From: a virus
Reading direction: 5' to 3' (one strand)
IMG/VR virus record: IMGVR_UViG_3300046680_000396
Coordinates: 1-46,506 of that record
DNA: 46,506 nt
This document shows, one piece after another, positions 1 through 46,506 of this stretch. Below the pieces are notes generated by a model. That model ran no database searches and was not told the DNA's origin. It saw only the letters and a list, made by a program, of their open reading frames with translations. Numbering within the stretch: the stretch's first letter is position 1; each line of letters begins with the position of its first letter. A program made the translations under genes and the position numbers.

Positions 1-372
1 GACGAGCCGAGCGAGCCACCGGACGAGGGACACGACCCGTGCAACGCCCACCTGTCGCCGATCACAGTAGGTCACAAGGTCTCAGCAACCCTCACGGTCG
101 GGCCGTGCGCCGACCAGCCCGAGGAGTACAGCGGGTCTTTGACGCTCCAGTACGGGACCGGCGAACTTCCCCACCTGAAGTGGACGACAGCGACTCTCAT
201 CCCGATCTACAGCGAGAACGCGACGCAACCGATCTCGGCTCCGTGCCAAGATGCGTACTGGGTGGTCGTGTACGACGCGGCCGGACGTGACGCCCACGGG
301 AAAGACTTCCAGAGCACTCACAGCGTCTTCCTCGAAGAGAACCAATTCCCACGGAAGGCGAACTGTCCATGA
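1..372 (+). CDS. C-terminal part of a putative lipoprotein (5' end outside window)
   Basis: Reading frame 1 is open from the first base to a TGA at 370-372, giving 123 residues without a start. It is a close but not identical copy of the complete lipoprotein at 45236-45784. The aligned part shares the acidic/proline linker, the DPCNAH segment, a run of beta-rich sequence and the ending PRKANCP. By analogy the missing N-terminus should carry a signal peptide and lipobox. The stop overlaps the start of the next gene (ATGA), so the pair is probably co-translated. Four or more cysteines are conserved between the copies, suggesting disulfides outside the membrane. Function is unknown; surface exclusion of other phages is an inference from location and type only. 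Confidence 0.7.
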   Translation, partial: DEPSEPPDEGHDPCNAHLSPITVGHKVSATLTVGPCADQPEEYSGSLTLQYGTGELPHLKWTTATLIPIYSENATQPISAPCQDAYWVVVYDAAGRDAHGKDFQSTHSVFLEENQFPRKANCP

Positions 373-785
373 GCGAAGAACCCGCCGCCCCCGTTGCGGC
401 GCTTGTGGGCGTCCCCGCCGGTACAGGTAGCGCCTTCATCCCCGACTACAAGTTCCCGGGGGCCACGCGCCTGCGCACGGCGGTCGGTTCAACTCTCCTG
501 TTCGCGCTCGTCAACCATCCCCGAGCCACTGACCCCGAAGTCCGAGAGCGGTACCAGCGCCACCGGCACGACTTCCAGGACACAGAGCTTGTGGTGAACG
601 GCGAGACCTATCCGGCGGTCGAAGTCCAAGACGCCGAGATCGGCATCCGCGTTCGCGCTGCGGCTGTGAACGGCCTCACTGTGGTCACCACGTTCCCGGT
701 TGATCAGAACGTCCCCGGCGTCCGCGTGACGTGGCCGGAGAGTGGCGACGCCGACCGGTCTCCTGACGCCGGCCAAGCGCTGTAA
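369..785 (+). CDS. Hypothetical protein, partner of the lipoprotein (copy A)
   Basis: 138 residues; ATG overlaps the stop of the lipoprotein gene by 4 nt. It has no signal peptide or membrane segment. The N-terminal third (ALVGVPAGTGSAFIPDYKFPG) and the middle (HDFQDTELVVNGETYPAVEV) are almost identical to the product of 45781-46170, while the last 20 residues differ. I do not recognise the family. The TAA stop lies inside a copy of the dispersed GCTTTAMAGC element (768-788). Always being paired with the lipoprotein in both cassettes suggests a shared function, perhaps a cytoplasmic partner, but nothing in the sequence shows what that is. Confidence 0.75.
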   Translation: MSEEPAAPVAALVGVPAGTGSAFIPDYKFPGATRLRTAVGSTLLFALVNHPRATDPEVRERYQRHRHDFQDTELVVNGETYPAVEVQDAEIGIRVRAAAVNGLTVVTTFPVDQNVPGVRVTWPESGDADRSPDAGQAL

Positions 786-788
786 AGC
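768..788 (-). repeat. Dispersed GCTTTAMAGC element, copy 1
   Basis: GCCGGC, 5 nt, GCTGTAAAGC. The core contains the stop codon of the 369-785 gene and ends 5 nt before the -35 of the small-RNA promoter. No CCGCGG arm. Confidence 0.85.
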
Positions 789-793
789 GCGCG

Positions 794-822
794 TGTGAGC
801 CGTACCCCACACGCGCTATGCT
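794..822 (+). promoter_or_regulatory. Promoter of candidate small RNA A
   Basis: TGTGAG (794-799), 17 nt, TATGCT (817-822). The same arrangement (TGTGGA, 17 nt, TATGCT) precedes the second copy at 46188-46216. The spacer is also nearly identical in both copies. The -35 is a weak match to the vegetative consensus. The dispersed element immediately upstream could be an operator. Confidence 0.5.
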
Positions 823-828
823 GATCCC

Positions 829-928
829 TGCTTCCTCGTTCAACGCTTTCCTTTCGAGGTGTGTTGTGACTTGCTGGCAATCGAGTTGAGGAAGCGCAGA
901 GCCCCCGCCCTAGTGGCGGGGGTTTTGC
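829..928 (+). ncRNA. Candidate trans-acting small RNA A (~100 nt)
   Basis: The interval runs from about 7 nt after the TATGCT -10 to the T tract of an intrinsic terminator. No frame is kept open in both copies, so it is probably not coding. The 5' end GCTTCCTC (830-837) can pair with GAGGAAGC (888-895). In copy B the corresponding arms are GCTTCCCC and GGGGAGC, a compensatory T-A to C-G change. The loop holds an 18-nt block, ACTTGCTGGCAATCGAGT (869-886), identical in both copies. Its part CTTGCTGGCA is the reverse complement of the TGCCAGCAAG tag in leaders at 7901, 8612 and 9574, and nearly so at 6685, 11570 (minus) and 1029. Antisense control of early mRNAs is inferred. Confidence 0.5.
902..926 (+). 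terminator. Intrinsic terminator of small RNA A
   Basis: CCCCCGCC (902-909), 5-nt loop, GGCGGGGG (915-922), then TTTT. Perfect 8-bp stem. Confidence 0.85.
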
Positions 929-964
929 TTTTCACCTGCGGGTTCGGAATTATCTATAACTCGC

Positions 965-994
965 TTGACGCAAGGTGGGTGGAGGTCTTATCGT
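965..994 (+). promoter_or_regulatory. TTGACG promoter before the small basic protein gene
   Basis: TTGACG (965-970), 18 nt, TATCGT (989-994). Same family as the other CTTGACGC promoters in the window and matched at 46359-46388. A perfect 8-bp hairpin (CCATGCCC/GGGCATGG, 999-1018) lies at the predicted 5' end of the transcript and may stabilise it. Confidence 0.6.
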
Positions 995-1036
995 TTTGCC
1001 ATGCCCGAGGGGGCATGGAAACGGACGGTTGCCAGC

Positions 1037-1141
1037 ATGTCTAAGTCGTTCAGCAAGGGCGAGCGTAAGACCTCCGGAAAGTCTGATCGGGAGTTCCGCC
1101 GGATGCGGAAGACGGCCCGGAAGGCGGAGGGGGAGAAGTGA
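1037..1141 (+). CDS. Small basic protein (34 aa)
   Basis: ATG at 1037; the product is rich in Lys, Arg and Glu, with SKGERKTSGKSDREFRRMRK at residues 6-25 approximately. The same start, leader and first 25 residues recur at the right edge of the window (46432 onward), supporting a real gene. There is no clear Shine-Dalgarno sequence. Instead TTGCCAGCA overlaps the start codon, and this is the segment complementary to the small RNA encoded just upstream. The stop overlaps the GTG of the next gene (GTGA). Function unknown; the charge suggests nucleic-acid or acidic-protein binding. Confidence 0.65.
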   Translation: MSKSFSKGERKTSGKSDREFRRMRKTARKAEGEK

Positions 1142-1836
1142 GCGGGGAGGGCCGGGCGCATGCCTGGATAGCCCGTATCGGGGTTCTCGGGATCTCGGGT
1201 GCGGCGTTCCGCGTCTCCTATGACGCGTGGACAACAATCAGCAAGGCGTCGGGTATCCGCCCGGCTCTGGCGGGGTATCTGCCGTGGATCACGGAGGGTT
1301 TCTTGGCCCTGGCGGTCTACACGGCGTGGGTGGTGCGGAAGCGTGGCCAGGTCGGCAAGTACCCGGTTGTCCTGGCGTTCGTGCTGCTGGCGGTCGGCAT
1401 CTATGTGCAGGTGCGTCACGGCATGTCGCACGGCCGCCCGCTGACGCTGACGCCGGTTGAGGCGGGGGTGATCTCGGCCCTTCCGACCATCATCACGGCG
1501 GCGAGCATTCACCTTCTGGTCATCACCTTCGAGAAGGTTCACCCGGCAGAGTCGGAGGGGGAGCCGGAGCTTTCCCCGGTCATTCCTGACACGGTTCAGG
1601 AGATTCAGGACGAGTGGGCTAAGGAGTCCCCGCAGGCCGAGCCTATGCCCGAGCCTGTGATACCGGAACCGGAGGTTACCAGCCCTTCGGCGAGCCAGTT
1701 TCCGGAGCCCGGATACCCCGCCCCGGCCTTCCGGGGGGCCGGTCAGTTCATGGCTGTGGCCGACCAGGCAAAGGACCCCCGTACCCGCGATATCTGGGCG
1801 CGCATAGCCGTCGAGCACGGCAAGCCCCAGATCTGA
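1138..1836 (+). CDS. DUF2637/Spd-like membrane protein
   Basis: 232 residues from GTG, overlapping the previous stop. Four hydrophobic segments are visible at about residues 9-30, 44-65, 73-90 and 105-128. They are followed by an acidic, proline-rich cytoplasmic tail with repeated PEP motifs, ending in a helical segment. The N-terminal four-helix layout resembles DUF2637/Spd-type proteins found on Streptomyces plasmids and integrative elements, where they help plasmid spread or replication control. This family assignment is by eye. In a phage the role is unclear; anchoring of DNA or a regulator at the membrane is possible. It is followed by an Lsr2 gene in the same direction. Confidence 0.6.
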   Translation: MSGEGRAHAWIARIGVLGISGAAFRVSYDAWTTISKASGIRPALAGYLPWITEGFLALAVYTAWVVRKRGQVGKYPVVLAFVLLAVGIYVQVRHGMSHGRPLTLTPVEAGVISALPTIITAASIHLLVITFEKVHPAESEGEPELSPVIPDTVQEIQDEWAKESPQAEPMPEPVIPEPEVTSPSASQFPEPGYPAPAFRGAGQFMAVADQAKDPRTRDIWARIAVEHGKPQI

Positions 1837-1862
1837 CAGGACTTCTCTCGAAAGGATTGGTA

Positions 1863-2231
1863 GTGGACATGGCGGAGATTGTGACTCGGCGTCTGGCGGA
1901 CGACCTTGACGGGTCGGACGCGGCCGGGACGGTTGAGTTCAGCGTCGACGGGATGGACTTCGAGATTGACCTCTCGGAGGGGAACGCGACGGAGCTGCGG
2001 GCGTTCCTGTTCAAGTACATGCAGGCGGCCCGGCCGCGCAAGCCGAAGGGGAAGCTCCAGAGGCGGAACCGGGCAATCAACCCGGAGACGTCGGCGGCCC
2101 GCGAGTGGTGGCGCCAGGAGGGTGGCCGGAACGGCGTCAAGGAGTTCAGCGCGAAGGGCCGGATACCGGCCGACGTGATGGAGCTGTTCCGCGCCAGCGG
2201 CGCGCCTGGCGCGTTGGCGCTGGTCGCGTAG
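1863..2231 (+). CDS. lsr2: Lsr2-family nucleoid-associated protein (first copy)
   Basis: 122 residues. GTG at 1863 is chosen because GAAAGG lies 7 nt upstream; ATG 1869 is an alternative. The N-terminus (VTRRLADDLDGSDAAGTVEF, then FEIDLSEGNATELRAFLFKY) is the Lsr2 dimerisation domain. The C-terminus (REWWRQEGG... AKGRIPADVMELF) is the DNA-binding domain, but the usual RGR minor-groove motif reads KGR here. Lsr2 binds AT-rich DNA and silences foreign genes in actinobacteria. A phage copy could help silence prophage genes, displace host Lsr2, or act as a dominant-negative partner. A strong terminator follows. Confidence 0.9.
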   Translation: MDMAEIVTRRLADDLDGSDAAGTVEFSVDGMDFEIDLSEGNATELRAFLFKYMQAARPRKPKGKLQRRNRAINPETSAAREWWRQEGGRNGVKEFSAKGRIPADVMELFRASGAPGALALVA

Positions 2232-2245
2232 GCAGCAAGAACAGA

Positions 2246-2275
2246 CCCCCGGAACTTCGGTTCCGGGGGTTTATT
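2246..2275 (+). terminator. Intrinsic terminator after first lsr2
   Basis: CCCCCGGAAC, a 4-nt loop, GTTCCGGGGG, then TTTATT. Confidence 0.9.
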
Positions 2276-2291
2276 CGTGTTCTCACACTGT

Positions 2292-2312
2292 GCCGGCCAG
2301 GTGCTTTAAAGG
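2292..2312 (-). repeat. Dispersed GCTTTAMAGC element, copy 2
   Basis: GCCGGC, 5 nt, GCTTTAAAGG (last base off consensus). Lies between the two lsr2 genes, downstream of the terminator. Confidence 0.75.
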
Positions 2313-2397
2313 TGGTGTAAGGGGGATTCGGGTTGCTTGAATGTGCGCAGGTCGGGCATCATCACCGACGACAGGCTTTCTACAGAACGGTTGGGCC

Positions 2398-2736
2398 ATG
2401 GCCAGGCGCACTATCGAGATTGTTCATGACGACTTGGACGGCACCGAGGGTGCCACCCCCGTAAAGTTCGGCCTTGACGGCAAGTCGTATGAGATCGACC
2501 TGAGCGACAAGAACGGGAAGGCGCTCAGGAAGGCGCTTGCGAAGTTCGTGGAGGCGGCTACGCCGGTGAAGGCCGCCGACGCGCCGGGGCGCCGGAAGTA
2601 CGGCAGCGGGCCGGTACGTCGGGACACGAAACACATTCGTGAGTGGCTGCGCGGTCAGGGTGTCGAGATCAGCGACCGGGGCCGTATCCCCACGGACCTC
2701 ATGGACCGCTACCAGGCGGCGAACCCGGGCCGCTGA
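2398..2736 (+). CDS. lsr2: Lsr2-family nucleoid-associated protein (second copy)
   Basis: 112 residues from ATG 2398; an in-frame ATG at 2341 lacks a ribosome site. It has the N-terminal dimerisation fold (VHDDLDGTEGATPVKFGLDG, then YEIDLSDKNGKALRKALAKF), a linker, and the C-terminal helix pair IREWLRGQGVEISDRGRIPT. The canonical RGR minor-groove motif is intact, unlike in the first copy. The two products are clearly diverged, so they are not a recent duplication. A separate leader and the terminator between the genes suggest independent expression. The pair could form heterodimers with each other or with host Lsr2. Confidence 0.92.
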   Translation: MARRTIEIVHDDLDGTEGATPVKFGLDGKSYEIDLSDKNGKALRKALAKFVEAATPVKAADAPGRRKYGSGPVRRDTKHIREWLRGQGVEISDRGRIPTDLMDRYQAANPGR

Positions 2737-2741
2737 AGGCA

Positions 2742-2762
2742 GCCGGCCACACGCTTTAAAGC
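2742..2762 (-). repeat. Dispersed GCTTTAMAGC element, copy 3
   Basis: GCCGGC, 5 nt, perfect GCTTTAAAGC, starting 5 nt after the second lsr2 stop. Confidence 0.85.
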
Positions 2763-2790
2763 ATTCAGGCGGTCAGCAGCAAGCAGTGAG

Positions 2791-2819
2791 GGCCAGCCCG
2801 TAGAGGGCTGGCCCTTTTG
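2791..2819 (+). terminator. Intrinsic terminator after second lsr2
   Basis: GGCCAGCCC, 5-nt loop, GGGCTGGCC, then CTTTTGC. It lies just beyond the 3' end of the converging minus-strand operon. Confidence 0.85.
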
Positions 2820-2829
2820 CGTTGCGCAG

Positions 2830-3030
2830 CTACGACCAGTTCTGAAGCTTGAAGTAGGCCTCACGCTTCTCTTCGCGTAGCTTGCACAGCTCCGCGATGC
2901 GCGGAGCTTCGTTAGCCGCTGAGAAGTGGGGTGACGCCTGAGCTCCCATGAACCAATCGATGGCTTCGCTGGCGTGCTTCTCGGCCTTAGTCCACTCGCC
3001 GGAGGCCTGCTGTATCTCATCCACGGGCAC
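2830..3030 (-). CDS. Hypothetical small protein (last gene of minus operon)
   Basis: 66 residues from GTG 3030 (GTG 3024 also possible). Mostly helical and charged (EKHASEAIDWFMGAQ, then LCKLREEKREAYFKLQNWS). No recognisable family, signal or membrane segment. It lies 20 nt downstream of the clamp-like gene on the same strand and is probably the end of the 5.75-2.83 kb operon, converging on the lsr2 terminator. Confidence 0.6.
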   Translation of the reverse strand: MPVDEIQQASGEWTKAEKHASEAIDWFMGAQASPHFSAANEAPRIAELCKLREEKREAYFKLQNWS

Positions 3031-3049
3031 AGGGTATCGCTGAACCCTG

Positions 3050-3679
3050 CTACCAGAGCCCGTCTTGGCCTACGGCTGCCGCGTGGCGCTCCCGTTTGAT
3101 CGGGACCATGAGGCCCCGGAAGTGGGGGCCGTACTTGACGAGTATCGGTTCCTCGGGGTCACGGATCATCCAATCCGCCCGACGCTCGCCAGTGTCCGAC
3201 TTCACCAGCCGGAAGCGGGTCGTGAGGCCCATGTCCAATAGGAACACGCTCGACGGGTCCTCATAGCGCTCGAACAGCTCGGCCAGGCCGCGCCAGGCGG
3301 CGGCCGGGGTCATGCCGGTGGCGTCCTCAACGGCCTCGCGGGATGCGCCGATCTGCAACACCAGCCCGTCTCCGGGGAACCAGGAGAGCGTCACGTCCTG
3401 TTTCGGATGCTGGCGACAGAACGAGGTCACGGCGTCGAGCCCTTCGCGGGGGATCTCGACCCTGACTGGCGTTCCGCGGGTTGCTGTAAAGCGTTCAGCC
3501 GGCGCCCAGTCGTGCGCGGCGGCGTACGGGTCACCACCGAGGATTGTCACGCCTTCGGCATCCACGGTGAGAAGGACGCTGCGGATCGAGGGGTTTTTCT
3601 TGTGGACGTGGGCCACGTTGCCCGCGACGCGGCAAAGCGCGTCGGCGTCCATGGTCCATGTGGCTACGGGCTCGCCCAT
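3050..3679 (-). CDS. Hypothetical protein, possibly DnaN (sliding-clamp)-like
   Basis: 209 residues. ATG 3679 is fixed by an AGGAGG 3 nt upstream. The sequence alternates beta strands and short helices. It contains stretches such as IRSVLLTVDAEGVTILGGDP and GMTPAAAWRGLAELFERYE that recall the strand-turn pattern of bacterial sliding-clamp domains. It is about half the length of a three-domain clamp, and the similarity is only by eye, so treat it as a hypothesis. The coding sequence contains a full three-part dispersed element (3474-3503), which encodes protein here without disturbing the frame. Confidence 0.5.
   Translation of the reverse strand: MGEPVATWTMDADALCRVAGNVAHVHKKNPSIRSVLLTVDAEGVTILGGDPYAAAHDWAPAERFTATRGTPVRVEIPREGLDAVTSFCRQHPKQDVTLSWFPGDGLVLQIGASREAVEDATGMTPAAAWRGLAELFERYEDPSSVFLLDMGLTTRFRLVKSDTGERRADWMIRDPEEPILVKYGPHFRGLMVPIKRERHAAAVGQDGLW
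3474..3503 (+). repeat. Dispersed GCTTTAMAGC element, copy 4 (three-part)
   Basis: CCGCGG, 3 nt, GCTGTAAAGC, 5 nt, GCCGGC. Complete copy inside a minus-strand gene. Confidence 0.9.
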
Positions 3680-3731
3680 GTGCCTCCTAACGCAGAGAGG
3701 CCCCGCCGGAGCGGGGCCAACGATCGGGGTT

Positions 3732-3917
3732 CTACTCGCAGTCGCGGACGCTGCCGCCGTAGGCGAGGGTGTAGCCCATGGCGCACTCGTCGCACACGAA
3801 CTCGTCGTCCAGCTCGGAGAAGATGCCGTGTTCGGTCCAGCCCCCACACTCGGAACACTGATCCCGCCCGTCCAGCTCGTCTACCTCGTACTCTCCGAGG
3901 TCGTCATCATCGGCCAC
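3732..3917 (-). CDS. Small acidic zinc-ribbon-like protein
   Basis: 61 residues. GTG 3917 is chosen because it shares its first base with the TAG of the preceding gene (TAGTG) and has a G-rich ribosome site about 9 nt upstream. The product is strongly acidic at the start and carries two CxxC pairs (CSEC and CDEC) about 20 residues apart, a likely four-cysteine zinc site. Function unknown; small zinc ribbons of this kind in phages are often transcription or host-takeover proteins. Confidence 0.65.
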   Translation of the reverse strand: MADDDDLGEYEVDELDGRDQCSECGGWTEHGIFSELDDEFVCDECAMGYTLAYGGSVRDCE

Positions 3918-4060
3918 TAGTAGCAACCCCCTTCGCAGCAGTCCGGGAAGCAGTTGAGGCAGCAGCCGCATTCTTGGCAGAACACGGTGCCGCACGTATA
4001 GGACACGGGAGGTTGGGGAGGCATGGGGCGGATAGGCGGATGCCCCATGCCGGTCACCAT
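3917..4060 (-). CDS. Cysteine-rich small protein
   Basis: 47 residues from ATG 4060; ATG 4048 and ATG 4024 are alternatives and none has a strong ribosome site. The last 25 residues hold nine cysteines, with pattern C-x4-C-x2-C-x-CC-x2-C-x3-CC-x3-C before the terminal Tyr. The stop TAG shares a base with the GTG of the zinc-ribbon gene, a coupling that supports real translation. There is no signal peptide, so a metal-cluster or zinc-chelating role is more likely than disulfides. It resembles no family I recognise. Confidence 0.5.
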   Translation of the reverse strand: MVTGMGHPPIRPMPPQPPVSYTCGTVFCQECGCCLNCFPDCCEGGCY

Positions 4061-4106
4061 CTGCTCAACGGTCCAGGCCTGGACGATGGCGGTTCCTAGC
4101 CCGCCC

Positions 4107-4127
4107 TCTGTAAAGCTGTCGGCCGGC
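4107..4127 (+). repeat. Dispersed GCTTTAMAGC element, copy 5
   Basis: TCTGTAAAGC, 5 nt, GCCGGC, in the short gap between two minus-strand genes. Confidence 0.75.
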
Positions 4128-4634
4128 CTAGTCGTGGTCGTACCAAGCCACGTCGATGCCTTCGGTCGTCACGGTGATGACGGCGTGGTCACCGAAGGCG
4201 GCCCTGAGCACGTTGTCAGCGGCGCCGGACTCGACAGCCTTCCGAAGCGCCCCCGCAAGCGCGTTCACCTCGGGATAGAGGCTGTCCTTTGTGGCCCATC
4301 GGCTCGTCTCGTCGTCCCAACGCTTCGTGCCCATGGTCGGGTGGTAGTCGCCCACGTCCAACGACTCACTGTCGAAGTCGTCGGGGTCCTCCGGGTCCAC
4401 GTCGGCAACGGTCTGGACCCACACGCCGTAGGCGCCGAACTCGCACGGCTCCCCGTCGTTGAAGTACGGCACGGACTGACGCCAGCCGAACCGCTTCACG
4501 TCCTGGTGGCCGATGAGCGGCCGGAGGAGCGCGGCGAACTCCTCATCGGTGACCTGCGGGACGATGGCGGCCGGGTCGTAGGGGTAGACCTCGCCGGACA
4601 GCGGGATTCCGTGGAACGTCAGGGCAGTCTTCAA
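4128..4634 (-). CDS. Hypothetical acidic protein
   Basis: 168 residues. TTG 4634 is chosen because it overlaps the upstream TGA (TTGA) and AAGGAG sits 8 nt before it. The middle is very acidic (VADVDPEDPDDFDSESLDVG). No signal peptide, membrane segment or catalytic motif is apparent. Strands near the C-terminus (HAVITVTTEGIDVAWYDHD) suggest a compact alpha/beta fold. Fourth-to-last gene of the minus operon; function unknown. Confidence 0.65.
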   Translation of the reverse strand: MKTALTFHGIPLSGEVYPYDPAAIVPQVTDEEFAALLRPLIGHQDVKRFGWRQSVPYFNDGEPCEFGAYGVWVQTVADVDPEDPDDFDSESLDVGDYHPTMGTKRWDDETSRWATKDSLYPEVNALAGALRKAVESGAADNVLRAAFGDHAVITVTTEGIDVAWYDHD

Positions 4635-4993
4635 GCTGGGATCTCCTTCAGCAGGTGGGACAGGGGGAGGGTTTTGCGTTGCGCGCCGGACATCCACGGC
4701 TCAAGCGGCATGCCCTTGATGTAGTCCACGGGGGACGGGAGCCAGCCGAGATCTTCGATGATGTGTCGTTCGGCGATGAGCCGGACCGGGATGAGCTTCC
4801 GGCCGACCTTGAGCGTTGTGCCGAAGACGCGTTCACAGAGGAACACTCCGGCGGTGTGGTGGTAGAGGGAACGGTGTCGGCTGTCGCCGATGATGTTCTT
4901 TGAGCTGTCGATGAACGTCTCGATGGGGAGGTAATCCTCCGGCTCGCCGCCCCATTTGCGGGCGGCCGACAGGGCGTGATGCCAACTGTTCAT
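4631..4993 (-). CDS. DUF6915-like protein
   Basis: 120 residues from ATG 4993, overlapping the previous stop by 4 nt. The core contains DSSKNIIGDSRHRSLYHHTA followed by RLIAERHIIEDLG and PSPVDYI. This histidine-rich helical pattern resembles small phage and bacterial proteins annotated as DUF6915. The conserved His and Asp residues suggest metal binding or a hydrolase-like site, but no reaction is established. Family assignment is from memory of the motif and moderately certain. Confidence 0.6.
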   Translation of the reverse strand: MNSWHHALSAARKWGGEPEDYLPIETFIDSSKNIIGDSRHRSLYHHTAGVFLCERVFGTTLKVGRKLIPVRLIAERHIIEDLGWLPSPVDYIKGMPLEPWMSGAQRKTLPLSHLLKEIPA

Positions 4994-5115
4994 CCGGCCG
5001 CCGAGAGGCCCATAGCGCCGATGGCGAGCATGCTGCCGCACACGACGGTGGCGGCGACGAACCAGAGGAGCCACACGCCGACCAGGTAGGCCCACCCGGG
5101 CAGGTTCCTGTTCAT
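4990..5115 (-). CDS. Small membrane protein
   Basis: 41 residues from ATG 5115. One long hydrophobic stretch (about residues 9-36, WAYLVGVWLLWFVAATVVCG then SMLAIGAMG) forms one or two membrane segments. ATGA overlaps link it to both neighbours, so it is translated as part of the operon. Function unknown. Confidence 0.6.
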   Translation of the reverse strand: MNRNLPGWAYLVGVWLLWFVAATVVCGSMLAIGAMGLSAAG

Positions 5116-5240
5116 CGGGCTACCGCGTGAACGAGCGCGGCCATGAGGAAGCCGACAATGCCCAGCTCGGCGAGGATCAGGAACCAGATGAGAACGCCCG
5201 CGATCTTGATGGCTCTTGCGGCGCTGGTCTTCTGGGGCAA
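5112..5240 (-). CDS. Small membrane protein
   Basis: 42 residues. TTG 5240 is chosen from AAGGTG 6 nt upstream. A basic N-terminus is followed by one hydrophobic segment (IAGVLIWFLILAELGIVGFL) and a short tail. Its stop overlaps the next start (ATGA). The tandem pair of tiny membrane proteins (5240 and 5115) could act together, for example as regulators at the cell envelope; this is speculation. Confidence 0.6.
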   Translation of the reverse strand: MPQKTSAARAIKIAGVLIWFLILAELGIVGFLMAALVHAVAR

Positions 5241-5260
5241 TGAGCACCTTCTTTCCACGA

Positions 5261-5286
5261 GAAAGGGCCACCCCGAAGGGCGGCCC
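5261..5286 (-). terminator. Minus-strand intrinsic terminator inside the operon
   Basis: On the minus strand: GGGCCGCCC, 4-nt loop, GGGTGGCCC, then TTTC. It lies after the 5554-5309 gene, so expression of the genes beyond it may be attenuated. Confidence 0.7.
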
Positions 5287-5308
5287 CTGGCTGATGCTGG
5301 GGGGTGGG

Positions 5309-5554
5309 TCAGGACTTGACCCATGGGCCGACAGCCCGGGAGACGATGAACGCGGGCGTGTCGGGGTGGAACCTGTCGAACCCGGCGAGGCAGATCACAG
5401 CCGCAGCCTCAGTTCCGAAGATGCCGATGACTTCACCATCTTCGAGTTGCACGGCCCATTCGGTGGCCAGGCTTTCCACGAACATGTGCAGCTCGACGTT
5501 TTCGGCGAAGAGGCGCCCGATCTGGTCGAACGCGTCATCAATGAGGCTTGCCAC
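5309..5554 (-). CDS. Hypothetical small protein
   Basis: 81 residues from GTG 5554, one nucleotide after the stop of the upstream gene; AAAGG lies about 11 nt upstream. It reads as a small alpha/beta protein (ASLIDDAFDQIGRLFAENVE, then GEVIGIFGTEAAAVICLAGF). No known motif. Confidence 0.6.
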   Translation of the reverse strand: MASLIDDAFDQIGRLFAENVELHMFVESLATEWAVQLEDGEVIGIFGTEAAAVICLAGFDRFHPDTPAFIVSRAVGPWVKS

Positions 5555-5555
5555 G

Positions 5556-5747
5556 CTAGGCGGCCTTTCCGTAGTTGAAACCCTGGTCGTACACGTAGAA
5601 CGCTTCACGGATTCGCGCTGACTCGCCGTGAAGTCCGCGCGGATTGTGCTTCGCGATGATGGTCAGCCGCTTCACGGCTGACGGATACGCGGGGTATTCC
5701 TTGTACGCGTCGATCGAGGCCAAGGCCGCATCAAGCGTGTATCCCAT
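5556..5747 (-). CDS. Hypothetical small protein, first gene of the minus operon
   Basis: 63 residues from ATG 5747 with GGAGG 6 nt upstream. It is basic and helical with many tyrosines (YTLDAALASIDAYKEYPAYP) and no known domain. It is the first gene behind the leftward half of the divergent promoter at 5786-5815. Confidence 0.65.
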   Translation of the reverse strand: MGYTLDAALASIDAYKEYPAYPSAVKRLTIIAKHNPRGLHGESARIREAFYVYDQGFNYGKAA

Positions 5748-5785
5748 GCCTTACCTCCGGGGGGTGGTGTTGGGCTGGCTCCGCC

Positions 5786-5826
5786 ACTGTACCGCCCTTG
5801 ACGCAGTTGCGTCAAGGGCGTAACAC
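5786..5826. promoter_or_regulatory. Divergent promoters sharing a 24-bp palindromic operator
   Basis: Leftward: TTGACG (complement of 5810-5815), 18 nt, TACAGT (complement of 5786-5791). Rightward: TTGACG (5798-5803), 17 nt, TAACAC (5821-5826). The two -35 boxes lie in one perfect inverted repeat, arms CCCTTGACGCA/TGCGTCAAGGG with a 2-nt centre (5795-5818). A dimeric repressor on this site would shut both promoters. Similar 25-nt palindromes occur at 15048-15072 and 33522-33546. Confidence 0.75.
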
Positions 5827-5877
5827 CACGGGTCTCCGGAGGGGCGTCGGGGGGTGGCTCCAAGGGTTCTGTTCACG

Positions 5878-6010
5878 GCCCGCGTTTCTGGGGCCGTTTC
5901 GTTCGCCGCTTTCGAGAACCCGTTTTGCGGCCCATTTTCAGGGCCGTTTTGAGGGCCATTTTCGAGCCCCTTTTAGAGCCCGCTTCTGGGGCCGTTCCTC
6001 GGGGCTGTAT
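5878..6010 (+). repeat. Degenerate ~12-bp periodic repeat
   Basis: About ten imperfect units of the type GGGCCGTTTTGA, for example at 5941-5952 and 5953-5964, with spacing 11-14 nt. The units alternate a GC block and a T-run, unlike the surrounding sequence. One frame reads a repeated Arg-Phe tetrapeptide without a plausible start. Confidence 0.6.
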
Positions 6011-6130
6011 CCCTGGGCCTGTGGTGCCGGATGCCGACCGGCGAGCCCGGTCCCGTGGTGGGTTGTTGCGGGCCGGGTCGTGGCCCGCGTAGTGGCGCTG
6101 CCGCAGCGGCGTTGAGCTGGGGGCATGGTT

Positions 6131-6160
6131 CCACGGGTTGCTTTACAGCTTCCGGCCGGC
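6131..6160 (+). repeat. Dispersed GCTTTAMAGC element, copy 6
   Basis: CCACGG (one mismatch), 3 nt, GCTTTACAGC, 5 nt, GCCGGC; non-coding. Confidence 0.85.
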
Positions 6161-6186
6161 GCGGCTCATGCGTGTTCGTCGACGAA

Positions 6187-6218
6187 CCGCGGCGCCTGCT
6201 TTAAAGCTTCCGGCCGGC
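6187..6218 (+). repeat. Dispersed GCTTTAMAGC element, copy 7 (three-part)
   Basis: CCGCGG, 5 nt, GCTTTAAAGC, 5 nt, GCCGGC. Core starts 58 bp after that of copy 6, the closest pair in the window. In this copy the three palindromes are evenly spaced. Confidence 0.9.
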
Positions 6219-6647
6219 ACGGCGGTGCGCGTCGTGCGGCAGCTCGGTTACGCGAATGCCATTCGCGGCGGGGCGCCAGGTGTTCCCGGTGTGCCGTGGG
6301 AGACCGGTCGAAGCCGGGCTGACCGGCGCGACCGCGTCGGCTGTAGGCCGCTGGCCGCTGACCCTACTCAGCCAAAAAATTTTCGGCTTGGTCTCTCTCG
6401 TCGGCCCGTCCGCGCGCGGGCAACAAACTACCCCGTGTCACAGCCCGATATGGCTCGCCATGATCTGACCGGGAATGCGAGTCATTGTCATGGATATCCG
6501 TTTCAGGGCATAGGAGTGCCTATGTAAACCAGGGCTGAAAGTGATTTCGGGCGGCCCTTACAAAAGCGCTCTCGGGGCCTTCCGATACCGCATCCGACCA
6601 GCATTGCACTCCCATAACCGCAGGTCAAACCCTATTCCGTTCCTCCC

Positions 6648-6698
6648 TTGACACGCTTTAAAGCGTTCGTGCATCGTCTTGTCTCGCCAGCAAGACAC
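6648..6698 (+). promoter_or_regulatory. Early-type promoter and tagged leader, SprT gene
   Basis: TTGACA (6648-6653), then GCTTTAAAGC (6655-6664) in the spacer; the -10 is poor (CATCGT near 6672). CGCCAGCAAGACAC begins at 6685, near the predicted 5' end. Same architecture as 7867 and 9538. Confidence 0.6.
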
Positions 6699-6727
6699 TC
6701 CACCCGGCCCGAACGGAAGGAACGCAC

Positions 6728-7807
6728 ATGCCTAGCGCATACAAGACTCGTGAGGCTTGGTTGCACGCGGCTCGGAAGCTCATGATGAAGCGATTCGAGC
6801 GGGCCGGGGTCGAAGTGCCAACCGACGTGCATATCAGCGTCGGTTTCAAGCCTGGCGGCGGGCCGGAATCCGCAAAGGTCATGGGGTGCTGCTATGTGCG
6901 GCTCGCGTCCTCTGGCAACGTGAACGAGATTTTCGTCTCTCCCGAGTGGGATAATCCCGCTGACGTGCTGGAAACCCTCGCGCATGAACTGATTCACGCC
7001 GCATCGGACTGCCAGGACGGGCACGGCCCCGGTTTCAAGCGGGATGCTCTCGCGTTCGGGTTCCTGTCGCCGATGACGTCCACCCCTGCCAGTGATGAGC
7101 TGAAGTGCTTCCTTCGCCTGGTCGCGGCCACCGTGGGGCCGTTCCCTCACTCGGCTACACGCATCATGGCGCTCAAGCGCCGTCCGAAGAATGACCCCGT
7201 GAAGCCTGACGGGAACGCGTCGGCTGACGGCGGCGACGGCGGAAAGCAGCACTCCGGGCGCCCTAAGCAGAACACGGCGATGCTCAAGCTTGAGTGCATC
7301 AATCCGGGTTGCGGTTTCATCGCGCGTGCCACGGCGAAAAACCTTGACCTCGGTATGCCTATCTGCGCATGCGGTACGCCGCTCTCGTCTCCGCAGTACG
7401 CGGAAGTGCTGGCGGATCGTTGGTATGCGCCGCATCCGCATTACGGCGGCCCGCGCCCGGATTACTTGGTTGAGGCAGAGGTCAAGGCGATGGAACAGGG
7501 TTTGGAGAAGCGGCGCGAGTGGTCGCGGGCACGCGGTTTCCTTCCCGCGCTCGGCGCAGCCGTCGCCACTGCCGTTAAGACGGTCGCTAAGGGCGCCCCT
7601 AAGCGGCTCATTCCCGCGACCGTCGTTAAGGCTCTCGACAGTGCGCGTGAGGCTGCCGATTGGGTCGCGTGGATGCCGTACCCGTCCACCTTGGGCGACG
7701 CAGCGCGGTACCCGGAAGACGCGCTAGAGGTCTGGGAAACGGCGGAAGCCCTAGCGGAGCGGGTTTCTGCGTTGGATGACGCGCTAAGCGCTCTCCTGCC
7801 TGCCTAG
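6728..7807 (+). CDS. SprT-like zinc metalloprotease domain protein
   Basis: 359 residues from ATG 6728, ribosome site GGAAGGA. Residues 82-91 read ETLAHELIHA, the HExxH zinc-protease signature (His86, Glu87, His90). GHGPGF near residue 98 supplies the third ligand expected in SprT/Spartan-like proteins. A four-cysteine ribbon follows (CINPGC then CACG, about residues 184-220), then a helical C-terminal half that I cannot assign. SprT-like proteases act on DNA-bound or DNA-crosslinked proteins. In a phage early region it could clear host proteins from DNA; this is inference. It is the first gene of a + strand early block and ends at a strong terminator. Confidence 0.75.
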   Translation: MPSAYKTREAWLHAARKLMMKRFERAGVEVPTDVHISVGFKPGGGPESAKVMGCCYVRLASSGNVNEIFVSPEWDNPADVLETLAHELIHAASDCQDGHGPGFKRDALAFGFLSPMTSTPASDELKCFLRLVAATVGPFPHSATRIMALKRRPKNDPVKPDGNASADGGDGGKQHSGRPKQNTAMLKLECINPGCGFIARATAKNLDLGMPICACGTPLSSPQYAEVLADRWYAPHPHYGGPRPDYLVEAEVKAMEQGLEKRREWSRARGFLPALGAAVATAVKTVAKGAPKRLIPATVVKALDSAREAADWVAWMPYPSTLGDAARYPEDALEVWETAEALAERVSALDDALSALLPA

Positions 7808-7812
7808 CGGTT

Positions 7813-7846
7813 AGCGGGCTAAGACCAGGGTCTTAGCCCGCTTTCC
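7813..7846 (+). terminator. Intrinsic terminator after the SprT-like gene
   Basis: AGCGGGCTAAGAC, short loop, GTCTTAGCCCGCT, then TTCCC. Perfect 13-bp stem, weak T tract. Confidence 0.75.
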
Positions 7847-7866
7847 CTACCCCTAGTGTTACGCCC

Positions 7867-7914
7867 TTGACGCACGCTTTAAAGCGTGCCAAGCTTGGCC
7901 TGCCAGCAAGACAC
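7867..7914 (+). promoter_or_regulatory. Early-type promoter with palindromic operator and tagged leader
   Basis: TTGACG (7867-7872) followed by a perfect 18-bp palindrome with the GCTTTAAAGC core (7872-7889) filling the spacer; CAAGCT at 7890-7895 is a poor -10. TGCCAGCAAGACAC (7901-7914) starts at about +1. The palindrome position suggests repression by blocking polymerase. Confidence 0.65.
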
Positions 7915-7938
7915 AAGCACTAACCGGAAGGTAAGACG

Positions 7939-8553
7939 ATGAGCGTTTCGACCGGCACCTACTACCCGAACCGTCCGGGCGCGCGGACTCTCGCGGAAGC
8001 GCGGGCAATGTATATCGGTCACGAGCCGGTTTCCGGGCAGATGGCGCCGGATGGCACGGCTACCGTGTTCGTCGGCTGCCGCATTGCTTACAACGGTCCG
8101 GCGCCGGAAAGCGTCAACACCCCGGGCGAGTTTCACGACTGGATTGTGACCGTCGCCGAGACGTTCGCGAACGGGCCGGAAGAGGTTGAGGACAACGCGG
8201 ACGCGCTGACGGAAACCGAGATAGCGAACCTTAAGGGAACGCGCTACCTCGCCGCTTTCGTCGATGCGAACTACGGCATGCCGCAAGATGACCGCGCACA
8301 CGAATTGTTTCGCTCGATCGGCGAAGCCAAGGATGCGCTTTGGCGTCGGGCCGTTGACCGTGAATCCCGCGTGCGCTACGTGGATACGGCACTTGACGCG
8401 GACCTGTGGACGCGCTTCCCGAGTGTGACCGATGACGCCGAGATCATGCTTTACGCCTTCGACGTGGTGAACGGTGAGATTGTCCGCGAGGAATACCCGA
8501 CGCATCGCCTGTTCATGGGGCCGCGTGGTGGCATCAAGGTTGAGCGGCTTTAA
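7939..8553 (+). CDS. Hypothetical early protein
   Basis: 204 residues from ATG 7939, ribosome site GGAAGG. An acidic centre (ANGPEEVEDNADALTETEI) is followed by a helical part and a strand-rich end. No signal peptide or known motif. The TAA stop is inside a GCTTTAAAGC core (8547-8556), which lacks the GCCGGC arm. Likely early or takeover function from its promoter class; not recognised. Confidence 0.7.
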   Translation: MSVSTGTYYPNRPGARTLAEARAMYIGHEPVSGQMAPDGTATVFVGCRIAYNGPAPESVNTPGEFHDWIVTVAETFANGPEEVEDNADALTETEIANLKGTRYLAAFVDANYGMPQDDRAHELFRSIGEAKDALWRRAVDRESRVRYVDTALDADLWTRFPSVTDDAEIMLYAFDVVNGEIVREEYPTHRLFMGPRGGIKVERL

Positions 8554-8625
8554 AGCGCTGCCTTAGGCACAGCTCCCGCTGTGCTTAGGACAGTGCGGTA
8601 AACCCGCACGCTGCCAGCAAGTCAC
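8547..8625 (+). promoter_or_regulatory. Structured leader with small-RNA complementary tag
   Basis: After a GCTTTAAAGC core (8547-8556) come two hairpins: GCACAGC/GCTGTGC (8567-8584) and GTGCGG/CCGCAC (8593-8609). Then TGCCAGCAAGTCAC (8612-8625), a perfect 14-nt reverse complement of small RNA A (866-879). No TTGAC promoter is seen, so this may be an intra-operon leader. Confidence 0.55.
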
Positions 8626-8642
8626 CCCCGGAAGGATCAGCA

Positions 8643-9074
8643 ATGACCATCACTTTCGCCCGCGCGACGCGCGAGTATCACGCGCACATCAAGACGTGCG
8701 AATGCGGACAGCGTATGGAGCGGTGCGCGCGCGGCGAGCGGCTGCACACGGTCTATCGGACAGTCCTTGACGCGAACGCGGCCGGTGAGCACGCGGAAGC
8801 CGTGGCGGCCGGACGCGAGATCACGATAGGCAACAGCATTCCGGCGGCCTGGTTCCGGTCGCGCCTCAAGCGGTACGCGCTTCTGTCGGACACCTCGGCG
8901 AATGCCGCTGAAAACGTCCGGGAAGTCGCCGCCCGTGCGCAGGCTACGCCGTTCCGCATGGCCTGGTATGAGTTCGCGCACGTCTACGCCGCCGTTCACA
9001 AGGTTTGGAGCATGGAAACCGACCTTGACCGCGCGAACCGCGCAGCCGTCCTTAGCGCGCTGAAGGGGTTCTGA
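8643..9074 (+). CDS. Hypothetical early protein
   Basis: 143 residues from ATG 8643, with GGAAGGA 7 nt upstream. The N-terminus carries CECGQRMERC, a possible metal site with the nearby His residues. The rest is predominantly helical and basic. No assigned family. One nucleotide separates it from the next gene, so the two are co-translated. Confidence 0.7.
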   Translation: MTITFARATREYHAHIKTCECGQRMERCARGERLHTVYRTVLDANAAGEHAEAVAAGREITIGNSIPAAWFRSRLKRYALLSDTSANAAENVREVAARAQATPFRMAWYEFAHVYAAVHKVWSMETDLDRANRAAVLSALKGF

Positions 9075-9075
9075 C

Positions 9076-9474
9076 ATGAAGTCTTGGAACTACGACGCTC
9101 CGAAGATGGCGCTTGATGTCCGCGTGGACTATTTCGTCTCTCTGTTCGGGCCGGACGGTACCGAGATCTACGAAACTCGGCGCATCCACCCGGCGGAAAT
9201 CCGCTCACTGCGCGCGGACCGCGCGAACCTCGCGACAACCGGGTTCCGGACCAAAGCTGAGCGGCGCGTAACCACACGGTGGGTTGAAGCCTGCCACTAC
9301 TGCCAGGCTCGCCCATGCATAACCGAGTGGGACTGTGACGGCCCTTACATGCGCGTCATCTGTGATGACCCGCAGTGCAACCGGGGCGCCAATCTCGATA
9401 ACTCGGATTGGGTCGCGGGCAAGGGGCCGCTTTGGGGGCCGGAACATCCCGAGTGGCAGGCAACAGCGGCCTAA
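9076..9474 (+). CDS. Hypothetical early protein with cysteine motifs
   Basis: 132 residues from ATG 9076. The N-terminal part resembles a small beta domain (LDVRVDYFVSLFGPDGTEIY). The C-terminal part has CHYCQARPC, CDGPYMRVICDDPQC and could bind one or two zinc ions. Ends at a perfect terminator. Function unknown. Confidence 0.7.
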   Translation: MKSWNYDAPKMALDVRVDYFVSLFGPDGTEIYETRRIHPAEIRSLRADRANLATTGFRTKAERRVTTRWVEACHYCQARPCITEWDCDGPYMRVICDDPQCNRGANLDNSDWVAGKGPLWGPEHPEWQATAA

Positions 9475-9486
9475 GACGCGAACAGG

Positions 9487-9514
9487 GGGCTAGGGCATAC
9501 CGCCCTAGCCCTTT
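9487..9514 (+). terminator. Intrinsic terminator
   Basis: GGGCTAGGGC, 5-nt loop, GCCCTAGCCC, then TTTCGC. Confidence 0.85.
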
Positions 9515-9537
9515 CGCATGACCTGACTCTTACGCCC

Positions 9538-9587
9538 TTGACGCACGCTTTAAAGCCGTGGTTAGCTATCGACTGCCAGCAAGACAC
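9538..9587 (+). promoter_or_regulatory. Early-type promoter and tagged leader
   Basis: TTGACG (9538-9543), GCTTTAAAGC core (9547-9556) in the spacer, TTAGCT (9562-9567) as -10. TGCCAGCAAGACAC (9574-9587) begins at about +1. Same cassette as 7867. Confidence 0.7.
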
Positions 9588-9604
9588 ACCAGGGAAGGGA
9601 AGCT

Positions 9605-9973
9605 ATGAGCGAGTATCAAACCCGGTTCGGGTACATCTACGCGACGTTCACCACGCGCGGCCAAATGCCGCATGAGGCCGAGGTCACGGTTTGCATAGAC
9701 GACGCAACCAACCGCCCTCACACATGGGGCGCGTTCGCCGTGGCCATTGCTGATGAGTCACAGGAGGGTTTGAACGTGGCGCTTACGGCTGCCACGGACC
9801 ACATGACCCGTACCTACGGCGTGTGCGGCATGACGTGGGTTCCGCAGTGGGATGGTTCCTACCTCGGCTGCCAGTGGCACCCCGAAACGATGCGGCCGGT
9901 TAACGGTCGCATCCGCCCCGGCTCGTTTCACGTCGGCTCTGTCCGGCCGGAACACGGACGGCGGTCCCGCTAA
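9605..9973 (+). CDS. Hypothetical early protein
   Basis: 122 residues from ATG 9605, ribosome site GGGAAGGGAAG. Beta-rich N-terminus (QTRFGYIYATFTTRG) with no known domain. The stop overlaps the next ATG (TAATG), so its expression is coupled to the AT-hook membrane protein. Confidence 0.7.
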   Translation: MSEYQTRFGYIYATFTTRGQMPHEAEVTVCIDDATNRPHTWGAFAVAIADESQEGLNVALTAATDHMTRTYGVCGMTWVPQWDGSYLGCQWHPETMRPVNGRIRPGSFHVGSVRPEHGRRSR

Positions 9974-10185
9974 TGGCATGGGTCGCATTCTTCGCAGTGG
10001 TCGCACTCGGGTTCTACGCCACGCGGGCAAAGGTCAAGGACGCGGAACGGATCACCGCTCAAGAGCAGGCACGTGAGCAAGCGGCCAAGTACGCAGAAGC
10101 GCGAGCGCTGAAAGAAGCGGAAGAGATCAGGGCTCGTCAACCGGCGCCCCGCCGGGGGAGGCCACGTAAGACCACAACCCCATAG
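9973..10185 (+). CDS. Membrane-anchored AT-hook protein
   Basis: 70 residues from ATG 9973 (TAATG overlap). Residues 1-16 (MAWVAFFAVVALGFYA) form one membrane segment. Residues 20-57 are a charged helix rich in Ala, Glu, Lys and Arg, likely a coiled coil. The C-terminus RRGRPRKTTTP contains a textbook AT-hook (core RGRPRK) that inserts into the minor groove of AT-rich DNA. The layout suggests a tether between the membrane and AT-tract DNA, perhaps phage or host DNA at replication or takeover. No family known to me has this exact form. Confidence 0.7.
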   Translation: MAWVAFFAVVALGFYATRAKVKDAERITAQEQAREQAAKYAEARALKEAEEIRARQPAPRRGRPRKTTTP

Positions 10186-10198
10186 CGAGCAACAGAAA

Positions 10199-10223
10199 GG
10201 ACCCTCTCCGGAGGGTCCTTTTT
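10199..10223 (+). terminator. Intrinsic terminator
   Basis: GGACCCTC, 4-nt loop, GAGGGTCC, then TTTTT. Ends the + strand early block. Confidence 0.9.
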
Positions 10224-10313
10224 CGTGCCCTGAAACAGCCGCCTAGCCAAACGCCCGGAGAGCAATTCTAAGCCCCGGCCGGCCTGGGTTCGCTTGACCG
10301 GGTACCCAAGAGA

Positions 10314-10336
10314 CGAGAAAAGCCCCCCACGGGGCT
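10314..10336 (-). terminator. Minus-strand intrinsic terminator
   Basis: AGCCCC/GGGGCT stem with a 4-nt loop and TTTTCTC on the minus strand; ends the 11.6-10.4 kb minus operon, back to back with the preceding block. Confidence 0.8.
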
Positions 10337-10364
10337 GTGAGGGGTCTTCCTTGGGGTATTTCGT

Positions 10365-10619
10365 CTAGCGGCCCATGCCGCGAATGATGAAATGAGGCGT
10401 GGGGGTCGTAGCCTCAACGGCTACCGCAAGCGGGTCATGTCCGCCGGGCAGCCCTCGAATCAGGGTCAGGGCCTTTTCTATGGCCTCCGTGGTGGACTCG
10501 GCATCTACGTGATAGCCAGTAACCATCCGACCATCGGAGGACATCGACCACACCCCTTCGACGTTGTCCGTTGCCTCCGCCGGGAGATCCCAAACGACCG
10601 TTACCGCGTAGTCCGTCAT
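10365..10619 (-). CDS. Hypothetical small protein
   Basis: 84 residues from ATG 10619. Reads as a ferredoxin-like alpha/beta unit (TDYAVTVVWDLPAEATDNVE, then TTEAIEKALTLIRGLPGG). No catalytic motif. It is separated from the upstream gene by a terminator, so it may be expressed at lower level or need read-through. Confidence 0.65.
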   Translation of the reverse strand: MTDYAVTVVWDLPAEATDNVEGVWSMSSDGRMVTGYHVDAESTTEAIEKALTLIRGLPGGHDPLAVAVEATTPTPHFIIRGMGR

Positions 10620-10642
10620 GCCGCCATCCTGCCAGAAACACA

Positions 10643-10671
10643 GAAAGGACCACCCCGGTTAGGGGTGGTCC
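10643..10671 (-). terminator. Minus-strand intrinsic terminator within operon
   Basis: GGACCACCCC, 5-nt loop, GGGGTGGTCC, then TTTC on the minus strand. Confidence 0.8.
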
Positions 10672-10679
10672 TCACACGC

Positions 10680-10689
10680 GCTTTACAGC
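10680..10689. repeat. Solitary GCTTTACAGC core
   Basis: Core with short flanking symmetry (CGC/GCG) but no GCCGGC arm; between a stop codon and a terminator. Confidence 0.5.
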
Positions 10690-10693
10690 GCGT

Positions 10694-10972
10694 CTACAGC
10701 TCCGAGAAATCGACTCCGAACAGTGCTAGCCAGTGGGACAAGCGGAGCACGTCCCGGACGCTCTCCGGATACGGGAAGCGCATGCGCGCCCGAACGGCTT
10801 CCGGCGTGTCCTGCCACCTATCGACCGGAACCCAAACCAGCCGAACCCGAGTAGCGACCTGTCCCGCGTTCCTGCCAGGCACGTACTCAGTCGTCACCTT
10901 GAACCCCTGTAAAGCGGCTATCTCGCAGAGCCGGTCAACGGCGGCGGGAATCTCGACCAGCCCGCCACTCAT
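10694..10972 (-). CDS. Hypothetical small protein
   Basis: 92 residues from ATG 10972, overlapping the previous stop (ATGA). Helical N-terminus (VEIPAAVDRLCEIAALQGFK), then strands and a Trp-rich middle. No known family. A diverged core, CCTGTAAAGC, lies in the coding sequence at 10906-10915. Confidence 0.65.
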   Translation of the reverse strand: MSGGLVEIPAAVDRLCEIAALQGFKVTTEYVPGRNAGQVATRVRLVWVPVDRWQDTPEAVRARMRFPYPESVRDVLRLSHWLALFGVDFSEL

Positions 10973-11283
10973 CAGCAGACCACCCCGAACCGTTGAGCCT
11001 GCCGAACCTCGGCCGGTGAAAGCTCAATGTTCCCCACCACGCGACACCAGTAGGCACGGCCCGTAAGCCACCGGACAGGGTCCCGCAGGAACAGCCACAC
11101 GGCCCCGTAAGCGACCGGGACGGACGGGAAAGACCCCGGCAACAGGATGGTTCCCACCCGCGCCACCACAAAGCCGTTCCCGTCGGCTCCAAACGCGTTC
11201 ACCCGCGCTATCACCGAACCGTCCTCATACAGCTTGTGAACGCCCGGTTCCGTCTCACGCCACAAACGCGGAAGCGTGCTCAT
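10972..11283 (-). CDS. Hypothetical protein with one possible membrane segment
   Basis: 103 residues from ATG 11283; starts inside the previous stop (ATGA). A moderately hydrophobic segment near residues 45-68 (VGTILLPGSFPSVPVAYGAV) may be membrane-associated. No assigned family. Confidence 0.65.
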   Translation of the reverse strand: MSTLPRLWRETEPGVHKLYEDGSVIARVNAFGADGNGFVVARVGTILLPGSFPSVPVAYGAVWLFLRDPVRWLTGRAYWCRVVGNIELSPAEVRQAQRFGVVC

Positions 11284-11507
11284 GAGCAGTCGCCGCCCTT
11301 GAAACCGAACACGTTGCCGAAAAAGCCAGTCTCGCCCCTGGTCTCATACCCGATGCACTTACCGTGGCCGAGGTCAACGACCACACCCGCGTTACTGGGC
11401 TTCTGCCCATGCCACGTGCTGTAGCCGTACGTGAACCAGTGCCAGTGATGCACGTGGTGCGCATAGAGCACGTGCAAGAGAACCGACAGCGCGTGAAACC
11501 AAGACAT
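11280..11507 (-). CDS. Hypothetical small protein with His-rich N-terminus
   Basis: 75 residues from ATG 11507. The first 25 residues hold a hydrophobic stretch and a histidine cluster (LLHVLYAHHVHHWHWF). The rest is glycine-rich with two cysteines. Metal binding at or near the membrane is possible. First gene of the minus operon behind the promoter at 11577-11606. Confidence 0.6.
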   Translation of the reverse strand: MSWFHALSVLLHVLYAHHVHHWHWFTYGYSTWHGQKPSNAGVVVDLGHGKCIGYETRGETGFFGNVFGFKGGDCS

Positions 11508-11560
11508 GTGCTGTGCCTTCCGTGTGTGTTGTCCGGCGCCCCCTGGTCGGGGCGGCCGGT

Positions 11561-11606
11561 GTTGCTGGCAGGCACATGTCTAGGGCCAGCCGTAGCCACG
11601 CGTCAA
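11561..11606 (-). promoter_or_regulatory. Minus-strand CTTGACGC promoter with tagged leader
   Basis: On the minus strand: TTGACG (complement of 11601-11606), 18 nt, TAGACA (complement of 11577-11582). TGCCAGCAAC starts at 11570, about +1, one base short of the full tag. Drives the 11507-10365 operon. Confidence 0.65.
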
Positions 11607-11607
11607 G

Positions 11608-12345
11608 GGCGTAACACCCGCCATCCCATGAGACGCACATCACACACAACAGGTAGACCAATCCAACCGGCCACCCCAGGCCGGCATAGACATAACGCCA
11701 GGTCAGACAGCCCATAAAGGCCGGGGGGTCAACTAGACCACACCCCTACAGCCGTCGCCAGAAACGGCCAACAGGCAGCCGGACCAGGTAAAACGATAGC
11801 TAATGTCCCAATCGCCCTACCTTGCCCAACCCCAGAATGTCCTATTCAGTCCGGTTATCCACCGTATTGAAAGGTACTAACCCATAGGGGGTGTCAAAAG
11901 TGCATATGTATAGGTGTTCAAGACCTGCACAGCTTTATTTTTTTCTCCGCAGGTTGAACGGCCTTTGGTGGAATGGCACACCAGAAAGGCCCTCCCTGGT
12001 GAGGAGGGCCGTTTTCGCGACTCTCCGGCCCTGGGAGGGCCTTGAGCTCGATGTTTGCACGGCGTGAGGCCGTGCGTCAAGGGGGGATCAGTACGTGACG
12101 CAAGTCACACGGGTGTAGTTGTCACGGCTTCGGCCGCGTGACCCCTGTTTATTAAGTGAGGGGGTAAGGGGGAGGAGCGAAGCGACGACCCCGCAACCCC
12201 CGAACGACGAGACCTCATAGTCTTAGGCCCCTCCGGGGGCCTTATGACAGTGGTTAGTACTAAGAGCGCCCTCAGGCGCTCTATAGATAGAAGGTGGTTA
12301 GCCTTTCACGGCTGATACTAACCTCCGGCCGTTAGGGGTTTCGTC
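11608..12345. other. ~740-bp gap before HNH/terminase: candidate cos region
   Basis: No credible gene. It is less GC-rich around 11800-11960 and packed with small hairpins at 12120-12325, including TTAGTACTAA (12254-12263) and AGAGCGCC/GGCGCTCT (12263-12282). GGTACTAACC (11873-11882) and GGTTAGTAC (12252-12260) are inverted relative to each other. Position just upstream of HNH and TerS is where cos lies in many cos-type siphophages; the cut site cannot be placed. Confidence 0.4.
11988..12015 (+). terminator. Intrinsic terminator in the non-coding gap
   Basis: GGCCCTCC, 7-nt loop, GGAGGGCC, then GTTTT on the + strand. No gene precedes it, so it may end an untranslated RNA or stop read-through. 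Confidence 0.6.
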
Positions 12346-12624
12346 TTGCCTATGTCGATGTGCCGCCGTTGTCGGCGGCTAGTTCCCTTAGGTGAACCCT
12401 TCTGCTGGGAACACAAGGCGGCCGGTAGGTATTCGGCCGCATGGGCTGTTAACAGCCGAGCCGCTAGAGCGGCTAACCCGTTCTGTGTTAGGTGTGGGTC
12501 TGCCTCTGATCTCACGGCTGACCATATCGTTCCGCGCTCACGCGGCGGAACGGATGAGATGCATAACATCCAAGTCTTGTGCCGTCCGTGTAACACACGG
12601 AAGTACAACCGCCTGAGGGGGTGA
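12346..12624 (+). CDS. HNH endonuclease of the packaging module
   Basis: 92 residues if started at TTG 12346 (AGGGG about 8 nt upstream); ATG 12352 and 12358 are alternatives. CVRCG, then LTADHIVPRSRGGTDEMHNI, then LCRPCNTRK form a complete HNH fold with paired CxxC zinc ligands and the catalytic His in DHI. In many HK97-type phages an HNH protein next to the terminase is needed for cos cleavage. The gene contains a TTA leucine codon (12388-12390), which in Streptomyces needs the bldA tRNA. Confidence 0.88.
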   Translation: MPMSMCRRCRRLVPLGEPFCWEHKAAGRYSAAWAVNSRAARAANPFCVRCGSASDLTADHIVPRSRGGTDEMHNIQVLCRPCNTRKYNRLRG

Positions 12625-12630
12625 CATCTC

Positions 12631-13086
12631 ATGCCAGGGCCTCTCCCGAAACCGACTCACCTAAAGATCCTGTCCGGGAATCCGGGTAAGAGGCCCCTGC
12701 CTGAGAACGAACCTCAGCCCACCAAGGGCGAGCCCACTCCGCCGGACTGGCTTGAGGGCGAAGCCCTTGAGGAGTGGAACCGCGTTGTGCCCGAGCTGGC
12801 CGCGCTCGGCCTGACTGCTCTGGTCGACCGGGCCGCGCTGGTCGTGTACTGCCAGGCGTGGGCTTCTTACGTTTCTGCTTCACGTCAGCTCGCGGAGCAG
12901 GGGCCGACTTCGACCGGCCGTAACGGGGAGATGGTCAAGCACCCGGCGGCGCAGGTCGCTCGGGACTCGGCGGACCTGATGAACAAGTACGGCCAACAGT
13001 TCGGCTTCACGCCCGCGTCACGGGCGCGTCTGTCGGTTCCCGAGAGGGACGACGGGCTAGACATTCAGGCGCTCATCAGCGCCTAG
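12631..13086 (+). CDS. terS: Terminase small subunit, P27 family
   Basis: 151 residues from ATG 12631 with GGGGGTG upstream. The N-terminus GPLPKPTHLKILSGNPGKRP and the segment PPDWLEGEALEEWNRVVPEL are typical of P27-type small terminases, followed by helices that should form the ring. It recognises viral DNA and delivers it to TerL. The large subunit is unusually far away (3 kb), separated by three genes. Confidence 0.88.
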   Translation: MPGPLPKPTHLKILSGNPGKRPLPENEPQPTKGEPTPPDWLEGEALEEWNRVVPELAALGLTALVDRAALVVYCQAWASYVSASRQLAEQGPTSTGRNGEMVKHPAAQVARDSADLMNKYGQQFGFTPASRARLSVPERDDGLDIQALISA

Positions 13087-13090
13087 CGTT

Positions 13091-13120
13091 CCGCGGAGCG
13101 CTTTAAAGCTTCCGGCCGGC
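13091..13120 (+). repeat. Dispersed GCTTTAMAGC element, copy 8 (three-part)
   Basis: CCGCGG, 3 nt, GCTTTAAAGC, 5 nt, GCCGGC, 4 nt after the terS stop. Cleanest copy in the window. Confidence 0.95.
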
Positions 13121-13208
13121 GCGGGGGGCTGGCCGGGGGACTGCGGTTGAGGCCAGGGGTTGAGTTTCGGCTCCCCCTGGTCTCCCGCTACATGAGAGGA
13201 GGATGCAG

Positions 13209-13658
13209 GTGCATCGCTACGTTGCGACGCGTACGCCACGGGTTCCGAGGGTGCACGGCGTTCACCGTGTGGCCCGTGTTGGTCGTGTCCGGCCGCCTCG
13301 GCAGGCTCATCACCCGCATTCGCCCGGCTCGGTTGTCCACCGGCATCCGCACCAGGGCAACCACAACCCGCGCCCCGGCGCGCATGTTCATCACCACGTT
13401 GCCAAGGGCGGGCACCACCCGCACGGCGGCGTACATGAACACCACCACGTCACAGCTGGACAGCACCATCACCACGCGGGCGTGCACGAACATCACAACG
13501 TGAAGCACGGGGGCACGCACCACCACAAGGGCGTGCATGAGCATCACCACGTGGCGAAGGGCCATCACCACCACCACAAGGGAAATCACGGCCATAGGCG
13601 CCATCACCACGTGCACAGGCGACACGGTTACCACCATCGCCGACGCCATCACGGCTAG
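13209..13658 (+). CDS. Extremely histidine-rich protein
   Basis: 149 residues from GTG 13209, with AGGAGG 6 nt upstream; ATG 13203 abuts the ribosome site. About 52 residues are histidine. After a basic N-terminus (residues 1-33) there are four imperfect repeats of about 16 residues built on GVHEHHHVAKG and runs of 3-5 His. It ends in a His/Arg tail. No membrane or signal segment. Such composition would bind Zn, Ni or Cu ions, or become strongly charged at low pH. The gene sits between terS and a fibre-like gene and is bounded on both sides by full dispersed elements, as if it were a mobile cassette. Codon positions favour this strand over the mirror frame. Confidence 0.6.
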   Translation: MHRYVATRTPRVPRVHGVHRVARVGRVRPPRQAHHPHSPGSVVHRHPHQGNHNPRPGAHVHHHVAKGGHHPHGGVHEHHHVTAGQHHHHAGVHEHHNVKHGGTHHHKGVHEHHHVAKGHHHHHKGNHGHRRHHHVHRRHGYHHRRRHHG

Positions 13659-13688
13659 GCCGGCCAAGCGCTGTAAAGCATTCCGCGG
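13659..13688 (-). repeat. Dispersed GCTTTAMAGC element, copy 9 (three-part)
   Basis: GCCGGC, 5 nt, GCTGTAAAGC, 3 nt, CCGCGG, directly after the stop of the His-rich gene. With copy 8 it brackets that gene in inverted orientation. Confidence 0.95.
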
Positions 13689-13709
13689 TTCGAGGACAGG
13701 GGGTGAGAC

Positions 13710-15023
13710 GTGTCTCCGGTTGTGCCAATCACCTTGAAGACCGTCACGGTCGTGGCGACGTATCTGCGGGCGGACGGCACACCCCTTCAGGGAACGGTTT
13801 CGTTCCACCCTCCGTCGCCGCTGGTCTCGACCGTTTCGAACGCCCTGATCTCCGGCGATGTTGTGGCGCCGATCCAGGCGGACGGCACGATCACGGCGAC
13901 GCTGGTTGCCTGTGACGACCCGACGATTTCCCCGACCGGCTTCACCTACCAGGTAACTGAGACCTTCACGGGTGCGCAGGGGCGTACCTACAACATTTCT
14001 CTGTCGTACCTGGCCTCACAGCCAATCGACCTCATGCCGGTCACTCCGTCTTCTCCGAACGCGGGGAACGTGACCTACGTTGCCGGTCCGGGCGTTCCTT
14101 CCGGTGGCGCCGCTGGGGCGCTGCTGTTCAAGAACAGCACCACGGACTACGACACGTCTTGGAAGTCGCCAGCGGCGGCCGGTGTGCTGCCGCTGAACGG
14201 CGGAACGATGACTGGGGCCATTACCAGCGTCGGGGCCTCGACCAACTCAGTCGCCGAACAATCTCAGGTCACGGGCGATACTTGGCCGCGCTTCACGCAG
14301 CTTGCTGGCGGCTACATGAACTGGGGCTCGGGGGCCGCGAGCGGGGACGCGAACCTGTATCGCGGCGCTGCGGGCATCCTCAAGACGGACAACTCGCTGA
14401 CGGTCCTCACCCGTCTGGGCGTCGGCCAGAATGCGCCCTCGGTAAGCACAATCGGCGTTACGACGGCTGCGGACCAGGCCGGTATCAAGCTTCTGAACAC
14501 AAACGCGTCCGGAAACCTCGGAAACGCGGCGGTTGCCGCGATTTCCGCGACGAACACAAGCCTTTTGGCCAGTGGAGCCGTGAACGGGGACGCCAATCCC
14601 CGCTTCACTCAGACCATTGACGGTCGGCTCGCGTGGGGGACCGGCTCGGCGGGGACGGACACGGACCTATACCGGTCTGCGGCCGGGGTCCTGAAGACCG
14701 ACAACACTTTGTCGGTCGGGCAGGGGTTCGCCATGAGTCGCACGACCGTATCTGACGCGGCGTACACGGTGCTGCCTACCGACTCCCGCGTCTGCTATAC
14801 GGCGCTGACTGCGGCCCGGGTCGTAACGCTGCCTCTGGCCTCAACGATGTCAGCGGGTCAGGTCATCACGGTCAAGGACGAGTCGGGAGCGTGCTCGGGA
14901 ACCAACACGATCACGATTACCCCGGCGTCCGGGACGATTGACGGGGCCGCGAACAAGGTCGTCAACACGGCCTATGGCGTGCTTCGGGTGTATGCGGCCG
15001 GTTCGAACTGGTTCACCTGGTGA
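13710..15023 (+). CDS. Tail-fibre/receptor-binding-like structural protein
   Basis: 437 residues from GTG 13710. The N-terminal 100 residues form a beta-sandwich-like domain (VTVVATYLRADGTPLQGTVS). LPLNGGTMTGAIT at about 165 is the short motif seen at fibre shafts of many phages. Two internal repeats follow (about residues 188-230 and 290-335, each with PRFTQ, WGSG or WGTG, DLYR, AAGILKTDN or AAGVLKTDN). A final beta domain has the TITITPASGTIDGA pattern. A role in adsorption or as a head or tail appendage is likely. The position between terS and terL is unusual for a fibre. Confidence 0.65.
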   Translation: MSPVVPITLKTVTVVATYLRADGTPLQGTVSFHPPSPLVSTVSNALISGDVVAPIQADGTITATLVACDDPTISPTGFTYQVTETFTGAQGRTYNISLSYLASQPIDLMPVTPSSPNAGNVTYVAGPGVPSGGAAGALLFKNSTTDYDTSWKSPAAAGVLPLNGGTMTGAITSVGASTNSVAEQSQVTGDTWPRFTQLAGGYMNWGSGAASGDANLYRGAAGILKTDNSLTVLTRLGVGQNAPSVSTIGVTTAADQAGIKLLNTNASGNLGNAAVAAISATNTSLLASGAVNGDANPRFTQTIDGRLAWGTGSAGTDTDLYRSAAGVLKTDNTLSVGQGFAMSRTTVSDAAYTVLPTDSRVCYTALTAARVVTLPLASTMSAGQVITVKDESGACSGTNTITITPASGTIDGAANKVVNTAYGVLRVYAAGSNWFTW

Positions 15024-15047
15024 CCTGAGCCGACCGTGAGCGTTCCG

Positions 15048-15080
15048 CCCTTGACGCGGCATGCGTCAAGGGTGTTAGGC
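15048..15080 (+). promoter_or_regulatory. Promoter with palindromic operator before the wHTH gene
   Basis: TTGACG (15051-15056), 18 nt, TTAGGC (15075-15080). CCCTTGACGC (15048-15057) and GCGTCAAGGG (15063-15072) form perfect 10-bp arms with a 5-nt centre covering the -35. Gives this gene its own control inside the late region. Confidence 0.7.
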
Positions 15081-15100
15081 TCCGCCTCAAGAAATGAGAC

Positions 15101-15131
15101 GCCCCGGCGGGTGCTGGAACACCCCCGGGGC
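15101..15131 (+). terminator. Leader hairpin, possible attenuator
   Basis: GCCCCGG/CCGGGGC outer stem and GGGTG/CACCC inner stem, followed by TTGG. It lies between the promoter and the wHTH gene start; the T tract is too short for confident termination. Confidence 0.4.
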
Positions 15132-15155
15132 TTGGCTTGAGGAGCGGCACTCCAC

Positions 15156-16040
15156 ATGCGCATTCAGCGTACCCCGCAGGTAGCTTTCTTCACCATCGTC
15201 CCGAACGCGTCGGCGCGTGATCACGCCCTGTCGTTCACGGCTCGGGGCATCCTGACCTATCTCCTGTCGCTGCCGTCCGGCCGCTCCGAGACGGTCATCA
15301 GCCTGTCTGAGAAGTCGGTGGAGGGCCGCAAGGCCGTGTCTGCCGCGATGGCGGAGCTTGAGAAGCGCGGCTACCTGGCGCGTAAGCGCGTCAAGGGCGA
15401 GCAGGGCACGATCACCACTGAGGTTGTCGTCTTCGACGTGCGGGACGGTGCATCTTCCCAGGTCGCGCCGATCGGCACTCCAGTGCCGATCGGTCAGCCG
15501 GTCGCCGGTTCGTCGGTCGATAACCCCATTGAAGACTTGGTAGAAAACTCCCCCCTCCCTACCCCCGTCGTGTCGGCGCCGGTTCTCGCCGAGTCGGCCC
15601 CGGAGGGGCGGGCGGGAGGTGAGATATCTCGATCGGAAAACCTCCTCAGCGAGGTGAGCCAGTCTGACCGGCGGTTGCACCTGTCGGCCCGCGACATGCG
15701 GACGCTGGCGCCTCTGGTCGAGACCTGGTTCGAGCGGGGCGCGGACAAGCGGCTGATCTCGCTGACGTTGACTGCGGGGCTCCCGGAGGAGATCCAGCAC
15801 CCGGCGGGGCTGCTGCGGAAGCGCCTCGAAGACAAGATGCCCACGGCGGCCCTCGCGGCCCCTGTGGCTGCCGTTCAGGCCGTCCGGCATGAGTGCCACG
15901 ACTGCGGCCGTCCCGTGGCCTCTGCGGGCCTCTGCGGGGCGTGCACCGAATCGGTTCAGGCCCCTGTCGTCCCCGGCTCCCGTTCGTGGCGTGACATGGC
16001 CCTGTCGTTCGGGGTCGGAGCCCTTCCCGTGGCTGCGTAG
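15156..16040 (+). CDS. Winged-helix DNA-binding protein with C-terminal zinc ribbon
   Basis: 294 residues from ATG 15156. Residues 20-95 (LSFTARGILTYLLSLPSG, EKSVEGRKAVSAAMAELEKR, GYLARKRVKGEQG) form a winged helix-turn-helix as in plasmid replication initiators and many Streptomyces mobile-element proteins. A Pro/Ser/Ala linker, a helical domain (160-225) and a CxxC/CxxC ribbon (HECHDCGRP, GLCGACTES) follow. With its own palindrome-controlled promoter inside the late operon, it looks like a lysogeny-expressed moron, a repressor or a replication initiator. Which one cannot be decided from sequence. Confidence 0.7.
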   Translation: MRIQRTPQVAFFTIVPNASARDHALSFTARGILTYLLSLPSGRSETVISLSEKSVEGRKAVSAAMAELEKRGYLARKRVKGEQGTITTEVVVFDVRDGASSQVAPIGTPVPIGQPVAGSSVDNPIEDLVENSPLPTPVVSAPVLAESAPEGRAGGEISRSENLLSEVSQSDRRLHLSARDMRTLAPLVETWFERGADKRLISLTLTAGLPEEIQHPAGLLRKRLEDKMPTAALAAPVAAVQAVRHECHDCGRPVASAGLCGACTESVQAPVVPGSRSWRDMALSFGVGALPVAA

Positions 16041-16066
16041 CGGTTTCACCAACTCACACTGACCAA

Positions 16067-16096
16067 CCGCGGGGCGCTTTAAAGCGCCCCGCCGGC
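16067..16096 (+). repeat. Dispersed GCTTTAMAGC element, copy 10 (three-part)
   Basis: CCGCGG, 3 nt, GCTTTAAAGC, 5 nt, GCCGGC, between the wHTH gene and terL. Confidence 0.95.
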
Positions 16097-16115
16097 CTGC
16101 CGTGAGGGGGTGAGG

Positions 16116-17765
16116 ATGCTTCTTGCCCCCCACGCCCCGGACAACGCTGCCCCTGGCACGTTCGTTTGGGACCCTGCCGCCGCTGATCGAGTGGTGGCGT
16201 TCTTCGAGCGCGTCTTGGTCCATACCAAGGGGCGCCACGCCCGTACGCCGTTCCTCCTGACCGACTGGCAGAAAGACGAGATCGTACGGCCCCTGTTCGG
16301 CACGCTCGCCTATGACGAGCAGTACGACGAATACGTACGTCAGTACCGTGTCGCGTGGCTTGAAATGGCCCGCAAGAACGGGAAATCCGAACTCGCGAGT
16401 GGCTTCGCCCTGTACGGCCTGACCGGCGACGGGGAAGAGTCGGCTGAGGTCTATTCCGTTGCGGCTGACCGCGACCAGGCGTCTCTAGTTTTCGACGTGG
16501 CCCGCCGGATGGTCGAGCTTTCTCCCATCCTGTCTAAGCGCCTGACGGTCGTGTCGTCTAAGAAACGCATCATCGACCCGTCTACGAACTCTTTCTATGC
16601 GGTGCTCCCCGGAGATGCTTCCGGCGCCCTTGGCACTAACCCCAGCATGGTCCTTTTCGATGAGGTTCTGACTCAGAAGGATAGGCATCTCTGGGATGCG
16701 ATGCGCCAGGGCTTCGGTACTCGGCGTCAGCCGATTCTGATAGCTACCACGACGGCCGCGTACACGTCGGCCCGCTTCGCATTGGAGGAGCACGAGTATG
16801 GAGAAAATCTCCTCAAGAGTCCTGCCGCCGACCCCGCCCGGTTCGTGTTCATGCGGAACACCCCACGGGATTGGAACTGGCGAGATGAAGGCCAGCCCGG
16901 CAATCTCGACACCGGAGAACCCGCAACCGGCTGGTACCACGCCAACCCCGCCCTTGGGGATTTCCTCTCCCTCGGAAACCTGAGGTCTGAGGCTGTAGAG
17001 GCCGAAGCCAAGCCTTCGGCTGAGAACGCGTTCCGCGTGTTCCGTCTGAACCAGTGGACAAGCCAGGCTGAGCGCTGGATTGACATGCAGACGTGGGACC
17101 GCAACGGCGGCGAACCGGTCTTGCGGGAGAACTTGCTAGGCCGATGCTGCTATGCCGGGCTTGACCTGGCTAGCGTTTCCGACTTTACGGCGTGGGTGTT
17201 GTTATTCCCCGGCTCGCCGGAAGATCCCGAAGCCGAGGGCTTTACTGTGCTGCCGCGTTTCTGGCTGCCGTCGAAGGCGCTTAAGGCGCGTGGTGTTCAG
17301 CGCACGACGCTTGAGTACTGGCGCGATATGGGTTGGCTGACTATCACCGATGGCGACGTTACGGATTACCGCGTCGTCAAAGAAGAGATCAGCAAGGACG
17401 CCGAAGATTTCTGTATTGACCTCTTCGGCTATGACCCGTGGAACGCGACCAACCTGGTTACCGAGCTTGAAGACGGCGGGCTAGACGGCGTTAAGGCGCC
17501 GCAAACGTCGGCGCGAATGACTGACCCGTGCAAGTGGATGGAAACCCTGTTGGCCGAGGGGACGCTCCGGCACGGCGGTAACCCGGTTCTCCGCTGGATG
17601 GCGGACAACGTTGAGGTTCAGTACACGGCGGATGGCCTGTTCAAGCCATCCAAGGGCAAGTCCGGCGACAAAATCGACGGCATTTCGGCGCTTCTGAACG
17701 CGCTTTTCGTTGCTTTCACTGAGGATGACGCGGACGTGGGCTTTATCAGCCTCTCCGATGACTAG
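16116..17765 (+). CDS. terL: Terminase large subunit
   Basis: 549 residues; ATG 16116 is preferred to GTG 16110 because GAGGGG is 6 nt upstream. ATPase: Walker A-like MARKNGKS (about 84-91) and Walker B MVLFDE (about 178-183). Nuclease: GLDLASVSDFTAW near 348 and the C-terminal acidic site DKIDGISALLNAL. These match HK97-type large terminases that translocate and cut DNA at the portal. It contains a TTA codon (17202-17204). Typical length for the family. Confidence 0.93.
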   Translation: MLLAPHAPDNAAPGTFVWDPAAADRVVAFFERVLVHTKGRHARTPFLLTDWQKDEIVRPLFGTLAYDEQYDEYVRQYRVAWLEMARKNGKSELASGFALYGLTGDGEESAEVYSVAADRDQASLVFDVARRMVELSPILSKRLTVVSSKKRIIDPSTNSFYAVLPGDASGALGTNPSMVLFDEVLTQKDRHLWDAMRQGFGTRRQPILIATTTAAYTSARFALEEHEYGENLLKSPAADPARFVFMRNTPRDWNWRDEGQPGNLDTGEPATGWYHANPALGDFLSLGNLRSEAVEAEAKPSAENAFRVFRLNQWTSQAERWIDMQTWDRNGGEPVLRENLLGRCCYAGLDLASVSDFTAWVLLFPGSPEDPEAEGFTVLPRFWLPSKALKARGVQRTTLEYWRDMGWLTITDGDVTDYRVVKEEISKDAEDFCIDLFGYDPWNATNLVTELEDGGLDGVKAPQTSARMTDPCKWMETLLAEGTLRHGGNPVLRWMADNVEVQYTADGLFKPSKGKSGDKIDGISALLNALFVAFTEDDADVGFISLSDD

Positions 17766-17777
17766 GGGGTGTGCTGA

Positions 17778-17984
17778 ATGCAGAAGCGTAACCGCACTGC
17801 GGAATGGGTTGCTTCGCTGATCGAGTCTGCCGGACTTGGCGTGATCGCCTACGGCGCGAGCCTCATCTACATACCCCTCGGGTTCCTGATGCTGGGCGGT
17901 CTGCTGGCCCTGTGGGGCTGGGTGTTGTCCCCGAAGGGGCAGGACGCGATGACCAAGGCGGAGCGGGGGCCTGAGCACCGGTGA
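17778..17984 (+). CDS. Small membrane protein between terL and portal
   Basis: 68 residues from ATG 17778. Two hydrophobic segments, about 10-34 (WVASLIESAGLGVIAYGASL) and 31-50 (IYIPLGFLMLGGLLALWGWV), and a basic tail. GTGA overlap with the portal gene couples translation. Similar tiny membrane genes at this spot occur in other actinophages; function unknown. Confidence 0.65.
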   Translation: MQKRNRTAEWVASLIESAGLGVIAYGASLIYIPLGFLMLGGLLALWGWVLSPKGQDAMTKAERGPEHR

Positions 17985-19300
17985 GCCTTCTTTCGCGCGT
18001 TGAGAAGCGCACGGGGGGGCTCGGGTGGCTTTCCTCGCAACCGCCGGTTGACTGGGTTCGCAACGCTTTCCTAGCCAACGATCCGATCTTCTCCGGCAAG
18101 AGCGTCAACGAGCAGACTGCCATGCAGGTCTCGGCGGTCTACTACTGCGTTGGCCTCATCACGGACGCAATTTCATCCCTGCCGATCGAGATATTCAAGG
18201 AATACCCGGACGGCACCACGGCCTTTGTGCGCACCCCGACGTGGCTGCGCAAGCCCAACTATAGGATGACGCCGTTTGACTTCTGGCAGCGGGTTTTCAT
18301 GTCGCTGCTTGTCGCCGGTAACGCCTACATCTACACCCTGCGCAACAGCGCCGGGGACGTGGTCGAGTTGTGGCCCATTCATCCGTCGTGGGTGTATCCC
18401 TTCCCCAAGGAAGGCTCGACGGACATTGTCTACTCCGTCAACGGCGTGGACATGGACCAGACCGAGATTCTTCATATCCCGGCCCTGGCGATGCCCGGTT
18501 ACCTGACTGGCCTTAGCCCGCTTGAGGCGGCCCGGCAGGCTATTGGAATCGGCATGGTGACGGAGGAGTTCGGCGCGAGGTTCTTCTCTCAAGGCGCCTA
18601 TATGTCCGGCATCATCCAGCACCCCGGCAAGGCCACCAAGGAAGAGGCGTTGCGCCTCAAAGAGGACTTTGTCAAGAAGCATCAAGGCGTGGCCAATAGC
18701 CACGCGGTCGGCGTTCTGACCGGCGGCGCCTCTTGGCACCCGATCACCATCACGCCCGAGCAAAGCCAGTTCCTACAGACGCGGAACTACACGAAGGCCG
18801 ACATTGCCCTGTTCTACAGGGTGCCCGCTTACCGGGTTGACCCGGCGGTTACGTCGTCCTGGGGCCGTGGCGTTGAAGAACAGAACTACGCCATGGCGCA
18901 AGACACCTTGCACCCGTGGGCGGCCCGCGTCGAACAGGCCATCTCGACTTTCCTTCTGCCCGGCTTCCAACAGATGCGTTTCAACATGGACGCTCGCCTG
19001 CGGGCGAAGCTCTCGGAGCGCTACCAGGCTCACGCGCTGGCCATTCAGAACGGCATGAAGTCGCCTGATGAGGTTCGCGCCGAGGAAGGCATGGCGCCGA
19101 TTCCGAACGGCGACGGAAACCAGTGGTACCGCCCGGCGAACATCATCGGCATTGATGAGGATCTGCCGACCGTGGGCGACTGGAAGAAGATTCCCGGCCA
19201 GGTGGACGCGGGCGAGCTTTACAGCCCCCCGCCGGCTCCGGACCCAACAGCGCCGACAGGGCCGGAAGCGGCCGACGAGAACGGGGGAAAGAAGTCGTGA
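17981..19300 (+). CDS. Portal protein, HK97 family
   Basis: 439 residues from GTG 17981. Typical features: NEQTAMQVSAVYYCVGLITD, then a variable beta domain (PIEIFKEYPDG), GNAYIYTLRNSAGDVVELWP, the clip and stem helices, and RADEVRAEEG-like text near 360 (SPDEVRAEEGMAPIPNGDGN). It forms the dodecameric DNA channel at one capsid vertex. The proline-rich C-terminus contains dispersed-element copy 11. Stop overlaps the protease start. Confidence 0.93.
   Translation: MSLLSRVEKRTGGLGWLSSQPPVDWVRNAFLANDPIFSGKSVNEQTAMQVSAVYYCVGLITDAISSLPIEIFKEYPDGTTAFVRTPTWLRKPNYRMTPFDFWQRVFMSLLVAGNAYIYTLRNSAGDVVELWPIHPSWVYPFPKEGSTDIVYSVNGVDMDQTEILHIPALAMPGYLTGLSPLEAARQAIGIGMVTEEFGARFFSQGAYMSGIIQHPGKATKEEALRLKEDFVKKHQGVANSHAVGVLTGGASWHPITITPEQSQFLQTRNYTKADIALFYRVPAYRVDPAVTSSWGRGVEEQNYAMAQDTLHPWAARVEQAISTFLLPGFQQMRFNMDARLRAKLSERYQAHALAIQNGMKSPDEVRAEEGMAPIPNGDGNQWYRPANIIGIDEDLPTVGDWKKIPGQVDAGELYSPPPAPDPTAPTGPEAADENGGKKS
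19216..19236 (+). repeat. Dispersed GCTTTAMAGC element, copy 11
   Basis: GCTTTACAGC, 5 nt, GCCGGC, inside the portal C-terminal coding sequence (LYSPPPAP). Confidence 0.85.
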
Positions 19301-19947
19301 CGTTGCTCGAACGTCGGTCGGTTGCGACCGAGTTTGACATCAGCAGCTCCGGGAGCGTGCTCCGCTTCACCGGCTACGCCGCGAAGTTCGCCACGAGGTC
19401 ACACGACCTCGGGGGTTTCGTGGAGACGATCCGCAGCGGCGCGTTTGGTCGCGCCATCCGTGAGGGCCAGGACGTACGGGCGCTCATCAATCACGACCCT
19501 CAGTTCATCCTGGGGCGTACGGCGTCGGGGACGCTGAAGCTCGCCGAAGACTCGACGGGTCTCCACTACGAGGTGGATGCGCCGGACACGTCCTACGCGC
19601 GGGACCTCGCCGAGTCGATGAAGCGCGGCGACGTGACTCAATCCTCGTTCGGCTTCCGCGTCCGTGAGGACGACTGGCAGCGCGAGGGACGGGGCCGACT
19701 GCGGACCCTGCTCGATGTTGACCTGCTCGATGTGTCCCCGGTGACCTACCCGGCCTATGAGGACACAGAGAGCGGAGTCACCGCGGCGCGTGCTTTACAG
19801 CTCGCGGCCGGCGCGCACGGCTGGGACTTGTCGGCTGAGCTGCTTGAGCGGGACATGACGGGTTCGTGGAACCCGCTCCCGCCGGAAGACAACGAGACGG
19901 TTCGGATGGCCCTTCGGGCTATCCGGCTTAGGGGCCGTGCCTTCTAG
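19297..19947 (+). CDS. Prohead maturation protease, HK97 gp4-like
   Basis: 216 residues from GTG 19297. RFTGYAAKFATRSHDLGGFV, then ALINHDPQFILGRT with the catalytic His, and MKRGDVTQSSFGFRV with the catalytic Ser. These are hallmarks of the U35/S78 serine protease that removes scaffold domains during capsid maturation. The C-terminus encodes dispersed-element copy 12. A strong terminator follows before the capsid gene. Confidence 0.92.
   Translation: MTLLERRSVATEFDISSSGSVLRFTGYAAKFATRSHDLGGFVETIRSGAFGRAIREGQDVRALINHDPQFILGRTASGTLKLAEDSTGLHYEVDAPDTSYARDLAESMKRGDVTQSSFGFRVREDDWQREGRGRLRTLLDVDLLDVSPVTYPAYEDTESGVTAARALQLAAGAHGWDLSAELLERDMTGSWNPLPPEDNETVRMALRAIRLRGRAF
19781..19812 (+). repeat. 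Dispersed GCTTTAMAGC element, copy 12 (three-part)
   Basis: CCGCGG, 5 nt, GCTTTACAGC, 5 nt, GCCGGC; within the protease gene. Confidence 0.9.
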
Positions 19948-19966
19948 GCCAGCTCCAAACACACAC

Positions 19967-19999
19967 AGAGGCTCACCCCTGACGGGTGGGCCTCTTTCG
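19967..19999 (+). terminator. Intrinsic terminator before capsid gene
   Basis: AGAGGCTCACCC, 5-nt loop, GGGTGGGCCTCT, then TTCGTTT. Probably tunes capsid relative to protease. Confidence 0.8.
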
Positions 20000-20040
20000 T
20001 TTGGCCGCCTTGGGGCGGCCCCTTGGGGGAGGTATCCACT

Positions 20041-21315
20041 TTGACTAACTACGGGGCGCAGGCTGAGGCCCTTCTGGAGAAGCGGGCGCAGGTCTGGGAG
20101 CAGCGCAAGGCGCTGACGGACGCGCTGACCGGCGAGCCGACTGCGGAGCAGCGGGGCCAGCTCGACGCGATGGACACGGATCTCAACCGGCTCGGGGCGG
20201 AGGCCCGCTCCATCGTGGAGGAGGGCGAGCGCGAGCGGGACGCGGCAGAGCTGCGCCAGCGCGCTATCGCTCTGGGCGCGAAGCCCGGTGTTTTCACCGG
20301 CGACCAGCAGCCGCAGGGGCAGAGCGGTCCGTCCCTGTCGGGCGAGATTCGGGCCCTGAACTACGGCGAGACTCTGACGGTCGGCTCGGACCTCTACATG
20401 AAGCCGGGCCAGGAGGCTCGCGCCGCGCTGGCTGCGGCTGAAACCCGTGTCGCGACCACGGGCGTCGCCGCGAACGCGGGCGCGACCATCCCGACGACTT
20501 TCGTCGCGCGGGTCCTGGAGTACATGCTCCCGAACATCGGCGTGTGGCAGGCCGGTCCGACCATCATCACCACCAGCTCGGGCAACCCGATGACGTTCCC
20601 GCGTCTGACCGGCCGCCCGACCGTTGCGCCGGTCGCTGAGAACACCCCTTTCCCGACCTCGGATGCGGCGTTCAACCAGTTCACCCTTGGCGCCAAGAAG
20701 TACGGCGTGATCGTTCAGGTCTCCAAGGAAATGGTTGAGGACAGCGGTATTGATATCGCTGGCTTCATCGCTCAGCAGGCGGGCATCATGGCGGGCCGCC
20801 AGGTCGCGCATGACCTTCTGGTCGGCTCGGGTACTGGCGGTACTCCTACCGGCGTTCTGACTGCCGCTGTTGCGGCTGCCCCGGGCACCACGATGGGCAC
20901 TATCGGCGCCATTTCCGGTGATGACATCATCGCGCTGTATTACAGCGTGATCGACGCTTACCGGGGCGGTGCGAAGTTCCTGATGGCTGACGCCACCGTG
21001 GGCAAGTTGCGCGGCGTCAAGGACGCCTATGGTCAGTACTTGTGGCAGCCCGGATTGGTTTCCGGCGCGCCGGACATGCTTCTCGGGAAGCCGGTCGTGA
21101 CCGACATCAACATGCCGGTTGTGGCCACCGGCAACAACGCTGTTCTGTTCGGCGACTTCTCCCGGTACTACGTGCGGCAGGTCAACGGCGTTCAGGTCGA
21201 GAAGTCTTTCGAGTACGGATGGGGCTCCGACCTTGTTTCGTACAAGGTGACTTGGCGCGGCGACGGCAACCTGTCGGACACCACGGGGGCGCTTAAGACG
21301 CTCATCGGCAAGTAA
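20041..21315 (+). CDS. Major capsid protein, HK97 fold
   Basis: 424 residues. TTG 20041 is chosen because GGGGGAGG lies 8 nt upstream. Residues 1-110 are a charged helical scaffold (delta) domain (QAEALLEKRAQVWEQRKALT). The HK97 fold follows (GATIPTTFVARVLEYMLPNI, FPRLTGRPTVAPVAENTPFP, KEMVEDSGIDIAGFIAQQAG). The protease upstream is expected to remove the scaffold domain. Ends at a strong terminator. Confidence 0.95.
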   Translation: MTNYGAQAEALLEKRAQVWEQRKALTDALTGEPTAEQRGQLDAMDTDLNRLGAEARSIVEEGERERDAAELRQRAIALGAKPGVFTGDQQPQGQSGPSLSGEIRALNYGETLTVGSDLYMKPGQEARAALAAAETRVATTGVAANAGATIPTTFVARVLEYMLPNIGVWQAGPTIITTSSGNPMTFPRLTGRPTVAPVAENTPFPTSDAAFNQFTLGAKKYGVIVQVSKEMVEDSGIDIAGFIAQQAGIMAGRQVAHDLLVGSGTGGTPTGVLTAAVAAAPGTTMGTIGAISGDDIIALYYSVIDAYRGGAKFLMADATVGKLRGVKDAYGQYLWQPGLVSGAPDMLLGKPVVTDINMPVVATGNNAVLFGDFSRYYVRQVNGVQVEKSFEYGWGSDLVSYKVTWRGDGNLSDTTGALKTLIGK

Positions 21316-21327
21316 GCCGACTGGTTA

Positions 21328-21362
21328 AGAAAGGGGCAGGCTCTTAACGCCTGCCCCTTTTC
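21328..21362 (+). terminator. Intrinsic terminator after capsid gene
   Basis: AAAGGGGCAGGC, 7-nt loop, GCCTGCCCCTTTT. Strong stem and T tract. Confidence 0.9.
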
Positions 21363-21383
21363 CTATGCACGGAGGGGGGTTGA

Positions 21384-22256
21384 GTGAGGCTCATACGTGG
21401 CTATGCGGGCGTGCTTAGCGCGACATTCATGACGGATGAGACCCCGATCGAAGCTGGGGCGGTTACGGTTACCGTCACTAACGCGGCTGGCGCCACGGTT
21501 GCTACCGGCGCGGCTAGCGAGCCGTCTACCGGCGTATACACATTCGCGTTAGGCCCGCAGACCGCGCTAGGGCCGCTAACGGTTACGTGGGCCGGGGCAA
21601 CGCTAAGCCAGACGACTACGGCCGAAGCGGTCGGCGGGTTGCTGTTCGCACTGCCTGACCTGCGAGCTTCCGACCCCGCGTTCTCCAACACAGCCAAGTT
21701 CCCAACGGCCGCGCTAGCGGCTGCAAGAGACGCGGTTACGGACGAGTTCGCGCGCATCTGCGGGCGCTCTTTCATCCCGCGCGGCAACACCTATACGACC
21801 TTCCTCGATAACACGGGAAGCGTGCTCTTGCCGGATGCCGACCTATACCAGGTGGTTAGCGCAACGGTTGACGGCGTAAACCAAACCGGCTTAACCATCG
21901 ACCCTATCGGCGTGGTCACGGGTCTTCCCACCTTGCAGGCGATGACGCTGCAAGAGATGTGGAACGGCTCGATAGGTTCCGGGGCTCCCGGCCCTGGCCT
22001 AACCGTCATCTCCTATGAGTACGGCTGGCTAACCGCCCCTAACGACCTCTACCGCGCGGCTATCCAGCGCGGGCGGTTCATCCTCGCGTCTATCGCATCG
22101 GGCATCCCCGATCGCGCAACGTCTTTCGTTGCAACCGAGGGCGGATCGTTCACGCTTGCCACGCCGGGCAGTGGCGTTTGGCAGACCGGCATTCCGGATG
22201 TTGACGCGGTGCTGGCCCGGTACACCATCGCGCCTAAGGGCGTGGTCGTGGCATGA
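21384..22256 (+). CDS. Head-tail connector with N-terminal Ig-like domain
   Basis: 290 residues from GTG 21384. Residues 1-85 read as a beta-sandwich (AGAVTVTVTNAAGATVATGA, ALGPLTVTWAG). The remaining part (LAAARDAVTDEFARICGRSF, then YEYGWLTAPNDLYRAAIQRG) is like gp6-type adaptor proteins that sit under the portal. Codon use differs from its neighbours: frequent CTA, GCT and two TTA leucine codons (21549 and 21891), suggesting recent acquisition. Stop overlaps the next gene. Confidence 0.75.
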   Translation: MRLIRGYAGVLSATFMTDETPIEAGAVTVTVTNAAGATVATGAASEPSTGVYTFALGPQTALGPLTVTWAGATLSQTTTAEAVGGLLFALPDLRASDPAFSNTAKFPTAALAAARDAVTDEFARICGRSFIPRGNTYTTFLDNTGSVLLPDADLYQVVSATVDGVNQTGLTIDPIGVVTGLPTLQAMTLQEMWNGSIGSGAPGPGLTVISYEYGWLTAPNDLYRAAIQRGRFILASIASGIPDRATSFVATEGGSFTLATPGSGVWQTGIPDVDAVLARYTIAPKGVVVA

Positions 22257-22675
22257 GCACTAACGCGCTTGTCGTCAAGGCGGCGGTTCAGACCGCTTTA
22301 CAGTCGGCGGCCGGCCTGACCGGCGTTCCGATCGTGTGGGGCCCGGACCCGAAGCATCAGCCCGTGCAATGGGTGTTGCTCGGTCAAATCCACTGGGATC
22401 ACGAACGGTGGGCGACGAACCGAACCAAAGAAGAGGCGTTCACGCTCGACATTATCTGTGAGGTCATGCTCACGGCGGCGACCGCGTTCGACGCGGAAAC
22501 ACAGGCCGCACAGCTTTCCGGGGTCATTGAGGACTACTGCAAGATCTCCCCCGGATTCGGCCTGCCGGGCGTCGTCACTTCTCTCTACAGCCCTGGGCGC
22601 CTGCTCTCTTTTCCCGCTGATGACCGGTGGGTCGGCCAAGTGCACGCCGAACTCAAGGTCACAGCACGCACCTAA
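22253..22675 (+). CDS. Head-tail joining / tail terminator-like protein
   Basis: 140 residues from ATG 22253. Small alpha/beta protein with an N-terminal helix (VVKAAVQTALQSAAGLTGVP), a central strand pair and RLLSFPADDRWVGQVHAELK at the end. By position and size it matches tail-terminator or neck proteins of siphophages. Dispersed-element copy 13 lies in the first helix codons. Confidence 0.65.
   Translation: MSTNALVVKAAVQTALQSAAGLTGVPIVWGPDPKHQPVQWVLLGQIHWDHERWATNRTKEEAFTLDIICEVMLTAATAFDAETQAAQLSGVIEDYCKISPGFGLPGVVTSLYSPGRLLSFPADDRWVGQVHAELKVTART
22295..22315 (+). repeat. Dispersed GCTTTAMAGC element, copy 13
   Basis: GCTTTACAGT, 5 nt, GCCGGC, intragenic. Confidence 0.75.
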
Positions 22676-22688
22676 CGGGGGTTTTCTC

Positions 22689-23069
22689 TTGACTCAGAAC
22701 ATCGTCTACACGGGTCCACTCGCGGCGGTTGAGACGCCGGACGGGACCGTATTCACCAAGGGCATTCCGGTCCCTGTCTCCGCCGAGCTGGCAGCCCGGC
22801 TTCTGCTTCAGTCGTTCGCGGAGGTGACTCCGAACGGCGACATTGGCGCCCTGCCGGTCACTGCCCCGTCCGTCGCTCCGGCGTCGGCCGTGAATTCCGC
22901 ATCGCCTGTTCCTCTGGCCGCGCCTGTTCCTGACGTGACCGCCGTGGCTACGGATACGGGTGTCCCGACCGTGCAGCCTCAGCCGGCCACTGTCTTTACA
23001 GCGCCCCCCGCAGTTGACCCGGCTCAGGCCCCGACCGTCCTTGCCCCGGTTAGCGGGGTGACCAGCTAA
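22689..23069 (+). CDS. Hypothetical head/tail-region protein with Ala/Pro/Val-rich tail
   Basis: 126 residues from TTG 22689, with GGGGG about 9 nt upstream. The first 50 residues form a small domain (YTGPLAAVETPDGTVFTKGI). Residues 55-126 are a low-complexity Ala/Pro/Val/Thr stretch, likely extended and disordered. Its stop overlaps the tail-tube ATG (TAATG). Probably a virion accessory protein. Dispersed-element copy 14 lies in the low-complexity part. Confidence 0.6.
   Translation: MTQNIVYTGPLAAVETPDGTVFTKGIPVPVSAELAARLLLQSFAEVTPNGDIGALPVTAPSVAPASAVNSASPVPLAAPVPDVTAVATDTGVPTVQPQPATVFTAPPAVDPAQAPTVLAPVSGVTS
22982..23002 (-). repeat. Dispersed GCTTTAMAGC element, copy 14
   Basis: GCCGGC, 5 nt, TCTTTACAGC (first base off consensus), intragenic. 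Confidence 0.7.
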
Positions 23070-24052
23070 TGACCGTCTACACCGTCCACGATTCCTATCT
23101 AGGGATGGTGGCCGAGAGCGCGTATGCGACGGCCGTTGCTCCGGCGAGGTTCTTCGAGTTCGAAAACGAGTCCGTCAGCGGCAAGTACGCGCGCATCGAC
23201 GCTAAGGGCGTCCGCGCGGGTAACCGCGTGCTCCGCACTGACCGGTGGGCCCCGAACTTCAAGGGTGCAGACGGCACGGTCAAGCTCGAAGTTCAGGATT
23301 CGAACTTTGGCCTGCTGTTCCAGCACGCGCTAGGCGCCTTCTCCGCCGGTGCGCCGGTAGGCGGGTTCACCCCGTACACGTTCACGATTGGCACCCTGGC
23401 GGGCCTGTCGTCTACCTGGCAGGTCGGCCGATACGCGACGGATGGCAGCCTGACGCCGTTCACCTACTCCGGCGGCAAGATTCACAACTGGGAGCTTCAG
23501 TCCGCCGTTGACGGCGTGCTCGGCATGACCGTGGGCCTGGACTTCGCTACCGAGACGAGCGGCGCCGGTACTGGCGCGTTTGCCCTGGCGACCCCGACCT
23601 ATCCGAGCGGTTCGCAGCTCTTCACCTACATCGGTGGCACGGCCACCGTTGGTGGTACGGCGTTCGCGGTGCATGACGTTGTGGTCAAGGGCGACAACAA
23701 GTTGAAGGTTGATCGCTTCTTCATGTTCAACAACGGCCAGAAGAAGGAGCCGCTTGAGCAAGAAATGCGGCTCATCAACTGGGAGTTGAAGGGCGAGTTT
23801 GACGGGCTGACTCAGTTCAACCGAGTGAGTTCCCTGACCAGCGCGGGCGCTACGGCCGCGATCGTTATGAACTGGGCGACGCCTCAGGGCGGCAGCCTTC
23901 AGGTGACGATTCCTAACGCGCGGTTCGACGCCGGTCCGCCGCATGTGGATGGGGCGAAGGTCCCTGAGATCTCGTTCACGGGCATGGCCCTTGACGACGG
24001 CACGCTTCCGCCGATCTCGATCGTCTACAAGACGAAGGATGCGGCACCTTAA
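23069..24052 (+). CDS. Major tail (tube) protein
   Basis: 327 residues from ATG 23069. Features of long-tailed phage tube subunits: FEFENESVSGKYARIDAKGV, GTVKLEVQDSNFGLLFQHAL, IHNWELQSAVDGVLGMTVGL, MRLINWELKGEFDGLTQFNR. Beta-rich throughout. It lies directly upstream of the tail component and chaperone genes, the expected order. Stop overlaps next ATG (TAATG). Confidence 0.85.
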   Translation: MTVYTVHDSYLGMVAESAYATAVAPARFFEFENESVSGKYARIDAKGVRAGNRVLRTDRWAPNFKGADGTVKLEVQDSNFGLLFQHALGAFSAGAPVGGFTPYTFTIGTLAGLSSTWQVGRYATDGSLTPFTYSGGKIHNWELQSAVDGVLGMTVGLDFATETSGAGTGAFALATPTYPSGSQLFTYIGGTATVGGTAFAVHDVVVKGDNKLKVDRFFMFNNGQKKEPLEQEMRLINWELKGEFDGLTQFNRVSSLTSAGATAAIVMNWATPQGGSLQVTIPNARFDAGPPHVDGAKVPEISFTGMALDDGTLPPISIVYKTKDAAP

Positions 24053-24567
24053 TGCCGTACCAGCCGGGCCAGGGCCGGGGTCGTCAGTTCACTGGTGGCT
24101 ACTCGAACGACTTCTCACAGAAGATCCAAGTTGAGGGGTTGTACGAGTTCCTTCGCTCGGTCAAGGAGACGGCCCCGGCGGTTGCCGGGGAAGTGGCCAC
24201 GACGAACAAGCTCGCGGCCGACATGGTGAAGGACGCGGCTCGGGCTAAGGCGGCGGGGCTCGGCGGCGTCTTCAACAAAGCGGCCGGAAGCCTGGCCACG
24301 TCGAAGGCGACCCGCCAGGCCAGCGTTCGCCTGGGGCGCGGGATGCCCTTCGCGTTCGGCGCCGAGTTCGGCGCGAAGCACTATCCGCAGTTCCAACCCT
24401 GGCGCGGCAACCAGTGGGTTGCTGGTGACGGCCCCGCCGCTGGCGTCGGTTACTTCCTGTACCCCGCCATTCGCGACCAGCGCGCGAAGGTCGAAGCCAT
24501 CTATATGGCGAACATCATGCGCCTCATGCGGCAAGCCGGGTTCCACGTCTCGGACCTGGGCGAGTAG
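24052..24567 (+). CDS. Tail-region minor component
   Basis: 171 residues from ATG 24052. Helical N-terminal half (LYEFLRSVKETAPAVAGEVA, then AKAAGLGGVFNKAAGSLATS) and PFAFGAEFGAKHYPQFQPWR with an aromatic-rich end. Position between tail tube and chaperone matches a neck/tail-completion or HK97 gp10-like protein. A full dispersed element begins 3 nt after the stop. Confidence 0.6.
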   Translation: MPYQPGQGRGRQFTGGYSNDFSQKIQVEGLYEFLRSVKETAPAVAGEVATTNKLAADMVKDAARAKAAGLGGVFNKAAGSLATSKATRQASVRLGRGMPFAFGAEFGAKHYPQFQPWRGNQWVAGDGPAAGVGYFLYPAIRDQRAKVEAIYMANIMRLMRQAGFHVSDLGE

Positions 24568-24569
24568 TT

Positions 24570-24599
24570 CCGCGGTTCGCTTTACAGCGCCCCGCCGGC
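24570..24599 (+). repeat. Dispersed GCTTTAMAGC element, copy 15 (three-part)
   Basis: CCGCGG, 3 nt, GCTTTACAGC, 5 nt, GCCGGC. Its right part doubles as the left arm of a terminator-like hairpin. Confidence 0.95.
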
Positions 24600-24620
24600 C
24601 AAGTGCTGGCGGGGCTTTCT
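24589..24620 (+). terminator. Terminator overlapping dispersed element
   Basis: GCCCCGCC (24589-24596), 11-nt loop, GGCGGGGC (24608-24615), then TTTCT. Confidence 0.65.
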
Positions 24621-24639
24621 ACTTGAATGGAGCCCCCTT

Positions 24640-24948
24640 ATGTCTGAAGTTCTGCACCTTGACCCCGAAGACCTGTCCATCGGCGACCTTGAGGACTTCG
24701 AGGAGATCACCGGCCAGTCGCTCACGGAGGCGCTGAAGGCGCGTCCGGTCGTGGACGCGCAGGGTAATCGGCAGTTTGACGAGAAGGGCCGTCCGCTGTC
24801 GGAAACCCACCTGACGGCGAAGGTCATCAAGGCCCTGGTCTATGTGACCAAGCGGCGTGAAAATCCGGCTTTCTCCATCGAAGATGCCCGGCATGTTCGC
24901 CTCTCTGAGCTGAAGTTCGCCGAGAGCGACCCGGAGGGAAACGGCTAA
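24640..24948 (+). CDS. Tail assembly chaperone, short form (G)
   Basis: 102 residues from ATG 24640. Acidic helical protein (LDPEDLSIGDLEDFEEITGQ, HLTAKVIKALVYVTKRRENP). Like lambda gpG-type chaperones it lies directly before the tape measure and is read together with a frameshifted long form. The slip site GGGAAAC is at 24936-24942, two codons before the stop. Confidence 0.85.
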   Translation: MSEVLHLDPEDLSIGDLEDFEEITGQSLTEALKARPVVDAQGNRQFDEKGRPLSETHLTAKVIKALVYVTKRRENPAFSIEDARHVRLSELKFAESDPEGNG

Positions 24949-25085
24949 GGCTGGAACGGCTGAAGGAATGGGCTTTGCTGGCCCGTTTTTTCGGTTGGAC
25001 GCCAGCCGAAATTAGGCAACTGACGCTGTCCGAGTACCGCATGTTCTATGCGTACGCGGAAGCGCTACGGGATTTGGGGGGATAA
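24640..25085 (+). CDS. Tail assembly chaperone, -1 frameshift product (G-T)
   Basis: In the zero frame the codons read GAG GGA AAC GGC TAA. The heptamer G GGA AAC is a canonical X XXY YYZ slip site. A -1 shift there avoids the stop and adds about 47 residues (RLRLERLKEWALLARFFGWT, EIRQLTLSEYRMFYAYAEAL) ending at TAA 25083-25085, 3 nt before the tape-measure start. The extension resembles the T part of siphophage chaperones. A small fraction of ribosomes is expected to make this form, which is needed to load the tape measure. Confidence 0.88.
24936..24942 (+). promoter_or_regulatory. Programmed -1 frameshift site
   Basis: GGGAAAC in the correct phase relative to the 24640 frame; the stop of the short form is 6 bases downstream of the heptamer end. 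Confidence 0.85.
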
Positions 25086-25088
25086 ACC

Positions 25089-28010
25089 GTGGCGGCTGGT
25101 GAGCGGATTCTCCGCGTAATCATCGCGGGTGACGCGTTGGGCGCTGTGAGCGCCCTTGACGAGTTGTCCCACGGCCTTGAGAGGGCACACTCTTCAGCCG
25201 ACGCGCACGGCGGCGGCATCATGTCTTCGCTCGGCGGCATGGCTAAGGGCGTCGGGTTGTTCGCTCTCGGCACCGTTGCGGCGGTTGGTGGCATCGCTGC
25301 CGAGATCTTCCATATCAGCTCGGGCTACGAGCAGAACTTGAACGCCATCCAGGCTTTCACTCACTCGACTAACGATCAGATGAAGTCGCTTGAGAGCCAG
25401 CTCTATTCGATGTCGCCGAAGTTTGCCCAGATGGGGCAGACGGTTGGAGACGCCTCGGAGGCGCTTTATCAGCTGACTAAGGCTGGCGCGTCGTCTAAGG
25501 ATGGCATAACAGAGCTGGTGCCGACCATGGCCCTGGCTAAGGCGACGAACACGGACTATACCGAGTCGGCTAAGGAAATGACTCGGGTCCTGGACTCGTT
25601 CGGCCTTAAGGCCGATCAGGCGCGCAACGTTGCGGACATCCTGACGAATGCTACTCACACGAGTACTCAGACGCTTCAGGACATGGCGGACGGCCTCAAG
25701 TACGTTTCAGTTGCCGCGCACGACTTCGGTATCAATCTTCAGACGACGGCCGCCGTTACGGCGATGTACGCCAATGCTGGTATCCAGGGCACTAACGCCG
25801 GTACAGCGTTCCGTCAGATGCTCCTGAACCTGTCTGCGCCCACAAAGGCCGCTAGGGACGCCATCAAGGCAATTGGTCTTCAGGCGTTCGACTCGCAGGG
25901 GCGCATGAAGCCTCTCGCGGACATCTTCCAGCAGTTGCAAGACAAGTTCGGCAAGGGCCTGGACACACACAGCCTTGAGAAGATCGCACCCGACCTTAAG
26001 GCGATATTCGGCGCCCGTGGCGTTGAGCCCATCTTGGCGGCCATCCGGCAGGGCGGCGGCGGTCTTGACCAGTACATCAAGCTGATGAACCGCACGGGCG
26101 AGGCGTCGGCTATCGCTGAGGCGAAGTCCAAGGGCCTCTCCGGCACGTTCAACCAGCTCCGGGCCACGATGGAATCAGCTACGCAGCACCTCTATATGCA
26201 GGTCGCTCCGAAGCTGGCGAACTTCCTGAACCCGTTTGTGGAAGCCCTTCCGGGCTACCTGTCGAAGGCCGCGAAGTACGGGGAAGAGATCTGGACTGCG
26301 CTGTCAGATCCAGGGAAGGCCGCGAAGGGGCCGAACGGCGGAAGCGGTTTCACAAAGGGCCTTGTCGAGGTCGGCAAGGTTGTTCACGGCGAGGTGCTTC
26401 CGGCTCTTGGCGAGATAGCCAAGTTTGTGAAGACGGACGTTGTTCCCGTGGTCGAACGCATCGGGAAGGTGTTCATAACTCAGATCGTGCCGTTTGTCGC
26501 CCGCGCTGCGGGGGATATCGCCCGCTTGTTGCTGCCGATCGTCAAGGACATAGCCCGCTTCATTAAGACGGACGTGGTTCCGTCGTTTAAGCAGTGGGGC
26601 GAGTTCATATCGGCCGTGGTCATTCCGAAGATGGAAGTACTCTGGACTAAGACTCAGCCGATCCTTAAGACGCTCGCCGACTTTATCGAGAAGAAGATCA
26701 TTCCGCTTCTCGATTGGGCTTGGAAGAACGGTATTCAGCCGATCCTGAAGGATCTGGAACCGCTGATCTCGGATATCCTTGACGCGCTGGCTGGGCTTTA
26801 TGGCTTCTTGGCCCCGGTCATTAAGTGGATCATCGACGTATTCGGCGGTCCCCTGATTGACATGGTGAAGGGTTTCCTGTCTGGCGTGTTCATCGCGGTC
26901 GAGGGCGTGATCGAGTTCCTGCGAGGCCTCCTGGCATTCCTGAAGGGCGTTTTTACCGGCGACTGGGGCAAGGCCTGGGACGGCATTTGCAAGATGGTCG
27001 CGGGCGCCTGGGACTTCATCTATGGCCTACTCAAGGCCATCATCTTCGGCAAGATAGTAAAGCTATTCGTCGAGGGCGGAAAGCTCCTCATGGATGCCGT
27101 AGAGGCTCCGTTCAAGTGGATAGCCGAGCGGGTGACTTCGCTTGGCTCCGATATCGCCTATGGCTTCACGCGCATGAAGGACGTGGCTAAGGCCCTTTGG
27201 GATTCCATGTGGAACGGCGCAAAGGACACTCTTACCGGCGCCATGAAGTCGATCGGCGACAATGTGGTGAGCCTCGGCGAGGGGGTCCTCAAGTGGTTCC
27301 GCGACCTTCCCGGAACTCTGGGCCGCATTCTGTCTGAGGCTGCCTCGTGGCTGCTTAAGACCGGCGGCGATATCGTCTCCGGTCTGCTAAAGGGAATCAC
27401 GGACGGCGCCAAGACCCTATGGAAGTGGTTCACGGACCTGCCGGGGAATGCCGAGGCCTGGTTCAAGGATGCCGCGACGTGGCTGGAAGACGCCGGTCTG
27501 CACATGATGGAAGGTTTCATCAAGGGCGTAGAAGACATGGCGGGGAAGGTCAAGGATTCGGCTGTTGGCGTCGTCAAGGACGCCTATAACGGGGTGAAGG
27601 ACTTCCTAGGCATCAACAGCCCTTCGCGTCTCTACATGGGGCTTGGCCACGGCACAGGCGAGGGCTTCATCAACGGCATTTCGGCCAAGGCGTCGGCGGT
27701 CCATGACGCCGTGGTGGGGATGGTGACTGTGCCGGCCAACCGCTTTACAGACGCCTTCCGGAAGCAGCAGCAGACCGCGAGCACGGCGGCGGCAACGGCC
27801 GCCAGGAGTGCCGGGCAGGTTTGGGCGACGGCGGGAGCCGTAGGGGCCGCGCCGGCCGGAGGCTTTACAGTGCCCGTCACTATCAACGTGGCTGGGTCGG
27901 TCCAGGCAGAGCGGGACTTTGCCCGGAACATGTCTCAGGCCATCCGGGATGAGATTCGGCAGATCGCACGCCGCAACGGCGGTAAGACGGGCCTTACGGG
28001 GGCCTTCTAG
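25089..28010 (+). CDS. Tape measure protein
   Basis: 973 residues from GTG 25089. N-terminal TP901-type domain (about 60-370: DASEALYQLTKAGASSKDGI, TSTQTLQDMADGLKYVSVAA, ALGARGVEPI-like text). Then long amphipathic and hydrophobic helices with repeated VVPVVERIGK/VVPSFKQWGE units, several membrane-like segments (550-620), and a C-terminal Gly/Ala region. It sets tail length and probably helps DNA cross the membrane. Dispersed-element copies 16 and 17 lie close together near the 3' end. Confidence 0.95.
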   Translation: MAAGERILRVIIAGDALGAVSALDELSHGLERAHSSADAHGGGIMSSLGGMAKGVGLFALGTVAAVGGIAAEIFHISSGYEQNLNAIQAFTHSTNDQMKSLESQLYSMSPKFAQMGQTVGDASEALYQLTKAGASSKDGITELVPTMALAKATNTDYTESAKEMTRVLDSFGLKADQARNVADILTNATHTSTQTLQDMADGLKYVSVAAHDFGINLQTTAAVTAMYANAGIQGTNAGTAFRQMLLNLSAPTKAARDAIKAIGLQAFDSQGRMKPLADIFQQLQDKFGKGLDTHSLEKIAPDLKAIFGARGVEPILAAIRQGGGGLDQYIKLMNRTGEASAIAEAKSKGLSGTFNQLRATMESATQHLYMQVAPKLANFLNPFVEALPGYLSKAAKYGEEIWTALSDPGKAAKGPNGGSGFTKGLVEVGKVVHGEVLPALGEIAKFVKTDVVPVVERIGKVFITQIVPFVARAAGDIARLLLPIVKDIARFIKTDVVPSFKQWGEFISAVVIPKMEVLWTKTQPILKTLADFIEKKIIPLLDWAWKNGIQPILKDLEPLISDILDALAGLYGFLAPVIKWIIDVFGGPLIDMVKGFLSGVFIAVEGVIEFLRGLLAFLKGVFTGDWGKAWDGICKMVAGAWDFIYGLLKAIIFGKIVKLFVEGGKLLMDAVEAPFKWIAERVTSLGSDIAYGFTRMKDVAKALWDSMWNGAKDTLTGAMKSIGDNVVSLGEGVLKWFRDLPGTLGRILSEAASWLLKTGGDIVSGLLKGITDGAKTLWKWFTDLPGNAEAWFKDAATWLEDAGLHMMEGFIKGVEDMAGKVKDSAVGVVKDAYNGVKDFLGINSPSRLYMGLGHGTGEGFINGISAKASAVHDAVVGMVTVPANRFTDAFRKQQQTASTAAATAARSAGQVWATAGAVGAAPAGGFTVPVTINVAGSVQAERDFARNMSQAIRDEIRQIARRNGGKTGLTGAF
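27731..27751 (-). repeat. Dispersed GCTTTAMAGC element, copy 16
   Basis: GCCGGC, 5 nt, GCTTTACAGA, inside the tape-measure gene. Confidence 0.75.
27851..27871 (-). repeat. Dispersed GCTTTAMAGC element, copy 17
   Basis: GCCGGC, 5 nt, GCTTTACAGT, exactly 120 bp after copy 16 in the same orientation. Confidence 0.75.
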
Positions 28011-28032
28011 CAACGGGGGGAGGTTGGGGCTC

Positions 28033-28057
28033 CGCGCTATGCGCGGGGCCCCTTCTG
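28033..28057 (+). terminator. Hairpin between tape measure and tail protein
   Basis: Inverted repeat around CCGCGC/GCGCGG with outer GGGGC/GCCCC and a TTCT tail; weak terminator or mRNA-processing hairpin. Confidence 0.45.
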
Positions 28058-28058
28058 C

Positions 28059-31000
28059 ATGTCTACAACTCTTGGCGTTCATATCGGCTGGGATGCGAAC
28101 CTCGCAGACCAGTACGTGAAGTACTCCGACGTTTCCGGCTACGTGTCTTCGGTGGATACGCAGCGAGGGCGCTCGACCGAGCTGGACGATATCCAGACCG
28201 GTACCGCAACCATCGGGCTCGACAACTCTGACGGCCGGTTCACTCCGGGCCGCGCCTACGGCAAGGAACTGCTTCCGGACAACGTCCGGACTTCGACCGG
28301 ATGGAACAGCAACACAACCGGGTTCACGGCCGGAACGAACGCGACCCTGAGTTCGGTCAGCACGCCCACGCTGTCATGGGCGAACAGCCTCAAGGCCGTC
28401 GTGTCCACAGGCGTGGCGGGGAACCGCATCGTTAGGACTGCGGCAGTGCCGGTGAAGCCGGGAAACCAGTACCGGGGCTCGGTGATGGCGTCCGCGTCCA
28501 CAGGGACGCTTCAGGCTCAGACCGCCATCCGGTTCTATAGCTCGACCGGGGCCGACCTCGGCAACGGCACCGACTACGACACGACATGGAAGCAATACGG
28601 CGACGTGGTTCGGGCTTCCATGCCGGTCGCTTACCACCGGATGAACGACGCCGGAGGCAACTCGTGCGCCCCGACTGCGGGCCGCGACCCCATGGTGACC
28701 TACAACGTTGCGGCTGGCGCTTCCGGGTCCTCCTGGGCCGCTGGCGGCACTGCTTCAGCGGGCGTGTTCAACGGAACTTCATCCATCGCGGAGCCCTGCG
28801 GTATCCCGCTGGCCACAGTCCTGAATGGCGGCGTGTCTTCGGTCGAGGTGTGGTTCAACACCACCACCCCGGGCGGCCTCCTGGCTGATGCCCCTTCGGC
28901 AGTGTCAACCAACTACAGCAACCCGGTGCAGTACACGATCAGCAGCGCGGGAACCCCGGTGGGCAGCAGCACGCTGCTGCCGCTGGCCCATATTGGTACG
29001 GACGGATACCTGTACTGCCAGGGCTCAGTCAAGAGCCTGTTCCCGGTGAATGACGGCCTGTGGCATCACCTGGTGCTCGCGGGTGGCACCTTCTACCTTG
29101 ACGGGGCCCAGTTCGGTACCGGTTCGGGTAGCGCTTCGCGCCCGGTCCTGGGCTACGTGGACTTCTCGTATACGGGCTATAGCGGGGGATACACCGCTAA
29201 GCCCTCAACGGGCTGGTTCAACGGCAGCATGGCTGACGTGGCGCTGTACCGTCACGCCTTGACGCCTCAGACGATTGCAGACCACTACCGGCATGGGGTG
29301 GCCGCGCTGCGTCCTGTGCGGTCCTCTGGCAGCGCGTACCCGCTCCCCTGGGGGCTGCTCACCAGTGGTGTTACGGCGCCGGCGGGGGCCTTTACAGCGT
29401 CTGTGGAGGTCGTCACCGGCAATGCGGGGACGTTCTATTTCGACTCGTTCTCTCTGCGGCAGGTGTCGCCCTTCTACGGCCGCATCCGGCCGCGTCGGCG
29501 CGTCCGCGTCTTCGCCACGACTGGCCAGAACCTCATGCCTCCGGGCATGAACCTCGGCTATCAGACGTACAGCGGCATCCCGGCAGGAGTGGATGACAAC
29601 GAGACCGGGTCGTGGGTTCTCGCGAACGGAACGAACCTTTCGTTTGACTCATCGTCGGGTGTGACAACGTACGCCCCTAACTCGTCGTCAACGGCGTCCC
29701 TCTCGCTTTTTGGGCCGTCCGGAAACGGCCTTTCGGTCCCTTGGATGTTGCTGCCGGGGAACACCTACACATTCCAGATGCAGGTTGCCGCCTGGCGGTT
29801 TGCCGCGAACTCTACGGGCGTAACCATCGGCGTTAACACAACCGTGAAGTCTGCGCCTGGTTCTTCGACGTTCTTCAACGGGGCGGTTACGCCTCAGACA
29901 ATCAGCCCTGGCGACGTGTCCTGGAAGACGGTTTCTTGGACATTCGCCATCCCGGCCACCTATCAACAGCCCGATTTCTTGTTCACGCTCTACACCAGCG
30001 AAACCGTGTCGTCGGGCTCAACGTACGGTTGGCAAACCGCCCTCAGGAACCTTCAGTTGATCGATGTCACCAATGGGCAGCCGATACCGGCCTATCAGCC
30101 GGGCGACGCCACCATGCCGGTTTTCGTCGGCGTGGCGGACAAGTGGGAATCCACCACGGAGTATGACGGAGTGGCGCAGGTTCAACTGTCGTGTTCAGAC
30201 ATGATGCGGGCGCTTGGTGAGTCTCAGATGTCTAGCGCTCCTCAGTCCATGGGATTCCGGCCTGACTGGAACTGCATAGGCTCTTGGGACCTGAGTCAGC
30301 AGACGGACACTATTGGCGACATAGCGAATGCCGCCCCAAATCAGTTGCTGGGCACAGCCCTGGTTTACTCGGCCAATACCGCATCTGTGAACAACGTGTT
30401 CATTAGCGAGTATCCGAACGTGAGCCTTCCTGGACGCTACTTGCCATCCGGCAACGGCGGTATCAACTTCAACACCGCCCTTGCTCAGTATTTGCTTTCG
30501 TTCGGGAAGCTTCCCGCTAAGGGCTCGGTCGAGTTCTGGTTCCGGCCGTACAACAACACGGGCGGAGCCGACGCCTGGACCGGCGGCGACAACCTGATGT
30601 GCGCATCGGGGCCGTTCCTGAGCATGTATATCGGCTCCGGCGGGGTTGGCCAGTTGTCGTGTGGATGGAACGGCCGTAAGGCCACTTCGACCAACATCCT
30701 GCCGGGTTCTCCAGCGAACGAGATGACCAGGGGCGGGCACGTGGCCATTGAGGTCACCACCTCGGGAGGCGCATCGCCTACCGCTCAGGTGCAAGCCTTC
30801 TACAACGGAACATCGGTCGTCACGTCTAGCGGCGAGTCGTTCGGTCCGGTTGCCCAGCAGTACAACGGCCACTATTCGGCGTTCTCTATCGGCGGTGACC
30901 GGAACTTTACCGACCCGATCTCAGGGGTTTCGCTGGCCGAGTTCTGTGGCGAGATCTATGCACCGGCCATGTACGGAAACACCGGCATGGACTGGGCTAC

Positions 31001-31784
31001 CAGGGTCAACCTGTTCTCTGTCTCGGTCGGCTACGCCGTCAACACTCCGGTGAACAACGGCAGCGTCATCAGCGCGACACAGACCCAACTGCCTTGGATT
31101 GTGGCGGCCTCGGGCATGCCGCTTCCGATCACAGTCGGGTCCCAGTCTTCACCCGCCGATGTGCCGATCTTCGGCGGCGGCACCGGTCTTGACGCGTTCA
31201 AGGCTCAGGCCGCACAGACCATGGGAATGGTCGTGTTCAACCGGTACGGCGCTCTCTCGATCCAAGACAGTTCGTTCCGGCAGGCCGGGAACGACGTGTA
31301 TTCATTCGACTGCACAGGGGCCACTGGACCGGATAGCGCAATGCTGTACGTGAACGACATCGACAGGACTTGGACCTCGGTCCAGCTCAACGGCGATAAC
31401 GGCACGTCTACGTGGAACTCTTTTGCCGGGTGGTCTCAGTACGGTTGGCACCAGCAGTCGCAGATCGTTCAGAACACGGTCGCCTCAACCGGTTCCTACG
31501 CGTGGTCGTTCCTGGCGAACTATCTGCAACCGAATGCGCGAATTGACTCTGCGTCGTTCACCGTGGCCAGTAACGCTGTAGCCGCTTCGGCGCTGTTGGT
31601 GGATATCGGTTCGCACGTCCAGTTCCTTGACCTGCCTGACAACGCCCCCGGCGATGGGCCGTATGGGGCCTATTTGTGTTGGGTGGAGTCGGTGAAGGTT
31701 TCGGCGAAGGCCGAAGGCGGCGTGATTGTGCCAACGGTTCAGGTCACGCTCAGCCCGGACTTCACGTATGTACCGATCATGTAA
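28059..31784 (+). CDS. Large minor tail protein with LamG-like domains
   Basis: 1241 residues from ATG 28059. The N-terminus (LGVHIGWDANLADQYVKYSD, then GTATIGLDNSDGRFTPG) resembles the start of distal-tail/baseplate hub proteins. Two concanavalin/LamG-like parts are visible (about 185-410 with VEVWFNTTTPGGLL and DGLWHHLVLAGGTFYLDGAQ, and about 800-960 with KGSVEFWFRPYNNTGG). A carbohydrate-binding-like insertion (about 500-680) and a hub-like C-terminus follow. It is probably the tail tip that binds the cell wall. Fusion of hub and sugar-binding domains in one chain is common in actinophages. Contains dispersed-element copy 18. Confidence 0.85.
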   Translation: MSTTLGVHIGWDANLADQYVKYSDVSGYVSSVDTQRGRSTELDDIQTGTATIGLDNSDGRFTPGRAYGKELLPDNVRTSTGWNSNTTGFTAGTNATLSSVSTPTLSWANSLKAVVSTGVAGNRIVRTAAVPVKPGNQYRGSVMASASTGTLQAQTAIRFYSSTGADLGNGTDYDTTWKQYGDVVRASMPVAYHRMNDAGGNSCAPTAGRDPMVTYNVAAGASGSSWAAGGTASAGVFNGTSSIAEPCGIPLATVLNGGVSSVEVWFNTTTPGGLLADAPSAVSTNYSNPVQYTISSAGTPVGSSTLLPLAHIGTDGYLYCQGSVKSLFPVNDGLWHHLVLAGGTFYLDGAQFGTGSGSASRPVLGYVDFSYTGYSGGYTAKPSTGWFNGSMADVALYRHALTPQTIADHYRHGVAALRPVRSSGSAYPLPWGLLTSGVTAPAGAFTASVEVVTGNAGTFYFDSFSLRQVSPFYGRIRPRRRVRVFATTGQNLMPPGMNLGYQTYSGIPAGVDDNETGSWVLANGTNLSFDSSSGVTTYAPNSSSTASLSLFGPSGNGLSVPWMLLPGNTYTFQMQVAAWRFAANSTGVTIGVNTTVKSAPGSSTFFNGAVTPQTISPGDVSWKTVSWTFAIPATYQQPDFLFTLYTSETVSSGSTYGWQTALRNLQLIDVTNGQPIPAYQPGDATMPVFVGVADKWESTTEYDGVAQVQLSCSDMMRALGESQMSSAPQSMGFRPDWNCIGSWDLSQQTDTIGDIANAAPNQLLGTALVYSANTASVNNVFISEYPNVSLPGRYLPSGNGGINFNTALAQYLLSFGKLPAKGSVEFWFRPYNNTGGADAWTGGDNLMCASGPFLSMYIGSGGVGQLSCGWNGRKATSTNILPGSPANEMTRGGHVAIEVTTSGGASPTAQVQAFYNGTSVVTSSGESFGPVAQQYNGHYSAFSIGGDRNFTDPISGVSLAEFCGEIYAPAMYGNTGMDWATRVNLFSVSVGYAVNTPVNNGSVISATQTQLPWIVAASGMPLPITVGSQSSPADVPIFGGGTGLDAFKAQAAQTMGMVVFNRYGALSIQDSSFRQAGNDVYSFDCTGATGPDSAMLYVNDIDRTWTSVQLNGDNGTSTWNSFAGWSQYGWHQQSQIVQNTVASTGSYAWSFLANYLQPNARIDSASFTVASNAVAASALLVDIGSHVQFLDLPDNAPGDGPYGAYLCWVESVKVSAKAEGGVIVPTVQVTLSPDFTYVPIM
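29388..29408 (-). repeat. Dispersed GCTTTAMAGC element, copy 18
   Basis: GCCGGC, 5 nt, CCTTTACAGC, at the codons joining the first LamG-like part to the next domain. Confidence 0.75.
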
Positions 31785-31793
31785 GGGGGGGCC

Positions 31794-32084
31794 TTGTCTT
31801 ACGAGGCTGTGATTTCGACTGCCGCGATTATCGCGGGCGGTCTTGGCGTCGGTTCGGGCGCCCGCGCCCGTGTGAAGGCCGCTGCGCAGGTTGAGACCAC
31901 GAAGGTGTGGCGCGAGGAGGCGGAGGCGCAGAAGGCGCGTGGTGACCGCCTTGAGGCGGCCGTGCACGAGCTGACCACGGAGGTTACTTCGCTACGCGCC
32001 GAGGTCCGGCGCTTTACCCGCCTGCTCCGGTCGATTTCGCCGGAGCTGATTTCTGACAAGGGGGAGTTTGATGACGACGACTGA
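31794..32084 (+). CDS. Small membrane/coiled-coil protein of the lysis module
   Basis: 96 residues from TTG 31794 with GGGGGG upstream. One N-terminal hydrophobic segment (AVISTAAIIAGGLGVGSGA) then a long charged coiled coil (EEAEAQKARGDRLEAAVHEL) and a DDDD tail. It overlaps the endolysin start. Could be a holin, antiholin or spanin-like helper; a single membrane segment with coiled coil is not diagnostic. Confidence 0.6.
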   Translation: MSYEAVISTAAIIAGGLGVGSGARARVKAAAQVETTKVWREEAEAQKARGDRLEAAVHELTTEVTSLRAEVRRFTRLLRSISPELISDKGEFDDDD

Positions 32085-33045
32085 GACTGTTCTCAACGTC
32101 GCTAGGAACCAGCTCGGCACGATCGAGAACTCGGCCGGCGACACGCTTTACAGCGACTGGTACGGGTTGGCCGATGAGTCCTGGTGCGACATGTTCGTGT
32201 CGTGGGTGGGGGCTACCGCCGGGGCGGCTGACATCATCGGCCACTTCGCCTACTGCCCGTCTCACGTCGATTGGTTCAAGAACCGGGGCCAGTGGGGCAA
32301 GACGCCGAAGGTCGGCGCCGTGGTGTTCTTCGACTGGAACGGCGACGGGGAGGCCGATCACGTCGGCATCGTGGAGACGGTCAACCCTGACGGCTCTGTG
32401 GGCACGATCGAGGGCAACTCCACGAACCCGAGCGGCGGCAGGTTCGGCGTGTTCCGCCACACGGAGTGGCCCCGGTACATCCTGGGCTACGGCTATCCGG
32501 CGTATGACGCCGTGGGGAACGTGACCGCTGGCGGGGCGAAGACCTACACCGTGAAGCGCGGTGACACCCTGTGGGGTATCGCTGCGGTTCTGGGCGTGTC
32601 CCTGTCGGCGCTGCTGGCTGCGAACCCTGGCCCGGCATCTCACCCGGCCGCGATTCAGCCGGGCGACGTGATCCGTGTCCCGCAGGCTACGGCCCCGGTT
32701 ACGCCGGGACCGACTGTAAAGCCTCCGGCCGGCAAGCCGACTCCGACCCCGAAGCCTCCGGCGCCCGTGAGCAAGCCTCCGAAGCCTGTGAGCAAGCCTC
32801 CGGCTCCGCCGACCAGCCCGGCGCATACGCGGGTGCTGGCGTACGGCATGTCTGGTGACGACGTGCGTCACCTTCAGCAGTGCCTAGCCGATCGGGGATA
32901 CCGCCAGCCGGTCACCGGCTGGTTCGGGCCTATCACGTCTTCGAACGTCCACTACTTCCTGTCTCTGCGTTCCTGGCTGTGGAGCACGGGCGGACCGGAC
33001 GCCACTGCCGGGCCGATGACTCAGGCCGCAGTCTGCAAGTTCTAA
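32071..33045 (+). CDS. Endolysin: CHAP-like, LysM and peptidoglycan-binding domains
   Basis: 324 residues; ATG 32071 chosen (GGGGGAG 4 nt upstream) over TTG 32068. CHAP-like amidase/peptidase domain 1-145 with catalytic Cys39 (ESWCDMF) and His97 (DHVGIVE). A LysM domain follows at about 154-200 (YTVKRGDTLWGIAAVLGVSL). Then a Pro/Lys linker of PPAP/KPP repeats and a C-terminal peptidoglycan-binding domain (GMSGDDVRHLQQCLADRGYR). It lyses the host wall at the end of infection. Copies 19 and 20 of the dispersed element lie in its coding sequence, one in the catalytic domain and one in the linker. Confidence 0.92.
   Translation: MTTTETVLNVARNQLGTIENSAGDTLYSDWYGLADESWCDMFVSWVGATAGAADIIGHFAYCPSHVDWFKNRGQWGKTPKVGAVVFFDWNGDGEADHVGIVETVNPDGSVGTIEGNSTNPSGGRFGVFRHTEWPRYILGYGYPAYDAVGNVTAGGAKTYTVKRGDTLWGIAAVLGVSLSALLAANPGPASHPAAIQPGDVIRVPQATAPVTPGPTVKPPAGKPTPTPKPPAPVSKPPKPVSKPPAPPTSPAHTRVLAYGMSGDDVRHLQQCLADRGYRQPVTGWFGPITSSNVHYFLSLRSWLWSTGGPDATAGPMTQAAVCKF
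32133..32153 (-). repeat. Dispersed GCTTTAMAGC element, copy 19
   Basis: GCCGGC, 5 nt, GCTTTACAGC, in the endolysin catalytic domain. Confidence 0.85.
32713..32733 (+). repeat. Dispersed GCTTTAMAGC element, copy 20
   Basis: ACTGTAAAGC, 5 nt, GCCGGC, in the endolysin linker. Confidence 0.75.
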
Positions 33046-33061
33046 TCCAAGGGGGAATCTG

Positions 33062-33436
33062 ATGAACCTGTCTCTGCTCAAGTTCAACGTATCGCGCGAG
33101 CCGGTTTGGCTGGTCCAGGGCGTCAGCGCCCTGGCTGGCCTGTCCGCCGCTGTCGCGGGCGGTAGTGACTGGCGGTCCTACATTCCGGCGGTCCTGACGG
33201 CGCTGTCGGCGCCGCTGCTGCGTTCTCGGGTCGTGCCGATCCAGAAGACGGCCGACCTGGTGAACATCGCGCTTCACACCCCGGCGCCGGGCGGTGGCCC
33301 GCTGGTCGTGGCGGACGTGAAGGCCACCGTGAAGGACGCGGAGAAGACCATTCAGGACGTCATGGCGTCTGCGGCTCGGGCCGGTCTGACCGCTTCGACT
33401 CCGGCCGGTCCTGTGGTCCTGCCTCCGCAGCACTAA
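33062..33436 (+). CDS. Holin candidate
   Basis: 124 residues from ATG 33062, ribosome site GGGGGAA. Two weak hydrophobic segments (LVQGVSALAGLSAAVAGG and YIPAVLTALSAPLLRSRVVP) precede a helical cytoplasmic part (VADVKATVKDAEKTIQDVMA). Position right after the endolysin fits a holin. A full dispersed element begins 2 nt after the stop. Confidence 0.6.
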   Translation: MNLSLLKFNVSREPVWLVQGVSALAGLSAAVAGGSDWRSYIPAVLTALSAPLLRSRVVPIQKTADLVNIALHTPAPGGGPLVVADVKATVKDAEKTIQDVMASAARAGLTASTPAGPVVLPPQH

Positions 33437-33437
33437 A

Positions 33438-33467
33438 CCGCGGGGCGCTTTACAGCGCTCAGCCGGC
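33438..33467 (+). repeat. Dispersed GCTTTAMAGC element, copy 21 (three-part)
   Basis: CCGCGG, 3 nt, GCTTTACAGC, 5 nt, GCCGGC, at the end of the late operon. Confidence 0.95.
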
Positions 33468-33482
33468 GTGGTGAACGGGAAA

Positions 33483-33516
33483 CCCCCGGCCCTTCGGGGC
33501 CGGGGGTCCTTTTGCG
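33483..33516 (+). terminator. Intrinsic terminator ending the late operon
   Basis: CCCCCGGCCC, 4-nt loop TTCG, GGGCCGGGGG, then TCCTTTT. Confidence 0.92.
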
Positions 33517-33521
33517 TTCCG

Positions 33522-33555
33522 CCCTTGACACGTCTTGCGTCAAGGGCGTTATGAT
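33522..33555 (+). promoter_or_regulatory. Promoter with palindromic operator, post-late region
   Basis: TTGACA (33525-33530), 19 nt, TATGAT (33550-33555). Best -10 in the window. A near-perfect inverted repeat CCCTTGAC/GTCAAGGG (33522-33546) overlaps the -35. It reads into the small gene overlapping the integrase 3' end. Confidence 0.75.
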
Positions 33556-33593
33556 CGTGCCTGTTCTTGCAGGTCGGGCGATGGGAGGCAGTT

Positions 33594-33761
33594 GTGTCTA
33601 GGTTGTCGGACGGTCAGCGCCAGGCTTGGGTTCAGACGCAGATGAAGCGGCTGGGGCCGCCGTCAACGGAGTCACTTCGCCGGACCGAACAACTCTGGTC
33701 CGAGATGGGACGACCCTCTCAGGGTCGAAGTTCCGGCCGGTGTTCCTCTCCCGAGGCATGA
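33594..33761 (+). CDS. Small protein antisense to the integrase 3' end
   Basis: 55 residues from GTG 33594 with GGGAGG 5 nt upstream and a good promoter 39 nt before the start codon. The first 40 residues look like a real helical domain (LSDGQRQAWVQTQMKRLGPP, STESLRRTEQLWSEMG). The rest overlaps the integrase C-terminus out of strand. Small helical ORFs with a PPST/PPLT turn often sit beside actinomycete integrases. A recombination directionality factor or integrase regulator is possible, but unproven. Confidence 0.5.
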   Translation: MSRLSDGQRQAWVQTQMKRLGPPSTESLRRTEQLWSEMGRPSQGRSSGRCSSPEA

Positions 33762-35136
33762 TCAATACGGAAGGGAACTGGGATGCGATCAATGCCCGCT
33801 TCTCGTCCATCTCAAGCTCGTCCCAGGGCTTAGCCCCAAGGTGTTGAACTAGGTCGCCCGCCATCTTGACCGCGTTAAGACCTTCAAGTTCTTCACTGAT
33901 CGTTTCTCGGGATTGGTTGAGCGGCCCCAGTGCCGCGTTCACGAACTCGGCAGGGATCTTCCTCGCGCCGAAGTCGGCGCCGAGCTGCCTTGTCTGGCTC
34001 ATGACCTCTTCAAGCTCTGCTGTGAGCGCTGCTATGCGGGCGGCGCTGTCTACGGGCTTTGCCCGCCCCTCCGCGCCTTGCGCGTGAAATAGGTCAGTGA
34101 TCAGCCGGTCAACTTCGATGCCCGAGGCGGACGGCCCCCCGCAGCTCTTTGCGCTGTTCGTCGGGGACGGGCAGACGTAGTAGTGGCGCCCCGGCAGCTT
34201 CTTGCCGCCGGGGTGGCCATGCATGGGGCTGAAGCACACTCCACACTGAACGATCCCGGCAAGGAGATACTTCTTTTTGCCGGGCCGCTCGTGGTATCCG
34301 CCGCCACGGCCTTCCGCTTTGAGGGTCTTCACCAGGGCCTTGTGGGTTGCATCCGACAGGATTGCTTCCCACTGCCCGTGTACGCGGTTCCCGGCGTCGT
34401 CATACACAGGTTCGCCCTTGAGGTCGCGCCACCCGGCAAGGCGGGCGCTCAGCATCAGGTTCCGGAACGGCGCCCTTGACCAGTGGTTGCCTGCGGGGGT
34501 CAAGAATCCCGCATCGTTCCAATCGCGCATGATCGTGGCGAGTGGCACTCCGGCCAGGATTCGAGCCGCCGCGCCCTTGATGAGCTCCGACTCGAATGGG
34601 TCTAGAGTCCGCTTGTCGTCGTGCCACCCGGCGGGGCGCCAGCCACCCACGGGGACACCGTTCTGCGCCTGCTCAAGGTGCTTGCGTTCCATTCGGCGCG
34701 CCGTGTCCATGGATGCTTTGTTGGCGAATGCCACCATGACGCGGGCCATGGTGATCCCGTCAGGCGTCATGAGGTTGATGTCTCCCTGGACGGTGGCAAA
34801 CACCAGGTTCCCGTGCGCTGCGTAGACCTCGATCGCCCGTTCGAGGTCCTTGGGCTGCCTGGCGAAGCGGTCCAGGTCGTAGACGACGACGCCGCCTATG
34901 CGCCCCTCTTCGAGGTCCTTCATCATCCGTTCCCACTCGGGGCGGACGACTCCGCGCCGGTAGGCTGAGACGTCGTTGTCTATGTAGGTGTGTTCGTCGG
35001 TGCCAAGCCAGTCGCGAAGACCCAGCAGGGTCGTACAGTCCTTGACCTGGCGGGCAACGCCCTTGCCCTCTTCTTCCTGGTCATCGGATATGCGGGCATA
35101 CTTTGCGACAGGCTTGAGCGGTCTCACGAGGTGCAT
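33598..35136 (-). CDS. int: Large serine integrase
   Basis: 512 residues; ATG 35136 is chosen (GGGAG 5 nt upstream); ATG 35160 is in frame but lacks a ribosome site. Resolvase/invertase domain with nucleophile Ser17 (KYARISDDQ) and VVVYDLDRFARQPKDLERAI. A recombinase domain follows (ARILAGVPLATIMRDWNDAG). Then a zinc ribbon (CGVCFSPMHG, YYVCPSP, SCGG) and a coiled coil (AALTAELEEVMSQTRQLGAD). It recombines attP with attB to integrate the phage. The 3' end overlaps a + strand small gene. The att site probably lies in 35140-35520. Confidence 0.95.
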   Translation of the reverse strand: MHLVRPLKPVAKYARISDDQEEEGKGVARQVKDCTTLLGLRDWLGTDEHTYIDNDVSAYRRGVVRPEWERMMKDLEEGRIGGVVVYDLDRFARQPKDLERAIEVYAAHGNLVFATVQGDINLMTPDGITMARVMVAFANKASMDTARRMERKHLEQAQNGVPVGGWRPAGWHDDKRTLDPFESELIKGAAARILAGVPLATIMRDWNDAGFLTPAGNHWSRAPFRNLMLSARLAGWRDLKGEPVYDDAGNRVHGQWEAILSDATHKALVKTLKAEGRGGGYHERPGKKKYLLAGIVQCGVCFSPMHGHPGGKKLPGRHYYVCPSPTNSAKSCGGPSASGIEVDRLITDLFHAQGAEGRAKPVDSAARIAALTAELEEVMSQTRQLGADFGARKIPAEFVNAALGPLNQSRETISEELEGLNAVKMAGDLVQHLGAKPWDELEMDEKRALIASQFPSVLIMPRERNTGRNFDPERVVPSRTRVVRSGEVTPLTAAPAASSASEPKPGADRPTT

Positions 35137-35584
35137 GCTAGCTCCCAAATGCTTGTCCATGCCTAACGAATCCGTTGCGACCAGAGGATTCGTTAAACGG
35201 GTGATTGGTCGGGGCAGACGGTAGCAGTGCGCTGACGCTACGGCAACTGTGGCGAGTCGTGAGTGAGCCGTGGGTGTAACCACTGGGACCCCGAGAAGGC
35301 CGGTACTCGTTAGCTACGCTCAGTTAGCCTGCAATAGGCCGTTGACGTGGGACGAGCCCCTGCCGGACATGTGCTACATGGCGTAATAGTTCGACGTCAA
35401 GACAGTCGCGCGGCTTGGCTCAAATGGGGCTACTCCGGCCCTGAGCTGGGAAGTAAAGGCAAGGTAAAGTCCGGCTCGGCTTGTCAAGGGCGGGCCGATT
35501 CACCTAAAGTGTCCCGTGGGTAACAACGTTACCCGTTGCGCTTGCCATTTTATCGCGTGACATTAATGGATGAGGATTGTGGCC
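35137..35584. other. ~450-bp regulatory gap upstream of integrase; candidate attP region
   Basis: Contains a perfect 10-bp-arm inverted repeat TAACGAATCC/GGATTCGTTA (35164-35173 and 35186-35195) just upstream of int, which may be an operator or a crossover-flanking site. GGGTAAC/GTTACCC (35518-35534) lies upstream of the divergent HTH gene. The rest has no credible gene. Serine-integrase attP sites are commonly next to int, but the crossover cannot be located without attB. Confidence 0.5.
35518..35534 (+). promoter_or_regulatory. Palindromic operator candidate before the HTH gene
   Basis: GGGTAAC, 3 nt, GTTACCC. It covers a possible -35 (TTACCC), with TATCGC 16 nt downstream as -10; position suggests autoregulation. 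Confidence 0.5.
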
Positions 35585-36016
35585 GTGAAAAGCGACAGGA
35601 TGATTCCCGTCTCTAACTCCGAGGTCGCCGCGCTGCTTCGCTCCGGCAAATCCGCGAGCGCGCTTGCCAAGCAGTGGGGCGTTCAGCCTCACGCAGTGCG
35701 CCGCGTGGCGCGGCTGGCGGGGTGGTCGCCGGGGAACAGCACGATTGCGGTTCTGCCGTGGCTCGGGGTCGGGCCTGCGGCGCACTCGCCTGCGGCCCGT
35801 GGCCTTCGAGCCCTTGCCCGCGTCCGCGCCGGGGAGACGCTGACGCCGCGCAACGAGGTGACTTTCCGGAACTGGCTCGCGGAGCGGGACGGTACCGGCA
35901 CGGTTGTCATGTACGACAAGGACATGGGTCCTAATCCGGCGTCGCCGGAACACGGAGGGTTCTATTACGCCCCGCGTAGAACAGACACTCCGATAGACGA
36001 GTACTACCAAGAGTAG
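35585..36016 (+). CDS. HTH protein, candidate phage regulator
   Basis: 143 residues; GTG 35585 is chosen (AGGA 8 nt upstream), with ATG 35570 as an alternative. Residues 10-45 (NSEVAALLRSGKSASALAKQ, WGVQPHAVRRVARLAGW) form a helix-turn-helix. The C-terminal part (GETLTPRNEVTFRNWLAERD, TVVMYDKDMGPNPAS) is unfamiliar and ends in an acidic/aromatic tail. It lies divergent from the integrase behind a palindrome, where immunity repressors or their antagonists usually lie. Could be the repressor or a Cro-like protein. Confidence 0.6.
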   Translation: MKSDRMIPVSNSEVAALLRSGKSASALAKQWGVQPHAVRRVARLAGWSPGNSTIAVLPWLGVGPAAHSPAARGLRALARVRAGETLTPRNEVTFRNWLAERDGTGTVVMYDKDMGPNPASPEHGGFYYAPRRTDTPIDEYYQE

Positions 36017-36041
36017 TCACGTCGGCTTGCGGTTTTGAGTG

Positions 36042-36073
36042 AAGGTGCCTGTTAGCAGGCGCCTTTATTTTTT
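36042..36073 (+). terminator. Intrinsic terminator after the HTH gene
   Basis: AAGGTGCCTG, 4-nt loop, CAGGCGCCTT, then TATTTTTT; strong. Confidence 0.92.
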
Positions 36074-36209
36074 CCCATCGCGACGCAGTTTTCTGAAACC
36101 GCGAGACAAGCCCTTGCATCGTTGTAGTCCGAGGTCATATCGTCTGGATCACACCAGCCGTTTACGCCCCCTCACCTGCATTGCGCCCCGTGTGGCCGCT
36201 CTGTAGGGT

Positions 36210-36590
36210 GTGCTATGGATCGAACGTGAGTTCGAGGAACGGAGCCGAGACATCGAGACCTTGGCGCGGGCGAGTGTGGCGCCCGTAGACGGCAAAACCG
36301 ATGAGGCGTGCGCGGTGTGCGGAGAGGGCTCCGGGCTGCGCTGGGGAGCTTTTCTCGGCGGATACACGCTAAATCTGGGCCCTGAGATCCTGGTGTGGGA
36401 GTGGGAGATGGAACGGGGCAGCATGGTATTCGTGGCAGATACGCGCGGCAAAGACGCGGACGCGGAAATTAGCGTTCGTTACTCCCTTGACGCAGACCGC
36501 CGGATACCCTATTGTTCGATGTGCGCCGACGAAGCCACGTCGGACCGAGGGCTACCCCCGGGAACGCGAGTAACCGCGTTCTCCTCCTGA
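36210..36590 (+). CDS. Hypothetical protein with two CxxC pairs
   Basis: 126 residues if started at GTG 36210; TTG 36261 is an alternative and neither has a strong ribosome site. A possible promoter TTGCGC, 17 nt, TAGGGT lies just upstream. CAVCGEGSGLRWGAFLGG and YCSMCADEATSDRG hold two CxxC pairs about 75 residues apart, a split zinc site. Followed by a terminator, so probably a single-gene unit. Function unknown. Confidence 0.55.
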   Translation: MLWIEREFEERSRDIETLARASVAPVDGKTDEACAVCGEGSGLRWGAFLGGYTLNLGPEILVWEWEMERGSMVFVADTRGKDADAEISVRYSLDADRRIPYCSMCADEATSDRGLPPGTRVTAFSS

Positions 36591-36599
36591 CAGATCTCA

Positions 36600-36631
36600 G
36601 GGCCTCCCGCTTAGCGGGGGGCCCCTTTGTC
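36600..36631 (+). terminator. Intrinsic terminator
   Basis: GGGCCTCCCGC, 3-nt loop, GCGGGGGGCCC, then CTTTG. Confidence 0.75.
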
Positions 36632-36671
36632 GGCCCTCGGTGTTACTCCCTTGACACACGGAGGTGGGTTC

Positions 36672-36980
36672 TTGACCAACGACATGCCCGAGCACGGCGG
36701 GACGTACAAGTTCGTTTCGGGCCTGTACCGGAACGACACGGTGAGGTTCCAGGCCGTTGACCTCGGCGACACGGTGGGTCTCACGATCGAAGTGAGCGAA
36801 GAGGGCGAGTCCGCTGAGATGACCCTCACCCTCATCCAGCTCGCCGAGTTCTCGACTGCCATGTACGCCGCGCTCAGCCAGGCCGGAAACATGGCGGTGG
36901 ACCAGCACACCCGCCGACTGCTCGGACTCATCCGGTCCGGCATCGCCGACCACCCGGCCAAGGGCAAGGACGGCGCCTGA
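36672..36980 (+). CDS. Hypothetical protein, first gene of the replication block
   Basis: 102 residues; TTG 36672 is chosen because GGAGG is 7 nt upstream. Beta-rich start (KFVSGLYRNDTVRFQAVDLG) then helices (LTLIQLAEFSTAMYAALSQA). No known motif. Overlaps the nuclease gene by 4 nt if that starts at CTG 36977. Confidence 0.65.
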   Translation: MTNDMPEHGGTYKFVSGLYRNDTVRFQAVDLGDTVGLTIEVSEEGESAEMTLTLIQLAEFSTAMYAALSQAGNMAVDQHTRRLLGLIRSGIADHPAKGKDGA

Positions 36981-37795
36981 GCGCCGGACACCGGTCCGTC
37001 TCACAGCTCACGACGTGGGCACGCTGCGGCGAGTCCTACAGGCTCGAACGCGTCGCCAAGGCCCCGCAGACGCCAGCCGCATGGACACTCCAGGGCACGG
37101 CCGTTCACGCGGCCGTGGAAGCCTTCGAGCTGTCCGGCCGCACGCTCGGCCTGACTCAAGCCCTGGCGGTGTACTTCAACGCGTGGGACAGCGGCATAGC
37201 GGCCCTCACGGCCGCCGAACCCGACAGGTCGAAGTGGCTCACAGGCTCGAAGGCGATCAGCGGCTTTAAAGACGTTGGCCGGCGCAGGGATCGAGGCGCC
37301 GATCAGGTCAGGGCCTACATCGAGTTCTCCCAGTCGAACCCATTCGACATCTGGCAGACCCCGGACGGCCCCGCCGTCGAGCTTCAGTTCTCCATCGTTC
37401 TCGGCGGCGTCAAGGTCGTTGGCTTCATCGATCAGGTTCTAGAGCTGCCGGACGGTGACCTGTGGGTCAGAGACGTAAAGACCGGCTCCAAGCTCCCGGA
37501 CAGCCCGCTACAGCTCGGCGTCTACGCCGAAGCCGTTGAGCAGACGTACGGGATTCGCCCCCACTGGGGCGACTACTTCATGTGCAAGAACAACGCACCA
37601 ACCAAGCCAGCCGACTTGAGCGGCTACACGACGGCCCGTCTAGGCCGCTGGTTCGCGCGGCTAGACCACGCAGTCAACGCAGGCGTCTTCATCCCGAATC
37701 CGGGCGATGCCTGCCGCGTCTGCTCCGTGTCGCAGTACTGCGATGCGGTTGGTGACGATCGAGAAACCTACGGAGGTTCAGACCTTGACGCTTAA
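36977..37795 (+). CDS. RecB/Cas4-like PD-(D/E)XK nuclease
   Basis: 272 residues if started at CTG 36977, which overlaps the upstream TGA; the first canonical in-frame start is GTG 37115. The earlier start is preferred because the family signature SQLTTWARCGESYRLERVAK lies before 37115. Nuclease core: QGTAVHAAVEAFE, then VVGFIDQVLELPDGDLWVRD with the catalytic Asp, and VKTGSK. A C-terminal Cys cluster (DACRVCSVSQYC) probably completes an iron-sulfur or zinc site with Cys near the N-terminus. It probably processes DNA ends during replication and recombination. Contains dispersed-element copy 22. Confidence 0.85.
   Translation: MSAGHRSVSQLTTWARCGESYRLERVAKAPQTPAAWTLQGTAVHAAVEAFELSGRTLGLTQALAVYFNAWDSGIAALTAAEPDRSKWLTGSKAISGFKDVGRRRDRGADQVRAYIEFSQSNPFDIWQTPDGPAVELQFSIVLGGVKVVGFIDQVLELPDGDLWVRDVKTGSKLPDSPLQLGVYAEAVEQTYGIRPHWGDYFMCKNNAPTKPADLSGYTTARLGRWFARLDHAVNAGVFIPNPGDACRVCSVSQYCDAVGDDRETYGGSDLDA
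37263..37283 (+). repeat. Dispersed GCTTTAMAGC element, copy 22
   Basis: GCTTTAAAGA, 5 nt, GCCGGC, in the nuclease gene. Confidence 0.75.
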
Positions 37796-38237
37796 GTACA
37801 ACGCTTCACTGAAGTACAGCGGTGCGCACGACTCGCCATGGGTGACCGTCGAGTCCGACAACGAAGAGGAGCTGCACGCGGCTCTGTCGTCTCTCGGCGC
37901 CCCCGATACGGACTTCTGGGCCGCCCTTGGCCGGGCCATCGGCGCGTTCAAGACGGGTGCTCTCCTGGGCGAGGTTCTGGGCGCTCAGGCCGCGCCCCCG
38001 GAGCAGGCTGCACCGCAGTGGCAGGGCGGCAACGTCGCGCCCCCGGCGTGGGCCGCTGGCCCGTCTCAGCCGGCCGGAGGCTTGACAGCTCCCCCTGCGG
38101 CTGCGCCGGGTGAGGCAAAGTACTGCGAGCACGGCATGCGCACCCTGAAGAGCGGCACCGGCAGCAACGGCAAGCCCTATATGCGGTACGACTGCCCGAG
38201 CCGGGTGTGTCCGGCCGAGTGGGGAAACAACCGCTAA
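37785..38237 (+). CDS. Hypothetical replication-block protein with C-terminal zinc ribbon
   Basis: 150 residues; TTG 37785 is fixed by GGAGG 8 nt upstream. The N-terminus (LTLKYNASLKYSGAHDSPWV) is strand-rich, followed by a Pro/Ala/Gly/Gln-rich linker. A ribbon CEHGMRTLKSGTGSNGKPYM then DCPSRVCPAEW resembles zinc modules at the C-termini of actinophage replication proteins. The layout of an ordered N-terminus plus flexible linker recalls single-strand binding proteins, but no OB-fold is obvious. Confidence 0.6.
   Translation: MTLKYNASLKYSGAHDSPWVTVESDNEEELHAALSSLGAPDTDFWAALGRAIGAFKTGALLGEVLGAQAAPPEQAAPQWQGGNVAPPAWAAGPSQPAGGLTAPPAAAPGEAKYCEHGMRTLKSGTGSNGKPYMRYDCPSRVCPAEWGNNR
38069..38089 (-). 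repeat. Dispersed GCTTTAMAGC element, copy 23 (degenerate)
   Basis: GCCGGC, 5 nt, GCTTGACAGC; core has one change. Confidence 0.6.
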
Positions 38238-38240
38238 CCG

Positions 38241-39038
38241 ATGCTCTCGCTCTCGCGCGCACGATTCACGCGAGGGTCGGCCGGTGAACCACTCCCGCCC
38301 GTCTTCCGGGCGCTCTCCTCTCAAGGCGTCCACTTTCGTCAGGGGCAGCTGTGTCTTATCGCGGCTGCCCCCGGCGTAGGCAAATCCCTTCTTTCTCTCA
38401 CGCTCGCCATCCGGGCCGGTCTGCCGACGCTGTACTTCAGCGCTGACACGGACCAGGCCACCATGACTATTCGCGCTGCCGCGATGGTCTCGGGATGGAC
38501 GACGGACGACGTTGAGAGGGCTCTAGACGCGGGGAGAACCGAACACCTTGACGTGCTTCTGCACAAGTGGAGTCACATTCAGTTTGACTTCAAGGCGTCG
38601 CCCACGGCGACGGACGTTGAGCAGGAACTCAAGGCATTCCGGATGGTTTACGGCGACTGGCCTTCGCTGATCGTCATGGACAACATCACGAACCTAGACA
38701 ACGAGCTGAACACGGACGGCTTCCAAAGCCTTGAAGCTACGTGTGACTTTCTGCATGAGCTTTCTCGGGAAACCGGCGCTTGCATGGTCGGCCTTCATCA
38801 CGTCACCGGCGACTTTGACGATGGCACTAAGCCCCCGTCTCTGTCTTCTCTACGCGGAAAGGTCTCGAAGGTTCCCGAGCTTGTCTTGGCGCTTCACCGC
38901 GTCGGCGGCGACTCGCTTGAGGGCGCACGCACTATCGGCGTGAGCCCGGTCAAGAACCGAACCGGCAAGTCCGATCCTTCCGGCGGCTGGTTCATGAACC
39001 TGTCCGTTGACCTCGAAAGGATGGCGGTGACCGGATGA
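38241..39038 (+). CDS. RecA/DnaB-like ATPase (replicative helicase-type)
   Basis: 265 residues from ATG 38241. Walker A APGVGKS at 43-49 within GQLCLIAAAPGVGKSLLSLT and Walker B SLIVMDNI. A sensor region LVLALHRVGG follows. The arginine-finger-like end GARTIGVSPVKNRTGKSDPS matches DnaB/RepA-type ATPases. It lacks the DnaB N-terminal domain. Probably unwinds DNA at the fork with the primase downstream, or acts as a recombinase loader. Stop overlaps the next gene. Confidence 0.85.
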   Translation: MLSLSRARFTRGSAGEPLPPVFRALSSQGVHFRQGQLCLIAAAPGVGKSLLSLTLAIRAGLPTLYFSADTDQATMTIRAAAMVSGWTTDDVERALDAGRTEHLDVLLHKWSHIQFDFKASPTATDVEQELKAFRMVYGDWPSLIVMDNITNLDNELNTDGFQSLEATCDFLHELSRETGACMVGLHHVTGDFDDGTKPPSLSSLRGKVSKVPELVLALHRVGGDSLEGARTIGVSPVKNRTGKSDPSGGWFMNLSVDLERMAVTG

Positions 39039-39442
39039 CTAATGGTCGCGCCAGCAAATCCAAGGGCTACAGGGGAGAGGCGGAGTTCGTTGAGGACGCT
39101 CAAGCCCACGGCTACAAGGCACAGCGGAACGGCAACATTCACGGGCAGGCCGATCAGGGCGACATTGCCGGGGTGCCGGGCTGGGTCGTTCAAGTCAAGA
39201 ACGTCGCGGTAGCGCAGATACCCGCCTTTCTGAAGGCAGCCAAGGAACAGGCCGCGAACGCGGGCGTTCGTTTCTACTGCGTGGCTCTGAAGCTTCGCGG
39301 TAAGCACATGCGCGACGGCGCCATTCTCATGCCGGTCGGCCAGTGGTGGGACATCGTCAAGGAGATGGAGGAGCTACGTGCCGAAAACCAAGCGCTCACA
39401 AGGCTTCTCCGCCCCGAGCCTGGACATAGCCAGGGTACTTGA
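39035..39442 (+). CDS. Holliday-junction resolvase-like nuclease
   Basis: 135 residues from ATG 39035 (ATGA overlap). KSKGYRGEAEFVEDAQAHGY, then QADQGDIAGVPGWVVQVKN carry the E...GD...(V)xK pattern of PD-(D/E)XK resolvases of the Hjc type. It would resolve branched DNA before packaging. Its 3' end overlaps the primase start by 65 nt. Confidence 0.8.
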   Translation: MTNGRASKSKGYRGEAEFVEDAQAHGYKAQRNGNIHGQADQGDIAGVPGWVVQVKNVAVAQIPAFLKAAKEQAANAGVRFYCVALKLRGKHMRDGAILMPVGQWWDIVKEMEELRAENQALTRLLRPEPGHSQGT

Positions 39443-39797
39443 GCACTACGGGGCTACGAACGTCCCAGAGGGCCGGGAAAGGTCGATGCGGTGCCCTTTC
39501 CACGGCGCGGACCGAACGCCGTCCGGCACGGTCAACACGGAAACTGGCCTGTTCTTCTGCTTCACCTGCGGTGTGGGCGGGGACGCATGGGCACTGATTC
39601 AAGGGAGGGAGGGCCTGACTTTTCGTGAGGCTGTCGAGTTCGCGGCTGGCGTTTTTGGAACAGGCAACACAGACGTACAGCAAGGCGCTACGCGGGTCAC
39701 CCGCCGACGAGTATTTGACGACGAAACGCGGCCTGAGCGGGGGCAGCAAGACATATTTTCGGCTGGGATTCGTCGCCGACCCTTTGCCGGGTCATGA
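39378..39797 (+). CDS. DNA primase, zinc-binding part (frame broken from TOPRIM part)
   Basis: 139 residues from GTG 39378, of which the first ~92 are primase-like. CPFH (Cys39, His42) and CFTC (Cys61, Cys64) form the CHC2 zinc finger that reads the template. The homologous part ends near GLTFREAVEFAAGV, and the frame then runs 48 unrelated residues. The catalytic TOPRIM part continues in the +1 frame (39625-40272). Crossover is at the T5 run 39652-39656. See the finding on this break. Confidence 0.85.
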   Translation: MPKTKRSQGFSAPSLDIARVLEHYGATNVPEGRERSMRCPFHGADRTPSGTVNTETGLFFCFTCGVGGDAWALIQGREGLTFREAVEFAAGVFGTGNTDVQQGATRVTRRRVFDDETRPERGQQDIFSAGIRRRPFAGS

Positions 39798-40272
39798 GAA
39801 GTACGCGGGTTGCCTGGCCATCCCGTACGTGACCCGTGCCGGGATCGTGTCAATGCGGTTCCGGCGCCTGGCGGGCGACGGCCCGAAGTACCTGAGCGAG
39901 CCGGGCGAGGAAACGCGTCTCTACCACCCGGAAGGGTTCTTCCGGCACGAGCGGTTCATCTGCCTGTGTGAGGGCGAGATAGACACGATGACCGCCGTTC
40001 AGGCCGGTCTACCGGCCGTGGGCGTCCCTGGGGCGCAGTCGTGGAAGCCGTACATGTTCCGCGCATTCGACGGCTACGACGTCGTGTTCATTCTCGCGGA
40101 CACGGACGACAAGACCGGCGACGGGATGAAGTTCGCCGAAAAGGCCGCCGGTCAAATCAAGTCGGCCCGCATCATCCCCATGGCCCTAGAAGGCCGGGGC
40201 TACGACGTCAATTCGCTCGTCATGGAGCACGGCGCGGAAGCGCTGATATCGAAGGTAGGTGTTGAGCTGTGA
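39625..40272 (+). CDS. DNA primase, TOPRIM part
   Basis: Open in the +1 frame relative to the zinc-finger part; homologous from about 39655 (EQATQTYSKALRGSPADEYL). TOPRIM: FICLCEGEIDTMTAVQAGLP with the catalytic Glu, VVFILADTDDKTGDGMKFAE with the metal-binding Asp residues. No ribosome site precedes an internal start, so it is probably made as one chain with the zinc part by frameshift, or the sequence has a one-base error. It would synthesise primers for the phage fork. Confidence 0.85.
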   Translation: MRLSSSRLAFLEQATQTYSKALRGSPADEYLTTKRGLSGGSKTYFRLGFVADPLPGHEKYAGCLAIPYVTRAGIVSMRFRRLAGDGPKYLSEPGEETRLYHPEGFFRHERFICLCEGEIDTMTAVQAGLPAVGVPGAQSWKPYMFRAFDGYDVVFILADTDDKTGDGMKFAEKAAGQIKSARIIPMALEGRGYDVNSLVMEHGAEALISKVGVEL

Positions 40273-40574
40273 GTGTCGAGTACCCGCCGAAGCTGATGCG
40301 GTTCGGGCTGTCGTCTGAGGAACTGACCGACGCTGTTGACGTGTTCCTGTGGGGCGCAGCGTTCCGCGTGATCGGGACCGGCGCGGAGCAGTACGAGAAG
40401 CACGACAAGAACGGCCAACCCTTCCAGGCGTTCGAGGAGATGACCCCGCTGGAGCTGGTCCAGAATGCCCGCGAAGAGGTGCAAGATCTTGGCGTCTACG
40501 CGGCGATGACGGATCTCCGGCTGGCCCGGCTGCAAGCGGCCTTGGCGGGCACGGTCGTGGGTGATGCCCGATGA
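40269..40574 (+). CDS. Hypothetical protein of the replication block
   Basis: 101 residues from GTG 40269 (GTGA-type overlap). Helical; the part QAFEEMTPLELVQNAREEVQ then DLGVYAAMTDLRLARL weakly resembles MazG-like nucleotide pyrophosphohydrolases, but the metal-binding ExxE pair is only partly present. Overlaps the next gene by 4 nt. Confidence 0.6.
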   Translation: MSVEYPPKLMRFGLSSEELTDAVDVFLWGAAFRVIGTGAEQYEKHDKNGQPFQAFEEMTPLELVQNAREEVQDLGVYAAMTDLRLARLQAALAGTVVGDAR

Positions 40575-40933
40575 CGGATCTCGTGGTGGAACTGGAAGTC
40601 TCGACTTCCGCTCTCGCAGGCATCTACCGGTGGCAGGGCTGGCCCCTGGCGCTGTGTGAGGAGTCCACGCCTACGGCGCTGGATCTGACCGAGCTGATTA
40701 CGCACGTCGCGTGTGAGGCCGTGGGAGAAGAAACCGGCTCGTACTACAGCCTTGGCCGCATCGTCGCGTTCTCCGCGACCGAGGTCCCCGGCGAGGTAGA
40801 GCTAGCCCTGAAGATCGGGCGGGCGTATCTGCCCTTGGGAGACGACGCGGACAGCGCGCCGGCCAACCGCTTTACAGCACGGCCCGCGGAATCGCGGCAT
40901 GACGACCTGGGACCCGAGGGGGCGAGCAATTGA
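40571..40933 (+). CDS. Hypothetical protein
   Basis: 120 residues from ATG 40571. Mixed alpha/beta (VVELEVSTSALAGIYRWQGW), acidic C-terminus. No known motif. The stop overlaps the TTG of the phosphoesterase gene (TTGA). Dispersed-element copy 24 lies near its 3' end. Confidence 0.65.
   Translation: MTDLVVELEVSTSALAGIYRWQGWPLALCEESTPTALDLTELITHVACEAVGEETGSYYSLGRIVAFSATEVPGEVELALKIGRAYLPLGDDADSAPANRFTARPAESRHDDLGPEGASN
40858..40889 (-). repeat. Dispersed GCTTTAMAGC element, copy 24 (three-part)
   Basis: GCCGGC, 5 nt, GCTTTACAGC, 5 nt, CCGCGG, intragenic. Confidence 0.9.
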
Positions 40934-41697
40934 GCAAGTGGCAAACGATCGTGTGCCTGCCTGACTTTCAGGTCCCGTATCACGACCCGAAGTTCATCCG
41001 CGCGATGTTCCACTACATCAAGGACGCGGAGCCGGACAAGATCGTTCACGTCGGTGACTTCCTGGACGCGCCGGAGCCGTCGCGCTGGTCGAAGGGCGCG
41101 GCGGGCGAGTACGCGGGGACGCTTCAGAAGTCGCTAGACACGGCGTTCGATGTGCTCGCAGACCTGCGGGCCGCGTTCCCGAGCGGCCCCGTGGTGCTGA
41201 AAATGGGCAACCATGACCGGCGGATCGCCGACTACGTGAAGCGGTACGCCCCGGCGGTGGGGCCGCTGCGGGTCCTGGACTTCGAGCGGCTGATCAATGC
41301 GCGGGCGCTTGGCGTGGAGATCTCCCACGGCGTCCACGAGGTGGCGCCGGGCTGGCTGGTAGCCCACGGCGATGAGGGATCGCTCTCGCGCATCGCAGGC
41401 AACACGGCGGCGGGCCTGGCACAGAAGCTCGGCAAGTCTGTGGTGTGCGGGCACACGCACCGCGCGGGCCTGGTCCCGCACTCCACGGGCTACAACGGCC
41501 GGAACCGTTCCCTGTGGGGCCTGGAAGTCGGCCACGCGATGGACGTGAAGCGAGCGGGCTACCTGAAGGCCGGTAGCGCCAACTGGCAACAGGCGTTCGG
41601 CATCCTCCGGACGAACGGCCGGACGACCATTCCGGAGCTGGTGACCGTGGTTGACAAGCGGTTCTCCGTCGAGGGCGCCGTCTATGAGTGGAAGTGA
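40930..41697 (+). CDS. Calcineurin-like metallophosphoesterase
   Basis: 255 residues from TTG 40930 (TTGA overlap). All five signature blocks are present: LPDFQVPYHD (Asp12), IVHVGDFLDAP, MGNHDRR, VAHGD and CGHTH. These bind two metals in MRE11/calcineurin-type enzymes. In a replication block it is probably a DNA nuclease or end-processing phosphoesterase, possibly working with the RecB-like nuclease. Overlaps the sigma-like gene. Confidence 0.85.
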   Translation: MSKWQTIVCLPDFQVPYHDPKFIRAMFHYIKDAEPDKIVHVGDFLDAPEPSRWSKGAAGEYAGTLQKSLDTAFDVLADLRAAFPSGPVVLKMGNHDRRIADYVKRYAPAVGPLRVLDFERLINARALGVEISHGVHEVAPGWLVAHGDEGSLSRIAGNTAAGLAQKLGKSVVCGHTHRAGLVPHSTGYNGRNRSLWGLEVGHAMDVKRAGYLKAGSANWQQAFGILRTNGRTTIPELVTVVDKRFSVEGAVYEWK

Positions 41698-41704
41698 GGT
41701 GCCT

Positions 41705-42277
41705 GTGCTGACGCACGATGACTACGAGTGGGTGTCTGAGATCGTGAAGCGGGCGGCGGCGACCGTTGCCCGCAAGTGGCCCGGCATCGACCGGGACGAC
41801 ATCGGACAAGAGATATGGGTCAAGATCCTGCCCGCCTGGTCCAAGCTGGTACGGGATGACGACTACGTGTTCAAGGTGGCGTGTAGGGCCGGGAACGGCT
41901 ACGCCGCTGACGAGCGCTACTACTACACGCACATGTCGGCGGAATGGGTCTACACCCCGGCGGAAGTCAGAGGCCTGTTCCGGGAAGCGTTCTTCGACCC
42001 CGGCGCGTGGGAACAGATGCCTACTGAAGAGACCTCGAACACGCTCCGCGCGGGCGGCGTGGTGGTGTCCCTGTGGGACCTGCGGGAGGTGTGGGGCGAG
42101 TTGTCAGACGCTCAGCGCCATGCGATCGAGCACGCGTATCGGGACGCGGGCGACGGGGAAGGGTTGGACCCGGCGGCACGGAAGACCCTTCAGAGGGCCA
42201 TTGACACGGCGACGCGCGCTCTCAACGGCAGGATGGCGACCCGTGGGGACCGAAGCCGGTACGAGCTGGCGGTGTGA
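41705..42277 (+). CDS. Sigma factor-like protein
   Basis: 190 residues from GTG 41705 (GAGG 5 nt upstream); ATG 41684 and GTG 41699 are in frame. The N-terminal part (VKRAAATVARKWPGIDRDDI, GQEIWVKILPAWSKLVRDDD) resembles sigma region 2. The C-terminal part (LREVWGELSDAQRHAIEHAY then LDPAARKTLQRAIDTATRAL) resembles the region 4 helix-turn-helix. Divergent sigma-like proteins in actinophages are candidates for late-gene activation. It is the last gene of the replication block before a strong terminator. Assignment is by pattern only. Confidence 0.6.
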   Translation: MLTHDDYEWVSEIVKRAAATVARKWPGIDRDDIGQEIWVKILPAWSKLVRDDDYVFKVACRAGNGYAADERYYYTHMSAEWVYTPAEVRGLFREAFFDPGAWEQMPTEETSNTLRAGGVVVSLWDLREVWGELSDAQRHAIEHAYRDAGDGEGLDPAARKTLQRAIDTATRALNGRMATRGDRSRYELAV

Positions 42278-42282
42278 ACCCC

Positions 42283-42312
42283 GCCGGCCAAACGCTGTAA
42301 AGCAAGCCGCGG
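42283..42312 (-). repeat. Dispersed GCTTTAMAGC element, copy 25 (three-part)
   Basis: GCCGGC, 5 nt, GCTGTAAAGC, 3 nt, CCGCGG, 5 nt after the sigma-like gene's stop. Confidence 0.95.
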
Positions 42313-42339
42313 AACCCCCGGCCTTCGGGTCGGGGGTTT
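42313..42339 (+). terminator. Intrinsic terminator ending the replication block
   Basis: CCCCCGGCC, short loop, GGTCGGGGG with TTT. Confidence 0.85.
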
Positions 42340-42345
42340 CTGCGT

Positions 42346-42374
42346 GTCAAGTTCGGTCAAGTTTCTGGTATGAC
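42346..42374 (+). promoter_or_regulatory. Promoter/operator of the DUF6879-XRE module
   Basis: Direct repeat TCAAGTT at 42347-42353 and 42357-42363 (10-bp register, same helix face) upstream of TATGAC (42369-42374). A related pair TCAAGTT/TCTAGTT recurs at 44015-44031 after the module, suggesting binding by the XRE protein. Confidence 0.6.
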
Positions 42375-42434
42375 GATCGTGGCCAGTGCAAGCTCAGTCA
42401 TATCGGTCGTCACCAAAACCCGAGGGAGACCAAC

Positions 42435-42665
42435 ATGGCACTGCACATGCTTGGCAAGGACCCGAACAGCGACAACGGGGACTCACCAACCGTGTACTAC
42501 GACGACGAGAGCGGCAACTACCTGCTTCAGGGCTGGAAGGTACTCGACGCGGACCGGCTTGCCCAGATGCGCATCCCGGAGCATGAAACCGTGATCGAGT
42601 TCCCCACCCGCATGATGCAGTTCTTCCCGGAGGTGAACGGTGGCGGCAGCCCCGACGCTCGCTGA
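42435..42665 (+). CDS. Small acidic protein, first gene of the DUF6879-XRE module
   Basis: 76 residues from ATG 42435, ribosome site GAGGGAG. Acidic, strand-turn pattern (SPTVYYDDESGNYLLQGWKV). Small genes of this type often precede DUF6879/DUF5753 pairs in Streptomyces. Overlaps the next gene by 26 nt. Confidence 0.65.
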   Translation: MALHMLGKDPNSDNGDSPTVYYDDESGNYLLQGWKVLDADRLAQMRIPEHETVIEFPTRMMQFFPEVNGGGSPDAR

Positions 42666-43155
42666 TCTGCTCAGGTCGGCCCAGAGCACGGCCGACCACT
42701 TGGAGATGAGAGACGGGTACATGCGAGACTCCCCGTCCTTCATCGCGTGGCAGGGCGGGGACCGCGAGATGCCGGATGCTCCGGCTAGCCGCGAGTGGCG
42801 GCAGCTGGTGAAGGAGACCGTTGCCCGTGGGGTGTCGGTGCGGCGTGCTCGGATCGTCTCCGAGCCGCTGAGTGACTACGCGCGCTTCGAGTACGACATC
42901 ACCCGCGAACACAACATCGGTGCAGGCGAAGACGTTCGATGGCTGCCACGGTCCAGGGCATCGCGGCTAGCGCTGCCCGGCAACGACTTCTGGCTGTTCG
43001 ACGGGCAGATTCTCAGGTTCGGCCTGTTCGCCGGGAATGGCTCGCTTGTGGGCCATGTCGTCGACGAAAACCCGGACGCTTTAAAGCTCTGCGCCGGCGC
43101 GTTTGACGCGGTGTGGCGCCTCGCGATTCCGCACGAGGACTACCAGCCCGCCTAA
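42640..43155 (+). CDS. DUF6879-family protein
   Basis: 171 residues from GTG 42640 (GGAGG 6 nt upstream). TLADLLRSAQSTADHLEMRD, VARGVSVRRARIVSEPLSDY, RWLPRSRASRLALPGNDFWL and LCAGAFDAVWRLAIPHEDY match DUF6879 closely. The family pairs with XRE-DUF5753 regulators in many actinomycetes and is suspected to be the effector of an Scr1-like toxin-antitoxin arrangement. The biochemical activity is not established. Dispersed-element copy 26 lies near the 3' end. Confidence 0.85.
   Translation: MAAAPTLADLLRSAQSTADHLEMRDGYMRDSPSFIAWQGGDREMPDAPASREWRQLVKETVARGVSVRRARIVSEPLSDYARFEYDITREHNIGAGEDVRWLPRSRASRLALPGNDFWLFDGQILRFGLFAGNGSLVGHVVDENPDALKLCAGAFDAVWRLAIPHEDYQPA
43078..43098 (+). repeat. Dispersed GCTTTAMAGC element, copy 26
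   Basis: GCTTTAAAGC, 5 nt, GCCGGC, in the DUF6879 gene (codons for ALKLCAGA). Confidence 0.85.
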
Positions 43156-43160
43156 CACTC

Positions 43161-44009
43161 GTGACGACTTCCCCCTCATCCAGCGCTCAACAGGCCAGAG
43201 AAGCACTCGGCAGGCGCCTGCGCGAGATCCGCAAGTCATCGGGTCTCACCGCGCGGGCGCTTGCTGAGCTTGCCGGGTGGCACGAAACGAAGTGCTCCCA
43301 GCTTCAGGCCGGGAAACGGCCGCCATCCGAGGACGACATACGGATGTGGGCCCGGTTGTGCGGCGCTGAAGATCAGATTGACGATCTGATCGCTACGGCC
43401 CGCAACGTCGAAGGGATGTATGTCGAGTGGCGACGGCTGGAACAGACCGGCTTAGCCCGGCTTCAGCGTGCCTCGGTCGGCCTGTTGGAGGAGACGCGAC
43501 ACTTCAAGATCTATTGCTCTAGCTTCATGCCGGGTGTGCTGCAAGCGGCGCAGTACATCACGGCGCTACTGACGATGATCACGGAGTTCCGGGGCATCCC
43601 GAACGATGTTGATGAAGCCGTTGCCGCGAGACTGGATCGGTCGAAGGTTGTCCGGCAGGGCGATCACAGGTTTTCGATCCTGGTTGAAGAGGCGGTGCTC
43701 CGCTACCGCATCGGTGATGACGAAGCGATGGTGGACCAGCTCGCTCAGCTTCTCGCGTCTATGTCGCTGCCGAGTGTGAGCCTCCGTATTATCCCGGATT
43801 CGGCGCGTCGGACCATGTGGCCGCTAGAGACGTTCATCGTCTATGACGACAAGCTTGTGACGGTCGAACTGTTGAGCGCGCATGTGCGCGTCACGACACC
43901 CACGGACGTTGACGGTTACGTTCGGGCCTTCTCTGAACTGTCGAAGATGGCTGTTTACGGCAAGGAAGCTCGGTCCTTGATAATGGCCGCCATGCAGGTT
44001 CTTGAATAG
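43161..44009 (+). CDS. XRE-family regulator with DUF5753 domain
   Basis: 282 residues from GTG 43161, 5 nt after the DUF6879 stop. N-terminal XRE helix-turn-helix (LGRRLREIRKSSGLTARALA, ELAGWHETKCSQLQAGKRPP). Then the DUF5753/Scr1-type domain (YCSSFMPGVLQAAQYITALL, AARLDRSKVVRQGDHRFSIL, VSLRIIPDSARRTMWPLETF). Such proteins bind their own promoter and are thought to control a small partner. Whether this pair defends the lysogen against other phages or regulates lysogeny is open. Confidence 0.92.
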   Translation: MTTSPSSSAQQAREALGRRLREIRKSSGLTARALAELAGWHETKCSQLQAGKRPPSEDDIRMWARLCGAEDQIDDLIATARNVEGMYVEWRRLEQTGLARLQRASVGLLEETRHFKIYCSSFMPGVLQAAQYITALLTMITEFRGIPNDVDEAVAARLDRSKVVRQGDHRFSILVEEAVLRYRIGDDEAMVDQLAQLLASMSLPSVSLRIIPDSARRTMWPLETFIVYDDKLVTVELLSAHVRVTTPTDVDGYVRAFSELSKMAVYGKEARSLIMAAMQVLE

Positions 44010-44014
44010 GTCTG

Positions 44015-44038
44015 TCAAGTTTGGTCTAGTTCATTGAT
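44015..44038 (+). promoter_or_regulatory. Second direct-repeat operator candidate
   Basis: TCAAGTT and TCTAGTT (44015-44031) in the same 10-bp register as the repeat at 42347-42363, followed by CATTGAT. It precedes the 44103 gene and may put that gene under XRE control. Confidence 0.5.
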
Positions 44039-44102
44039 GCGCCGGTCAGGCTATCCGTAGCGTCTTGGCCATGCTCCGAGAATATGAAGCGAGGTACGTC
44101 GC

Positions 44103-44486
44103 GTGAGCGCCGCGACGACTGCCGACTTCCTGAGCGCGGCGGAACAGGAGTTGACCGCGAGCAACCCTCCCGGCTTCGTCCAGTGCAACCCGTGCCAGGA
44201 CTTCCGCACCGATGTGTCGTTCGACGTCGAGCATCCGTGCCGACACTGCAAGCCGATGCGGTTCCTGTCGTGGCGTCTGTGCTACGAGGGCGAAGGGCTG
44301 TCTGTCCTGGTGGACGGCATAGAGTGCGTGGTCCTGCTGCCTCCGGCCGGTGGCTCGATCGTTCAGCCCTGCGAAGGCATCAAGTGTGATTACGGCTGTG
44401 TGCTGGTCCGGCCGATACTCGGCAGTGATGCGCGTTGGGTTGATCTCGATCACGTCGAGATCCTGACGGCATGGGAGGGCGCGTGA
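44103..44486 (+). CDS. Hypothetical cysteine-containing protein
   Basis: 127 residues from GTG 44103. Cys-rich first half (VQCNPCQDF, HPCRHCKPMRF, RLCYEG) suggests a zinc site; the second half is beta-rich with two more cysteines (IKCDYGC) and ends LDHVEILTAWEGA. No family recognised. Stop overlaps the next GTG. Confidence 0.65.
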   Translation: MSAATTADFLSAAEQELTASNPPGFVQCNPCQDFRTDVSFDVEHPCRHCKPMRFLSWRLCYEGEGLSVLVDGIECVVLLPPAGGSIVQPCEGIKCDYGCVLVRPILGSDARWVDLDHVEILTAWEGA

Positions 44487-44716
44487 GCCTTCCAACAAGG
44501 CCAAGCCGGAGGCAGGGCGCGATGCAACCGGGTGACCTGGTAACCCTGCGGGACACGGAATACCGGTATGTGGTGCAGCCGTACCCGGCTCATGAGCAGT
44601 TCTGCGTGCCTGTCGTGAGCATCGCCGATGAGGGGACGGGCACTGACGTGAGGCTCGTTTTCGCTGATGACGTGAGCCCGGCGGAGGGCGCTCCCGAGGC
44701 CGGCGGGGAGCTGTAA
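44483..44716 (+). CDS. Hypothetical small beta protein
   Basis: 77 residues from GTG 44483 (GTGA overlap, GGGAGG upstream); ATG 44522 would give a compact 64-residue product. MQPGDLVTLRDTEYRYVVQP suggests a small barrel. The stop lies in dispersed-element copy 27. Confidence 0.6.
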   Translation: MSLPTRPSRRQGAMQPGDLVTLRDTEYRYVVQPYPAHEQFCVPVVSIADEGTGTDVRLVFADDVSPAEGAPEAGGEL

Positions 44717-44728
44717 AGCGAACCGCGG
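44699..44728 (-). repeat. Dispersed GCTTTAMAGC element, copy 27 (three-part)
   Basis: GCCGGC, 5 nt, GCTGTAAAGC, 3 nt, CCGCGG. The core supplies the stop codon of the preceding gene. Confidence 0.95.
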
Positions 44729-44738
44729 CCCTTTAAGC

Positions 44739-44787
44739 CACCCGTCTGCCTGTGACCATCCCCCCCGTGTGGCCAGGCAGGCGGGTG
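44739..44787 (+). terminator. Long-stem hairpin after copy 27
   Basis: CACCCGTCTGCCTG (44739-44752) pairs with CAGGCAGGCGGGTG (44774-44787), one G-T pair. No T tract; may be a terminator of another type or an RNA-processing signal. Confidence 0.45.
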
Positions 44788-44820
44788 TTCCACAACCACA
44801 ACCCGAAGGAATGACACCCG

Positions 44821-45003
44821 TTGAGCAAGAAGAATGAAGACCCGCCGAACATCAGCGGGGTTCCGCAACTAGACGCCTACCTTGCAACCCGCCTGACCCG
44901 CGACGAGCAGGAGCAGATGCGACAAACCTACGAAGACGGGGACCCGGAGGGCAGCCAGGCGATCATCAACAAGGCGAACATCCGGAACGGGAACAAGAAG
45001 TAG
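44821..45003 (+). CDS. Hypothetical small hydrophilic protein
   Basis: 60 residues from TTG 44821 with AAGGA about 11 nt upstream. Charged and helical (LTRDEQEQMRQTYEDGDPEG), Asn/Lys-rich end. No motif known. Confidence 0.55.
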   Translation: MSKKNEDPPNISGVPQLDAYLATRLTRDEQEQMRQTYEDGDPEGSQAIINKANIRNGNKK

Positions 45004-45007
45004 CGCC

Positions 45008-45202
45008 ATGGTCTACGAGCCTCCGCCGAACCCCGCCGACTGGATTTGTGACGCACTGCCCTCGCGCCACACGTCCGAGTCGGCGGACTCGCGTCATGCG
45101 ACCCCTTCCCGCCAGGAGGAGCCGATGACGTGGGAAGCAATACGCGCCGCCCGGCCCGTTTACGACTACGAACCGCGCCACGGTGGGCAGACCGCCGCCT
45201 AG
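45008..45202 (+). CDS. Hypothetical short protein
   Basis: 64 residues from ATG 45008. AGGAGG lies 5 nt before an in-frame ATG at 45125, which would leave only 25 residues (MTWEAIRAARPVYDYEP), so either start is possible. No motif; the upstream part has a short GAGTC/GACTC hairpin. It precedes the lipoprotein gene. Confidence 0.45.
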   Translation: MVYEPPPNPADWICDALPSRHTSESADSRHATPSRQEEPMTWEAIRAARPVYDYEPRHGGQTAA

Positions 45203-45235
45203 TTATGCACATCCCTATTAGCGCAGGGAGAGCAC

Positions 45236-45784
45236 ATGAACCGGAAAGCAATCGCGACGCTGATCCTCGCCGGACTGGTCATCGTCGGCACAAGCGGCGC
45301 ATCCGGCGGATGCGGGAGCAGTGGAGACGGAGGCACATCCGCGCCCGCCGTGGGGGCGGGCGGTGAGCAGTCCGCGCCGAGTGAGGAGCACAGCACGGCC
45401 GAAGAGAGCCCCAACGGCCCGAGCGAACCGCCGGACAAGGGACACGACCCGTGCAACGCCCATCTGTCGCCGATCACGGTTGGTCACAAGGTCTCGGCAA
45501 CCCTCACGGTCGGCCCGTGTGCCGACCAGCCCGAAGAGTACAGCGGGACTTTGACGCTCCAGTACGGAACCGGCGACCTGCCGAACGTAAAGTGGACGAC
45601 GGCAACCCTGATCCCGATCTACAGCGAGAACGCGACGCAACCGATCTCGGCCCCGTGCCAAGATGCGTACTGGGTACTCGCGTACGACGCAGCAGGACGC
45701 GACGCCAACGGGAAAGACTTCGAGAGCACTCACAGCGTCTTCCTCGAAGAGAACCAGTTCCCACGGAAGGCAAACTGCCCATGA
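45236..45784 (+). CDS. Putative lipoprotein (complete copy)
   Basis: 182 residues from ATG 45236 with AGGGAGAG upstream. Signal peptide at 1-25 (MNRKAIATLILAGLVIVGTS) with lipobox ending GGC, so Cys27 is probably lipidated after cleavage. A Ser/Ala/Glu/Pro linker (28-70) leads to a compact domain shared with the fragment at 1-372. The domain has conserved cysteines and no enzyme motif. A secreted lipoprotein in a temperate phage that is cassette-duplicated suggests superinfection exclusion or host-surface modification; this is inference. Confidence 0.8.
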   Translation: MNRKAIATLILAGLVIVGTSGASGGCGSSGDGGTSAPAVGAGGEQSAPSEEHSTAEESPNGPSEPPDKGHDPCNAHLSPITVGHKVSATLTVGPCADQPEEYSGTLTLQYGTGDLPNVKWTTATLIPIYSENATQPISAPCQDAYWVLAYDAAGRDANGKDFESTHSVFLEENQFPRKANCP

Positions 45785-46170
45785 ACGAAGATCCTGCCGC
45801 CCCTGTCGTGGCGCTTGTGGGCGTGCCCGCCGGAACGGGTAGCGCCTTCATCCCCGACTACAAGTTCCCCGGAACCACGCGACGCCTACAGTCGGCGGTC
45901 GGCACAACGCTTCTGTTCGCGTTCGTCAACCATCCCCGGGCTACTGACCCTGAGGTACAGGAGCGCTACAAGGGGCACCGCCACGACTTCCAAGACACAG
46001 AGCTTGTGGTGAATGGCGAGACCTATCCGGCGGTCGAAGTGCAAGACTCCGAGATCGGCATCCGCGTGCGTGCGGCATCCGTCAACGGCTTTACCGTGGT
46101 TGCGACGGTCCCGGAGGACCAGAACGTCCCCGCCGTCAGCGTCACTTGGCCGCAGGGCGACGCCGGCTGA
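45781..46170 (+). CDS. Hypothetical protein, partner of the lipoprotein (copy B)
   Basis: 129 residues from ATG 45781, overlapping the lipoprotein stop by 4 nt. Closely matches 369-785 except for the last ~20 residues. No signal peptide. The 3' end overlaps dispersed-element copy 28. Function unknown, linked to the lipoprotein by its repeated pairing. Confidence 0.75.
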   Translation: MNEDPAAPVVALVGVPAGTGSAFIPDYKFPGTTRRLQSAVGTTLLFAFVNHPRATDPEVQERYKGHRHDFQDTELVVNGETYPAVEVQDSEIGIRVRAASVNGFTVVATVPEDQNVPAVSVTWPQGDAG

Positions 46171-46182
46171 GCGCTGTAAAGC
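46162..46182 (-). repeat. Dispersed GCTTTAMAGC element, copy 28
   Basis: GCCGGC, 5 nt, GCTGTAAAGC. It overlaps the stop of the 45781 gene and ends 5 nt before the small-RNA B -35, as copy 1 does for small RNA A. Confidence 0.85.
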
Positions 46183-46187
46183 GCGCG

Positions 46188-46216
46188 TGTGGACCGTACC
46201 CCGCACGCGCTATGCT
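46188..46216 (+). promoter_or_regulatory. Promoter of candidate small RNA B
   Basis: TGTGGA (46188-46193), 17 nt, TATGCT (46211-46216); same layout as 794-822. Confidence 0.5.
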
Positions 46217-46222
46217 GGTGCT

Positions 46223-46320
46223 GCTTCCCCGCACCACCCTTTCCTTTCGGAAGTGTTGGAACTTGCTGGCAATCGAGTATGGGGAGCCAGAACCCTCGCC
46301 CTTTTGGGCGGGGGTTTTCT
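46223..46320 (+). ncRNA. Candidate trans-acting small RNA B
   Basis: Second copy of the RNA at 829-928, diverged outside the 18-nt block (46261-46278), which is identical. Closing stem GCTTCCCC/GGGGAGC, terminator stem CCCTCGCCC/GGGCGGGGG (46293-46314) with TTTT. Conservation of the antisense block amid change elsewhere supports selection on it, though the copies are related by duplication. Confidence 0.5.
46293..46318 (+). terminator. Intrinsic terminator of small RNA B
   Basis: CCCTCGCCC, TTTT loop, GGGCGGGGG, then TTTT; one G-T pair. Confidence 0.85.
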
Positions 46321-46358
46321 GCTTTGTCCCTCCTGTTTGTGAAACAATCCTTACTCCC

Positions 46359-46388
46359 TTGACGCAACACCTGCTGGTGTCTTATTGT
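46359..46388 (+). promoter_or_regulatory. TTGACG promoter before the second small basic protein
   Basis: TTGACG (46359-46364), 18 nt, TATTGT (46383-46388). Inverted repeat ACACC/GGTGT in the spacer. Matches 965-994. Confidence 0.6.
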
Positions 46389-46431
46389 TTTCCCATGCCC
46401 GAGAGGGCTACGGAAACGGAAGGTTGCCAGC

Positions 46432-46506
46432 ATGTCTAAGACGTACAGCAAGGGCGAGCGCAAAACCTCCGGTAAGTCTGATCGGGAGTTCCGCCGGATG
46501 CGGAAG
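46432..46506 (+). CDS. Small basic protein, second copy (3' end outside window)
   Basis: First 25 residues, nearly identical to the 1037-1141 product with TY for SF at residues 4-5. The start codon is again overlapped by TTGCCAGCA, the segment complementary to the small RNA. Truncated by the window edge. Confidence 0.65.
   Translation, partial: MSKTYSKGERKTSGKSDREFRRMRK

Follow-up and report, generated by a model that had tools for sequence, protein, structure and literature searches.

The window, by which we mean the whole 46.5 kb stretch of viral DNA analysed here, probably comes from a Streptomyces phage. It carries a large serine integrase gene, as in a temperate phage, a gene for a homologue of the cluster A immunity repressors, and 28 copies (one degenerate) of the composite element CTKTAMAG-N6-GCCGGC, some of which adjoin strong terminators:

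33598..35136, minus strand: large serine integrase (temperate phage)
35570..36016, plus strand: immunity repressor homologue, HTH and Stoperator-type domain; presumed core binder
768..788, minus strand: composite element, overlapping the ORF 369-785 stop codon
2292..2312, minus strand: composite element, 20 nt past the strong terminator-like hairpin 2243-2272
2742..2762, minus strand: composite element, shortly past the end of Lsr2-like gene 2398-2736
3483..3503, plus strand: composite element with CCGCGG, within minus-strand gene 3050-3679
4107..4127, plus strand: composite element, immediately past the stop of minus-strand gene 4128-4634
6140..6160, plus strand: composite element, intergenic
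6198..6218, plus strand: composite element with CCGCGG, intergenic
13100..13120, plus strand: composite element with CCGCGG, past the stop codon of the gene for the small terminase
13659..13679, minus strand: composite element with CCGCGG, between genes
16076..16096, plus strand: composite element with CCGCGG, shortly upstream of the large terminase gene
19216..19236, plus strand: composite element, within the portal gene
19792..19812, plus strand: composite element with CCGCGG, within the prohead protease gene
22295..22315, plus strand: composite element, within gene 22253-22675
22982..23002, minus strand: composite element, within gene 22689-23069
24579..24599, plus strand: composite element with CCGCGG, between genes and partly within terminator stem 24589-24615
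27731..27751, minus strand: composite element, within the tape-measure gene
27851..27871, minus strand: composite element, within the tape-measure gene
29378..29398, minus strand: composite element, within the long ORF 28059-31784 following the tape measure
32134..32154, minus strand: composite element, within the endolysin gene
32713..32733, plus strand: composite element, within the endolysin gene
33447..33467, plus strand: composite element with CCGCGG, 15 nt ahead of terminator hairpin 33482-33507
37263..37283, plus strand: composite element, within the PD-(D/E)XK nuclease gene
38069..38089, minus strand: degenerate composite element with core CTGTCAAG
40858..40878, minus strand: composite element with CCGCGG, within gene 40571-40933
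42283..42303, minus strand: composite element with CCGCGG, past the stop of gene 41699-42277, beside a hairpin
43078..43098, plus strand: composite element, within gene 42640-43155
44699..44719, minus strand: composite element with CCGCGG, overlapping the stop codon of gene 44522-44716
46162..46182, minus strand: composite element, overlapping the stop codon of gene 45781-46170

The original prediction had described these copies as GCTTTAMAGC-N5-GCCGGC, and the element is present at every position it listed. As that exact form occurs in 15 of the 28 copies, the others having GCTGTAAAGC or one to two changes, the core is better described as CTKTAMAG, a palindrome or one change away from it, which is found in 27 copies. 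The gap was rightly claimed to be constant (5 nt from the 10-mer, 6 from the 8-mer): it is the same in 158 of 158 elements from the window and its relatives, and no other spacing between core and GCCGGC below 36 nt exists in them. The 11 copies in which CCGCGG was predicted, separated from the 10-mer by 3 or 5 nt, contain every CCGCGG in the window (11 of 11), while elements hold 28 of its 30 GCCGGC. The GCCGGC side is split 14/14 between the two orientations, and sequence preference beyond the motif letters is weak. The element matches no known RNA family in Rfam.

An origin by chance can be rejected, as had been anticipated: allowing up to 3 mismatches, 36 matches are found versus 1.04 expected from dinucleotide shuffles (largest shuffle 4). 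Genuine composites account for 28 of them, and chance matches or overlapping reverse reads for the remaining 8. Half of the copies (14/28) are not fully coding, compared with 17% of random 21-mers (p=5e-5).

A single-protein search of viral contigs for relatives of the repressor yielded one locus only, so that relatives were taken from whole contigs; GenBank phages gave no DNA match to positions 1-24000 of the window. Related phage contigs carry the same composite element, with copies at matching places, and identity at fourfold-degenerate sites within elements is 91–98% versus 59–67% outside (four relatives, five genomes, the most complete ones), or 83% versus 61% in a partial contig (G024). 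In a sister phage that lacks the element (G007), the corresponding values are 0.43 at element sites and 0.49 elsewhere. This codon-aware control rejects a codon-usage artefact, and a host repeat is rejected because the element is nearly absent from 199 Streptomyces genomes (26 loose matches in total). The many copies, half of them within genes, might suggest a repeat of mobile or REP-like kind or a by-product of codon usage, yet we give such an origin practically no credence, contradicted as it is by the weak preference past the motif letters, the matching places in relatives, third-position conservation and the scarcity in Streptomyces. Of the 26 host matches, 25 are CTGTACAG, a core never used in the 125 unique phage elements, so recognition of the core may be asymmetric.

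The layout had been likened to the stoperators of cluster A phages, a likeness now strengthened by the HTH protein noted at 35585, which is a homologue of the two-domain (HTH and Stoperator) repressor of that group (L5 gp71, Bxb1 gp69, TipsytheTRex; PDB 7r6r). The protein belongs to phrog_357, and a profile search against 7r6r gave E=1.4e-16 over nearly its whole length (98.7% by hhalign). With its AF2 model (pLDDT 85), 7r6r was the sole Foldseek match below 1e-3 (E 1.5e-6). When GenBank phages were searched with the protein, the sole matches, at E 4-10, were three repressors from mycobacteriophages. The base-contacting residues of 7r6r are unconserved in it, so homology does not predict the site. 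Another predicted DNA-binding protein, the wHTH protein 15156-16040, resembles a replication-initiation-type protein.

Cluster A genomes contain 20–30 genome-wide sites, many at gene ends and some at promoters, and sites and repressors diverge together (PMC6550527, PMC3029335). The window resembles them in the number of sites, with 28 composites plus core-only copies, in having sites at gene ends, and possibly in having sites at promoters. Among its relatives, repressor identity to the window's protein broadly tracks the core, being 56–85% where CTKTAMAG and GCCGGC occur together, 40% where CTKTAMAG is scattered without GCCGGC, and 32–44% with GTTTAMAC; the more distant, diverged repressors are paired with other cores (GTTTAMAC, CTGTACAG). 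Thus, in related phages the dispersed site differs along with the repressor. The repressors of G007 (53%) and L149 (54%) are equally distant from that of the window and share the recognition-helix motif GVKPQTVRKAG, but the composite element is found only in the L149 contig.

Two relatives (G015, G018) have no L5-type match; they combine a phiC31-type repressor segment with CTCCCAAATTTGGGAG as the dispersed site. Like the window, phiC31 is a temperate Streptomyces phage with dispersed palindromic sites, in its case TACTCACGTGAGTA, which we take to be the published CIRs. A system of that type, with a large c-like repressor acting on dispersed palindromes, is extremely improbable for the window: the phiC31 repressor gene (19274-21325) is unrelated and much larger, tblastn found a c homologue neither in the window nor in the searched element-bearing contigs (among the contigs searched, only G015 and G018 match), and the window has the L5-type repressor instead.

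We consider it likely, judging from sequence, that the elements are bound throughout the genome by the L5/cluster A-type repressor that the phage itself encodes, forming a repressor-stoperator system. Counting against this reading, besides the G007/L149 pair and the unconserved base-contacting residues, cluster A repressors bind asymmetric 13–14 bp sites without dyad as monomers, and a reversed site loses the elongation block (PMC9283540, PMC6550527), whereas the core here is quasi-palindromic and intergenic copies lack an orientation preference (about 22:25). The original prediction had listed such differences (sequence, palindromy, mixed orientation, modular flanks), and they are real: cluster A sites mostly end in TCAAG and are oriented along transcription, while those of the window have GC-palindrome flanks at fixed spacing and are intragenic in half of the cases. 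Mixed orientation holds for the intergenic copies. Within coding sequences, in contrast, most asymmetric cores read CTTTACAG in the direction of transcription (11:1 for the window), possibly through codon constraint. In the GTTTAMAC clade, cores are mostly co-directional with transcription. New are the core's quasi-palindromic form, the GC palindrome flanking it away from promoters and the unfixed orientation of intergenic copies; quasi-palindromic sites would thereby be added to those used by this repressor family.

Streptomyces phage R4 (cluster BD), described as a repressor-stoperator system (PMC10276819), has a repressor of the same family (gp29, annotated 'similar to L5 gp71', A1 profile 1.9e-18). 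In a count of dyads, the motif it repeats most often is asymmetric (CTGTGCAAGTG, about 9 copies); unlike the window, it lacks both the CTKTAMAG core and CCGCGG, and its 95 GCCGGC are freely scattered.

Six further cores without GCCGGC, absent from the original prediction, are present in the window, four of them adjoining promoter-like TTGAC/TTGAG; a fifth lies beside a terminator:

6656..6663, plus strand: core-only CTTTAAAG beside TTGACA, upstream of gene 6728; presumed promoter operator
7877..7884, plus strand: core-only CTTTAAAG beside TTGACG, upstream of gene 7939; presumed operator
8548..8555, plus strand: core-only CTTTAAAG beside TTGAGC, upstream of gene 8643; presumed operator, weakest promoter match
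9548..9555, plus strand: core-only CTTTAAAG beside TTGACG, upstream of gene 9605; presumed operator
10681..10688, plus strand: core CTTTACAG without GCCGGC, beside terminator hairpin 10645-10673; also in several relatives

Ahead of genes 6728, 7939 and 9605 the cores lie 1–8 nt from TTGAC, as read from the sequence (a consensus scan did not list these putative promoters). In the clade, the TTGAC-linked cores (n=12) are 9 palindromic versus 3 asymmetric, compared with 28:139 elsewhere, and none of the 12 carries GCCGGC. The dispersed copies almost always have GCCGGC at the fixed distance and often CCGCGG opposite.

Under the repressor reading, the repressor would recognise the quasi-palindromic core. 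Core-only copies at TTGAC promoters, usually the perfect palindrome CTTTAAAG, would act as operators blocking initiation of left-arm genes, and copies across genes and gene ends as stoperators halting stray prophage transcription. Situated roughly one helical turn outside the core half-sites, the flanks probably provide further contacts, either for a partner protein or for a second molecule or domain of the repressor; these would strengthen the complex enough to block an elongating polymerase from either side. We tentatively suggest, without holding it to be the probable outcome, a modular stoperator: at promoters the core is an operator, and elsewhere an added GC palindrome (GCCGGC, alone or with CCGCGG) makes it an orientation-independent elongation roadblock, the palindrome being recognised by a second domain, another repressor molecule or a partner protein. 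As both palindromes resemble host restriction targets, the roadblock might be methylation-sensitive. In cluster A, the way in which a small repressor halts RNA polymerase during elongation at stoperators is still unsettled (PMC9283540). The window offers natural paired sites, the same core being flank-less at presumed promoters and flanked where elongation should be affected, so the minimal addition needed for a roadblock is directly testable.

Partition or packaging sites (parS-like, pac-like) or binding by Lsr2 had also been offered as explanations, and the window does have two Lsr2-like genes. Lsr2 prefers AT-rich DNA, however, and fits a GC-rich motif of exact spacing poorly, while partition or packaging leaves the promoter-linked copies and some 28 dispersed ones unexplained. 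With four cores next to promoter-like sequence and a dispersed motif that changes where the repressor type changes, we regard this whole group of functions as very improbable.

A joint silencer of two proteins, in which the L5-type repressor binds the core while another protein of host or phage origin, such as a DNA bridger or stiffener, reads GCCGGC/CCGCGG, would agree with two distinct palindromes at a fixed 6-nt spacing and with flank-less operators at TTGAC. G007 has a flank-less CTGTACAG core at the place orthologous to 32134 in the endolysin gene, and the two GCCGGC outside elements (10278 and 11680) recur, without a core, in similar non-coding contexts of relatives. No candidate gene cleanly co-occurs with the flank, however, and we think this arrangement rather unlikely. 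The XRE/DUF5753 protein (43113-44009) was rejected as flank reader, being only 42–57% conserved in some element-bearing phages and present in the element-less G011.

Finally, the flanks could be host restriction or methylation sites kept in elements as an epigenetic switch, methylation tuning repressor binding. This appears improbable to us, as a binding-site requirement by itself accounts for their retention and no methyltransferase was seen among the window genes scanned. In its favour, CCGCGG and GCCGGC are the palindromes with the largest deficits outside elements (0 seen versus 35.7 expected; 3 versus 59.2), and G015 and G018 avoid both although they lack the element. CTCGAG and GTCGAC are also among the palindromes strongly avoided outside elements.

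Counted on both strands, the window carries the CTKTAMAG-N6-GCCGGC element at 28 positions, in one case with a degenerate core, CTGTCAAG. A random origin had been dismissed in the original prediction, as had any variation in spacing, and both points hold: with up to three mismatches allowed there are 36 matches vs 1.04 in shuffled sequence, and the 6-nt distance between core and GCCGGC is kept in all 158 pairs, taken from the window plus five contigs of relatives (one of them with two genomes), where no other gap below 36 nt occurs. Between CCGCGG and the core the distance is 4 or 6 nt for 11/11 copies in the window and 12/12 in the relative G004. A mobile repeat is ruled out because, weak base preferences apart, information outside the motif letters is at background level. 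Only two window copies of GCCGGC lack a recognisable core (10278 and 11680, both non-coding), and similar contexts recur in the relatives G001, G003 and G006.

The DNA motif itself is under selection. In comparisons of the window with G001, G003 (both its genomes included), G004 and G006, fourfold-degenerate third positions of in-gene elements are 91–98% identical, compared with 59–67% outside elements (Fisher p from 9e-4 to 8e-9), and the partial contig G024 gives 83% vs 61% (p=0.011). The exception is the element-free sister G007, with 43% at the element places vs 49% elsewhere. The contig G003 (IMGVR_UViG_3300046678_000420, 89,947 bp, loci L093–L097) appears to be a tandem of two related phage genomes, each of them rich in the element.

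That the pattern belongs to the phage rather than to host chromosomes is borne out by a search of 199 Streptomyces genomes, which yielded 26 loose matches in total, 25 of them with CTGTACAG, a core used by no phage element. IMG/VR contigs with several exact GCTTTACAGC-N5-GCCGGC copies include TerL relatives of this phage, kinship having been checked for part of them. Streptomyces is the inferred host genus, since two genomes of that genus contain TerL relatives.

Outside elements, GCCGGC and CCGCGG show the largest palindrome deficits (3 seen vs 59 expected, and 0 vs 36). CTCGAG (XhoI; 0 vs 14.7 expected in the window) and GTCGAC (SalI; rare) are also depleted, a restriction-avoidance signature. 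As the element-free contigs G015 and G018 avoid GCCGGC and CCGCGG too, this avoidance probably reflects host restriction pressure. Both are avoided yet retained inside elements, which would mean that these letters are needed there; by geometry, 11–13 bp separate each flank centre from that of the core, placing the flanks roughly one turn past each half-site.

A candidate reader of the site is encoded at 35570–36016 (+). The product matches phrog_357 (transcriptional repressor), a search with its family profile picks up 7r6r, the TipsytheTRex immunity repressor, over both domains (1.4e-16), and hhalign gives 98.7% against two cluster A repressors. With an AF2 model (pLDDT 85), Foldseek returns 7r6r as sole match below 1e-3. 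In an alignment judged by eye, other residues replace R45, K81 and R108, described as critical in the 7r6r paper, which fits a new recognition site.

TTGAC stands 1–8 nt upstream of 12 cores in the window, G001, G003, G004 and G006 (three in the window, where site 8548 is a fourth, with TTGAGC), and all 12 lack GCCGGC. Nine are palindromic and three asymmetric, vs 28:139 elsewhere (p=4e-5, an optimistic value in this pooled set since orthologous sites are not independent). Such promoter-linked cores would be operators, and the dispersed GCCGGC-bearing copies presumed stoperators. Relatives with GTTTAMAC cores show a like split in symmetry, 12:1 vs 33:74. The core without GCCGGC at 10681, also in G001, G003 and G006, adjoins a terminator hairpin and is not promoter-like.

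The doubly changed core (CTGTACAG, GTGTACAC) is unused in both the CTKTAMAG-element and GTTTAMAC clades, while about 20/125 would be expected if both halves of a symmetric site were weak independently of each other. This suggests a site whose halves differ in stringency, one being strict and the other relaxed, in keeping with reading by a two-domain monomer; a homodimer that needs a threshold affinity would be compatible too.

Among the relatives, mostly metagenomic contigs, repressor type and dispersed site broadly change together. tblastn with the window repressor finds a match in L5-type contigs spanning that region. Contigs with TerL about 61–65% identical have repressors 32–44% identical and GTTTAMAC cores, some between TTGACA and a -10-like hexamer. 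G011 (repressor 40%) has 17 scattered CTKTAMAG without GCCGGC. G007 (53%) uses CTGTACAG, near TTGAC in two places and, without GCCGGC, at the orthologue of window element 32134. G015 and G018 give no L5-type repressor match; they have a phiC31-type repressor segment (32–34% identity) and repeats of the palindrome CTCCCAAATTTGGGAG, about 10 and 17 respectively. An exception is that L149 (54%) keeps the composite and G007 does not. Early regions of G012, G013, G019 and G021 (L111–L116, L120–L122, L125–L126) contain many near-identical promoter-like units whose -35 resembles TATTTGACA, whose spacer contains GTTTAAAC and whose leader, TGTCAGCGAGA, is conserved.

With genes called by a custom script, 14 of the 28 window copies are not fully coding (17% expected). 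Of the six strongest terminator-like hairpins, four (2243, 10645, 24589, 33482) have a core no more than 40 nt away. Asymmetric cores inside window genes are co-directional with transcription 11:1, to which codon constraint could contribute; intergenic composites are oriented about 22:25. Near the window ends (139–785 and 45350–46170) lie similar copies of two neighbouring genes, with an element overlapping the stop codon that ends each pair.

Follow-up and report, generated by a model that had tools for sequence, protein, structure and literature searches.

Candidate small RNA locus and the ends of the record

The stretch of DNA analysed here (the window) comprises virus record IMGVR_UViG_3300046680_000396, 46.5 kb long, which carries genes for a terminase, a serine integrase, an SprT-like protein, a DnaB-like protein and a lysin; a 151-codon open reading frame at 13203-13658 is extremely His-rich. 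Near each end of the window, on the plus strand, lies a locus for a candidate small RNA: copy B, the phage's own, at 46222..46318, and copy A at 829..928. Alignment and folding with four other sequences divided copy B into a closing stem, a variable hairpin 1, a hairpin 2 that would carry the seed, and a terminator.

A preliminary description of the window had reported a promoter, about 100 nt without a conserved frame and a strong terminator at both places, and the sequence signs of these elements were recovered. A putative -10 box, TATGCT (copy B 46211..46216; copy A 817-822), lies in a block, ACGCGCTATGCTG, that is invariant in five sequences, while the -35 region is weak. A strong, GC-rich intrinsic terminator is present in all five (copy B 46289..46318; copy A about 896-928). 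The operator-like GCTGTAAAGC is situated at approximately -50 of the small RNA promoter (copy B 46173..46182; copy A 779-788). Across the five relatives the aligned locus is 110-124 nt long with indels that are not in threes, which argues against a conserved reading frame. The 18-nt block ACTTGCTGGCAATCGAGT is identical in both copies, as had been described, and forms the seed hairpin at 869-886 and 46261-46278; in copy A the hairpin was assigned by the block match and the hairpin alignment.

The two loci had been taken for two copies of the RNA in one phage, and this part of the description did not hold. Positions 1-1134 of the window match the 89.9-kb contig G004 (from 32995) with 0 mismatches, copy A being identical to the locus of its strain a, and divergence is complete from 1142. 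The last 31 nt of the window (46476-46506) are identical to 1081-1111. In two other relatives (G001 and G003), what corresponds to the right end of the window joins directly to what corresponds to the region from ~1.1 kb on, and a single RNA locus lies at the junction; G004 itself resembles two strain genomes joined one after the other, each ~45 kb having one such locus. We conclude that each genome has one locus and that window 1-1141 is sequence of a second strain, the record wrapping past its own start into that strain. The wrap-around would be due either to an assembly chimera or to tandem related prophages.

The nearest relatives, G001-G005, are soil-metagenome contigs with mostly 75-90% DNA identity, and the phage collection searched held no close isolate. 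The host of the phage is probably, not certainly, a Streptomyces-like actinobacterium, because, among named genomes, a Streptomyces antimicrobicus contig comes closest, its terminase being 63% identical. Searches with the locus returned nothing at gathering score in Rfam (only weak matches to unrelated families) and no nucleotide homologue in phage and plasmid records; the 138-aa protein encoded upstream of the locus had no match in phage records. Neither this protein nor a covariance model of the RNA was found in 394 Streptomyces genomes, a set that contained no positive control and thus shows little. Pattern matches in L003, L004 and L007 (a common 17-mer) and in L147-L149 (a common 18-mer) were discarded, as their contexts were unrelated. 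Three relatives of ~39-40 kb (G034, G038 and G039; terminases 63-66% identical) showed neither the RNA nor the leader tag described below.

Fold of the RNA and its conservation

We aligned five distinct sequences (copy A, copy B, G001, G003 and G005/G004b) from the invariant ACGCGCTATGCTG to the terminator. They have a common fold, in which a closing stem, GCTTCCYC/GRGGAAGC, is accompanied by the variable hairpin 1, by hairpin 2 with the sequence ACTTG[CTGGCAAT]CGAGT and by the GC-rich terminator. A T-A pair of the closing stem is exchanged for C-G between sequences; this is the compensatory change noted earlier between the two copies, with CTTCCTC/GAGGAAG in copy A and CTTCCCC/GGGGA-G in copy B, where one A is lost.

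The loop of the seed hairpin, CUGGCAA(U/C), is constant in the five sequences but for a T to C change at its last position. In G001, two pairs of the stem beneath it are replaced on both sides (GTTTTG/CGAAAC). Over the whole seed hairpin alignment 94.6% of cells pair, compared with 34-66% when the partner strand is slid. Fold z-scores were -4.0 for copy A, -2.7 for copy B and -5.3 for G001; copy B and the G005 sequence, folded alone, have competing folds. These data support the view that the locus specifies a conserved structured RNA with an exposed seed in a constant loop.

Tags in early leaders and their complementarity to the seed

The seed loop has a nine-letter antisense counterpart, the tag GCCAGCAAG, elsewhere in the window. 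The block CTTGCTGGCA occurs exactly on the plus strand at 870 and 46262, and its reverse complement occurs exactly at 7901, 8612 and 9574 and with one mismatch at 6685 and at 11561-11570, so that all the sites listed in the preliminary description, including the near-exact one on the minus strand, were found again. In total, 11 sites with at most one mismatch were observed against 3.1 expected, and 0 of 100 shuffles reached 11.

Four of these tags lie in one register to a promoter-like TTGAC. Tag CGCCAGCAAG (6685..6694, plus strand) is 38 nt from the TTGAC at 6648 and would mark the approximate +1 position of the transcript of the SprT-like gene (6728-7807). Tag TGCCAGCAAG is present twice on the plus strand, at 7901..7910 and 9574..9583, which are 35 nt and 37 nt from TTGAC and would be close to +1 of the mRNAs of genes 7939-8553 and 9605-9973. 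On the minus strand, TGCCAGCAAC (11561..11570; GCCAGCAAG in relatives) is 37 nt from TTGAC and is the putative +1 region of the leftward gene 11507-11280. Measured from the first T of TTGAC, the tag core GCCAGCA is 35-38 nt downstream at the tagged promoters of both the window and G001-G004, and it is the commonest 7-mer 34-39 nt downstream of TTGAC (19 counts, compared with 6 for the next unrelated 7-mers). Hexamers resembling a -10 box (TAGACA, TTAGCT, TTAACT and TTTACT) are found ~7 nt upstream of the tag. From this spacing and the fixed distance to TTGAC, we infer that several early mRNAs start at about the G of GCCAGCA. A generic sigma-70 scan of 6500-11800 found no promoter; the -10 boxes of the phage are too degenerate for such a scan, and the -10 and start-site assignments therefore rest on spacing and alignment. 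Except at the gene downstream of the RNA (see below), the tags are 30-62 nt upstream of the start codon.

The fifth tag (8612..8621, plus strand), before gene 8643-9074, is located mid-operon without a recognisable promoter, behind a hairpin, and the same arrangement is seen in G001, G019, L154 and L155. This hairpin (window 8590-8610) reads GTGCGGTAAACCCGCAC here and GTGTGCCAGAGCACAC in these relatives. It is kept as a position and may be a processing site. Another leader hairpin, formed around the tag (CTTG...CAAG), was discarded since its 5' arm would be upstream of the inferred start site.

A further complement of the seed, GGUUGCCAGCAUG, covers the start codon of the MSK gene, a 34-aa gene just 3' of the RNA locus. 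The corresponding sequence GGTTGCCAGCATG (46422..46434, plus strand; ATG 46432-46434) is present in every strain and lies at 1027-1039 in the second strain, whose MSK gene is at 1037-1141. The terminator separates the small RNA from MSK, which has a promoter-like TTGACG of its own. All other predicted targets are 7-35 kb from the RNA locus.

The chance of a 9-nt anti-tag in a given 18-nt block is about 4×10−5. When duplex energy with the seed was calculated for 106 start regions, the leaders of genes 7939, 9605, 6728 and 8643 took ranks 2, 3, 6 and 7, rank 1 being the antisense to the small RNA itself. Compared with shuffled seeds, the duplexes at 7939, 9605 and MSK were significant (0.002-0.004; MSK 0.002), those at 6728 and 8643 were marginal (0.05-0.08), and that at 11507 was not significant (0.25). 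The perfect 14-nt match reported at 8612-8625 exists for copy A; within one phage it does not, since copy B, the phage's own, matches 11 nt. We discarded the 14-nt match as an argument because it joins the RNA of one strain with a leader of the other.

In G001, the seed has changed to GTTTTGCTGGCA and two of the five tags have changed to GCCAGCAAAAC. The two changed tags match their own RNA over 12 and 11 contiguous nt, compared with 9 and 8 nt for the other RNAs. The remaining three of the five tags did not follow the seed, and the p value of about 0.04 refers to sequences that are not independent. Complementarity beyond 9-10 nt is not maintained.

A second group of phages (G019, G027 and L154-L156), with an SprT protein about 50% identical, has the same tag core GCCAGCA in the same register, and the base following the core varies. 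Their operator-like site, AGCTGTACAGCT, differs and occupies the same promoter position. No anti-tag hairpin with a terminator was found in this group, whose records are incomplete (G019 has 39.9 kb of about 45 kb). As these phages have tags, the tag may work without the RNA and may have a role independent of it, the RNA perhaps having been acquired later. For L155-like phages, a loop antisense to GCCAGCA is predicted to read CGUGCUGGC or CAUGCUGGC.

A proposed trans-acting antisense RNA and its alternatives

The reading that we cautiously favour, and hold to be somewhat probable, is that the locus encodes a trans-acting phage antisense RNA which pairs with early mRNAs at their very 5' ends. 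From its own promoter and terminator, the locus would yield one phage RNA of ~95 nt, whose seed hairpin would present UUGCUGGCAA(U/C). Its predicted partners in trans are GCCAGCAAG, which would make up the first ~9 nt of several early mRNAs, and GGUUGCCAGCAUG, which spans the start codon of MSK next to the RNA locus. MSK would then be repressed directly, its start codon being covered. At the other leaders, a 5'-end duplex 30-62 nt before the start codon might hinder ribosome loading or expose the mRNA to RNases. The preliminary description had predicted one RNA controlling several early operons in trans. The conserved structured RNA, the tags at 5' ends in one orientation, the mid-operon tag and the concerted change of the seed and two tags in G001 speak for that prediction, which we regard as partly supported. 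More tentatively, and with somewhat less than even confidence, we suggest that the tags act as an RNA 'password': an identical ~9-nt sequence at +1 of the early mRNAs would be read, together with one start codon, by a single cognate RNA, which would place the phage's own messages, or those of a superinfecting relative, under joint post-transcriptional control.

As to the sign of the effect, we infer that repression is about twice as probable as protection, because the MSK site covers a start codon and because the RNA adjoins an operator-like site of a type that tagged promoters also contain. Under protection, the same RNA would pair with the mRNA 5' ends and shield them from 5'-end-dependent RNases, activating or timing the early genes. 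It is known that RoxS of B. subtilis and FasX act in this manner, pairing with an mRNA 5' end and protecting it from such RNases (PMC5419742), and at all targets but MSK the tag occupies the very 5' end of the mRNA, ahead of the ribosome footprint. The pairing over the MSK start codon does not fit this scheme, which we regard as rather unlikely overall. A further alternative dispenses with pairing: GCCAGCA at +1 could be a DNA element or an initially transcribed sequence, involved in promoter escape or serving as an operator, and its antisense in the RNA a coincidence or the relic of an inverted leader. The fixed register to TTGAC, which extends to the second group, whose records yielded no small RNA, is consistent with such an element, as is the leader at 9574, whose similarity to the seed region, when the leader is read backwards, continues past the tag (CTTGCTGGCA[G/A]TCGA). 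An element of this kind would not account for tags mid-operon and at a start codon without a promoter, nor for the compensatory changes and constant loop of the seed hairpin or the concerted change of seed and tags in G001. The tag core was in antisense orientation in 0 of 105 cases in promoter register in the RNA-bearing group and in 1 of 30 in the second group, so that a DNA site working alike in both orientations, the counter-explanation named in the preliminary description, is not favoured. Altogether, we consider a DNA-level or initially transcribed element improbable.

Two further explanations leave the tags to another reader or to none. If the tag were an RNA-level element of the 5' leader, affecting translation or stability and read by a protein, the small RNA would be a decoy or have another target; tags where no small RNA was found agree with this, but a decoy should hold the tag in sense, whereas the small RNA holds the antisense, and we think this explanation very improbable. 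Hardly any weight falls on 16S rRNA as the target of the small RNA. Streptomyces 16S rRNA contains a 9-nt complement, and the MSK start region (1027-1039, 46422-46434) shares the 12 nt GTTGCCAGCATG with it, possibly by chance. Exact 16S matches of at least 8 nt were obtained with 31-49% of random 14-21-mers and are thus not above chance, and targeting of 16S rRNA would leave the tags unexplained.

Among phage antisense RNAs, c4 has one target, in its own transcript. The antisense RNA proposed here differs in that it would act on several separate operons, is divided from MSK by a terminator and has no Rfam match. In common with c4 of P1/P7 and sar/sas of P22, it is a phage antisense RNA with complementary loops that would act on phage mRNA (cited in PMC12697685; PMC12197685). 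It resembles RoxS and FasX in its predicted pairing with the first mRNA nucleotides, the tag being 35-38 nt from TTGAC, and differs in being phage-encoded, in having several mRNAs with one tag at +1 and in presenting its seed in a hairpin loop rather than in a C-rich region. Abundant non-coding RNAs of the Cluster A mycobacteriophages L5 and D29 are likewise actinophage non-coding RNAs near a genome end; they come from a region of about 500 nt transcribed from an early lytic promoter, with no antisense tag reported (PMC5712189).

The tags are also similar to the SAS of Cluster K mycobacteriophages and Microbacterium Cluster EF phages, short motifs in one orientation before many non-structural genes (PMC3203893, PMC7302621). 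There SAS occupies the ribosome-binding site, 3-7 bp ahead of the start codon (PMC3203893, PMC7302621), whereas the tags, except at MSK, lie 30-62 nt upstream and at ~+1 of the mRNA, outside the SAS position. Whether SAS is read by RNA or protein has been left open (PMC3203893; PMC11373665, PMC12699233). In Cluster K1, a single reverse-oriented SAS copy is located exactly in the loop of a strong hairpin, which is conserved, intergenic and near the right genome end (48660-48720 in Adephagia, L161; also L162 and L163), and this hairpin locus occurs in 177 Mycobacterium phage records. In Amgine, Hammy and Unicorn (Cluster K), the loop is C/T-rich and not complementary to SAS, though SAS is constant. 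As the loop is not kept complementary in these three phages, we did not use an extension of tag reading to SAS phages as support.

If the antisense reading is true, it would provide a concrete RNA reader with a defined seed for tag-type motifs before non-structural actinophage genes, and a natural means of acting on mRNA fate through the 5' end in actinobacteria. It would also mean post-transcriptional, regulon-wide control in a temperate phage that has dispersed operator-like sites as well. The palindrome GCTTTAAAGC is found between the -35 and -10 regions of three tagged promoters (6655, 7876 and 9547). In the window as a whole, palindromes of the type GCT[TG]TA[AC]AGC, to which the site near the small RNA promoter belongs, number 23 (779 to 46182), compared with 0.13 expected by composition. 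Many are at gene ends, further examples being those at 13100, 24579 and 43078, and in their dispersed arrangement they appear stoperator-like.
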